Source: Nereocystis luetkeana
Lineage: Eukaryota; Sar; Phaeophyceae; Laminariales; Laminariaceae
DNA: 64,000 bases
NCBI GenBank assembly: GCA_031213475.1
Contig: JARUPZ010000002.1
Coordinates: forward strand, 15,624,738-15,688,737
Reading direction: 5' to 3'
How positions within the stretch are numbered: the first letter of the stretch is position 1; the number at the start of each line of letters is the position of its first letter. Below, in pieces: positions 1-64,000 of this stretch. The notes beneath the pieces were generated by a model. That model was given only the letters and a program-made list of their open reading frames with translations. It was not told where the DNA came from and did not search any database. The translations under genes and the position numbers were made by a program.

Positions 1-1440
1 GCCATGATACCCCGGCGCATGAAAATAAATGGAGAGCGCTTTTTGCGACTCTTGGTATCGCTGCTCACCGGTAACTTTGAGCACACGGAAATATCTCCGG
101 AGTTGTTTCTAGTTGTTTATCGCTGTCTGCAACAAATTGCTGTCTGGCGCAACCGGCGGCCTCAAATTCCTTATTAGGAACGTCGCTCGTTTTCATGTGC
201 GGTGGTTGCTTGCGGAGAATAGAAGTGGCTGTCTGCAAAAACAGACAAGTGCAAACTTTCAGTTTGGGGTTGTTGGTTTTTTGTCTCGTTTTTGTGCCTT
301 CCGATTTTTACCGAATCTCGACCACTGCAGTAGCCCAAAGTCGAGAGGTGTACGAAGCCCTCCGTCGGGAACCTGCGGGCGGCCAATTTCTAGAGAATCA
401 CAAGCAGCTGTAGATGAAAGACCAAGCCGATACATCATACATCCGTCGGGAACCTGCGGGCGGCCAATTTCTAGAGAATCACAAGCAGCTGTAGATGAAA
501 GACCAAGCCGATACATCCGCTCTCTGCCAAGGGCGCGAATAAGCCGAAGCTCCAATTACAGCGTGTTAATATTACGACGTAGCTAACTGTACCGAAAAAA
601 AATCTAGATATTAGATTCACCCGGAAACCCGGGGATGAGAGATGAACAAGTTCCAACATGGCCTTAACCGCCGCTTGAGGACAACTACATGCACAGTTTC
701 GGGGACAAACAGGATTTTGTGTGGGATGCATTTTCCGCCGATTTCTTCTTGCTGTATTAAAAAAGATGCCAGCTGCGGGTTCGATACATTTGTTGGATCC
801 GCATCTTAGCAAGGCGTATGTGACCCTACTTCCGTCGCTCGTGATACGCAGGATGTATGGACGAACGTAGCGAAGGGTATTAATCGGCAATTTCCTCGGG
901 AAATAGTTTTACATCGCTGCGCTCACCACGCAGCGGCATTCCTGCAGCGCTCTGAGACAGCCCTACAGATAGCCGGACAGTCACCAAGCGTCATGTAGAC
1001 AATGCGATGCCCCTTGTTCGGAGCGGTACTCGGTGTTTTACAGGCCGAGTAGAACAAGAAGCAGCAGCTGACGCAACCGGAGCTCTAGAGCTATTCATGC
1101 AGTCGTAACCTCCGATCTTAGCCGCTCTATCTATGTAACACCGGTAATAGACTCTCTACGACATATGCATATACTTGCTTGGAGAATACGACAAACATCT
1201 ACTGTATGTAAGAGCTTGGTTGTATCACAAAGTATATACTGTAGTTCTAACAGCCTGGATCACCTTCCCCCCCCTCCCTGCTCCGTCTCAAAAGGGATGC
1301 GTGGTCAATAATAGCTGAAAGACTGAGGCAAACAAAAAGTGAAAATTCCCCCCCCCCCCTCCCCCCCCCCTCCCCTGCCTCCCTATCGATCAAACCTCGG
1401 GTCGACTACTACATTGGTAAATCGGCTGTTCTCTCCAAAG
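1..1440. other. Upstream non-coding stretch
   Basis: No exon is recognised here. It holds an exact 81-bp tandem duplication (361-518) and ends in C-rich tracts (1264-1280, 1347-1376) just before the first recognised acceptor. The segment around 1275-1325 resembles parts of 6595-6645 and, inverted, 36440-36500. It may be an intron of the calpain gene or sequence upstream of it; no promoter can be called. Confidence 0.5.
361..518. repeat. 81-bp exact tandem duplication
   Basis: Two adjacent copies (361-441 and 442-518) begin TCCGTCGGGAACCTGCGGGC and are identical until the second copy ends, which points to a recent duplication. Confidence 0.9.
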
Positions 1441-1638
1441 GTATGGAAAGAAGAGCTAGACCTCGGATTCCACAACTCAGGCGACAAGGTAACGGTTGCG
1501 GTCAAGGATTCAGACAGCGGGTTGGAGTTCGGCGACGACCTGCTGTACAGCACGGACGTGTACGTTCCTTGGTGCAGCGCTTTCCACGCCGATGCGGCCA
1601 CTGCAGAGTGCGAAGGAGGGTACACCTATGAGTGCGAT
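1441..1638 (+). CDS. Calpain gene exon: C2-like ectodomain module 1
   Basis: Opens after a CCAAAG acceptor preceded by a C-rich tract and ends before GTGAAG; 66 codons, phase 0/0. The translation starts VWKEELDLGF and contains DKVTVAVKDSDSG, the strand-plus-acidic-loop pattern of C2 domains, then a Cys-containing tail (VPWCSAFHADAATAECEGGY). It is the leftmost exon I can support and probably lies in an extracellular N-terminal region. Membership of the same gene is inferred from strand, phase and the similar module at 5556. The alternative donor GTGCTG lies 6 bp downstream. Confidence 0.6.
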
Positions 1639-4600
1639 GTGAAGGTGCTGACGACTGTAATCTTATCTCTATTGATAGATGTGGCTGTCTGAACACGGTC
1701 GGTACTGTAGTGCTGAGCGCCGTACGAAAGGGCCGGGGGCAGGGAGGGGGGGCGTGGGAGGGTTAAAAAGAAAAGCTGTCGGTTGACGGTCAATGTATTA
1801 TTCAAGGCTGTTCACAGGTCATTGTGCCAAATCTCGCGGGTCGCGTCGAGTCGGGTCGGATTAGGGTGCCGTGGTCCGGCCGATGAGTTTTTGAAAAACT
1901 CCTCACCCGACTATAGACCCGATCCGACCCGACCCGACCCGCGATACTTTGAAGACCTCCTGAACCCGACCCGCGGGCCGGGAAATGATCCGTGAAGAAT
2001 CATGCCATGTTTAGCCGGCAGCACCTCTTAGTGCGGGCAATCCCTTATCGGCTGTCTACTAGGGGGTGAGCCGTCAACCAACCTATTTGGCGACAGTGCG
2101 TAGATAAAAAAATGCCCCCCCCCTATCACAATGAACAACGCCTCCGATGTGATAGGGGAGGGGGGCACATATTTCAGCAACCGACAGTCAACAGATGGAC
2201 CCCCCCTATGAAGTAACAACGCCTCCTTCGAATGGGAACGCATGCACATACATGTTATACATCAGCGTCGGTAGACGGTCTGACGTTGGTCCGTCAAGGC
2301 CTCTTGACACACGCACACTACAATAGTGGTGCACCTACTTTTTCCTTCTGAGGGTCCCTACTTGAGGAGCTATATACTATTAGTAAGTCACCCGCACACT
2401 TAATATTTAGAAAACACGAAGAGTGCAACCATGGCTTAGGTATTACAACGAACAACTTTGTAAAATGCAAAAATGGGTGTTCCAAAGATGTTGAGTGTGT
2501 AGAGTGAGTTCCTCAATAGGAGAAGTCCCAGCAGTCAAAGTTGGTGTGGCCAAAAACAAATGCCACCCCCTATATCCCGTGACACGATTCTCTTTTTTCA
2601 CTTGAATATACTAGTTTTAGTGTAGGGAATCTCTCCTTGACGGCTGTCTGGCAAAGGGTAGCAACAAGCAAGAGTAAAGCTGTCGGCCTTCGCATCATCT
2701 TTTGGCTGAGATATGTGGGGCATGATAAGCGGACTACATGAAGCGGGGGGGGGAGGGGAGGGGAGGATGGGGTGAAGGGGGAAGAATTTTGTCAGGATAC
2801 TGGGAGCGTGGGAAGGATGTACGTACCACTCTGTCCCAGTCATATGAACCTCTTGCATAGCCTGCCTTTTGTTTTTTTGCACTTGTTTCGTACGGTTGGA
2901 TCTGTACCGTGCCGATAGATCCTGCACAGACTCTCACACCGGCAGGCGAGGGATCAAATGACCCCAGATCATGACCCAGGGGTCCGAGGTGCGCACTGCG
3001 ACCGACGTATCTCTCAGCTGACCCAAGCGGAGTAACATAGTAGTGTCGCCCACTTTATAATTCTAACTCACAGCTGACGCTCGGTATCTGTACAGGCAAG
3101 AACTACAGTACGTAATATATAATATATATATATATTTGTATGTACAGATCCAAACAAACTGGCAATGTCGTTTCGTTCTTATTCTGCACAGACCCCAATC
3201 GAAATTTGATTGGCTGATTTTAATTTGTCTATTCTACCCTCGACCCCGCTTTTCACTCCGTATGCACTCTGTTTTGGCTTTCAATTTCACAACGAATGCT
3301 CCACACCTCGGGTAGGTCATCGATCCCCACACTTCATGATCTACTATAGATATGTTTCTGGGTATAACATATTTCTGATGCGTGTGATGTACTTAGCTCG
3401 TGTTGCCGGGTGGGAGTGGCAAAACCTGCATCACGATGTAGGACATGTTTCCTGGGTTGGATCTGTGCTATAAAGAACCTGCACAACGCTTCATAGTGGT
3501 AGATTAAAGTCTAGATCATCTAGATGATCCATCTGTATATATATGATCTAGATGATGTAGATGGTCTATCTGTACATGATATATCTGATCTATCTGTAGA
3601 TGATCTTCCCAACAGATGCAGCGTCCTCTGCGCCGACTTCTGTGTCACATTTTTTTATCTTGTCAGTGCACTTCACAGCAAAGTGCGTTTGATGCCGTAC
3701 TGACCGTTCGTTGTGCCGACTGTTGTGTTCGTTTTATTTGTCAGCTCTACAAAACGCGTGCGTTCGATGTCGATGCTAATGATTCCTGTGCCGGCAGCGC
3801 AATTTTTTGCTGTCCGCTGTGGTGATTAGTTGTCGTAGTTGTTGTCGTTGCTGGTGGTGCTGCTGCTATTGTTGTTGTTGTTGTTGTTGACGTTGTTGTT
3901 GCCGTGGTTTCCTTCGTTGTTAGTGTTGTGGTTACCGTTGTTGCTGTTGCTGTTTGTTTGTTCTTCTTGTCCGTCTGTTCTGTGCAGGGTATGGCGTGGT
4001 CGATGCCCTCACAGCCCTGGTGCACTGAGACGTCTTGGGTCTACCTCGGAGGTGCGAGCGACGGTGGGGGCGGAGAGAGCGGGTGCGGCGTGCAGAGCGA
4101 TCACTCTTGCCTGAAGCTCCAATTCACGATAGTACCGTTTCAGGTATATATCATAAGGCTCGCCGGAACTGTGAAGAAGTCTTGCATCCTACCAGTACGT
4201 CGTAAAGCTATCGGGGGGGGAGCTGGGGGGGGGGGGGGAGCGATCGGTTTCCTGATTCCTTTGTACTGAACGAATTCGCGGATTTGACACAAATGTAGTA
4301 TAGCTGTCGCTAGAAACTCGCGTAGCAGGATGCTTGTAACTGTCGTCAATTTCTTGTGCGTGTTGGGGGGATTTTTTAAGACAAGGAGTCATTTGAAAAA
4401 ATTGCCAGATCTGATTTCTTTTTGTTCGGAGATTTTATGCCGCGGTCGGTCGGTCGTAGATTTTGGTTCTGGGGACCTCGAAAGGGGTATTATTCCATTG
4501 TGGCGCCGTGTAAGTTATAAACTCATATTTTCCGCTCGTAATAACAGTACTTAAGCAGTATCTCGAGGGCTACATGTGTAGGGCGCGCGTGGTTTGTCCA

Positions 4601-7600
4601 TTGTCAGTTTTAACGTCAGGTCGCGAAATGCCCTTCGATACGACACATCCTCGCTCGCAAGTGATTTGGAAGGGTAGTCTATGCCCACGGGAGAGAGAGA
4701 AAAAGAGAGAAAATAATATATACCAGGCATATATATATATAATATATATATATGTATATCAGAGAGAGAGAGAGAGAGCGACCAAACGGGAAGCGAGGCC
4801 CTGTCTCTCTTGTCGAGGAACCGCAACATTCGCTTCGCTGTACGAAGGCATCGCTCAAGCAATGCCCAGCCTGCTGAGCGTAGAAGAGAATGCTATAATA
4901 GGTTCGTCTCTCCGGATTTCCGTGGATGATGTTTCGAACGGAGGGTGCGCGAAACCCTCCCTCTCAGCGGATTGGATCCCTAAGTCGGAGCTTGACAGTT
5001 AAAATACCCCGAGACGGACTTGACAGGTAAACGTCACAAGACGGACATGACAGGTAAACATTTCAAGACGGGGTTGACAGGTAGATCCCAAGACGAGACA
5101 TGACCGGTAAAATGTTCCAAGACAACTTGACAGGTGGATGTCCCAAGCCGAGCTTGACTAGTAAAATTCGCCAATACAGGGTTGATAGTAAAACGCCCCG
5201 AGCCGGGCCTAATCGGCAAAACGCCCCAAGACGGGCTTGACTGGTGAATCGTCGTAAGGTGGGCTTGGCCGGTAAAAAGCTTTCAAGATGGGTTTGACCG
5301 GTAAAACATCCCGAAAACGGACTTGACTGGTAAAATATCCCAAGGCGGGCTTAACAATAAAGTTCTCCCGAGACGGGCTTGACCGATAAAACGCCCCAAG
5401 ACGGCAGGCTTGACCTGTAAAATGCCCCCAAGACAGACTTAACGGGCAAATGCCGCAGGCAGTGCGGTGCCGCAAAACGGTGCCCCGTCAAACTTTACTC
5501 TGGTTATCTTCCACACGCCAACCCACCGGTCGAATGCACTTTGCTTGTTTGTTAGGTGAACGTAGAACAGACGTACGCGGGCAATCCTTTCCTGGTGACA
5601 GTGGCCGGCTACGACACGGATTTCCTCAACGACACGGCGTACGAAGACTACGGCCTCGCCTACAACACAGGGTCGCAGGTGGCGTGCGCTACTACGGCCT
5701 CTGCGCTCTATACGTATGCGTATATGACACACTTTGCCGCTTATAACTGTTGAGTTTTCATGCTATGTACAGTAACGCTTTCATCGTATCGCTGGTGGGT
5801 CCTCTATGCGCACGTACATACTCGTCACTAAATTACGTATAATAGCCACACCGTCGGCCGAAGTGACAAAATAATTTGCGGTTTCGTGCTATAGGACATT
5901 GCGAGCGGGGCGGCGTGGCGTTTTCATGTCGGTGAAACACCGGTACCTATATACGTGCAGAGCGAATCGTGTCGACACCCGAGAAAGTTATCCCAAAACA
6001 CGTCATCAGTAGGCGAGGCTAAAGGCTCAGATGGATGTGTACACCGGCAGGCAGGGACCGCTTCATGCTTCAGGGATGATAACACAACAAGAAAGGCAGT
6101 GACACTTTAACTAATTACGGTTCAACTTCAAAATCTCCAGCACCCATGTTGTCGTGCTCTTCAGCGCATCATCGTCGCTAAAATCCCTCCTTATTTACCA
6201 CCGCCCCCTCGATAAATATTGACGGAAAAACTCGTTTTTTTTTCTCGCGTTTTTTGTTTGCGAAAACAACCCGCCGAGAAGACGCTGTTTTGCCCCTCTC
6301 AGCAGAATAAAAAGGATTTGTCGTCTCGCGTACAATAGCGTTTTTGGACCACGCCGAGCCACAGCTAGCTGCAGCTCATCCCCGATCCTACGTTGCACTC
6401 TGCACCTACCCATCGTCGCAGAAGTCGCTCCCTTTTACCACCCCCCGACGCTATCCTAGGAGATAGATGGTGGCCACAAAAGGCAAAAACTAGGAAGGGA
6501 ATAAGATACGTATATGGGCCATTTGTTTTCAGTTTGAAATAGAGAAAGAGTGCTCAGATGTTGGAGTTGTCGTTTTGGGAGTGTGTAGGAACGACGGTGC
6601 TCCGTCTCGAAAGGGGTGCGTGGTCGATGATCAAAGGGCCATGGCAAGTAACAAAATGAGTACGCCCCCCCCCCCCCCCGCCCCCCCCCCAGACAAAAAA
6701 ACTCGAATCTATCGTTCCGCTAAACCCCGAGTGGAAACTTGTTAACCTGCTACAAAGGCCTACTGTATATAAAGCCCCTTCATGAGGTCCTTGTGATACA
6801 ACCCGTTTAGGGCGGGCTATCGAAAAAGCACCACATGACGCACGCAGTTGGCGAAGAGGAGTTCTCGGCGGAAGTCCTCGATAGCCGAGGTTGTCTATTC
6901 AATCGATGTACCAGGTATGAAACTGCGTACCAACTACTACCAGGTACTGTACATCGTAGATCGAAATCACAAAATAACGTACGCATTGCCTGAACGGAAT
7001 GCAAAACACACGCGCCCTGACATCAAGACGCGGCTCGCAACGTTTCAGGCATCAACCACTTAATCGGTCCAACTCACAGCAGACGTATATTTGAAACAGC
7101 TTTAACATTTTCGTGTTATTATTGTTATTACTATTATTATGGTTTCTCTTGCCACCCGACAATGTGCATGCAGCATGATCTTCAACATTGATCACTCATA
7201 ACTTTCCCGAAAGAAGAAAACCTCGGAAACAAAAGGAAACCCACACATCAAGTCTACCTCCCTTCTTTGCCAACTTTAGGCTTGTCTACTATTGTTGTTA
7301 TTATTGTTCTTCGTATTATTCCATTGGCCATCTGACATTGAGTAGCATACGAGGAACATTAAAGTAGAATCCAGTGACTGCAAAATCTAGAAGACTCTAT
7401 TGAATGAAGAGACCTGAAACCTTGATATAAGACAGAACTGTTTGTCGTCGCTCGCGTACGTATACAGCTCCTGGACTTCGCCGAAACTCTCACCACGCTC
7501 GACGCTCTCCGGGGTGGCATTCTGGTTCGAACGGACCCCGGCGTTGCGGGTACGGCTGACGGGAGCAAGGCGGTCGACTTCTCCATCAACGCCGCCTCTA

Positions 7601-10600
7601 CCGTCTGGGTGTGCAAGTGAGAGGGGTTGCCATTTTTCGTGTCCAGGCTGAGGTAGGACGGGGCTAGCAATACATACCTGGTACCTGATAGTAATCAGAA
7701 CCAAAATATGGAGTGTGAACATAGGGGGGCGTATGACTTTTGGATCCATCGTGGGTTCTGATTACTATACTCATGACATTCTATATGTTTGGCGTTCCTA
7801 CGGTAGAGATTCACTCCAATTTTTCTGAGGCCCCTCACATAAGGAGCTCCATACCTCACCCGAAAACTGATTTCAGCAAAATTCAAACTGCATGCCGATG
7901 AATATTCCCATGACCCGAGCGTACAAAAACGTCATTTTTCGAAACAAGATCGGCATTCCGACGAGTTTGGGTTAAGGAACCCCGTCGTTCGGAAAAAAAA
8001 ATAGCGGAAATGTGCTACCTCTATCGTAGAACGCGTCATCTTGTACTTCGTGTGTAGCTCTTATTTTTTCAGGGCGGCGATTGTTTTGCTCGTGTCACCT
8101 CTGGTGGTAACTATTAATACCTGGTACGTGCATAGTCATCCGGGTCGGGGCACCCGGTCGTGGAACCCTGCAACTCAATGCAATGACGAGTGTAAAACGT
8201 TTTGTCCCGAGACGTTGTGAGACATATAAAACTGTCGCAAGCATCATCATTATCATCGTTGTCTTCATCATCACCGCGAACAACGGGAAGGTAGGTTTGT
8301 CCCTTCCACCGTGCTTGTTTTTGTGCTGTCTACACGCACGTTGTTGCACATTCGTAGTTTGGAATAGCAACATTAATATTAACACGTCCAAAGGGTACCT
8401 CTCGTAAAATCGTCAACCAATCGACGGAAACTCAGATCGGGTTCCAAAAGCTCTTTCGAGGGTTAGGTGCAATTGTCTACGTTTCATAAGAACCACCACC
8501 ATTCATCTGGCCCCAAAACGAGCCTGGCAGCGAGCACAGGGAAGCTTCAATAAGCTCACGGAGGAAAAAGTTTTGCCTCGCCCCTCGACGAGGGCCTCGC
8601 CGATGCCGGGCAGTGCGCCGACTCCGGTGCAAGTTCCGTTGCCTGCACTGGCGGCGCCGCCGGCCCCACGACCGGACAGGGGTTCGGCGAACCGAATACT
8701 CGTTGGCGCCCCCAGGGTAGGAGACTCAGTGATCAAGTCATTAGCGGGTACGGCGGTGGACGAGGTAATGAACGTAGGGGGGTGGAAGACACACATAATA
8801 CCGAAGGATTACTTAGGGTCGACGGCGAGTGCACGGGTCTCAGAGTCCAAGAGGAAACGAGACTCACGACCATGCGGGACGCGGGGGAGCTACCACTGTC
8901 AGGCATTCGAGTCAGATTCCTCCACATACGCGCCGAAGTACGTCTAACGAAGAGGGTAATTCAGGAAGTTTGGGTGAGACCACACAGCATCCGACTGGTG
9001 GCCAATGATAACCTAAGAAGTACATCGAAGTTTGGGTACGTAGGCCTCATCCAGTTCAATATTTCATAGAATAATCGGCGGCAGCGAGAAATAACACTGT
9101 TGTTAAATCGCCAACCAGTCTACGTTACTTCAGATTGGGTGCCAAAAGATGGTTCCAGGGCTTTGTGCGTTTGTCTATTTTTCATAAGAAGAGCCGCACG
9201 ATTCTTTGGACCCAAAACGAGCCTCGCATCGAGGACAGGTAAATACTGTAGGTGTCGGTAAGAACCCAGACCTTCCCAACCCCCCTACAAGCTTAGTGTA
9301 GTCTTTTCTGCATGGTCATGTCATTCCCGGGGAGAGACACCCCGCTGAGCGCGCACTCAATGCGGAGTTTTATCCCGGGCGAGGTCCCCTGCCCCACGGC
9401 AGTAGACCTAGTCCAATCCAATCCAGTACAATACTCACATTGAACGATCGGTGTCAGCGCAACATATAACTGTTGGAATAGCGTGTGGGGTAAGACGGAT
9501 GTTCGCTTTTATAATCCAGGTGCTCCCTTCTTGCTGGTATCACAGACAAAGACTCCCACTCCCATTATCGCAGGTCACGCGTGTTTTTCTGTTTCTTTCG
9601 TGTTTGGGCCGTTGCACAAACCCTCGAACAGATCGACGAACACCCGACTTGATGATCTAGATCTTCCACGGCAGTTTGATGGAGTTCTGATCTGTATACA
9701 CGATCTACATAAAAGCTCATGTCGCCGGGTGGGAGTCGCATTATCTGCCTGATCTGATCTGGGTCGTGTTTCCTATGTAGGTTGTGTCTGTACTACATGG
9801 ATCCTGAACAACATATCGTAAAGGCGGGGTAGGATCTAGGTGATCTATCTGTTGATGATCTATCTGTAGATCACCCATCTATCCACCGTGCGAACCGTTT
9901 ACACAGATGGAATCCGGATGCCCTCGAACACGGAAATCCATCCTGGCTGCTGGCGGAAGGCTGGGAGCTGAATACAACCGTAAGTGAAGATGTACAATGT
10001 ATAATTATCGCGCATGCCCACGCTACCTTAGAAACTGCTTGTAAATACATACCAGGTACTTCATTGCAGCCTGTGGCTTACACGGCATACACGGTAAAGA
10101 GCGTTGACTTCGGATCAGAGGGAGGGGAGGAGGGGGGGGCGGGGCGACCGTTTGTCAGCGCTGTTTTTCTCGGCAACGGCAAATAATAAAGGTGTCGAAC
10201 AAAGCCGAAAAATATATAGTTTCGGAAGGCTCTCGACCAGAGCTTCTCTCCGAAAATGTCTCGTTTAGGAAAAAAATCAAGCGCTGTGAGAAACGATTGC
10301 TCGCCCCCTGCCGTGAACTCAATGCCCCTTGACGGAAGTTGTAAGGTGATGGTGTGGAGTCAGACTTAGCCATTTTTCCTATGTACTTCCTAGAGTTTTT
10401 TTATTAGGCGTCTTCCCCGCAGGGACGAGGCCTGCCGTCCCCATATACTATATACCGTCCTGGCGACGACGACAATGTAGGGCGGGCGCCCTGGGGGAAA
10501 AATTCGCCCCTTCCGAGGTTGTTATTTACGGGGGACCGTAGTAAATAGGGCCTACGGTACACACAAAAAACTATATATTTTCCTAATTTTACAAACAATA

Positions 10601-13600
10601 TTTGGTCCTATTTACTATGGTCCCCCGCAATAGTGTGGGGTATACATGCTCACCGCGGTGGGTCGTCATCTCGGGTTGACACGGAACGGAGTGGCAGAAC
10701 TTTCGGGTGTGACCTTGAAATGAACTTGTGTACAACGAGGCGGTTCCATCTAGTGCAGGGACAGTGGGCCTGACACTCCCACGACGGAACCCTGATACGA
10801 ACAAATTCAGCTTGTGCTTATGTATAGACCCTACCTCAACTTCCAACAAAAATCCCTCTTGGATCCTCCGATCCGCAAAAAAACGAACATCATTGAAAGG
10901 TTATGGTGTACCTTGACAGCAGTGACTCGGCCACGGGCGAGTACTTTAAATGCTGGCACAAGTTCTTCCCCGCGACGGAGCGAAACTACTGGGGCGGGCT
11001 CGAGTCGGCACCGGTGACTCTGCACGCAAACGGCGTCGACGGAAGTGAGACCCAGATGTACGTTGTCGTCGTGGTGCCGGACGTGGACGACGAGGTGACA
11101 AGTGGTGGAAAAGTGCCGGGCGGTAAAATAGAGTTCACGATTACGATACATAGGCGCTTACTTTCGAGCCGCAGGGTATCCGGCGGAATGACGGGGAGGG
11201 GCGTCAACGAGCGTTGCGTGTAGGCCCTTTTGCTGCGGACTCCGTGCAGAAAGGGTATCCGGCAGCCGAGGTTACAGTGCTACGTACTGGGAGAGATAGC
11301 TCGAAGAGAACATTATCGGCGGCCCAAATCACAGCACCTCGAGTAGATATCATAGACGTGAGGAGGTAGACTACGTGGTAGACGTGGGGGCTTGGAGATA
11401 ACATTATCGACAGCCCATATCACGGTGCATAAAAAGCCAAGAGTACACGCGGAGATATGAAGAGGGACCTTGCCCCCCCGTGATGCACTGTCCTTTTCCG
11501 GCCGATTCCTTGAATATTGACGCGCTGGCAGTTCTTTCGATTTTTCGAGGCATGAGGCGATCCCAAATACAATGCGAAACTCGGGTGTGCGGACTTTTGT
11601 TCTATCTCGCTCCTTCGACTCTTGAGGTGCACAGTGATGGCCATGGGCTTGGACTCGATGCTATCTCAATTGGCATGCATGTGCGGAGTATATTTTTCGA
11701 CCGGAGTACGCACAAGGGGATAGGGGGGGAGGGGCATGAACAAGGGCCTCTTGTTTGATGCAAGAATCACGGGCGTTTGACCGCAGTAGTATTGACCCCT
11801 TCTCTATGTAGACCATCACCTGAACGGACCTGAAAGCCGGTCTACGTTTTACCAATCAAGGCAAGGATTATCCTACCATATTTCTCCCAAGTTACTGTAA
11901 CACCACGGACGCTCCATAACCAAATTACTGTACGCTACGGACGACCTATAACCAAGTTATTGTGGAATTTTGTCGACAGGAGACCTCAACGGCCTACACC
12001 CGCGAGCTCGACTCAGACGTCTTCTGGATGATCATGGCCGAACACGTTTTCGTCGCCGCCTTGTTCGGCTGGATCTCTTGCGCGTTCCTTGCCGGGAAAT
12101 CGTTCCGCGTCGACCTGACGGAGGCTCTCCTCATGCAGGTGACTGATGAATCAGGAAGAGTACGAGACATATATTGATACCAGGTATATATGTATATATA
12201 AACAGTCTGCACGCGCTTGCCGAACCTAATTCGTGCCATGGAGAGTTTGGTGTGTTGATCGTTGATAAGTTTTCACTTATTCACCACTTCGCCCTCCACG
12301 CTTGTTGCCGAAACCTTCGTGTCAAGGTGAGGTTTCGATCGCTGAAACCGTTTCCCGCATTCACCGGTGCGCCATCCGCGCTCGTTCCCGAACCTTGCTC
12401 ATGTCAAGGGGAGTGTTTTATAGTTGTACATACTTTTTCCCGTATTCAACCAGTCCGTTCCTCACTAAGTAGTGTATGTACTGGGTTTTGGGGCAAACGT
12501 GTCGGGGTCCTGTCCCTCCGACGTACCTATCGACAGAGTCCAGAGTTCAGTGCCGGCGGGCATGCCTCTTTTGTTCGGGTTGAAAGGATCATTCTCATCA
12601 CTTTTCAGGCGCAGCCCTACCGTATAGTTTACGGCGAGTTTGACGGGACGTCATCCACAGCCGCCCCCCCCCCCCCAACACAAACTGAGCACTACAACAA
12701 AACCACCCGCTACTTCCTGCTGGTGTTCGATATCTTGGTGTGCCCACCACCCGCATCGTTGACCACCACTGCAACCCCGCAATGCAAACCAACGCCGCCG
12801 TGCAAAACCACAAAAACATCAACAACAACAACAACAACGACAACTGAGTAAAGGCAGTTTATATGACGTTACTGTCGAGGCACATGTTGTACGCGACGAA
12901 GAGGACTAACGCCATACCAGGTACATTGGTTGATTGTCCTGAGGTTAGGGTAAGGTTGTAGGCATGTTCGTGTTCTTGTACAGCGACCCTCAACCATGGT
13001 GTCGAATAAGTGGTGAGTTACCCTCCGGTCGCCATCGCCCGAACCCAATACCGATCGCGTGTTGGAATTTCGCATGTCGCGGCGGAAAAACCACGACGAT
13101 CACGGCAATCACACGACTTCACCGGACACGATGACGACACCACCATCACCACCACCGCCGCCGCCACCACCACCACCACCACCACCAACAACAACAACAA
13201 AAGACGGCGGTTTCCGTCGGCAAGCACAAAAGCGTGCTGCGCCACTTGTTAGCGAGCCACGGAAAATCCGACAAGAACGCAATCTTCAGGCGAAACCTGT
13301 GCTTGGCTGCCTTCGCCACGCGTGTGTCGCTGCTGGTGCCGGTGTTCATTCTGTGGGCGTGGGGGCTGGCCACCATAATCACAGTAAGTAGTGAAAATAC
13401 GGAGCCGTGTGAAAGCTTGAACACGCAAACCCTTTAACACGCTAGAGCAATGCCCTTGCAGTGCAGGGGTGGTTGTCCCGACCAACATTTTTCCCGGCAC
13501 GGTAGTAGTAGTCCTAAAACAGTGCAACCCCTGCGGTGGGATTTTTAGCGAAGCTTGAAACACGGAGCAGCAGCGTTCAGTGAAAAATGAGGTCTTATGA

Positions 13601-16600
13601 CGGCGGTGAAAAATCCGCCGCTCTTTTTTATGGTGCCGAGACCCCTTTGATAACAGTTTTGAAAGATGGCTCTTGACGAGCACCTGTACGAAAGTTGGCT
13701 ACTGTACACAAATATCACGGTTCAAAGATCGGCTATCTGTCTTCTTCTCTTTGTTTTTGCTCGAGGCTGAACACGTGTAAATATAATGAGTACGCCGTTG
13801 ATGGGTCTTCAGCGGTAGCAGCTCCGCCTCATCGGGAACCTTGAACTTCCAGAATATTTCCTTTAGACGGTCGCCTCGCGAGTGAATTGCCACGCGCGGC
13901 AGCACGTTTTCCTGAAACGCAGCCGATCCCCGAGCCAAACACACAACACAGAAGAAGTGTGCTGGTTGATTCGGTCTATTAGTGGCAAGCACACAGTGTG
14001 TCGCACAGCCGAGTTTTTTACCAGGGGCCCAGAGAAGTTTGCGCCATTGTTTCTCCATCTCATCCCCCCCTCCCCACTACGGCACGCGCCTTGCATTTTT
14101 ATTGCGAGAGGGCTTCAGCTCTTTCTTTCCCTCGCAGGCTCGCACCGAGTGTTGTTTTAGTCATCACCAATAAACTGCTCAAAAATAAATGTAGTTGTAC
14201 GATAATATACCAGTCGAGATTTGAACCCCCGGCGCAGCCGCCTCAGTAGTAGTGATATATCACAGAATTACCTGCTAAGTGCCTATCGTGCTTGTACGGT
14301 GGCCAGGGGGGGGAAGGGGGGGGGGGGGGGCACATACATACATGCAGTCTTTGAGTACTCCAGGTAAAAACTCCTTGAAGCGGAGTCGTGTGTGATTTTA
14401 CCGTGTGTTTTAACCGTGTGCTTCACCGTGCGCTTTCACCGTGTGCCTTTCGCAGGTGAACCCCCCTGCTGTTGGCTTCCTGCTGTGTCTCGTCGGCACG
14501 GCGTGCGTGATGGGTTGGTTCGGACACAACCATTGGAGGTAAGCGGAGCCAAAAGCTGCAAATCCCTCGGGCAGAGAGATCGTTTATCCCCACTTCATGA
14601 TCTAGATGTCTCCAAGGCAGATCAAATCCGTTCCCGATCTTGCATGATGGTAGCCCATGCTGCCGAGGGGAGGGGGACGTATAGTCTGCATGATCCACTC
14701 CCGTACGAGCACATGTTTCCTGGGTTGGATCTGCGCTACGAAGATTCTGCACAACCTCGCAAATACGGGTAAGGTCAAGAACTACTGCAGATGATCTATT
14801 GATCATGACCGACTCGAGATGCGCAATACTGTGTCTTGAACCGCGGAGGAGAGAGGAAAGGGGGCATGCACACCCTCCGGCATTCTGCATGTCTTTTTTC
14901 TTAAAAAAAAAACTGAAGGTTTCGATTATCGGCCTCCAAAACGAGTACAAGTGCCCCCCCCCTCCCCCCTCCCCCCCCCCTCCCCCCGAATTGTAACCCC
15001 CAATCGCAACCCCCAATTGTAACCCCTAGTTGCTATTTCGAACTGCAACCCCGAATTGCAACCCCAAATTGAACATTTGCAACTGCTTATCGCAATCCCG
15101 AATTGCGACCCCGAACTGCAACCCCTAATTGCAACCCCTAATTTCAACCCCTAATTACCACCCCGAACTGAAACCCCAGATTGCAACCTCTAATTGCAAC
15201 ACCGAATTGCAATCACTGCCGTAGCGGCACGACTGACCTTTCTCTCTCCTCCCCCCCCCCCCCCTCCCCCCAACAACCGGAATGAAAGGGCTCGAGGATG
15301 GATGATGACCTGGCCCTCCCTGTTCTGCGTCGTGGGGTCGGTGCTGCTGCTCCTGGCGTTCCTAGCGGCCGTGGTTTTCGTCGACCCCACGACGTACTTC
15401 GGGTCCGAGGACTTAGACTTCTGTGGACTGACAAGCATTTTCTTCACCCTCGGCATGCTGCCGCTGGCGTTTCTCCTCTTTTCCAACGACGCAAAGGTTG
15501 AACAAGTTATAGAGTAGATACTATGTCCAGCAGCAGAAAGTAATACAGGAATGTCCTCAGGTGCTTCGGCAACAGAAGGCTGGCCCAAGGGTGGATCGTG
15601 ATCCAACCCGACCCGGCCCGTCCTCGCAAGTCTCCTGTCGTTCTTGCCTTATCCCAGATGTGGCACTACTCTAGGTTTACCCTTTTTTGCCAGTTCCGCG
15701 TTGGTGATGGTGGTGGTGGTGGTGATCCAAAAGTGAAATAAAAGAGCTTATTTTCTGCGAAACCTTCGATAAATAAATGTTGAAAATGCTGCCGTTCACG
15801 ACAAGGCTTAAATTATGCGCTTGCAGTTTTTTTTTTTTTAATCTTCGAATTCAGCCTCCAATGTTGGTTGGTGAAAATACTGATGACGTGTGTGTTGGAT
15901 CCTTTCTCCGCGACGAGATTTAAAGAAGAACGCGGCGATCCAACCCAATCTCTCCGTGCCATTTTAAGCACTGTTGTTGTTGTTGTTGTTGTTGTCTTCT
16001 TGGTTGCCCTTTTTGCCCTCGAAGGCAATAGGGTACACACCCCGGCGGGGGTCCTTTCTTCTGTGAAGCGCACAGCATCGCCACCAGAAGGCATTGCCTT
16101 GCGGTCGCGCTTCCGATGTCGTTTTTTTCATCAACGCATTGCATGACCGGCCCTCTCAACTACTGACAAGATGGCGCTTCTGATTCCGTCTCGAAACCTC
16201 CACTTTTTTTGCTCGATGGTGGCATCAATCGATCGGACAGCTGCAGCGCTCCGTGAAGAAGCTCGGTACATTGGTGGGAGAAGTCACGCGCCTCGAGGAT
16301 ATGAAGGGTACCAGCGCCGCCAAGTTTGTGAGTGTCCGTCCTCCTTCCAAGAAGACGCTGCTGCTGTTACGGAGTAATCAGGACCCCATAATGTGCGCTA
16401 AAACCTAGGTGTTCAAGTATTTTTACAGAGCACATTTGGTCCTGATTACTGTGCGTTCCCCCGTATTTACCTTTTTTAGGGCAAACTGCAGTCCCGCTTG
16501 GGCGCGTTAAAGGCATCGTTTGGGCCTACCAGGTATTGATTGTGATTCGGAGAGCGACTCGGATTATCGTAGACTGCTGAAGACTTATATATGGGCGGTG

Positions 16601-19600
16601 GCTTTTATGATGCGGCGAAGAGGGGGTCCGTCGGAATGAGCGGTTTGCTGGTACGTTGTCGTCGTGGACGCATCAATCATTGAACTACAGTAAATAGGGT
16701 ATACATCTATGTTGCTTGCCCGTGAGCTGTGTGAGCTCCTCCTGATCGCCCTCGACTGATACCTGTCCGAGCCTAAGAACCTTTCCAATAGGGCCTTAAC
16801 GTAAACACGTGCTGTGCACGACAACAGAGGCAGCACTTATTGGCCAGAACATTTTCCGACAGACCGACTGACTACTCGATATCGGAGAAACCACCCCAAA
16901 TATCGATGGAATCCCGTCCATGTTGGAACGTTCGTTTGTGCAACCCACTATCAATAGGTCGTGGGGAGTGTTTTTACCTTTTTGTTGTTCTCTATGGTCA
17001 GTTTCGTGTGTAGGCGGGGCAGAGAAAGTGAGGTAGAGAACTCCCTCGAGTGACGAGCATCACGAAGAAAAAAAACGAGGGCTACGTATTACCCCTAGCG
17101 TACGCAGCACGTGAGATTTGTACTAGTTTTAGCGCAAAGCGTGATTTGTCCTGGTTTGAGTGTTTGGGGATGGTCCGTCAAGCGGGTCAAAGCCAGGGCC
17201 TCTTCACGTCTAAATATAATACTTTTGGTGTATGGGCCGGTCCGTCCGGCGGTCAAAGTCAAGGTTTTTCTTTGTTTCATTGTACTAGTTTTAGTGTGGA
17301 AAGGGGCGGTCCGTCAAGCGGGTCAGAGTCAAGGCAATGAATAGCACAGGGAGACGTCCTGAGCGACACAGGTGGTTTGCCGTCCGGCGGATCACTTTGA
17401 AGAAAATGCTTTAAGGATTACCCTGGACTGGGTAATCGGTAGATCTTTTACCCCTATAGCTCAGTAGGTAACACCTTCACATTTGACGTTGTCGAGGGCA
17501 CAGGTTCGAATCTCACTTTGAACGTTTCTTTATAGAAACGCTTGCGCGTGCGGTCCCTGAAGACACATGTCCCTTGCTCCCCAGATATTGGGCCGAAGCG
17601 GGTAGGTCAACGTACGGCCATATACGGTACCGAAGCCCCAGATATCCCGCCGATCAGAGGGAGGGAGAGTGTTAATAAGGATTACCCTGGGCTGGGTAAT
17701 CGATCCGTCTTTTAACCCTTTAGCTCAGCAGGTAACACCTTCACAAAAACCAGTACAGCGATAGACAGGCTTGTTGTGTCGTGCCAACCTGTTTGTTGTT
17801 GTTGTTGCGCGCGTGCCTCCCGCCTTTATCATACGCCTATTAATAGAGAGAAACGACAACCAATGCCTATTATACGTACCAGGTAATCGACAACGAAAAA
17901 AAAACGTGAGCTGTGAGATCGAGGAAATCGTTCAAACTCATCTTTGCGAGCTGTGTGTGATATCATCGTACTTCGATCTCGCACACTGCGGACTTTACAT
18001 GACCTCACGCCGGATGTTATAAGCCCCTCCCTGCCGATATTTTGCGTCCCCAACAACACGTTGCCTGCCGTGGCAGTCACCGACGCTCAAGCGCACCCTG
18101 TCGGAGGAGATGATGTTAAACCCCGGAGGGAACAGCGTGGGACGTCTGGCGGCGAAGCGGGGGGACGTGGGTCACACGGAGGAGCTCATGGCGAAAAACC
18201 CATTTTATGCTCTCCTCGGAGACTGCTACACGATAGTGGTGATACCACGTCGTCAGTCCTCCGTTCGACTTTTTCGCCGTGTTCACAATCGGTGCACAGG
18301 CAGTAAGGGACAGCTATTCAGTACCAACAAGAGAAGAGCGGAAACACGAAATAACGTTTATATAGTAGTTCATGTGAAAAACCAAGCGGTTCTGATATTT
18401 TCGCCCTGAGTGGCCAAACAGTGAGACAACGACCAATGAGACAGGCACAGGCCGAGATTTCACCCGGGAAATCAGAAAATTTGGCAGACACGATGAGCTA
18501 TAAGTCATACCAGGTACTGCTGTAGGTCCACATCAGGAATATATCAGCCCTAATTGATCTACCTAGATCATGAATGGGAATGATCTGTAGATGATATGTA
18601 GATGAGTAGCTCGACTCAACAGCCTCAACAATGCCCCTTTACCCTCCGTTATTGTGGTTGACGTAAGCAAGTAGCGCCGGCAGCTGAGCGTTCTGGCGCA
18701 AAAAAAAAGATGTTGTTGGCAAAAACAAAAAACAAAAAAACAGAGGTGCTTGCGCTTTTATCGCCCTCGAAAGCTCCGACTCCCGCATTACCGTAAGCCG
18801 ATCGGCCACACCAACGCCGCGATAACATGGGAAAACCTTCAGACGCGCAGCACACACTCAACTCCGCTATTTTCATCACACAATATATCGGGCGTAAACT
18901 TGTCGTGTACGTATGAACGAACCCTTTTGACTTGGTTATGTTACAGCGACCGAAACAACGAGGAGAGTAATATGCGTTTTTTAAAATAATAATAATAATA
19001 ATAATAACCGTATAATAGACGATATCATACGAAAAACGCGTGCAGCGGGACAAGCACCCAATCATCGCAATGCACGCTTGTCGCGCGTGTCTCTCTCTAC
19101 GGTGCAGCTTGGACAACGCCTGCATATTTTCTGATTAGACTACCCCAGCCTCTGCTTCGTGTTATGGATGAACATAACTATATACTTCAGATCCAAACAT
19201 GGTCGGTAAACACATGAGGATACATTTGGGGGGCTTATCGCAGTTTCTGGCTACGATGCCCCCTCCCCCGTAGTATTGCCGATCATCCTTGTAGTTTTTG
19301 CATATTTTTTCCTGCGAAGTCTGACAACAGGGGGGCAATAGCTGATAGAGGAGAGGATCGATGCCCTGTTATGTATGTGTGTCGGTATGTATGTATGTAT
19401 GTATGTATGTATGTATGTATGTATGTATGTATGTATGTATGTATGTATGTATGTATGTATGTATGTATGTATGTATGTATGTATGTATGTATGTATGTAT
19501 GTATGTATGTATGTATGTATGTATGTATGTATGTATGTATGTATGTATGTATGTATGTATGTATGTATGTATGACATTGTATGTATGTATGTATGTATGT

Positions 19601-22600
19601 ATGTATGTATGTATGTATGTATGTATGTATGTATGTATGTATGTAGGTATGTATGTATGTATGTATGTACGTGCGTGCGTGTTCTTCACACTAGACCGCT
19701 ATTGCCACCCGTCGACGTCCAGCACACCTATTACGGGGGACCATAGTAAACAGGATCAAACATAGTGAGTAAACATAGGGAAATATATAGATTTTTGTGT
19801 GTAACGTAGGTCCTATTTACTATGGTCCCCCGTAAAAGTGCCCGTGCCGACAGAGACACAAGTTCTGTATAAGTCATACGACTTTACGACACAGGAAAAC
19901 TACAGCGGCGCAATGCAGTAAGCAGAGTAAACGATCCACTGCCGATGTGTGCGTGTGTTGGTTGTGAATTTATTGATATGCGTTTCTCATCCCACAATGT
20001 GCACCATGAGCTTCGACGTCGAATCCCACTCATGAATTTTCCCCGAAATAATAACGAAAGAACACCCTAGGAAAACTAAAAAAAGAAAGAAACAATCTTG
20101 CAGTCACAGGTAGGTGTCGCCCCTGCCCCCCCCCCCCCCCCGATGCGTGCCTTCATTTTTATCGCCCATAGGGTTCGGCATCCCGACTCCTGGTCGATTT
20201 TCACCGAATGTTCCTAACTCACGCTCTCGGGCTTTCCGCTAATCATCAATTTTTAGGCATGACATATGTATAATAAGCCGATACACTCGGTGATGTTTCT
20301 CTCGACCACACCCCACAAGTCTTTGTTCTCGACGAGCGTTTTGTTAAAAGAAACGGCGGTTTCAACCTTTTTTCCCCCAAACGTTTTTTTCCCACCCTCT
20401 CGTTGTTGTTTTTTTCTGCTGCAGGGGTCGATCAAGACCTTCCGGTTCAGCGACGTCCTCTCGGCCACCCTCGCAATCCCGGCCTTCACGAAAAAGCGGC
20501 GGAGTCGCTTCCTTTACGGCCTCTCTGTGATGTTCCTGTTGGCATACATAGCGGTTTCGGCTTCGAGGACGAAGTACGGACACGTGAGAGGGGGAGAGAA
20601 GGGAGAGCGAGGAAAACTACGTCGTTAGTCTCATCATGCGACAAACGGCAAAAACAAAAACAAAAAGTACAAGCATTCGCGAAGGCTGCTTGCTGCCGGG
20701 GACATGTGTTGCCTATCAATGTTGTTGGATGAGGAAAAAATACAACTGAAATGAGCACTACTGCAGTGTCAAAGAATGGAAACTATTGCGGGAGACCATA
20801 GTTAATAGGACCAAATATTGTTTGAAAAAGTGGTTAAATATATAGTTTTTTATGTATACCATAGGTCCTATTAACTATGGTCCCCCGTAATACTGAAAAA
20901 TAAGGAAGAGTGACAAAGTTTAATAATACAACTTGGTGGAAGCGTTTTGTTTTTTTTGGAAATTAATGAAACTGAAGATTAAAAAAAGGCAAATGAAAGG
21001 TACGGCTCAATAGTACGCTCTTAGCTTTTGACGGTGTGATGGAGCTTCCGACCACGTACAACTAGCTTCCACCACCACGTCGGCGCGGTTGGGGCTCGCG
21101 TGATTAAATACTAGGTATGAAATGTCCCAGGTAGGCAATACCCAGCGATCCAGCCATGATCGCACTATACGTATCAATAATCCTTACTGGTTGTATAGAC
21201 GCCTGCTCGCTTAAACAAACCATAACGAGACAAAAAGCAGAACACGAAGAACCCAAAACGACCGGTGACGAAGCAAAAACGAACCAACCATCTAACGTAT
21301 TGCTTTTGGCCCTCCGGCTGGAGGAATGCCTTGCAGCTGCTGCTGCTTGATTGCGCTCGGCAATGAAAATGACGGACATGGTGGTTAGGGCCGCGGGAGG
21401 GGGGCCCCATTGTTTTTCCCTTACAGACGTACATCCTTCCCTGCACCTCACTACGTGACGGCGCACCCCTCTTATCCCCCCCCCCGTCATTACCCCTCCT
21501 CCCCCTCCCCCCCGCCCCCCCGCCTCCCCCCGAAACCAAACAGCTAGCGGTGGTTAACATAGTCACTCTGCTGGTGCTAGATAGCTGCCACTTCAGCATA
21601 CACCGCGGGTCCATCTACTGGTCTCCCGGCTACGGCATCATGCTCATGGCGTCCGCCCGCGTGGCGATGATTGCGTTCATGGCGGGGCTGTGGATGGTGG
21701 GCTATTCGATCGCGTTTGTTGTCTACGGCGGGGCGCTTGTTCGCGAGGTAACGCCGAGGGGGTGGGTGTGTGGGTGGGGTGTCGAGTAGGCCGGGGAATT
21801 TCGAGTGGCCGAGGGGTTCTGAGCAAAACGTAGACTACATATCGACCGTGTACAACGCTGGCTGTTACGCTTCTGCTTCTTTGGCACAGCACGTACTGTA
21901 GCATTCCATGCCACTGAAAGTTGACTCGTGGTGTAGATAAAATAGACAGTTACTGAACATTTATCAGGCCGTTAAGCTGGATGTTTCCCGTTTCTCAGCA
22001 GGCGCTGATGGCGGCAAGGGGTACGATGAAAAACAGAAGTAGGAGCCATCATAACAGCATAAGTTTCGTGTATTGTTTATACTAATTCGTCCATCGGACA
22101 ATGCGCAAGTGAGCGAGCGGGTATCACCAACCAAATAAACGACAAAACTACCGTGCACCAGGTATTGATTTTGTTGGCGTTCCGTACTTATTTGCAGAAA
22201 AGCATCAGGTATAACATCTCGCAAACCGGGGTGGACTTCAATCAGTGTTTTTTCACGGATTTCGCTTGGACGCTGGAGTCATTGACCACACACACGAGCG
22301 TGCGTGCCTGCCATCTGTTTTTTCTTTTTTCCTCGGGCGCAATTTATTTCTCTACCTTCCCCCGGTCGGGCGTGGTGGAACGGCCCGTCTCGATCGACGA
22401 TCGTTTCGACAAACCTCACCACGTACGAGTACGTAAATAATTTGGACGCGCACAAGAGCCCCACACCCTCCGGACAAAAGACACACCTACAGCAGTAGTA
22501 CCCGGTGTGTGTTAATACTGCACACACGAAAAACAGGTTGAAACTGCTGTTGACCGTTAAAGTGGCGTCTACAACCTCCAGCCCGCTAAATCAAGGACGA

Positions 22601-25600
22601 ACGCGCGTGCCCCCCTCCCCCGCAGGTGGTCACACACCGTTTGCCCCAACTCAACAAGGAAGAGGCCGGAGCCGTGGTCTTCCTAGGGCACGACCCGAAG
22701 GGGACCAGGTCTGACGACATCGCGGCAAACCCCGAGGTAACCGTCCTACTTGCGTACGTATAAAGTGTAATTTGTCGGTGAGCGGGTATGCCTACATCCG
22801 ATAATTAATCGAAAGGTGTCCGGAGTTTTTTCTTCCTTCGCTTGGAAACGGAGGGATATATATATGTAAAAAAATATTTGACGATATTGACGAGGGGAAG
22901 AAAAACTGCCGCTATATACTGGTGTGCATTGTCGGACCTCAACAGGCTGCGCGAATGAACGCAGTTAGTTGCGATCTCGCTCAGTTTTTGTTCTTCATGA
23001 AAATTAAAAAAAATGTTAGCTGTGAGTTCGACCGATTGAGTGGTTGTTACTACTAGCGGTATACTTCGGGTGCGCGTTTTTTTTTAGGGTTCCAGCTTAG
23101 CAGTGACGAAAAGCCTCTGTTCTCCCCCCTCCCGTCCTGGGTTGGCGTCGGTTGGCAACGACACTGAAAAGCATGCCGCTCACTACATGAGATAGACAAC
23201 CAGCGTACCGTTTTCTTCTTATTATTATTTTTGTGGTGGTCGGTCACAGCTAGCTGGCGATCGAGTTATAGATCGATTGTGCGGGGGTGAAGAACCTTTA
23301 CTCCGCACAAGGGGAATGTTCGTATCACGATTTGTATTACATAGTTCTCCCATTGGTGTCTCTGGAAGTGGCCACGCAGGAAAATAAACAACTCGTTGAA
23401 GCTGTCATCCATATTGCAAGTCCGCCTCACAAGCGGTTCGTAGTAGGATGCAGCTCACCCTTCATGTGACTCGCCGGGCACCTCACGGCGCTTCGCGCTT
23501 GGTACGAGCAATGTTTGCCTGGCCGGTGAAACCTCATCGTGCTCCGTCCCGGCATTGTAGGGGTGCGAGGGTCTATGGTCATATACACGACTACAGCCAT
23601 GCATGATATTGCGATAATGAATAAACCCCTCCACCTCTGTTATACATAGGTTGGGTTGGCGTCGGTTGGTAACGACGCTGTAATACATGCCGCTCACTAC
23701 GTGGGCTAAACAACCAGCGTACCGTTTTTTTTGTTTTTACTTTTGCGGTCGGTCACAGCTGGTGGTCGAGTAAGATCGTTTGTGCGAAGTAAGTGAAGAA
23801 TCTTTACTCCGCACAAGGGAATTGATCGCATCTCGTAGTGTTCATGGTAATAAACCCAAGAGGCAGTTACATAGTACTCCCATTGCTGTCTCTGGAAGTG
23901 GCCACACGGGAAGTAAAATAACTCGTTGAAGCTGTCATCCATATGCGAGTCCGCCTCACAAGCGGTTCTTCGTAGGGTGCAGCTCACCCTTCATGCGACT
24001 CGCCAGACACCTCAGGGCGCTTCGTGCTTGGTCACAGCAATCAATGTCTGCCTGGTGGGTGAAAAACCCGACGCGCTCCGTCCCGGCATTGTAGAGATGC
24101 GAGGGTCTATGGTCATATGCATGACTACGGCCACGCATGATATTGGGACAATGAATACACCCCTGTCCTTACGTTTCGTATTTCCGTCGTCCAGCTCGTC
24201 CTCGGCTACACGTGCCTATACTTCGTCCTCCTCTTGGTCATCCTGGCCTACGGTGCTCCCTCCTCGCTGCCCACGCCGACGGTTCCTCTCTGGGACCAGC
24301 AGTGGCCTGCCTACATATTTCTGCTGGCGGGAATTCTCGCGGTGGTGTCCGCAGGGCTCTTCGTCGCATGCCTCAGGTAATGCTTGCCATTTTTGTTTTC
24401 TAGGGGGTGCCGTACTTTGGCGCGCCTTTTCAGGGGCATTTCGTGGGTGCCCCCTTTATAGGAGAGCCATGCAAACTCATAGGAAACCCACGGGAGCCCC
24501 AGAGGAGTGTCATGGGAGACCTACCCATGGGCCGCGGCTAAACTACCTTCCTAACCCAGCCGAAAGGTATAAACAAATTGAGTTGTCTTCCTGACACAAT
24601 CCTAGGCGTTAAAATGTATGTTGCCTTTCTGACCTAGCCATAGGCTTTTCTTGAGTGTGTTGTGTTCCTGATCCAATCGAAGACTTTTGAAAGCGTGTTG
24701 TTTTTCGAACCCAGTCGAAGGCTGCCAAAAGTGTGTCGTATTCCTAACCCAGCCCAAGGCTCCGAAACGTGTTGCCTTCCAAACTCAGCCGAAGGCTTTG
24801 AAACGTGTGCTGTCTTCCCAACCCAGCCAAAATGATGTATATACTGTGTTGTCTTCTTGACCCAGCCAAAGGCTTAAGAACGTAAGCGCGCTATCTCCCC
24901 TGACCCAGACGAAGGCCTGTGCACAAACTGTGTTTCGGTCATCTCCCCCGCGTCCAAAATAAGTGTACCCGTGCGTTTCTTTGCGTGAACTGAGAGCAAC
25001 CTATTTTAGCAAGGCACGCATTATGGTTCTACTCTAGGCGATAGGAAATTCCAGGTGTATCTTCCCAACGCAGTCACAGGCTACGGGTATGAAGGAAGAG
25101 TGTTTCATGCATTCTCCACGCCTTCCTCCTCCCTGCCTCCCTCCCGTTGCCCGACATACTAAAAGCGAAATAGTCTTGTTTCAGTTTAATTTTCGTTGTC
25201 GTTGTTTATTTCGTTTGCCATCCGACCTTAACGTGCATGCAGCAGGAGCGTCAACAACGTTGATCGAAAGAAGAAAAGCAAGGGAAACAGTAATAAAAAA
25301 CCAACCTACTGGACAACTGCAGTAGGATATTGGACTGCAGTAGCTTCAACGTTGATCACCCATACATAAACATTCATACCCCGAAAGAAGAAGAATAAAT
25401 CAAAGCGAATCAAAGCTGCAAGGACACCGATATATGCACGAAGTATTTGCTCCCTTTTCTGTACCTACTGCTGTTTCAATCGTTTTCTCTGCATATCGTC
25501 TATACGTATATACTACTTGCACGTCAACCAGATCGCTATCTCTGGGCAAGCAGGGCATCCTCCCCGAGAGACTCGGCGCCGCCTTCCTCTGGCACCGCAG

Positions 25601-27289
25601 CGTGCGCCTACCGGCCATCCTGGCCACCGCGACCGCGCTGTCGGTGCTGTGCACGGGACTCCTCGTGTGGGCCGCAACAGGCTCTTCCGCCTCGTTCAAG
25701 ATTTCGCTGTGTCTACCCGCCATCGTGCTCGCCGGCAGCTCAACGTACAGGTTGGGATAGGCTAGCAATAACCCCCCCCCCCCCCCCCCCCCCCTCCCCC
25801 ATGCACACAAAAAACACCTGCTTGCATATTCCTTTCGAAGGCATGATTGCTTTTTGGGACGAGCTTTTTTTGTTATTTCTTACGCTCGAGTTTTTTTTCT
25901 TCTTTCCATGTGAAACAGAGCGCTCTTTGGTGAAGAGCTACAGTATCTGTACGTTTCGTTTTTCGTCCTTTCTTTCTCTTGAAATCGGTCCATCAAATCT
26001 GGAAAATGTTGCACCCCCTCCCCCCCTCCCCCCGCCTTGAACCATGGTAAATAGATGTTCATTTCACCCCCCGCGCTTCCGTCCCTCGCCGCCACAATTA
26101 CCCCGACCCGCCTTTGAAGAGCATGGCATGCCTCCTGTTACATGAGTGGATAATCTTGACTCGTTCTTTTTTGTCGGGGCCTAAGCATGTACCGGTATCA
26201 TAATTTGTCTTGGTAAAAAGTCTTATTCTAAGAGCCCGTGCATGTCCCTGCAGCGTAGCAGCACATCGTATGACGGCTTTTCTACGCGCGTAGCTTATTT
26301 TGCGCTTCTCCAAGGCAAGAGCCGCCACGCCCATCGAGGCTAATCCACCGCACGAGTGTCGACCGCACGACAGCTACAGGTATCACACGCCCAAAACGCC
26401 GAACGAAAGCCCCCCAGATAATCTACGCACCCTCCCAGCTAGTACAAGCAACTACTGTACAGTACCACCCCTGAGACGGATTCCCCACAGTATAACAGAC
26501 CAGACGCAACTACAAACAGTACCACCACTCACCTCGTAGAGACTACCGCATCTCCCTACAGCATAGTAGACGCAAAAACTACGGAAGTACGTATTGGTAC
26601 CACCCTGAAACCTACGGTACCAGTCCGACCAGAACTGTAGGTCACGATCCGACCTTGTTTGTCGCCATCTAAACGCCCCCTATATTAACGAGCACCTGGT
26701 TTTTCGTAGCCTCATTTCTCACTTGAGCAGCTCGATTACCTCACCCATGAAAACAACTCGACCCTTTTAGTGCCACAGGCCCGTTTTGGGGACAAACCAC
26801 TCGAAATTTGAGTGCAGTTCTAAAAGGGGGGAACAAAAAAATGAAAAAAAAGTGCAACCCGATGAAAAATCCCATGGCCTACGTGCACCAGGCATATTCT
26901 ATTCCCACATTAAATACCTGGTAATTGTTTCGTTGATTTTTCAGGTCTGTTTGGTAACATACTCTCTATGTCTTAAGTCACTGGCTTCTGGATTCCCTCT
27001 TGTGCGGGGATTGGTGTGATTGGAGCAAGCACTACACATCACTACGTACCAGATGGTTGGAAAAATAAATAAAGTGCAAAAAAACCCGAATAAATGCTAC
27101 GAGTACTCCTAAGGTGTCTCAGGGTAAAGTCGTTCTGGCCCGAAGAGGCGTTCCCACGCTGGATTGATTATAAGGGGCGCTTACACATTAATATTAAGAC
27201 TAAGCGGTTCTTATATTTTACACCCAGAGTAGTTAGTACACCCCGTAACTATCGTGTAGCACGCGCTTCGACCCCCAACAGCACGAGTG

Positions 27290-27331
<42 letters not shown>

Positions 27332-27462
27332 ATGGTAGTAGTGGTATTAGTGGTAGTAGTTGTAGCAGTAGGAGTAGTAGTAGTAGTAGTGGTAGCAGCA
27401 GCAGTAGTAGTAGTAGCAGTAGAAGTAGTAGTAGTAGTAGTAGTAATAGCAGTAGTGGTAGA

Positions 27463-27509
<47 letters not shown>

Positions 27510-30500
27510 AAGTACAAGTAGTAGTAGCAGTAGCAGTTGTACCACTTCATCTTATCTGTCTGGAGAGCGGCAGAACCGCGGCAAATAAGATGTCCACATC
27601 CAAGACCGTCGCGCAATAAACCAACCTCATCTGTATGGATGGACGTACTACTTGACAAAAACTTCCGGAAAACCGTCTGGCGAACGGCGTGCGCACTCGA
27701 ATTTTTCGGCAGCCGGTGGGTGAAGAACGACTACGAGCTGGTGCGCTGGCCCCCCGACGCAGAGAAAGATAAGGCTGTGGGCATATTCGTGGCAGGTGAA
27801 GAGGAACAACGCGACGTCCCAGATGCCGCGCAGGTAAGTCATTTCACTCCAGCAGGTCTGAGGTGAAACCCATTTCAAGACCACCCCGTGACCTTGAGGC
27901 AATTCACGTCGTGTCATCTCCGTTTTGGCCATATATTTTACTGCTGAAAAGATGATACCATACTAATTCCACGCACGATTAGTTTTAATTTTCTTGTGAC
28001 AAGGTTATTTCTTACTTAGTCTCATCTCTTTTAAGGGCTTAAACCGGATGGTCTTAGAATGGGTACATCGCTGTAACTCAAATCATCAATCGACATTTTT
28101 CACCCATCCACCCCTGTATTCAGTTCAGTCGTGTAATATTATAGAAAACCGCCTGGAAACTATTGCTTCGAAACCCCCGCTCCCCTTTTTTTTCTTGCTT
28201 GCCGACGGGGGGAGGTAGTTGCAATCAAAAACAATTTGTGGTTTGGGAAACATAGGGGCATACATGGTTTGGGGATCCATCGGCGTGAGTTCTGATGGGC
28301 CTCCACAATGGTTGGAGGGCCGGAGATAGATGTGTTGAGGGGGATTCGAGGGAACAGGAAACAAAATTATGGAAGAAATCACGAAACAACTCGCGAATCG
28401 ATTGATTGGATTGTGGAGTTGGCTTCGAAGGCACACTGCCGGACCAAGCAGACAGGAGATACACGTGCTGGGGGATTCGGGGGAACAGCGAAGAAATCAT
28501 GGAAGAATCATGGAAAACCTCATTGATTGGTTGATTGATTGATTGATTGTTAGGTTGGTTTTTAGTTTTCACCTTGAAAGAGGAGGGGCAACAGGAAGGA
28601 ACAGATATCGTAATCAACGCATCAGGGCAACACAACTCATGGAACAAGTAAGACAACAAAATAGGGCGTCGACAGTAGCAGCGTGCCTCGCGTTATCATG
28701 CGCGACAAAGATTGTCGACGGGACGCTTGCTTCCGGATAGGCCAAGATCGCACTATTATACTCAATGTATGAGATGTTCCAATTTTGTTTATTTTGTGCA
28801 CCGTGTCGGGACGCAACCAGTTTTACTCATCTATCTCCTGATCATTTCTTCAGCTGACTAACTGCTGTTCCCGCGCCCACTCGTGTACGGTAACGTCAGC
28901 TCGCTGCCGGCATGCTGGGAGAACTCTTTAGCCCTGGAGATTTCGGCAGCCCCGACGGCGGAGAGGCGGGAGGGGGGTTTGGCCCCAAGAAGGGAGGGAC
29001 GGCGGGAATAATTCTGCCGGAGTTCCGCCCTACCGGTGAGCGAGAGCGGACACCCCCACAAAAACATCGATTGCGTTTTGGGACCGCTTCGTATTTTATC
29101 GCTTGCCACGTACCTGGTATTATGTTTGCGTTTGCCATCCCGCACTGCATGCGCAGCATGAATGAGCTGCAACGCTGATCACTCGAAAACATTCATACCC
29201 CGAAGGAAGAAGGAGGAGAACACCAACAAGGAAACATGCTGTACTGGGTTCTCTACGATAGACTACTGTTCTGTAGTAGCCTATTGTTTTACATCAGTCC
29301 TATTTGGACTACAGTAGCTTCAACGCGGATCACTCATAAATATTCCCCGAAAGAAGAACAAGAGGAGGAAGAAGATAATCCCGAAGGAAATTGTAACGTG
29401 AGATGTTTCCTTTTCAGATGGTACCTGATATTTTCGTGCCCTGCTATGTTAGGACTGCACTCCCGTTTGTGGGGACAAAGCCACTCTAATTCCAGGTAAA
29501 AAGAAATGTCCCCGAAAAGGATTCAGGGGGCATCCCGCTTGACGGATTTGTTTTTCAAATCGCGGTGGGGATCGCACGCAGAAACGGTTTTTGCAGCACG
29601 CAGAGCGCGGAGTATGCTGAAGAATTTGGTTTTTTGTTGCCCCCCCCCCCCCGCTTTCGTGTAGGCTGGGTTGGCGTCGGTTGGCAACGACACTGTAAAA
29701 CATGCCGCTCACTACGTGAGCTAGACAACCAGAAAAATATTATTAGAGATCGGGAACCGATATTTATTGTAATAATCTGGAGTTTGTTGTTGTAGAGAGT
29801 ATTAGGCGTTATGGTTCACATTCTTTGGCTGAGGACGTATCAGTAGTACGTAGCTTACTTCGATAGCAGCAGCGGGCACTGTTTTGGTTGATCGCTCTTG
29901 TGGGACTACCAAGTGGATACCGCACGGACCGGTGCTGGCAGAGTGGTAGGACACGCGAACAGACAGGGCCCGTGGCTTGCACCTGGAGAGCGGTCGCTCG
30001 CTGGGCCAGGTATTCGTGATTTCTTGATCAGGTATTATTTCGTGAATTCTGATTCAACATCGGCTGTGGAGCGGAGGTAGTACTTTTTTTTTTTTGGCGG
30101 TCGCCCACAGCTGGTTGTCGAGTTAGATTATTTGTGCGACGTAAAGAATCTTTACTCCGCACAAGGGAATTGATCGTATCATGTAGTGTTCAAGGTAAGG
30201 CACCCAAGCGGCAGTTACATAGTACTCCCCTTGCTGTCTCTGGAATTGCCTACACCGAAAATTCAAGTAACTCAATGAAGCTGTCATCCGTATGCAAGTC
30301 CGCCTCACAAGCGATTCTTAGTAGGATGCAGCTCACCCTTCATGCGACCCGCCAGACACCACGGCGCTTCGCGCTTGGTGCAAGCAATGTCTGCCTGGTC
30401 GGTGAAAACCCGACATGCTCCGTCCCGGCATTATAGGGATGCGAGGGTCTATGTTCATACGACTACGGCCATGCATGAGATCGAGTACATCTCTCCTATC

Positions 30501-31634
30501 GAGTACACCCCCCCGCCCCCCCCCCCAAGAGGCAGTTACATAGTACTCCCCTTGCTGTCTCTGGTAGTGCCTACACCGGAAATTAAAAAACCTCATTGAA
30601 GCTGTCATCCATATGCAAGTCAGCCTTACAAGCGGTTCTTCGTAGGATGCAGCTCACCCTTCATGCGACTCGCCAGACACCTCACAGCGCTTCGCGCTTG
30701 GTGCAAGCAATGTCTGTCTGGTCGGTGAAAACCCGACATGCTCCGTCCAGGCATTGTAGGGATGCGAGGGTCTATGGTCATACGACTACGGCCATGCATG
30801 AGATCGAGTACATCTCCCCTATCGAGTACACCCTTTCCCGCGAGTAGCGCCATTGACGCACAAAAGTCAAAGCATGGCCCCGTCCGAGGCTAGTAACCTT
30901 CGAACGGCGGGGGCGCAAACGTGGCTCCTATATGCCGGACGGTACTGCTTGAAGGTCGCGCCATTTTTGGTGTGTATAGGTTTTTTGTGATTAAATACCC
31001 CAAAAACAAGCTGTCGCTATTTTTCGGGTCCATACCCCCTAATCCTTTTTTAATGCCGCTGCAGTCCCGTTTGGGAACAAACTTACTTAGAATTGAAGTT
31101 TTTTGTCCCCCAGAACGGGACTGCGGTCCCTCGAAAAGGTTCAAGAAGCGGCCTGTCGAAAAGGGGGTTACAGTAGCACCAAAATCTCACCGCACTACGA
31201 TATCGTATAGCTATCCGGCAAGCAACACGTGCACGCACCGCACGCAAGCCCACAGCCGACTAGATACGACCCTAAGGCCGTACTATTTATATTACGGGGG
31301 CCCGTATTGAATACCTGGTAGGACGTAGGGTACCATCTAAAAAACTTTTTATTTCGCTATTGTACTACAGCAACAATGTTTGGTCCTATTATATTTACTA
31401 TGGTCCCCCGTACCACGTATGACACAATTGACCCTTGTAGGGCGAACTGCAGCAGTCCCGTTTTTGGGGACGAACCGCTCGAATTCTAAGTGAGTTTCGT
31501 CCCCCCAAAACGGGACGACCGAGATACTGCAAGCTGTGGAGGGGTTAACGCACAAAACCCAAAATAACCGCGACGCACAAAACGTCATACCACCAAAACC
31601 ACAGACTGACCAATCACCCTTGAGTTTTCGATGC

Positions 31635-31666
<32 letters not shown>

Positions 31667-31679
31667 TCGTTGTTGTTGT

Positions 31680-31734
<55 letters not shown>

Positions 31735-34700
31735 TTCTTCCCGGGGTATTTCTTCCACTCCAGAGTTCTTGGCGCCTGTGTCCTGTAACCACCGATCAGA
31801 GTTTTGGAGATGAGTTGATGTGAGAACAACAACAACTCACTCCGTAGCCTTTATAACCCTAAATCCTCAACCCGTCGACTTATTGGTCGACTCTTTTTGT
31901 TTCATCGTTTCAGGAGACGCATTCGCTGGCGACATCAAAATGCCGATGCTGCCCCTCAAGAGCACACTGCAGAAGACACGCGTAGCTCAGCGGCACACGG
32001 CAGCGGTAAGGGCGCATCTTTCGGCTGCATATAGGCAAAACGTATCATACATACATGATGACCCCAAAAACAGCAAAGGGAGCAAAGGGAGCTGTTTTCA
32101 AAGGTATACTGGTACGTGCATGTTTGTAGCATTATTTTTTCCGTCATCCGTTGGTGTGTCGTATGTACGTGTTTCATTCCGGAACTTGAAGCGATTTAAT
32201 CTTCTACTACATACCGCGGCAGTACGTAGCAGTCTCTGTTCTTATCACTCTGAACCCATAAAACGTCCCGCTTTATCCCTTCTTGAAGGCTGCTACTACG
32301 GGGGACCATAGAAAATAGGACTAATAATTGTTAGTAAAAATAGCGAAATATATACCTGGTAGGTTTTTGTGTATACCGTAGGTCCTATTTACTTTGGTCC
32401 CCCGTAATACTTGCACCTTGTATATCATATCGTCTTCTGAAGGGGGGGATAACTTAACTTTTTCGTTCCCCCCCCCTCGCCTATATATCATAGCAGAGCC
32501 GTGCTATAGTAGCACGGTAGGGGTTCCAGTTAGGGAGTTCCAACTAGGAGGTTGCAAATAGGGAGTTGCAATTAGCTGGTTTCAACTAGTAGTTGCAATT
32601 AGGGGGTTGCAACTAGGGGGGTGCAATTAGGGCGTTGCTATTAAGGCTTGCAATTTTGCGCTCAAACCTTTTCATTCGCTTTCAGAGAGAGAGCTCCCTC
32701 ATCTCTCAGAAGTTGTGCCGATCAAATGTCTCAGGTTCGGAATCCGATGCGCCATTACATGAAAGTTTTTTCGATACCACCAGTAGATGCCTACACTAGA
32801 TGTATCGAACAACGTGCGATGGCTTTGCATCGGGCTGACCGTGGCTTTCAACGTTGACTTTGCGCGGAGTCGGTTGATGGCCTCTTTCAACTTGGCGGAA
32901 AACCCTGAGAAATTCCGGCCATACATGCGGTAGTGGCACGCGTCAATAGAACATTGTCTCCTGAAAACAAATGAAATTATTGATTCTTTCAGGGCCCTTC
33001 ACAGGTCATATGACCCAACTCGCGGATTGGGTCAGGTCAGGTCGGGTCGGGTCGAGTCGGGTCGGACCAGGTCGGATCGGGTCGGGTCGGGTCGGGTCGG
33101 GTCGGGTCGGGTCGGGTCGGGTCGGGTCGGGTCGGGTCGGGTCGGGTCGGGTCGGGTCGGGTCGGGTCGGGTCGGGTCGGGTCGGGTCGGGTCGGGTCGG
33201 GTCGGGTCGGGTCGGGTCGGGTCGGGTCGGGTCGGGTCGGGTCGGGTCGGGTCGGGTCGGGTCGGGTCGGGTCGGGTCGGGTCGGGTCGGGTCGGGTCGG
33301 GTCGGGTCGGGTCGGGTCGGGTCGGGTCGGGTCGGGTCGGGTCGGGTCGGGTCGGGTCGGGTCGGGTCGGGTCGGGTCGGGTCGGGTCGGGTCGGGTCGG
33401 GTCGGGTCGGTTCGGGTCGGGTCGGGTCGGGTCGGGTCAAAATCTTCATAATGGTATATAAATAGTAACGAAAAATAAATAGTAGCAATAGTAGTGTACA
33501 TGTACATGCGTTTGCCGTTCAAAACACCGACCTAGCGGCGGCGCGTTGATTTGATCAGGAGGGATTGGCTGCGAGCGACAAATTTGGAGGCGATGAGGAG
33601 GACGAGAGTGCGTCGGCGACCGCTCAAACCAAAGCTCGTGCCATCGTCAGGCCCAAGTATGTTCGGCGACAGCACCGCGAGGGTTTCGGCGGGGGAGGGG
33701 GGGAAGAGCTCAGCCTTTGGGTTCGCGTGGGTGTGGTCATCAGCAGGCTAATTTCACGAGCGGGGGCGCCGTGCTCGCTCTGTGGACGGGGCGGACGAAA
33801 GGGGGGCGTGACGGTGCGTGGGCCTAATGATGGACGAAAATTGCGGCATTTCGATTTGTTGTGACAGTAGATGGCCAGAAATATGCAGTCAGTGTGTACC
33901 TGGTAGTAGCATAGTACATGGGTATTTATAGTACCATACCGTGAGTGGTTAGGAGTATTGCAGTAAGGTGGTTAGTGGTACGAGTATGCAGTGTCGTACG
34001 TGACTAGTAGTATACGATAGTTTGCAGTACACAGCAGTAGGTCGACAGTAGAGTACAGCCGAGGTGGTTACTGCAGCAACAGGTAGATAAACAGTAAATG
34101 GTTCCGAATACTACAGTAGATGTATCACTTTGGGCGTAAACATAATGACCGGTTAGTGCTAAGTGCGAATATCACAGTAGATGTATCACTCTAGGCGTAA
34201 ATATAATGACCGGTCAGTGTTAGTGTTCATGTCTGAACGGCCCTCATATTACAAACCAGAGTGTGACATCTGCTGTAATATTCGCACTTTTTATCCTGGC
34301 CATTTGTTGCGTTCGACGCCAACTCTCTCACTCTGTGTCAAAGGTTGTGCTGGACGAAGACCACGACGGCAACGACGCGGACGGCGGAGGGGATGCTGCG
34401 TACGGCACGCTTGCGTCTACTGGAGGCGGGGGGGGGCTCGATGCTGCTGACGAGGAACAAGGAGAGGTGGGGGGGAATACGTATATAAAACCGCCCACCT
34501 GATTCCGTTCGCACGTACGTGTTTGAAGAAGAAAATACTAACGCCTTGGTTGTCTGTTCGTGTGTATTAATAGAAAACGTGCAGTTGCGGAAAATAGTTT
34601 GACAGCTCGGAGTCCGGTAGAGCTCCGGAGACAGATGCCACACACCTGGTATACCAGGTATCGTCTATATTTGTTAGCGTTGGGGTGGAGTGCTAACATA

Positions 34701-37700
34701 ATTTTGTTTGCTTTTCTTGCGGAGAAGGCGTCTACAAAACCACTGCTCAATCAAATGGTCGATGCCCGTGACAGCGCAGTAGTGCTCAGGAGAAGCCATG
34801 CCGAAGCACAGCACATGGTACCGCTGTTGCGTTGACGTGAACCGATTGGAATATATACGAAGACGCTACCTTCGCGTGGTGATCAAAGGGGCAGTTCGTA
34901 GCGAATCAGACTGCAGCTGCCGTAGTTGGGTCGTCCCTCAGATAATCGGAAAAAAGAGGAAACGAAAAAATGTTCGTGGTCCGGTCGTTGTTGATGCAAA
35001 GCCTCTTAGTCTGTCGTGCTCTCTCCTCTTGCTCAGCAACATTTGTTTTCGCGAAGATGTTCGCATTCATCAGTGCTTATTGAATACCTTGTCTTGTCGT
35101 CTTTCCCCCTGGCTCATTACAATTAGTTTCCCGAGCCTCGCTTGGTACTCATCTTCTCGGCCGAATACTAGTCGCTGCTGCCTGTGCGCTGTACATACAG
35201 ACGCTGATCGCCCGATCACCCACAGAACGGCGTGTCACCCGTCCGATCTCTGCGACTTAGACCATGAGCACATAGTTGCAGGCCTAAAGGCGTCAAACTA
35301 GCTCGACAGCGAATTCGTATGCACCTAATGACATATTCGTCGCGATCGCGATGATGTCCTCTTCCTCTACGTGGTCTCCTCAAAAACAAAACAATCCATA
35401 AGAGAGTTCCATGGTCTTGCTGTTGTACCTGAAAGAGAGGAAGAGGCGTGTTGGCTCATATTCTAGGACCTTTTTTGTCACAATAGATCTTCATCGAGCG
35501 GCAGACCTTGTTTCCGCTTATCTCGTGGCGAGAGGCAGCAACCAAGTGGCAGGCTGGTAAAAATGCAACAAAATAATGGCAAGAAAAAATTGTTATTTTG
35601 TCGACCGTTCACCTCCACTATATAATACCTGATACCAGTACATACTATATATACCAGTGTGTCAATATTTTTTTTCGCAGCTGACCTTTTTAGTTTTTAT
35701 ATATATATAATATATATAACACATTTCGGTACGTTACTCCGTGCACTCACTACGCAACGCACAACGCGCACCAAGGGTGGATTGATAGGGGAGGGGCGGG
35801 GGCGGTCTATCGCTGGGGCGGGGGGCGGGGGCGGGGGAAGTGTATTCATCCATGGTCGTGCATGGCCGTATAGTCGTAAGCATGACCATAGACCCCCGCA
35901 TTCTCATACACGATGCCGGCACGGAGCGCGTCGGGTTTTTCACCGACCAGGCAGACATTGATTGCTGTCACCAAGAGCGAAGCGAAGCGCCGTGGTGTAT
36001 TCGGCGAGTCGCATGTAGAAAGCTCAGTTGCACCCCATCAAGAACCGTTTGTTGTGAGACGAAGCAGAGTTCGGTACCTTATGCGTACTTTCTTGAATAT
36101 GGATGGCAGCGTTTAATGACTTGGCTTGTTTTCCGCGCGGCAGGGCGGCGAGGGGGGGGGGGTGTACTCGGTAGGAGATATATACTTGATATCATGCGTG
36201 GCCGTAGTCGTATGGCCATAGACCGTCCCTCGCGTCCCTACAATGCCGGGACGGAGCATGTCGGGTTTTCACCGACCAGGCAGACATTGCTTGCACCAAG
36301 CGCGGAGCGCCGTGAGGTGTCCGGCGAGTCCCACGACGGGTGAGCTGCATCCTACTAAGAATCGCTTGTGAGGCGGACTTGCATATGGATGCCAGCTTTA
36401 AGCGCGCGGGGGGGGGGGGGGGGGTGCACTCATTTGTTGTTTGCCTGTCATTTGATCATTGACCACGCATCGCTTTCGAGACGGGAGCACCGTTCCCACT
36501 GCTAACAGAAACATATCCAAGAGTTGGACGCTCATTTCGTAGTTTCCGCACACTACATAGATGTGTTTTTGCTATTCTTATCCCCTTCCTGTTTCGCCGG
36601 CTGTGGCCACCATCTATCTCCTACAGCAGGACAGTGCGATCGTTTTTTTCGCCACTACCTTGCGTACCAAGCGCTCCATGTCACATTCGTCTATTTTCCT
36701 CATCTCCCCTTGTAATACATGCCGTTCCTCCTTGTTGGGTTGGCGGGGGGGGGGGGGGGGGCATCTGGCGTCTCGCTTGCTCGTCAGGTGCGAGTGGACA
36801 GCCTCCCCTTCCGCCGGGCGTTCCTAGAGGGGTACCTTTTGCCGCACGAGTACGCCACGTGCTACGGGTTCGTGTCGTGCATTGCCCTGACCGTGCTGAT
36901 GGGTCTGCTGCTCTCACGAGAGGAGCCGGGGTGGGCGGGACACATCCTGTGGACCGGCATGCTCGTGCTGATGTTCACCTTCCTGCCGGCGGCCAAGTGG
37001 TTCGGGACATACCAGGTGGGAGGGGGGGAGGGTGGGGGTGGGAACGCCTGACCGCGTGCTGCCCACGGCTGGGTGCAGACCAAACGTCACCGGAAATACC
37101 ATTTTTAGGCTCAAACATTTCAACCACTATCTATATACCGGTGAGTGCGATACCAGGCACATTTTTTCTGCTGCTCGTGCTGTACACAGCAGTGGTACGT
37201 TAATCTCAGGAATGTAGGCGCACTACGTACAGCAGCAGCGTGTAGAGAAACATTGGTCTACGCGTGAAAAAGACGTTATTCGAAGTCATCGTTTAGGGTG
37301 AGATATTTGCTTGAGCTCCTCCTTGGGAGCGAGGGAGGGGCTCAGAAAATAATAAGCCACGACCCCTATGGCCGTGCAGAGGTGTAGGGGTACACGCGCT
37401 TATTGTCTTTTTTCTGAGGCTTTCTTACTTGAGGAGCTCAATTGTTTTATCCAGTCTGATCGTATATATAAGGGACGTACAGATTGTAACGAAATGTCGA
37501 AATATACCTTATATTTATGACCAGACGGTTACGCTGGGCCCGTCGACGATAGATGATACATGCCATTGCTTAGGAGGCGTAAAAACAAAATTATATTGCA
37601 GAGCAAAAGACACCTTTCTCGTAACGATGTTGGGTGTGATGTCATGATGACGAGGTTGAGGCAGCGTCGGTATATATATATATGATTGCGTACACGGGTA

Positions 37701-40700
37701 CTGTGACGGCTCGAGATCATGTGCGTCGTTTGCATTTCTAGTGATTTTGAAATATCTTTACCGGCATGTGTTTGCGTTTCTCTGGTATTATACAGCACAT
37801 GTTTTGCGTGCGAGTGGTTGATTGCCGTAAGAAGGAGTAGGAGTTCCGGCTAGCAGGCTAAGCGCGCGTGATCATTCTCCTCCGTGTACGTGCCCATACG
37901 CGACAAGAAGAAGCAGCTTTGATATCTACCAGGCGTAATGTAAGTCTCACACCCGCGTTTGTGAGCAGCTGCTTAAAGCCTGGAAACAGGGTGAAAAATA
38001 AAGAATGAGACGGGCGTATATACATACCGGCATTCGACGCTTTGCTGGGGATCAAACAAACTAATCGACGCCTTCTTAGTTGCGCGCAGCACAACCGCAA
38101 ACGATGTTGTTTCGGTTCCCCGAATAAACTATTCCTCTCTTCTCGTTGGAATAAAAGCTGAAAAAAAAAACACGTTGAGGCGTTCTACGGTAGAGGTCCA
38201 CCGAAAAAAAAATCTGAGGCTCCTCACCTGACCTTAAGGAGCTCCATATCCCACCCGAAAACTAACTTCAGCAAAAAATCAACTGCATCCCGGTGGATAT
38301 ATTCCATGACCCAAGTATGCAAAAACGTTTTTTTTGGAAACAAGATGGCATTCCGACGACTTTGGGTGAAAGGAGCCCCGTCGTTCAGAAACAAAATAGC
38401 GGAAAGGTGCTACCTGTACCGTCGAACTCTCGTACACGCTGCATACCCCTCTCTGTAGATACTTATACCAAAATATATCGTGGCACCGCACCGCAACGCA
38501 TCGACCAGGTCGACGCAGGCATGAAGCTGTCGCTCTGGCTGGCCGCAATACTGCTCACGGTGGCGTGCGCGCTCACGTTCGCGCTGGTTCTCGACGCCGA
38601 GCCCCTCCAAGATCAGTCCCTGGTGGTACTCAACGCCCTTCTGGCCTATCCTGTCGTCGCCTACTGCGCGTTTTCGTTCTACCAGGTATTTAGTAGGCCC
38701 GTTTTTGGTAGGGGTGTGTAGCGCCTACAGTAACTCTTAGTTTTGTACGTACGAGTAATCTGCCTCTCTACCTTGCTTGGATGATTTGATAGAAATATTG
38801 GACTAGATAGGGTCTCCTGCTCCGCCAGCGGGGGGGGGATGTTCTCGCCTGGTGTGTTCCCCCGCGCCGCCGAGCGGACGCTGAAGAAATTCATGACCCA
38901 CTCTGCTCACGAGGTTACGGGAGAGCAAACAAAAAGAAGACTGCTCCTCGGCGATACGAGTTTCTCACGACATTTCCGGCATTCCGGTCCAACCTGTTTC
39001 CATGATTTGTGATGAAGCAATCACGGCCTCCTGTTTTGATCGCCATTTTACGGAGGCAAGGCTTTTGATTGTGAGGCATGCTACGCTACAGCATAGATAG
39101 TAGTAGGGGCTGAACTCAGAAACTGGCTTTTTGGTTCGTAAAATATGTAAAGTACAACCCGATGGCCAGGGTATACAACGACTAACACGTACCAGGTGGA
39201 ACACGAATGGTTTCCACCTACAACTGCTGTGTGCCTTTGAAATCAAAAGTTCGGGACTAACCCACGCGTTGCGTGCCATTCCCCCTCACCCGTGTACCAT
39301 ACGTACCCAAAGACGAGGAGTGACCGATGGCAAGTAAGAGAAGGCATGAGATATTGGCATCGCAACTACTACCACCGAAGGTTCCGTTCAGCGGGGCACG
39401 CGTTGGCCGTATGTGCGAAGTGACCGCTGCTCGCCTTTTGGTGGTCGACCCTCGTCACTCCCATATTTGGTACGTACGTCCCGCCCCTCTGTGGCACCTA
39501 CAGGCTATGGACGGCCCCACGCCCACGAGTCTGACACCAGGCGCCAACGACGACGGACAGTTGGAGGTGGAGAAACCGTCCCGGGTTTTTTCCAACGCCG
39601 CCTTCGGCGGCGCCATCCGTAGCGTGAAGTTAGTGCTTGCCGTCTCCGCCACGGCCGTCTGGCTGGGGCAGAGCTTTCTGTGGGGCGGGCCGTACCTCGG
39701 GTGCGGGCTAACCGTTGCCGTTTCGATGGTGGCGGTGGCCAGGCTTCTCGTCAAGGACTACACATCGCACGGCTCTTTCGTGCACAGGTAGATGCCGTCT
39801 TGTGCCCCCCCCCCCCCTTCACCCGGGTGTTCACGCCACACAATTTGGGCCATGTTTTTCCCGACAAGCGCTTTAAAGTGATGGATCAAAAAAACGCGAG
39901 GCGTTGTTGGGGCTTCGACTTTTATTTTTTGTACGGTGCAAACTATTACGGGGGACTATAGTTAATAGGACCAAATGTTGTTGGTAAAAATTGATGAATA
40001 TACAGGTTTTAGTGTGTACCATAGGTCCTGTTTACTATGGTCCCCCGTAAAAGAAGGGTCCAGGAAACTTTGGGGTCCTTACGACAACACAACCGCCGCA
40101 TGTATCTAGACGATACATGCTGCAACAGGCGTATCGATCGTCCCTTGTCTTCCTATTATCGTTGGCACCATTATCACTTGCTTTAATTCGTGTTGTGGAT
40201 AGATGGAAAGTGCAGATAGATGTCGGCCGAGGCGACCGCGAACGAGACAATGAAAGTGTTCCGAGGGCCATCTGGTAGGCGAGTGGTTAATTAACCCGCT
40301 ATTCGGGTCTACTCATGTGACTTCATGGTCGCAGTGTACGTATGACCTCATGAGCACACACCCCCGTTTGAAGGACTAATTACTTGGAATTATGACGTAG
40401 TATTTGAGGTAATTTTTAACAGCACCACCAGTGAAAAAGGGATATAGCCACGTCACAATGGCCAGAGTGTGCTTGAAACATAAACAAGTTTTAGACTGCA
40501 CATAAAACGTATTCGAAGTGAGAAACTTTTGAACGACGCCGTTATGAGGCGAAACAGGTGAGGTACAAGCACCAAATTGGTGCAGGAAGCATTTGGAGGG
40601 GGAAGGGGGGGGCGTAAACCAATCCCTGGGGTGGCCAGTTGATCTGCTGTAGAGTGTGGCATGCTATATACTAGTACTTTTGCGCCCGAATGCTTGCGAC

Positions 40701-43058
40701 TAGCGGGGGCTTTAACCTATTATTCATCAACAGAGAAAAAACACAATCACGTGTTGTGTTGGTTGCTTTAGAAACAGAAGAAGAGCAGCTGTTTTCCACC
40801 ATCCCGTCACGAACGATACTTAACTATCGGTACTACTGTACGATGTTCGGATGATCTTCGCCCTGCACCCCTGTTTTACCACCAAATATGCCTCCCAAGA
40901 AGTACAAAGACGTTATCCCATTACCTAAAAATTGGGGTAATTACCGGTTTTTCAAGGTGTTCCAAGTCAAATATATACCCTTTGGGACTTGGAATCCCAC
41001 GTGTATGTTCACAATATTTTTCGTTAGATGCCTATTTATGATAGCCGTACAATCTTAGTACCAAGAAAAGCCATGGCCCTCTACAAAAGTGCGATCACAG
41101 CAACCACTCCCATTACTGCTAGAGATATGGCACGTATTTGTGTGTGTATGGTGTGTGCCTCGCCGCCGCTACTTGTTCAAGACTCGACATCTGAACAGCA
41201 TCATCGTCACGGACGCCCGCAGCGTGTTTGCGAGTCTTGGTTATAGCTTAAGAGATGATGATGACGATAATGACTGTGATGATGATGATGATGGTGATGA
41301 CGCTCTCACATTGGCCTATTTCCCTGAAATTTGGCACTTGGTCAGTGCACAAAACACAGGCTAAAAAGCGCCCCTAAAGACATGGAAGAAGAAACAAGCA
41401 CGAAATAGTACCTTACGCCACAGTACCATTGTGCAAGGGAACCGAAGACAAAAACGTCCCGATGAAAGAAACAGCAAAGCATAAAATTGTGTGTGCACCT
41501 CAGTATGATACCGGTACGCAAGGAACGCTACGCGTATCAAACAGACCGTCTGGATCCTAACCAGCCGATACGCGTTGTCGCAGCAGGATCTGCACTGCAC
41601 ATTTCCAACCCAGGGAAAAACGTGCTACGTAGATCACACAGATGACACGGCTCCCACCCGGAAGCACGAGCCAGATCTTACAGGTTAGAAATGACTCTAT
41701 CAGCCCCTGGAAGGATCTAGATCTTCACGTACGGACCGGTGATCTATCTGTTCCACGTGTAGAGCATGGTATCATTAAAGGAGTATGTGACGGAAAAACG
41801 ACCGTACGTGCACCCACCCCACACGAAGGCCGTACATCGCTCGAGCTGTGTGTCATCTCGCGAACGCAGTCATGGGCGCGAGTCTAGTGGCGGGACTGGC
41901 GGGAGTAGGGGTGGAGGCGGTCTGCCTGACGATATTCTTCCTGGTTTGGATCGCACGCATTGCCGGCTCTGTCCTCTCTCGCTGGCTGGAGATGGAGCCG
42001 GACACCGTCGTCTACTTTGCGCCTTGGGTGAGCGAGAGTCACAGACAACGCTAACCTACCACTTTTGGCAGATACCAGGTACCTGGTAGGTAAGAAGGAT
42101 TTTTTGGGGGTTATAAATATGAGTACGATACGGCCCCACTGGCAATCTGCCATACTTTATCGTACGGCCAATCGGATGAACGTTCCGGCTCGATACGATT
42201 GATGAAGTCTTAGCCCCACTCCCTTTGGTATGATGATCCTTCTCTCACTCACGGGAGCGTTATCTTGGAAAGTTTTTTTTATACAACTACACCAGGGCCA
42301 AGGGCAACTGTATCCTTACCTGGTATTTATGTATATACATATATATATTCACATGTGTATACTTATATATAAATACCTGGTACGCACGTATGTACGCACT
42401 TGCCGAAATATACTTCTCACGTGAATACTTTTGCAACATCCCTCCCTCTGCATGCTACATACGACTACAGGTGTTTCCCGTGTCGACGTACGATGCGCGA
42501 ACGGGAAACCTGGTCGACGAGACTCACGTCGTACGGAAAGCGTTCTGCGGGCTGCTGATCGGCGTGGCGTGGGGCGTAGCCTTGGCGATATTCATCGAGC
42601 CGCTGGGCCTAGGCGTGGTACGCAGTTAGCGCTGACTATACCCTACCCTGCACAAAAAATGATGATGTCTTCTCTCGCCAAAGCTGGAAATCTCTTGTTT
42701 TCTAGCATACTGCAGCTCGTGCTTCCACTCTGACCAAGATCCCCTTTCACAGACATGCCTATTTAATCATCTTCACAAAAAACGAAAAGAAAAAACAAAC
42801 ACGATCTGTCCACTGTCCGGTATCGCGTTTGGAGGCCGTGACTTCGCCTACGGGCAGAATCCCACCCTTCTCCTCGCTGACGCACCCTCATTAAGCGCAG
42901 AGCGTCCGTCCTCCGCAGGTACCACAAGCTCTGGGAGTAAAACCTTTGTCGAGCCCATATAGATGGGTACTACGGTAGTAGTAGTAGTAGTAGTATTAGT
43001 AGTAAAAGTAGTAGAAGTAGTAGTCGTAGTAGTCGTAGTAGTCGTAGTAGTCGTAGTC

Positions 43059-43097
<39 letters not shown>

Positions 43098-46000
43098 ATG
43101 AAAACGAGTTGACATCGTTGCTTACCCTTAACATCGTTGCTTACCCTAGCTTGTAACCGCCCCCCCCCGCCTCCCTCCCTCCTCCTTGCCCGAACCCCCC
43201 CCCCCCCCCTTGGCACATGAAGCACCCTGCTTTCCTCTTTCCTTCATGAACTACTCCTAGCTTTCACCCTCTTCTTCACGACGTACGGTGATCGCAATAT
43301 GGTATGCGCTTTGGGTGCCTACTCGTTGCCTATCTTGAGCTGACATGTGCCCGTGTTGTTCTGAACATTCGGCATCCTTTTTCGAACGCGCTAGCCCCTC
43401 CCCTCCCCCTCCCCTCCCCCTACCCCCCCTTCCTCACCCCTCCCCACTGCCCCTCCCGCCGCTTCCCCCCCGCTCCGCCTTACCCCCGGTTCGCGAGACA
43501 AGGTTATCGCATGTATATTCGTGATGGCTTTCGCTACGTCCGCAGCGTGGTGTGTGAGCTACTCGCCCACTCGCATGGGAGTCGCCGCGCAGTTTCTGGA
43601 CTCGTCCTTGGTATTTGAAGCTGGTGACGTGGCGAGATCTTTCTTCGTGTCCCGGCTTGCCGAGTTTCAGGTGAATAAGGTGGCGGGTTACTAGCCATTG
43701 TGGTGATTCACAGACGGAGCAAAGGGGGGGAGGGATCGGTAAGCAATTGTTTGTTCGTTCCATTTGCTACAAAAAGCAGTGCTGGGGGGCAAGAGGCGGC
43801 CCGCTGTGGTGTTCTTCCTCGGGGTGTTGCTATTTTGGCGTGCTATTCCCCCCCCCCCCCCCGCAACTTATGGTCATACGACTACGGCCATGCATGATAC
43901 CGAGTACACCCCCCCCCCTCCCCCCCCCGCGACAACCATACGGAACGGACCGGATGATGGGAGCTTGCAGAGAGGGGATCACAATTGTTGGATGTAGATC
44001 GCTTTTGGTTCGTCTCACACAACCTTCTCTTTCAGGTAGAGTGCGAAGAGATTTCTGGGCAGGCAGCGCGAGACAACGGACGAGGAGGCAAAGCAACCGT
44101 GGAGTCGTTCGCGGCGAGAATGTTTGAGGCGCGAGAATCCGCCGCGGACCTCGCTCTTGGACTGGAGGAAAAGGTATTATCACCCCCCCCCCCCCTCTCC
44201 TTTTAGTAAAACACATCTCACCCTTCGTTCGACTCGCCGAACACCTCACGTTTCGCTTCGCGCTTGGTGCAAGAAGTGTCTGTCTGGTCGGTTGACAACC
44301 CGACGTGCTCCGTCCCGGCATTGTAGGGATGCGGAGCTCTATGGCCACACGACTACACCCATGCATGATAATGAGTACACCCCCCCTCAAGCGGGGTACC
44401 CCGAGCCAAGGGAACCCTGTGATCAAAGTCAACCCAAGCGCTCTTCACTCGCATGTCTCTTCTACGTCGAAACAAACGTTTTTTATCTATATGCCAGGCG
44501 TGCATTGTTATTATCTGCAGTGGATCATACATGTTGGTGGCGATTTTTATACGGGGGAATCTAGTCTTCAAAACCGATTATCGCGGAAATATAAAGACCG
44601 TTTGACAGTAACATGGAGACCAATCGGCCCTTACATTTGTGCCCAGAGTGGTTGGGAGACATGTGGTGCTTCGTTCCATGGTGGGTTCTGATTTCGATGG
44701 CTCCCTCGTGCGTAATAGCATAGGTGGGTCAATCCGATTTTTGTTCGCTCTCGAGTCCCGATTTTTCTTTATCTTGGCTGATTGTATCTCGGGGCTGGGG
44801 CGGGGGGGGGGGGCGGCGGGGTACCCACCGAAGTACCAAACTATAGATCAAGCGACGAGACTCGCAGGGTTCAGCGGGAAAACCCGTGGTATATCGTAAA
44901 TGGGAAATGAGCTGTTCGTGCGAGAACGTCATCAACATTGTCATCATCGTCATCTTCATCATCATCGTCACCGTCATCTTCACCAATATGCTCGTCATCG
45001 TCACCGTCAGATGGACGAGTGGCTTATGTTGCAGACGCGTTGGCTTATTCGACGCATGTAACCGACGCGTACTACGAGACACCTGAATTATTTTTGCGTC
45101 AGCAAGGTAATGGTACGAGTCCGACAATGTCGCTGATGAACCTAGTTGCAAAAATTGTGCCGGAAAGAACAGACACGTTTAACCGACGTGTGAAACGGAT
45201 GCGTGCACGTATATATTCAACTCGTACGCGTAACGAACGGCAATATACATATATTTCTATAACATAAACACAAACACTAAACATCTGACTTAGCTGTGAG
45301 ATCGAGGATTTCGTCGTCGAAACTCGTCTTTGCTACTTGCACACACATACCACTCGGACGGGAGTATTGGTCTCATTTTATATGAACATTAGACTACAAA
45401 CGAGTTTTATATTTAGAGCCAAGGTGCTGCCGGACGAGATGACAAAAAAAACTCCTCTTCTACCCGAAGCGCTGAAAAACTCCCAGGATGGTCAGTAAGA
45501 CCTCCCGGGACGATCGGATGTTAAAAAATAGGAAGCCTGTGCCCGATATATACCCAGTGAATGCCACTGCTCTACTATTGCTGTGCGCGATCGGAAATTG
45601 AGGGGGGGGGGGAGTGATCACACCGCCTAGACGTTTTCACTTTTTTGTCATCTTTGGCTCCGGAAAAATACTAAGAGCTGTTATTTTTGGCTGACTCTAA
45701 GTTGCCAACTAAGTTATTAGTTGGATGGTTATTCCAGTTAGGTTTTCGCGTGTGCTGCGTATTTGTATTTGACTGGCCGTTACGTTGAGCTCCACGTGTG
45801 TCTTTGGGCTATAAAATACGAAGTCGCCTAGGTAGTTGGCTAACTTTGACAAATACTAAGATAGGTACACGCAGTGCAAGGCGCAGCTGATAAAAAAACA
45901 GCAAGGGAAGCTGTTCCTCCAGGCTAGATTTCATAAATTGATAGTGGGGTGCGGTCTACACCATCTTCATTATAACGAATCCCGAAAAACGTGTTTTTTT

Positions 46001-49000
46001 CTGTAAATCTCAGCCTGACTTTTTGTGTAGCTCGTTTTCTTAGTAGGTGGGATATACTACCGTTGTTGGCTTACTGCGATAACAACGAAATCGGTTAGTT
46101 GGCTTACTACGATAAACACTAAACCAGCTACCTGGTATTAAATAGTGAACCTAAGTCGATACCCTGGTACATACTATGTCAGGTAATTGGCTTACTTCGA
46201 TATAGACTAAGCCGGCTAGTTGGCTTACTTCGATAAATACTATTTTAGCTGGTTGGCTTACTTCGATAAAAACTCAACCAGCTGTGAACAGTTGGCTTCC
46301 TTCAATAGACACTAAGTCAGGTACTTGGCTTACTAGGATGAATACTAAGTCGATTGGTTGACTCACTTCGATAAGACCAAGTCAGGTATTTGGTATACTT
46401 CGATAAAGACTAAACGAGCTAGTTCGCTCATTTCGATAACGATTGAGTCAGGCAGTTGAAGTACTTCGATAAATACTAAGTCGGACAGTTGGCTTACTTC
46501 GAGCAAATGCTAAGTCGGTTGGCTGGCTTCGATAAACACTAAGTCCAGAAGTTGACTTACTTCAAATAAAGACTGAGTCAGTTATTAGTCTTACTTCGAA
46601 GAAAATTGAGTCAGTTGGTAGGCTTACTTCGACAAAGACTGGGTAGGTTCGTTGGTTTACTTCGTGACCCAACCGACTATTAGTTTAGTTGGTTCATTTC
46701 GCCATCCACTCAACAAATAATTTAGTCGGTGTATTTCGCCACCTAACTAACCAAGCATTTAGTCGGTTTAATTCACCACCCAATTAAATCGGTTTAGTTG
46801 ATTTACTTCGCCACCAACTAGTCATTTAATCGTTTAGTTCGCCACCCAGACTAATGCTCTATTCGGCTTACTTCACCACCCAATAAGTCGGTGTAGTCGG
46901 TTTGCTTCGCCACTCAACTAACAACTACCAGTAGCCGTCGAGTCAAGCCAAGGCATGCCTTACTACTCAAAGCCCTACCAACAACACTACGTGTGTCCCC
47001 GGTAATTGGTAATCGGTGTCACGCGTAACCCCAACCCCACAGAAGGAGAAGCTGCGAGTGGTGCTCGACGAGAACAGCCAGTCCTACGAGCCAAGATCGG
47101 ACGCGCTTTACTCCCTCGGAGACGCTTTCACGGAGGCGTTCGTTTGCGGGAGAGGGCCGTTGGGTCCCGTCGGAGTTTTCGGCCTCTGGTTTGGAATAAT
47201 GGTGAGTTTTTCGAGATGTAAATGTTTAGTTGCACCTTCGCACCTACAGATATACCTATACGGGGGAGCATTGAAATGAGAACTAACTATGGTTGTGTAA
47301 ACAAGGGGATACGTGTGTGTTTGGGTCTATTGTGGGTTCTGATTCTTACGACATATGCCCACCCGGAAAATCAAGCCACGCGGTGAATCGATCCATCATA
47401 CCCGTAGTGGTAGGTCACCCAATCGTCGTGACATAGATAGAGTGAGAACGGCGGGGACGTTTGGAGGAAACCTTTCTGTCCCGCCCTCCACCCCCCCCCC
47501 CCGTCTTGCAGTCAGGATATTTCTGAGACTGTCAAGGCAAAGCGCAGGAGTTGAGGCCTGAGAAAATTGAGAGATGAACATCATGGCGAAGGGGAGGGGT
47601 TGCTCCGCACATAAAATAATAAGAGCCTATCATCTCGTAACCAAATGCAATAAAATATGTGTGACCCCCCCGCCTCCCCCCTTTGTATCTGCTCAATCAT
47701 AATAATACCCCGCTATCAGAACGTTGATATTACTGCAGGGCATCTACCAATATAGCAGGTAATACGGTAGCCTGCCATCTCTAACTCTTCGGGAATGCTG
47801 TGTAAGACCGGACTGGCGCAGCCAGCTCTCGCCGTGCCCCGCTTGATAAATACGATGTCGACGTTTTTTGGTCTCGACGATCGACCGATCCCGCCCACAT
47901 AACATCGCCACTCCCATTCCTCGTCCATCCTCCGTCCCCCTCCCCGCCCCCGACCGCTCTCGTCGTCATCCTCGCCGATCGCAGCGACTGGTGGCGTTGG
48001 TGGGGAGAATTAGGTGCTGCCGATGCCTGGGCGAGGGACACAACCCGCTCCTAGCGCGGTACTTCCCTAACGGGCAGAGGAGGGATGCCAACCAACTTTC
48101 ACCGCCCTTAAACCATCCGGACATTCTCCTCGAGGTACCGCTGCGTGTAACAGGCAGGAGGGAAATATTTTTCGTGCGTGCAATGCGTGCATGGACGCGG
48201 AACGGCAGGTTCTTGCCTGCCTGCTTGTCTCGGTGCATTTACCCTTCCTATTCCCAAAAGAAAACTTTTAAGGGGGACCAAAGTAAAAATAGGACCAAAT
48301 GTTGTTAGTAAAAATAGGGAAATAGATAGGTTTTTGTGTTTACCGTAGGTCCTATTTAATATGGTCTCCCGTACTATTAATAATTGGACTGTTCCAGTCG
48401 ACGTACCCCGTTATAACCCTACGCACGTACACACTGTTATCCTTCAATGCATTCATTGAGTTCCACCTACAAGGCACATTACGCACTTTAGAACATGTAA
48501 GAGGTAGTACTAGGTTATTCCGAGCAATGTTAGTGTGTTATTCACAGTGTCAATCGAAAACAAAAGGCGAAGAGAAAAGGGGTAACGAAGACGCGTTAAA
48601 AAAACTTCCAATACAGATGATATATTTATGTGCCAAACGTATTCGACACGCACAAAATGTGTACGAAACCCACTTGACAAGCAAAAGCATGTACCAAACC
48701 TATTTGACACACTAACAAAGCCTCCTACAGCAGATTAAAGCGTGTCTTGTACCTCATCCGTCAAAACAGCGAGTGCGCATGATTGCGCTTGCCATCCGAC
48801 GATGGTCAGCACGAGCTACAACGTTGATAACTCATAAACGTTCCCCAGAAGAAGAAGAACAAGCAGAACAAGAAGAAAAACAGGAACACGAAAGCAAAGG
48901 GAAAAAATACAAAAATAAGTTACTGGTGCGAAAGGCAATTATGGGCCGTTCTCCTCCTCCTCCTGTCGTTCGTTACTGTCCACAAGTTACGAACATACCT

Positions 49001-52000
49001 GCATCGCGACGATCAATTCCGTACTACTTACCAGGTAGGATATAGTTTTTATAGAACGCATCCCGAAAACAGACTTCGAGGCGTGAACCGTTTCTCGCTA
49101 TCAATAATCCCGTTTACATACCGCAGGGGCCCACCGAAAAGAAACACCTAATAATGTGAGCAAGACCTGAAACCTCTGCGCGACAGCATCCTTGCACAGC
49201 CTTGAGCATAGCCTACTGCATACCTCTTCGTACGATTTTGTGTAGCGCTCGCCCCTGAGCACGACTTTTTCAATCCAAGTTTCTTCGCGTTCTCCAAAAC
49301 GTGCGGTTTATTGTGCTGTTATTGAATTACTTCGCGTTCGTGGGTCTATGCTGTATAATACGCATCACGAAAACAGACTTCGGGACACGAACCGTTTCTC
49401 GCTATTATTAGTCGTCGCGTTTACATGTTACACGCACGTTAAAAAAAAACTCTGGACACAGTTGTACGTACGTACGTGAATCTTTTTTTTTTTTCGCGAA
49501 AACAGCGTTTCCTGCCCATCCTTCCACGTTTGTTTGTTAATGGGTCGCAAAATAACGCGGTTGGCTGCTGTGTTTCCCGTCAAACTCTTAATTCAGATTC
49601 TGGACAACGAGTCGGTGTTCAGGGAAGCCTTTCGGGACGAACTGATGTGCATCATGCACTTCCAGATTATGGTGTTGCTCTCGGCGGAGGCCCGGCTACA
49701 ACGCGAGGTGAGCCCAACGAGAGTTGTAGCTTGCTTGCTGTTGTTATAGAATATATATAGAATATACCCTTTCGATTCGTTTCTGGAAAACGTAACGTTG
49801 TCGCAGGACGTACCCAGGGCCGCTGTAGCTTGCTTGCGGTAGTCTGTGTGTGTCGATCCAGGTCGCCTGCGTATCCACCGAAGTTGTTCTTCTTGCCTCT
49901 TGGAGGCTTGAGAGGGGAAAAAACGTGCCGAAACGAAAAAGCGGCGATGACGGCATCGGTCTCTCGCTGGCTAGGTATAGGACATACCTGGTACCTGGTA
50001 CATGCTATCCGGCACGCACACCGCAAAAGAGCGCTGTTTATTGTCGTACTGCTGTGACGAAAACGCACACCTGGCATGCCTTTGGTCGCTGTTATACGCA
50101 GCCATTAAGCCTAAAAGGACGCCAGGTATATCTCACAACTTCCTTCTTTCCTTCTTGGGGACCCTTATTCTGCTCGTTCCCCCTCAGTCATAGCTTTTCT
50201 TTGCGCTTCATTTCCTTGCCCCCTGTACCTGTTTTTTTTCTCTCACGCGAGCGCGCGCGCCGCCGCCGTCCTTGCTGCTGGGTTCGTGTACGTGAGTCGC
50301 GCGGCACTTGTGCGCGTGCGATGTGACAAACACCCAAATACATGCCGGTATCGAATTTTTGCCCCGCAGGGCATATTGTTTCGAAAGTTCTTGAAGGAGA
50401 ACCACTTCAAGCTCTTGTCCAATGGGATTGTGCCGCCGGAGACCATTTTCAGCAGCAACAGGTGGGGAAAAATAACAGTGCCCCCCCCCCCCCCCCGTCT
50501 GCCCCTCCCCAAAGTGTCCGAGAGAACGTCTTGTTTAGCCGAATGCCGCTCGCAAGCAGTTTTCATTTGTATGTATTACACGTACTTCGTACACCACTAG
50601 CTGAGAATACTGTTCCTGGTTCGAGTCCGCCCCCAACGACACCCCCTATGTATGTATGCACGTAGAAGCTGACTGTCCGAGCGCGGGGGGCGGCGGCCAT
50701 GACAGGCAAAAAAGTGGCAACAAACAGTGGCCGGGTAGAAATGAGCATTCTGACGCGCGCTGCTTGTGAAAAGGAGCATAAATAAGTTTACAATGGCACC
50801 CTGATTTTTCCGAGGCTAATCACGTGAGAAGCTCTAGACAGTGTAGATGTATATATGTATATATTATATATATACATATATATACTACCTATTAATAGTA
50901 CAGTATATTATATAGACAATACATTAGAGTACATGTTGAGATAGACGAGGGAGCAAAGACAACAAATAGAGTATCGTAGATAAAGCATAGAGGGAAGTAG
51001 ACATAGAAGGTAGATAGACCTTGTGCATAGGTTTCCTTTGATTCCGGGGATTTCTTCTTTCAGGAATGTTCTGAGTGATCAACGTTGAAGCTCATGCTGC
51101 ACATTGTCGAATGACGAGCATAATAATAATATGTGAACTGCAGTATATTATACCCGGTCTACCTCACTTAACAGCCGCGTCCTTTGATTCGAAAAAAACG
51201 TGAGCAAAGCCCAATACCTGGTACACTATTATCCCATGTCGGCTACAGTAGTAGGCGTCTCACGAAAAATATCGCAAAAATCATGGACGTGGCGTAGGAT
51301 TTACCACCCTGGGTGAAAATCTAAGGGCCGATTGGCATTCCTGTTGGTGTTTAAACGGTCCTTATATTTAGTCGTAAGAGTACAAGGGTAGTACATATTT
51401 GGGGGCGTATGCGCTGCTTAGGATTCTTAGTAGAAATATGTCACACCTTTCAAATGAGGCGGACATGATGGATTTAGGGGAGCCGCAATATGAATAGTAG
51501 TGTGCTGGGTTCCCCTCTCTCTAGCACTGTTTCCTGCTCCTGCTTCGTGTAACCTTTTTCTCCTGGGTTCTGTAAGTAGTAGCTACGCTCTTGACGGAGG
51601 GAGAAAAAACGACACCAATGGAAATTTCGACGCCATGTGTAAAGGAGTCACATCCTGAGAGTACCGGTGTGTCGGTGCTGAGATATTCATCCATCATATC
51701 ATTTGTTATTTCCATTGGTATCGTTTCGGCTTCATCAAGAATACAGCTACTAGCTACGGAAACCAGGAGATAAGGGTACACGACACGGGAGCAGAAAGCA
51801 GTGCTGGAGAGAGGCGAACCCAGCACACCATTTTATCGCGGTTCCCCTAACCTACCATGCGCCCCTTGTTTGAGGGGTGTGACATCACTTCTACGAAGAA
51901 TCCTAGGCAGATCACCCCCATATTTATACACTAGAAGAGCATGCAATAAGAAGAAGCAAGGAGTAAGGGAAGCAAGTAAAGTAGATGTTTACAGGATATC

Positions 52001-53440
52001 AAGCCGGAGTACGAGGTGCCAAAGGGAGTCACGTAGACTCGTGCGATAACAACAACAGGACTATCTTAGTTTTTCGTTTGCCTCCCTGTTTTTTTTAAAA
52101 TTGTTTTCCAAGCAAGAGGATATTTTTCAGTCAAGTGCTTCATGAGTGGATCAACCTCGAAGCTCATGCTGTACATTCATTTGTTTGTTGATGATGGCAA
52201 AACACAAAAAAAATGTCAGTAGAACAATACAACATCCGATCAACATGCATTGGATATAGCCCCTGAGTTGAGGAGAGGGTTTTCTCACTGTCAAAAGTTC
52301 GGTTCCTGCCGTAGTTTGTGCCTGGCGTGCCATACGGCTGAATTTCAAGAAGGTCCATCAACACATGACCGACCCTGTTCCTTCGTCAACTCGGCCAGAC
52401 GCGCAACCGCCGATATTGTATGACGGAATCAGTATATGCCGTGAACAAGTCCGTTTGACGATGTCGTTATTTTTCGAGTACACGCGTCTTCATTGTCTGT
52501 TTCTTCCCGTCATCATTTTTTTTTCTGCGTTTGGCACACGCTGCGCGTTGCCGGATGGCAAACGTAACAGCAATGATAGACGACCGACGGACCAAGCGAC
52601 CGTTAGACCGCACGCTGCGATCAAGAAAAAAAATCGCGACATCAAACAAGCAATGGAAAACGCGTACACATGGTCGTATGTAAGTATACTCTCGAACCAT
52701 ATCATGTATAGCGAGTGCTTGCTCCAATCCCCTTTCGGGTAACAGTGATTGTGCGCCTCTATACGAACTCTGAAAAAATGATGCGTGTCGAGGCTCATAA
52801 CCTGGAAAAATGAGCGATGCGTGTCGAGGCTCATTCCACTTCGCACGAGCATACTGAGGTATCTTGCTTCTAGACGCGGAAAGCGGCGAGACTCGGGGTT
52901 ATTTTACAGTGTTATATCTGTTTGGTTCGCCAGTTTCGCTTCGGTGAACATCTCAATGGTGGCGGTGTGGCTGTCGGGGCTGACCGGAGAGGAACGGGAG
53001 CGGTTTCAGATGCTGCGAAGAAAATTCTCCGATATTCAGGTACGCTTTTGAGATGGCGATGTAATAAATTGGTTATGGGTGGAGGAAATACCTGGTAACT
53101 ATTTTCAATTCATATGGATTCTAGAGACCCTTCATATGTGGATGGTATATTTGAAATAAGCGAGGCACATCGCCATCTAGATGGCAACTGGAATAACAGC
53201 AGTAGTAGTAGTAATTGTATTATACGGGTATTATTTATTAGTTTCCACGTCTGAGGCACACGGTATTAATGCACATATCATGATGTACATGCCCTCGTGT
53301 TCTCTCGTAGTGTAGCGGTTATCACACCAGCCTTTGAAGCTGGTACCCCGAGTTCGAATCTCGGCGAGAGAATTCTTTTAGCGCGTTTGACTTCCGTGGG
53401 TCTGCGGCATGTTGAGACTGCGCGGTCTTCCTCGTACTGC

Positions 53441-53477
<37 letters not shown>

Positions 53478-56400
53478 GCTGTTGTTGTTGTTGTTGCTGT
53501 CTTCTTCACATTAAATCGTCCTTTCTACCCAGCTTCATCAGTACACCCAGTGTCCGTCCTGATTCCCTATCCTAGAGAGATACTGATTCTGTGGTCACAG
53601 ACTGTGAGACAGAGGAAGACCGAAAATAAAAACTAAATCGCAAATTCCAGTGTCAAGCAAGTGAAGTGTCAGGTGTCAGCGTACCGGGTACGAGAACACA
53701 ACACAAGCAAGACCGGAAAAATAAGAGCGAAAAGACAATAAAAAACAAGAAAAAAACAAAAATCTGGAATGAAAAAAAGAATAAAAGAAAATACAAACGA
53801 CGCAAGGACTTCAGAAAGGCTGCTATTACGGGGGGCCATAGTTAACAGGACCAAATATTGTTAATAGTAAAAATGGTTACCTGGTACATATATAGGTTTT
53901 TATGTGTACCATAGGTCCTATTAACTATGGTCCCCCGTAATATTAATAGACGGAAAGCAAACTACGTACTCAGGAAGGGCAGGTATCTGCTGCGCGGACG
54001 AAGCAACACGAAAGAGAGGGAGATACAGGCAAAAGTCTGTAAGAGCTAGTCGTACTTAATAACTATTTCTTACAAAATATTGGTATATACTTCGTACTAT
54101 GAGTAGATTTATTCATACCCTGGTATATAAAAGAGAGGGGTAGGGGTGGGTGAATTTATTAAATTAAGGTCGTGCTCGGGCGAAACAAATACTTGTAGTG
54201 TGGATTAATTCACACCTGGTAGTTTTATCTTTGTAGGAGGTCATACGTCCCAGGAGGGTCCGTGCGGACACAATTTATTGAACAGTCAAAGCACTCCGTT
54301 CCGTTATTTCGTTATTTATTTCTTACCTGGTACCAGGTATTTGTTTTACTTCCAAATCTTCAGTTGACCGTCTCGGGTCGCTGATAAAAACACAAGCTAA
54401 ATTTAAAACGAGCGCAACAAGTAAACCTGTGGTATACAATATATATAAATATATATATACCTGGTATATATATCAGGTATATTTACCTGGTATGTACATG
54501 ACTTGAGTGATGTAAGGAGTGTGCGAAAAAACAGTTACCACCTATATTTACCTATACATCCGACAACCTTAGGGATATGAATACAAAAACTAATAATAAC
54601 ACAGGGGTGAATGAAATAGACAAAGCAACCCTTGTTGCTAAAACCGCAGTCCCGTTTTGGGGACGAACCAGTCAAATTCTAAGTAGTTTGCCCCCACAAA
54701 CGGGACTGCAGTCCAAAAAGAGGGCTACAACCTCTCTTTTACCCCGAACAGCAGATTTATCCCCGAGAAAACGCTGTGAAAGTTCAGCCCGAAGCACACT
54801 CATTCGCATGGGCAACTGCTGCACACCGAAAAGAAAACAGACGTATACGTATGTGGTAGATGGAAAAAAACAATTACTGCAAATAATGAATGTATACTAT
54901 CTATAATTCAGACAATACAAATTAAATAATTTCACCACATTCCCAGTAGTGTGTACCAGGTATTTTATAGGGGGGTGTTGTATGGGATATGCATAGAAGC
55001 ATAGCGTAAAAAACCAGGGCACTTCACGGGTCGGGTAAAATAACTCGCTGGTCAGGTCGGGTCGGATCGAGTCAGGGTGGCCCTACCCGATCCTTGAGAG
55101 TTTGAAAACCTGCCGACCAGACCGGACCCGACCCGACCCGTGGGGTTTCAAAAACATCCTGGCCCAACCCGCGGATAGAGGCCATGACTCGTGAAAAGCT
55201 CTGAACAGAACATGCCAGCCTAATCGGACCTGTAAGGGGCTTTCGCATATATTGTGGCAATGAAAATATACCTTATCTTTTCGATGAGACTGGTACGGTA
55301 CACTCTAAAGGTATGGTCTTAAAAATTGCAACGCCTACCACCGTCGCCGGCCACCAAACAATGGATAATTCATGCTATTGCGGGGAAGGATAGTAAACAG
55401 GACCAAATATTGTTAGTAAAAATAGGTAAATATATAGGTTTTTACCGTGGGTCCTATTTACTATGGCCCCCCGTAATACTACTTGGTGCTACTTTAAGAC
55501 ATGAGTTTGGAATGTCCATCTCCGAGGCACACGATTCGGTACTAAAGGCCACATCGTGCCATTGCATGGATGGGTGTCCTATTCTCAGCATGGTTATATT
55601 TAGGTTTGCGTGTCCTTATTGTTGTTTTCGGTATTACCAAAGGGAAAAAAGAAAACAAAAAAAGGAAACTGCTGCTACAGTAGTACTACTGCCGTGATGG
55701 TTGTTCGAAAGTCTGACTTCCCAACTTATGTACGTGCCTGCTTCAGGCACAACACTCGGTGTACTCCACCGTTGATGTTCTTGCCCCCCCCCCCCCCCTC
55801 CCTTTATCCTATTGCTACTGCTCTTCGTGACAAGACCACGCTCACTTAACCTGCTGCCTGCATGTTGCTTCTGTCCTGGATGACAGTCTGATCGTGACGC
55901 CGAGGTGATTAAGGCGGACGAGGCCTGCGACAAGGCGGCGACGGAGCTGGAGAACGGGAGGAGGACCAAGGGAAGGGCCGCCCTAAAGAAGCAGAGAGAG
56001 GTCTTCGGCAGGAGGAGGGCGGAGAGAGCCGACGCCTGGGCCGAGCAGTTGTCGATACAGGTCAGATCAAATCACAACGTTTCGAATCTGTTATGGGTGG
56101 ATGGTTCTCGATACGGGTCAACTGTGTTTTCGAGTCTGGACCCGGGATGTGTGTTGGGGAGGGGGGGGGGGGGGGGTATGATGGATCGATTCACCGCGTA
56201 GCTTGATTTTCCGGGTGGGCCTATGCAGTAAGAATCAGAACCCACAATGGACCCAAATATCATATATCTCCTTTTGTAAACAATATATTTTGGTTCTGAT
56301 ACTACAGTATCTGTGGTCAGCCGCAACAGCGTTTGGGGGTATAGGGGACATGGGAACAGGTCGGACGCTTGTTTTAGAGTCTCCACCGGCGATGTATGCT

Positions 56401-59400
56401 GTACCATTTGTGGGATTCTACCGCATGTATTGCTGTGTTGCATTGCTACGTTGCTTTGCTGTGTACCTGGCAGGTGTTTAGTGGTGGACGTGACACATAG
56501 GGAATGGCGACCGCGTATACCTTTCTGCCTACAAAGCATCGACGCGCTCAACTAAAGGGAGAGTAGTACGCCGACTATTCGTACGGTTACGGTTCGGCGG
56601 AGTTATCACGGGACCCAGTAGACGTTCCGCTCGACTGAGTTTTTTCACGACAAACCAAACCTGACCTACTAGACACGAATTAATTTTAGGGTTTCTCCCC
56701 TAATATTAAGGAGAGCTCACACCTCGGACAAATATATCATCGGTTCCCAGTTGATGATTTAGGTCTTTCAGAGCAGATGGATAGATAGATAGATAGATAG
56801 ATAGACCCCTGATCTGTATGATCTAGCTCATTTTGCCGGGTGGGAGTCGTGTAGTCTGCATGATCTATAGTGTAGATTTCCAGAGTTGGATATGTGCTAT
56901 ACAGACCCTGCCCAACCTCTCACAACGGTAGGTGAGGAACTAGATGATCTATCGGTAGATATATATGTCATGATCTGTCTGTCCGAGATGCGGAAGAGTT
57001 GAAACGAGAAATTTACAATCGTAGAATGGATACCGCTGGACGCTTGTTGGTCACCGATCAACACCTACCCGATAAATTCCGCATATGAAGAAGATGACGT
57101 TTTGATGCGAAATGTGTCAAACTCAAAGATAATAAGGTTTCATACCCCAGACAGATCATGTTCTAGATAATCGATTCCCACTTCATCGTCTAGATCCTTC
57201 GGACAGTATGTATTCTCTAGCTCATCACACCACCGGGTAGGAGCCGTATACTCCGCAGGACGACCCAGCACGTTATTTCCTGCGTTGGATCTGATCTGCA
57301 CTATACAGATCCTGCACAATATCTCATTACGGCATGTTAGGATGTAGAGGATCTATCTGTAGATAATCTATCTGTAGGTGATCTATCTGTAGATGATCTA
57401 TCTGTAGATGATCCATATGTCCGACGTTATCCCAGCCCCCTCCCCGCCCCCCGCCTACGTTGGCGCACGCACCCCTATCTGCCCACGTCCCCAACGTGCC
57501 AAAGCGCAGGACCAACAGACCTTCGCGGGCCTGAGAGCGCAATGGCTCAAGCACGACAACGTCACGGTGCACCCGAGCTACAAGGTGCCTTAAAAAACTG
57601 GAGGCTCGTCACTTGTGCACAGGGGGGGGGGGGAGGGGGAACACTGACCAAAAACTTAATTTCCGTCTACTCTTCAAAACGAGTTACTGAAAAATGCCAT
57701 TCATGTCTTGAAAAACGATTTTGGGAAAAGACCGTGACCCTTGCTACGTTCAATAGCTCAGAGAGGCATGAAATTCTTTGTTCGCCTACGGTCTACCGAA
57801 CTCTGTCTTTGTTGTTGCCGATTGTTTCGATGATACCGTTTTTCTAACCTGTCCCTGCAGTTGAAGTCATTCATAGGTGAAGCCCTTTAAAGACCGGCGA
57901 CAGGTTTACCTTGGCCTTTTGAGCCAATTAGAGGTACGACGGGGCGTTGGCCAATCAAAGAGGGGCAGAGGAAGCCTTTTCCTCGAGTGCAAACTTCAGT
58001 GTACCTATCTATGCACGGCTCAAATGGCACACGTACACCTTTTTTTAATTGAACAGATTTCCCTTTATTTAAAAACGGCGGTCGCTTTCCTTGAACGTGA
58101 TCGAGGGCGCAAATGAAAAACCTTGGGCAGTTCCTTACCGCGCATTAAACAAACACAATACAAACCCCTCGTTTTCTTGTATCAAATGGTGCGGTACCCT
58201 ACGCATGGATACACAGAAAATACGCGAGGGCTTCGAAAACGAGGTGCTGCTTCGCGGGGACGAGGTGGCCGCCAATGCCCGGGAAAGCCTCGAAGAAATC
58301 GAGTTTCAGGGGCAAGGATGTCGCCCGGGGGCTTACGGGAGGAAGCAGCAGTACGCGGACCCCGATTTTCCGCCGGACAATTCTTCGGTCGGAAACGCGC
58401 AGTGCCGAAAGCAGCTGGCATCGCAGTGGAAGGTAGGTGTGGGTGTCGAGAGAGTGTCATGTATCGGGTATCGGGTATCGGGTATCGGGTATCTGGTATC
58501 GGGTGACGGGTACAGGGTAAAGAGTGTCGAGAAGCGGGTACTGTATATGGTACAGTATAGGGTATCGGGTATAGGGTCTCGGGTATCGGGTGTCGGGTAT
58601 CGAGTACCGGTATTACAGTAGTATCGAGTATCGGGTATAGGGTATAGAGTATCAGGTGTAGAATATCGTGTGTCAGGTGTCGGGTATCGCGTGTCGGGTA
58701 TCCAGTACTGGTATAAGTATCGAGGGTCGGGTATAAGTATCAAGGATCGGGTATAAGTTTTTGTTAATAGCATCGGGGGCAGGGTATCGGGTGTCGGGTA
58801 TAGGATATTGGGGATCTGGTATAGGGTGTCGGGTATCAGGTGTCGGGTATCGAGTACCGGTATAAGTACCGAATATGGGGTATTGGGTACTAGGTACCAG
58901 GGTGTAGGGTACCGGGTGCCAGGCACAGGGTGTCGGGTGATGATGATGATGGTCTTACACTCAGCTCATTTGCTTGAAATATATTCCGTTGTCACCAAAC
59001 AGGCTGAACAAATAAAAAGCGTCTCGATAGAACAAAGCATAACACGCAAAAAATGATACGTGCACCGCAGTTCCAGTGCGCAAGGGAACGGTACAGGTTA
59101 TCGCACCAAATCATACACGAAGTGTACGTGTGGCTTTTCATGCCCTGGATTGATCTGATTGGGTAATGGCAATACTGACCTTGCTGATGGTGTAACGCTG
59201 TTTCTTTTTTTTTGTCGTGGCTTGAAGTTGCTGACATTATTCGCTGCGATGTACCGCTCTGACCGGAAAAATGCAAGACCCATTTGGGTATTCACATGAT
59301 AATGAAGCGTTGCTGACATTTTCGGTCAGAGTGGTACGTACGTATGTCACAGAACTTTCTTTTTTTTCATCCTCCGAACGCATGCTTGCTTTGTTTCGAA

Positions 59401-62400
59401 GAGCGAACTGGTCGGTGTTTCAACAGAATACCTCGTCGATTTTTTTTCCCGCACAGCGGGCGGCGTGTCTGCAGGATCAGGGCGCGGGGGGAACGAGAAC
59501 GGTGCGACGATTTTTTTTTCATCCGGGCCACAGCGTCGAGCACGGCTGCGATGTAAAATGACCGCAAAATAAGTCCTCCACGGGAGCGGATTCGACGTTT
59601 CTCAGGGGGCCTATTGGAGTCTCTGGGCTATTTAGTTTCGTTTCATTCTCCATCCCATCTCTTATTCTCGCCCTCACTCTCCGGCTCTCTCCCTCTCGGA
59701 GCTCCGAACCGGGGTCGCGTATAGCGGCCACTCTTTCGACTGAGACCAACGAAAAATCACGCTCCTGCAACCATTTTGCCTCTCCCCGCCCCCCCCCGAT
59801 CACGCTATATATACATACTTTCGGAAACACTGACTGCAGCGAAATGGCGAATCGACGTATATAACTCATCCATCCGTTGGGGAAAAAACAAAATGCAAGG
59901 TGTCATTGTCGGTGAACCCAGACATCAAACTGTTCGACGAGGGGACTGACCCGGACGACGTCAGGCGAGGAGCGTTCGCGGACTCGTGGCTGCTGTCGGC
60001 GCTCGCCATGATATCCGCAGCCACCGTAGGAGACGGTGGGGTCGACGAGCAGGTGCGCTAATATATTGCTAGACCGAATGCAGCGTGGGGCGGGGGGGGG
60101 TGTACTCGATAGGAGATAAGTGCTCGATCTCATGCATGGCCGTAGTCGTATGTATGAACTTAGGACCCTCGCGTCCCTACAAAGTCGAGACTGAGCACGT
60201 CGGATTCTCACCGACCAGGGGGGGGCAGGGGACGGGTGAGGTGGCTATATGGTGTATCACAATTTCCTGTATCACTTCGGGCTGGACGGGGGTAGAGCGA
60301 TATGCAAATGCGATGATTTTATTAAACAACTTCTTCTACTCGTAAGCAGTGCGGGTGAGTTGGAGTGTAAACAGAAGACCGGGTGTAAGCGGGGAATGGA
60401 GAGTGGGGAGGAGTAAGGTGGATATGGTGTATCATATTTTCCTGTGTTGCTCTGGACCGGGTTAGAGCAATACGTAGATTCGATGCCATAACCCACAACT
60501 TTTTCTAAGCAGTCGGAGTTTTTTTTCCCTGTTTCCAGACGATGGGCGAGATTCAAGGGTCCGGTTGTGTCAAGAATGGACGCGACGAAAAATAAGCCAG
60601 GTGGCCTTCGCACCTTAACGAGGGCTCTCTGTGTGATGTGTGATGATGTTCGCACCCAACGCTTGTAGTAGGGATCAAGAGCTCACAAGCGACGGGCTTC
60701 TTCGCTGGTGGCAAGGCACCGAACGTTGTTAAAGAACTTTCTGAAAGAGACAACCCGCGTTCTATTTCCTCGAAAGAAGCATGCGGAACGTATACAACAC
60801 ATGGCGCGGCTTGCACCCGGCCCAAAAGGCCTTCCAATGGACGTCGTCAGATGTGTCACAGAGATTGAAGATACGGCCACGTTCGACGCCATGTATCGCA
60901 GCCGGCAGTAGCCAGGCATTCGAAACCCGCGATGATCGACGGTACACAATTGTGAAGGAAAAACCCCCCAGGAAAACAGGGAGTGGTTGAATAAAGTCGT
61001 GATCAAACCACCCAAACCGAACGACGCACCCGACGCCGTAGAGTCAATGCGCGATGAGCTGAAAAATGTGTACTGTTTGTCTCGTCTGCCGGAGCATTAC
61101 AATCCAAAAAACAAGATAGTTACATATAAATTGGTGTCGCTAGCTAGGAACTGGAAAAAGCAGCCACAGCAGTAGAATATTTTTAAATGCCGTCAACTTG
61201 TGTGCATCGGTGGACAGCGTAGGTGTACGGTGGACGCTTCAAAAGCAACTCGAAAGGGCTTCGCTGTTATTTTCGTCGAAGTACAAGGAGAAAAAGGAAC
61301 GAACGAATGAACGAACGAACTCGCATTGCTCGCTCTCAACTCCCACACGAAAAGAAAATGACATGCTTTTGGCACAACCTTACCCTACTCCCTACTTGTT
61401 TTTTGTCACACAGATCGCCCAGCTGTTCTTGAGCCCCATCGGCGGCGACGGCCTCCCTGTCTTGGAATCCACCACCGGTGCGTACGCCGTAAAAATATCC
61501 GTCGACGGAAAGTGGCAGGTGGTGATCGTGGACGACTTCTTTCCCGCCCTGGAGGCAAGCAAGGCCAACAACGAAAACAGGGGAGTAGCGGTGGGGCACA
61601 GCTACGGCGCTCGCGAGCTGTGGGTGTCGTTGCTGGAGAAGGTGAATGAAATCCCAACGCACGGGACGGAAACGGGAGGAAAATGGCGTCCCCCTGGGAA
61701 GTTGCCTACTGTGAATAGCAGGATCTGTCTGGTGGTGTTTTTTTCTGAGGGCTATCCGGAAGTACGATAAACCCTCAGTTAGTTGACTTTTTTTGACACG
61801 ACGGACAGATCACGATCTATCTGTCTACAGTAAAGTTAGATTATTTGGGTCCTAACAGCCGTTATGGTACGTTGGGGGATCTGTCTACTGTAGTATAGAT
61901 CCAACCCTGGAAACGATATCATACGAAGCGTGTCTTCTAGGGTACATACAACTCTCACCCTGCGGCATGATCAGCTGAATCATATCAGATCAGAGATATA
62001 TATGTACCCTGAGAATATCTACCTGGTATAGGCAGATCGAACCGGTAATATATCTGTCCGATGTGCGCCTTGTTTGTTGTCCACGGTTGTTGTTGTTGGT
62101 ATGCTACCTTCACATAAAAAGGCCGACGGCACAAGTGTCACGAGTCACGAACGACTAAAATAGCAACAGCAGTGTCGTCTGTTTCAAAGTCTTTCACACC
62201 CGCGCGCGAAACGGCGAGGGAGATTTTTTTTGTGTTATACCAGCACTGTTTATCTCTGTTACCGACCATTTCATTTGACAGACTGGATTGGATGAGGCCT
62301 CCCACCCCGGCGAAGGGTCCTCGCCTGTGGATATACCATCACCATGCCGTGCTGAGGATGCCTTCAGCGGAAGTACCCTCTGCGCAGCAGCAATGTTTCC

Positions 62401-64000: not shown

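Follow-up and report, generated by a model that had tools for sequence, protein, structure and literature searches.

Sleeping Beauty, ZB and other Tc1-like transposons target TA, duplicate it upon insertion and leave a short footprint upon excision, all of which they would have in common with the source of the motif described below, and in the accessible part of one source the footprint of Tc1/mariner elements is stated as 2-4 bp (PMC7913693), whereas the footprint found here has 5 nt (with a minor class of 6 nt) and is thus longer. The Sleeping Beauty footprint is printed as TAG(T/A)CTA in the portion consulted of a review (PMC2874221), versus the TACWGTA given in an earlier, sequence-only reading of the DNA studied here. 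Another difference is that no element was found in our case. In grasses, according to the sections available of a study on Stowaway MITEs and Osmar5, footprints composed of TA, fragments of the terminal inverted repeats (TIRs) and TA occur in an intron; gains and losses recurred at a single site, and the TIR fragments adjoining the TAs are 1-4 bp long and can add up to five or more, so that a length of 5 nt alone is not new (PMC1925063). The footprints described there are mixed and were seen at single genes, whereas here one footprint dominates genome-wide and the elements were not found (PMC1925063, same sections).

Abundance and distribution of the palindrome

The window, by which we mean the whole analysed stretch of 64,000 nucleotides (C2:15,624,738-15,688,737; assembly of 465 Mb in 1,987 contigs), contains the palindrome TACCWGGTA 35 times (Table 1), against a mean of 0.49 and a maximum of 3 in 100 dinucleotide-preserving shuffles. 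The sequence-only reading had located 35 copies, had put the chance expectation at about 0.5 and had counted A in the centre of 14 and T in that of 21; all 35 positions, the expectation and the recount of the centres agree with it. The excess, for which that reading had proposed a genome-wide check, indeed holds for the whole assembly, where 182,395 copies (roughly 0.4 per kb) stand against 1,744 matches of a control pattern read backwards. The window is mildly enriched (35 copies versus 25.1 predicted from the genome mean).

For more detailed statistics we used a 264-kb sample, which combines the window with 20 10-kb stretches taken from seven contigs (with 2.5 kb of N in one stretch), in which TACCWGGTA was found 105 times, ranking first by far among the 256 W-centred 9-bp palindromes (the runner-up, ATATWATAT, was found 23 times) and with 0 to 7 copies per sampled 10-kb stretch. 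Loci L001-L004 were chosen for motif pairs; they were excluded from densities and flank statistics and included in the empty-site comparison described below. Pairs with exactly six intervening bases came to 586, an eightfold excess over what the mean density predicts, so that the copies cluster, at least at this spacing. On the plus strand the ratio of A to T in the centre of the 105 copies was 40:65 (p 0.019), a departure from any strand-symmetric process that may have clustering or chance as its cause. In a rather crude test, stop-to-stop frames of at least 200 aa contained three of the 105 copies, which amounts, per TA, to a 4-fold depletion (p 0.004). Selection against 7-bp frameshifts would agree with this, but the GC content of such frames is probably higher than that of the preferred target, and the depletion could therefore reflect target choice as much as selection.

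Table 1. Copies of the footprint, its variants and copies of a small inverted-repeat element located in the window.
Feature	Position	Strand	Remark
Footprint TACCAGGTA	6909..6917	.	exact match
Footprint TACCAGGTA	6938..6946	.	exact match
Footprint TACCTGGTA	7675..7683	.	CCTGATA directly after, possibly decayed second copy
Footprint TACCTGGTA	8118..8126	.	exact match
Footprint TACCAGGTA	10050..10058	.	exact match
Footprint TACCAGGTA	12178..12186	.	within 233-aa stop-to-stop frame (putative gene at most)
Footprint TACCAGGTA	12915..12923	.	exact match
Footprint TACCAGGTA	16527..16535	.	exact match
Footprint TACCAGGTA	17877..17885	.	exact match
Footprint TACCAGGTA	18508..18516	.	exact match
Small inverted-repeat element copy	20783..20892	+	single TA corresponding to 53878
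Footprint TACCTGGTA	26915..26923	.	exact match
Footprint TACCTGGTA	29111..29119	.	exact match
Footprint TACCTGGTA	31312..31320	.	8 empty paralogues; those listed are copies of the small inverted-repeat family
Footprint TACCTGGTA	32353..32361	.	in small inverted-repeat element copy (about 32293-32410)
Footprint TACCTGGTA	33897..33905	.	exact match
Footprint TACCAGGTA	34652..34660	.	adjoins CACCTGGTA, possibly decayed copy
Footprint TACCAGGTA	38680..38688	.	possible (predicted) splice donor CAG/GTA
Double footprint TACCAGGTACCTGGTA, first half	42073..42081	.	
Double footprint TACCAGGTACCTGGTA, second half	42080..42088	.	
Footprint TACCTGGTA	42317..42325	.	exact match
Footprint TACCTGGTA	42374..42382	.	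exact match
Footprint TACCTGGTA	46129..46137	.	exact match
6-nt footprint variant TACCCTGGTA	46160..46169	.	
Small inverted-repeat element copy	48267..48376	+	single TA where 32353 has footprint
Footprint TACCAGGTA	49029..49037	.	exact match
Double footprint TACCTGGTACCTGGTA, first half	49985..49993	.	
Double footprint TACCTGGTACCTGGTA, second half	49992..50000	.	
Footprint TACCTGGTA	51215..51223	.	exact match
Footprint TACCTGGTA	53089..53097	.	exact match
Footprint TACCTGGTA	53878..53886	.	in second small inverted-repeat element copy (about 53823-53942)
6-nt footprint variant TACCCTGGTA	54116..54125	.	
Double footprint TACCTGGTACCAGGTA, first half	54324..54332	.	
Double footprint TACCTGGTACCAGGTA, second half	54331..54339	.	
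Footprint TACCTGGTA	54458..54466	.	TA-rich tract
Footprint TACCTGGTA	54484..54492	.	same TA-rich tract as 54458
Footprint TACCAGGTA	54954..54962	.	exact match
Footprint TACCTGGTA	62020..62028	.	exact match
Footprint TACCTGGTA	63432..63440	.	exact match

Insertion at TA, target preference and decay

For the empty-site comparison both flanks of a footprint were fused via one TA and searched against the window and the other loci analysed, and alignments were kept if they extended 15 nt to each side, had no gap in the core or in the 8 nt on either side of it, and reached at least 72% identity over that stretch. An ungapped empty paralogue was found for nine of the 120 footprint sites with full flanks and a filled one for two (one site, window 32353, had both), whereas 27 of the 1,073 comparison sites of the form TAN5TA had an empty and 197 a filled paralogue (Fisher p 8e-7). 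Since the motif-less repeat copies read a single TA, the motif is a 7-bp insertion that consists of CCWGG and a duplicated TA, and insertion at TA with duplication of the target, a feature of Tc1/mariner elements, is thus found here as well. The sequence-only reading had left insertion and ancestral conservation as alternatives, and the empty TA sites, all of them in paralogues within one genome, decide for insertion. A 7-nt gap was present in 166 paralogue alignments, of which 68 showed TACCWGGTA; these numbers refer to alignments and not to independent events. The hallmarks of piggyBac, a TTAA target and seamless excision, were not observed; the target is TA and a scar of 7 bp is left.

Clear cases, spread over several repeat families, include window 32353 and 53878, L026 2269 (15 empty copies), L006 8154 compared with L009, and L003 1747 compared with L004. 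The site at about 2236 of L036 had three empty alignments, including L033 and L034, and at about 330 L038 carries TCAGGTACCTGGTATACAATT, as against TCAGGTATACAATT in four empty copies. Four of the nine cases share one small inverted-repeat family (window 31312, 32353 and 53878, and L013 6350). The sequence at 32353 is AAATATATACCTGGTAGGTTTTT, as opposed to AAATATATAGGTTTTT or a close variant of it in other copies. For this site there were 16 ungapped empty paralogues and one filled, and for 53878 there were 13 ungapped empty ones; these two footprints lie in copies of one small element, at different TAs of that element. Three of the nine cases weigh less, namely L020 7419 and L021 3808 (local arrays) and L004 1595 (a double footprint).

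The flanks of the footprints, which the sequence-only reading had considered not conserved, are in fact weakly and palindromically conserved. Of 210 flanks 33 were set aside because they constitute or look like a second footprint; we compared the remaining 177 with 28,336 TA dinucleotides and found a preference for A at -1 (.51 vs.29 in the background), Y at -2 (.65 vs.49), A at -3 (.47 vs.28), T at -4 (.44 vs.26), A at -6 (.48 vs.26) and W at -7 (.79 vs.54). The resulting consensus WA.TAYA-TA-TRTA.TW, which is palindromic by construction and averages each side because both flanks of a footprint were pooled, represents an AT-rich palindromic preference as found for Tc1/mariner elements. Its core TAYA-TA-TRTA resembles ATATATAT, the target given for ZB, with those of Sleeping Beauty and Bari described as similar, whereas W at -7 and A at -6 are unlike the Tc1-like preference as described in the accessible part of that source (PMC7913693). 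We also considered TACWGTA as a second, Sleeping Beauty-like footprint (96 copies vs 41.9 expected), but it carried no target signature at -3/-6 and was rejected.

Near-matches suggest that copies decay. Beside the 105 intact copies in the 264-kb sample there were 111 one-mismatch variants, versus 55.9 expected under an order-2 model, which corresponds to about 5.8% change per base, an estimate that depends on the background model and for which Poisson noise alone gives a range of 3.7-8.3%, and in the excess transitions (34) outnumbered transversions (17). Five double footprints occur in the 264 kb and a genome search for longer scars also returned triple ones, which show repeated use of sites; for instance, one site is a double footprint in L004 and a decayed single one, AACCAGGTA, in L003. 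A footprint itself, with T at -7, A at -6, W at -3 and G at -1, offers a fair target, which may explain the doubles and triples. Given the decay, the occurrence of both empty and filled paralogues and the reuse of sites, the scars seem to be inherited and to accumulate.

Six-nucleotide variants and the search for a possible source element

Scars of 5 nt cannot separate CCAGG ends from CCTGG ends because their centre is A or T. A slip by one base would turn CCAGG ends into CCAGGG or CCCTGG, and CCTGG ends into CCTGGG or CCCAGG. All nine 6-nt footprints of the 264-kb sample read CCAGGG or CCCTGG; TACCCTGGTA, which had been taken for a near-match in the sequence-only reading, belongs to this distinct class. 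Genome-wide scans for ends, with the target consensus ahead and a next base other than T (CCAGGT continuations being excluded by design), yielded 699 matches for the CCAGG pattern (control 46) and 242 for the CCTGG pattern (control 28). Counted by eye, TACCAGGGTA was present in 44 of the 100 matches listed of the former (three of them alike on C4, probably one duplication) and TACCTGGGTA in 3 of the 100 listed of the latter (Fisher 1e-12). Since the 6-nt scars are almost only CCAGGG/CCCTGG, they point to ends of CCAGG, or of CCAGGG with a variable stagger, and the palindrome with its W centre and the slip class would both fit a footprint built from two identical CCAGG ends.

The search of 276 kb yielded no element with CCAGG ends, and neither did the 100 listed matches of each end scan, which represent about a seventh of the CCAGG total and two fifths of the CCTGG total. 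TIR pairs of the form TACCWGG...CCWGGTA numbered 631 in the 276 kb, a count without a shuffled control, and the best inner match was AT-rich and reached 15/20. In the CCAGG scan the recurrent continuations CTGTTCA..., AACACC... and GCCAGCG... (4, 5 and 2 places, all inspected) lie inside repeats that share their flanks and were discarded as element ends; similarly, two groups from the CCTGG scan, on C10 and C9, are segmental copies (inspected in 4 of the 5 and 2 of the 6 that were listed), and longer scars with both ends (2,544 matches) were, among about 50 places listed, mostly two or three footprints with short spacers.

The profile DDE_3 (Tc1) had no matches genome-wide while three control genomes were positive. 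Mos1-type mariner elements have an inverted repeat that begins with CCAGG, like the ends proposed here, and leave a footprint of 3 nt; the mariner profile Transposase_1 had no matches in this genome and its control was silent. DDE_1 (pogo-type) had at least 28 matches (best E 3.4e-28), including five equal ones. These pogo-type elements have a TA-flanked end and belong to a TA-type transposase family, as proposed for the source element. However, the one end located among them is unlike CCAGG: in two of the 28 matches, L025 and L027, which are identical over 288 bp and 99.7% identical over 395 bp while the sequence outside differs, the common stretch starts with TA-CAGTGGGGGGCCCTATATAG, giving an end TA-CAGTGGGG, i.e. 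CAGTGGGGGGCCC. A pogo-type element with an end other than CCAGG has thus probably moved recently, judging from these two copies. No TA-CCAGG inverted repeat was found at eight of the 28 DDE_1 loci with 1.5-kb flanks, and a looser inverted-repeat scan gave three weak pairs without CCAGG. By eye, the three acidic residues usual for the motif are retained in L027, whereas one of them is missing from L026; a match to HTH_Tnp_Tc5 in L026 was below the profile cut-off. The element with TA-CCAGG...CCTGG-TA ends and a DDE transposase that the sequence-only reading had proposed to search for did not turn up in these searches, which covered the ends listed and three transposase profiles.

Proposed mechanism, alternatives and meaning

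We consider TACCWGGTA to be the excision footprint of a TA-targeting cut-and-paste transposon whose source element was not found, a reading to which we assign a probability of about 0.86. It agrees with the sequence-only reading, which is thereby partly supported: it gains from the genome-wide excess and the insertion at empty TA sites, and from two observations that it had not foreseen, the palindromic target consensus and the CCAGGG:CCTGGG asymmetry of the 6-nt scars, while the search for a CCAGG-ended element gave none in the sequence and matches covered. Each TACCWGGTA would represent one insertion and one later excision of an element with the ends TA/CCAGG...CCTGG/TA. Insertion would duplicate the target TA, and upon excision the nontransferred strands would be cut some 5 nt inward from the element ends, so that two 3' overhangs of CCAGG remain, which could anneal via CC/GG with a central A-A mismatch; repair of the mismatch to A or T would then give TA-CCWGG-TA, and a slip by one base in annealing CCAGGG or CCCTGG. 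Few copies with ordinary jump rates would suffice over a long time, near-neutral scars piling up while whole copies are removed. The parts that we infer are the end sequence CCAGG, the 5-nt stagger and a DDE-type transposase, together with a low copy number and the accumulation of scars while the elements stay rare or are lost. The element may well have worked like one of the Tc1 type, to judge from its traces; we do not claim membership of Tc1/mariner because neither transposase nor ends were found.

That the seven bases were added at TA directly, by aborted transposition or templated end joining and without a whole element ever being present, appears improbable. It would account for the very uniform product and for the elements missing from the 276 kb and from the 100 listed matches per end scan, but the target preference is of a kind known for transposase integration, and the palindrome with its ambiguous centre and the slip class would fit two identical CCAGG ends. 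Abundant palindromes of the HIP1 type and methylation sites are the obvious comparisons for a functional palindrome kept by selection as a protein-binding or modification site, in line with the perfect symmetry, the huge genome-wide excess and the rarity in long open frames; such a function is nonetheless quite unlikely, since the motif is a 7-bp insertion at TA relative to paralogues, sits in different repeats, has a target-site signature beyond its own limits, forms overlapping doubles and triples and decays by single mismatches with an excess of transitions.

We give very little credence to the idea that the motif belongs to a longer repeat family and was copied along with it. Within repeats or duplications some of the near-motifs listed do occupy constant positions, but filled paralogues (2 of 120 sites) are outnumbered by empty ones (9), the flanks of the 35 copies in the window differ by eye, and 32353 and 53878 occupy different TAs of one repeat. 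Hardly any weight falls, likewise, on a programmed, developmental elimination of DNA, similar to that of ciliate IESs but imprecise, with the unedited DNA absent from the sequenced tissue; the TA boundaries, the unseen elements and the very many sites would suit it, whereas the per-base decay of about 6%, the mixture of empty and filled paralogues and the reuse of sites suggest that the scars are inherited and accumulate.

Footprints are known phenomena, as are the targeting of TA and the imperfect joining of ends. In the literature consulted, as far as the accessible parts of the sources go, excision footprints were described in single genes, in assays or in comparisons of two genomes. In the open-access literature searched there was no paper containing the motif, no 5-bp transposon footprint by the wordings tried, and no like footprint load that we noticed (one wording would miss forms like Tc1/mariner). 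As far as this literature tells, the novelty therefore lies in the scale (182,395 copies of one uniform class) and in the absent source, more than in the length of 5 nt. Going beyond the excision footprint itself, we tentatively suggest, as a possibility that we hold to be somewhat doubtful, that the transposon, with TA as its target, CCAGG ends and a stagger of 5 nt, was of a new kind, rewrote the genome in about 180,000 cycles of insertion and excision and is now absent or nearly so.

If this is true, it would be a transposon that is known only from its scars, which at their density would be a main source of small insertions. From so many scars the history of a cut-and-paste element, with its target choice, its repair outcomes and its lifetime number of jumps, could be read in a genome in which the element was not found, and one could test how frequently DNA transposons move with no net increase. 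A simple count of palindromes can expose a lost or rare transposon.

Motif centre and TACWGTA

On the plus strand of the 264-kb sample (the window and 20 stretches of 10 kb from seven contigs), TACCTGGTA occurs 65 times against 40 for TACCAGGTA (two-sided p 0.019), an imbalance that is not expected of a strand-symmetric palindrome and for which chance or clustering may be the cause. In the same sample TACWGTA was found at 2.3 times its expected number; its sites were without the target signature and carried a strong C at position -1 in its place.

Duplications, repeats and gene-related matches

Recent segmental duplications in the assembly (G000; contigs C10:9.96-10.93 Mb and C9:5.35-5.93 Mb) were recognised, among the matches listed, by identical or near-identical motif surroundings; the duplicated places on C9 lie ~114 kb apart (124 kb in one case). 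Four fetched loci, L033, L034, L035 and L036, are members of one 2.2-kb repeat family (86-96% alike). The window itself also holds tandem arrays, repeats, a tRNA gene and a calpain match (see table).

Inverted-repeat and pogo-type elements

The principal material for the empty-site comparison, in which a paralogue has a single TA where a footprint copy has TACCWGGTA, consisted of copies of a small dispersed inverted-repeat element, ~110 bp long, whose ends read approximately CTATTACGGGGGACCATAG. The window contains eight of these copies, and the sampled loci hold many.

Coordinates of elements, repeats and gene-related matches
Feature	Location	Detail
Inverted-repeat element, copies 1-4	window ~10526-10634, 19728-19837, 20783-20892, 32293-32410	
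Inverted-repeat element, copies 5-8	window ~39943-40052, 48267-48376, 53823-53942, 55375-55478	
Pogo-type element	L025 from ~37; L027 from ~1221	
GGGTC array	window 33029-33438	82 units, long
TATG array	window 19370-19669	~74 units, long
323-bp unit	window 30203-30833	two in tandem, 92% alike
323-bp unit relatives	window 23325-24155; 36144-36401	second inverted
Calpain (Peptidase_C2) match	window 61144-61770	exon-like frame
tRNA gene	window 53301-53372	Rfam

A pogo-type element with a DDE_1 transposase, one end of which reads TA-CAGTGGGGGGCCCTATATAG, is present at two fetched loci, L025 and L027, with 99.7-100% identity between the aligned parts of the copies. This element has probably moved recently.
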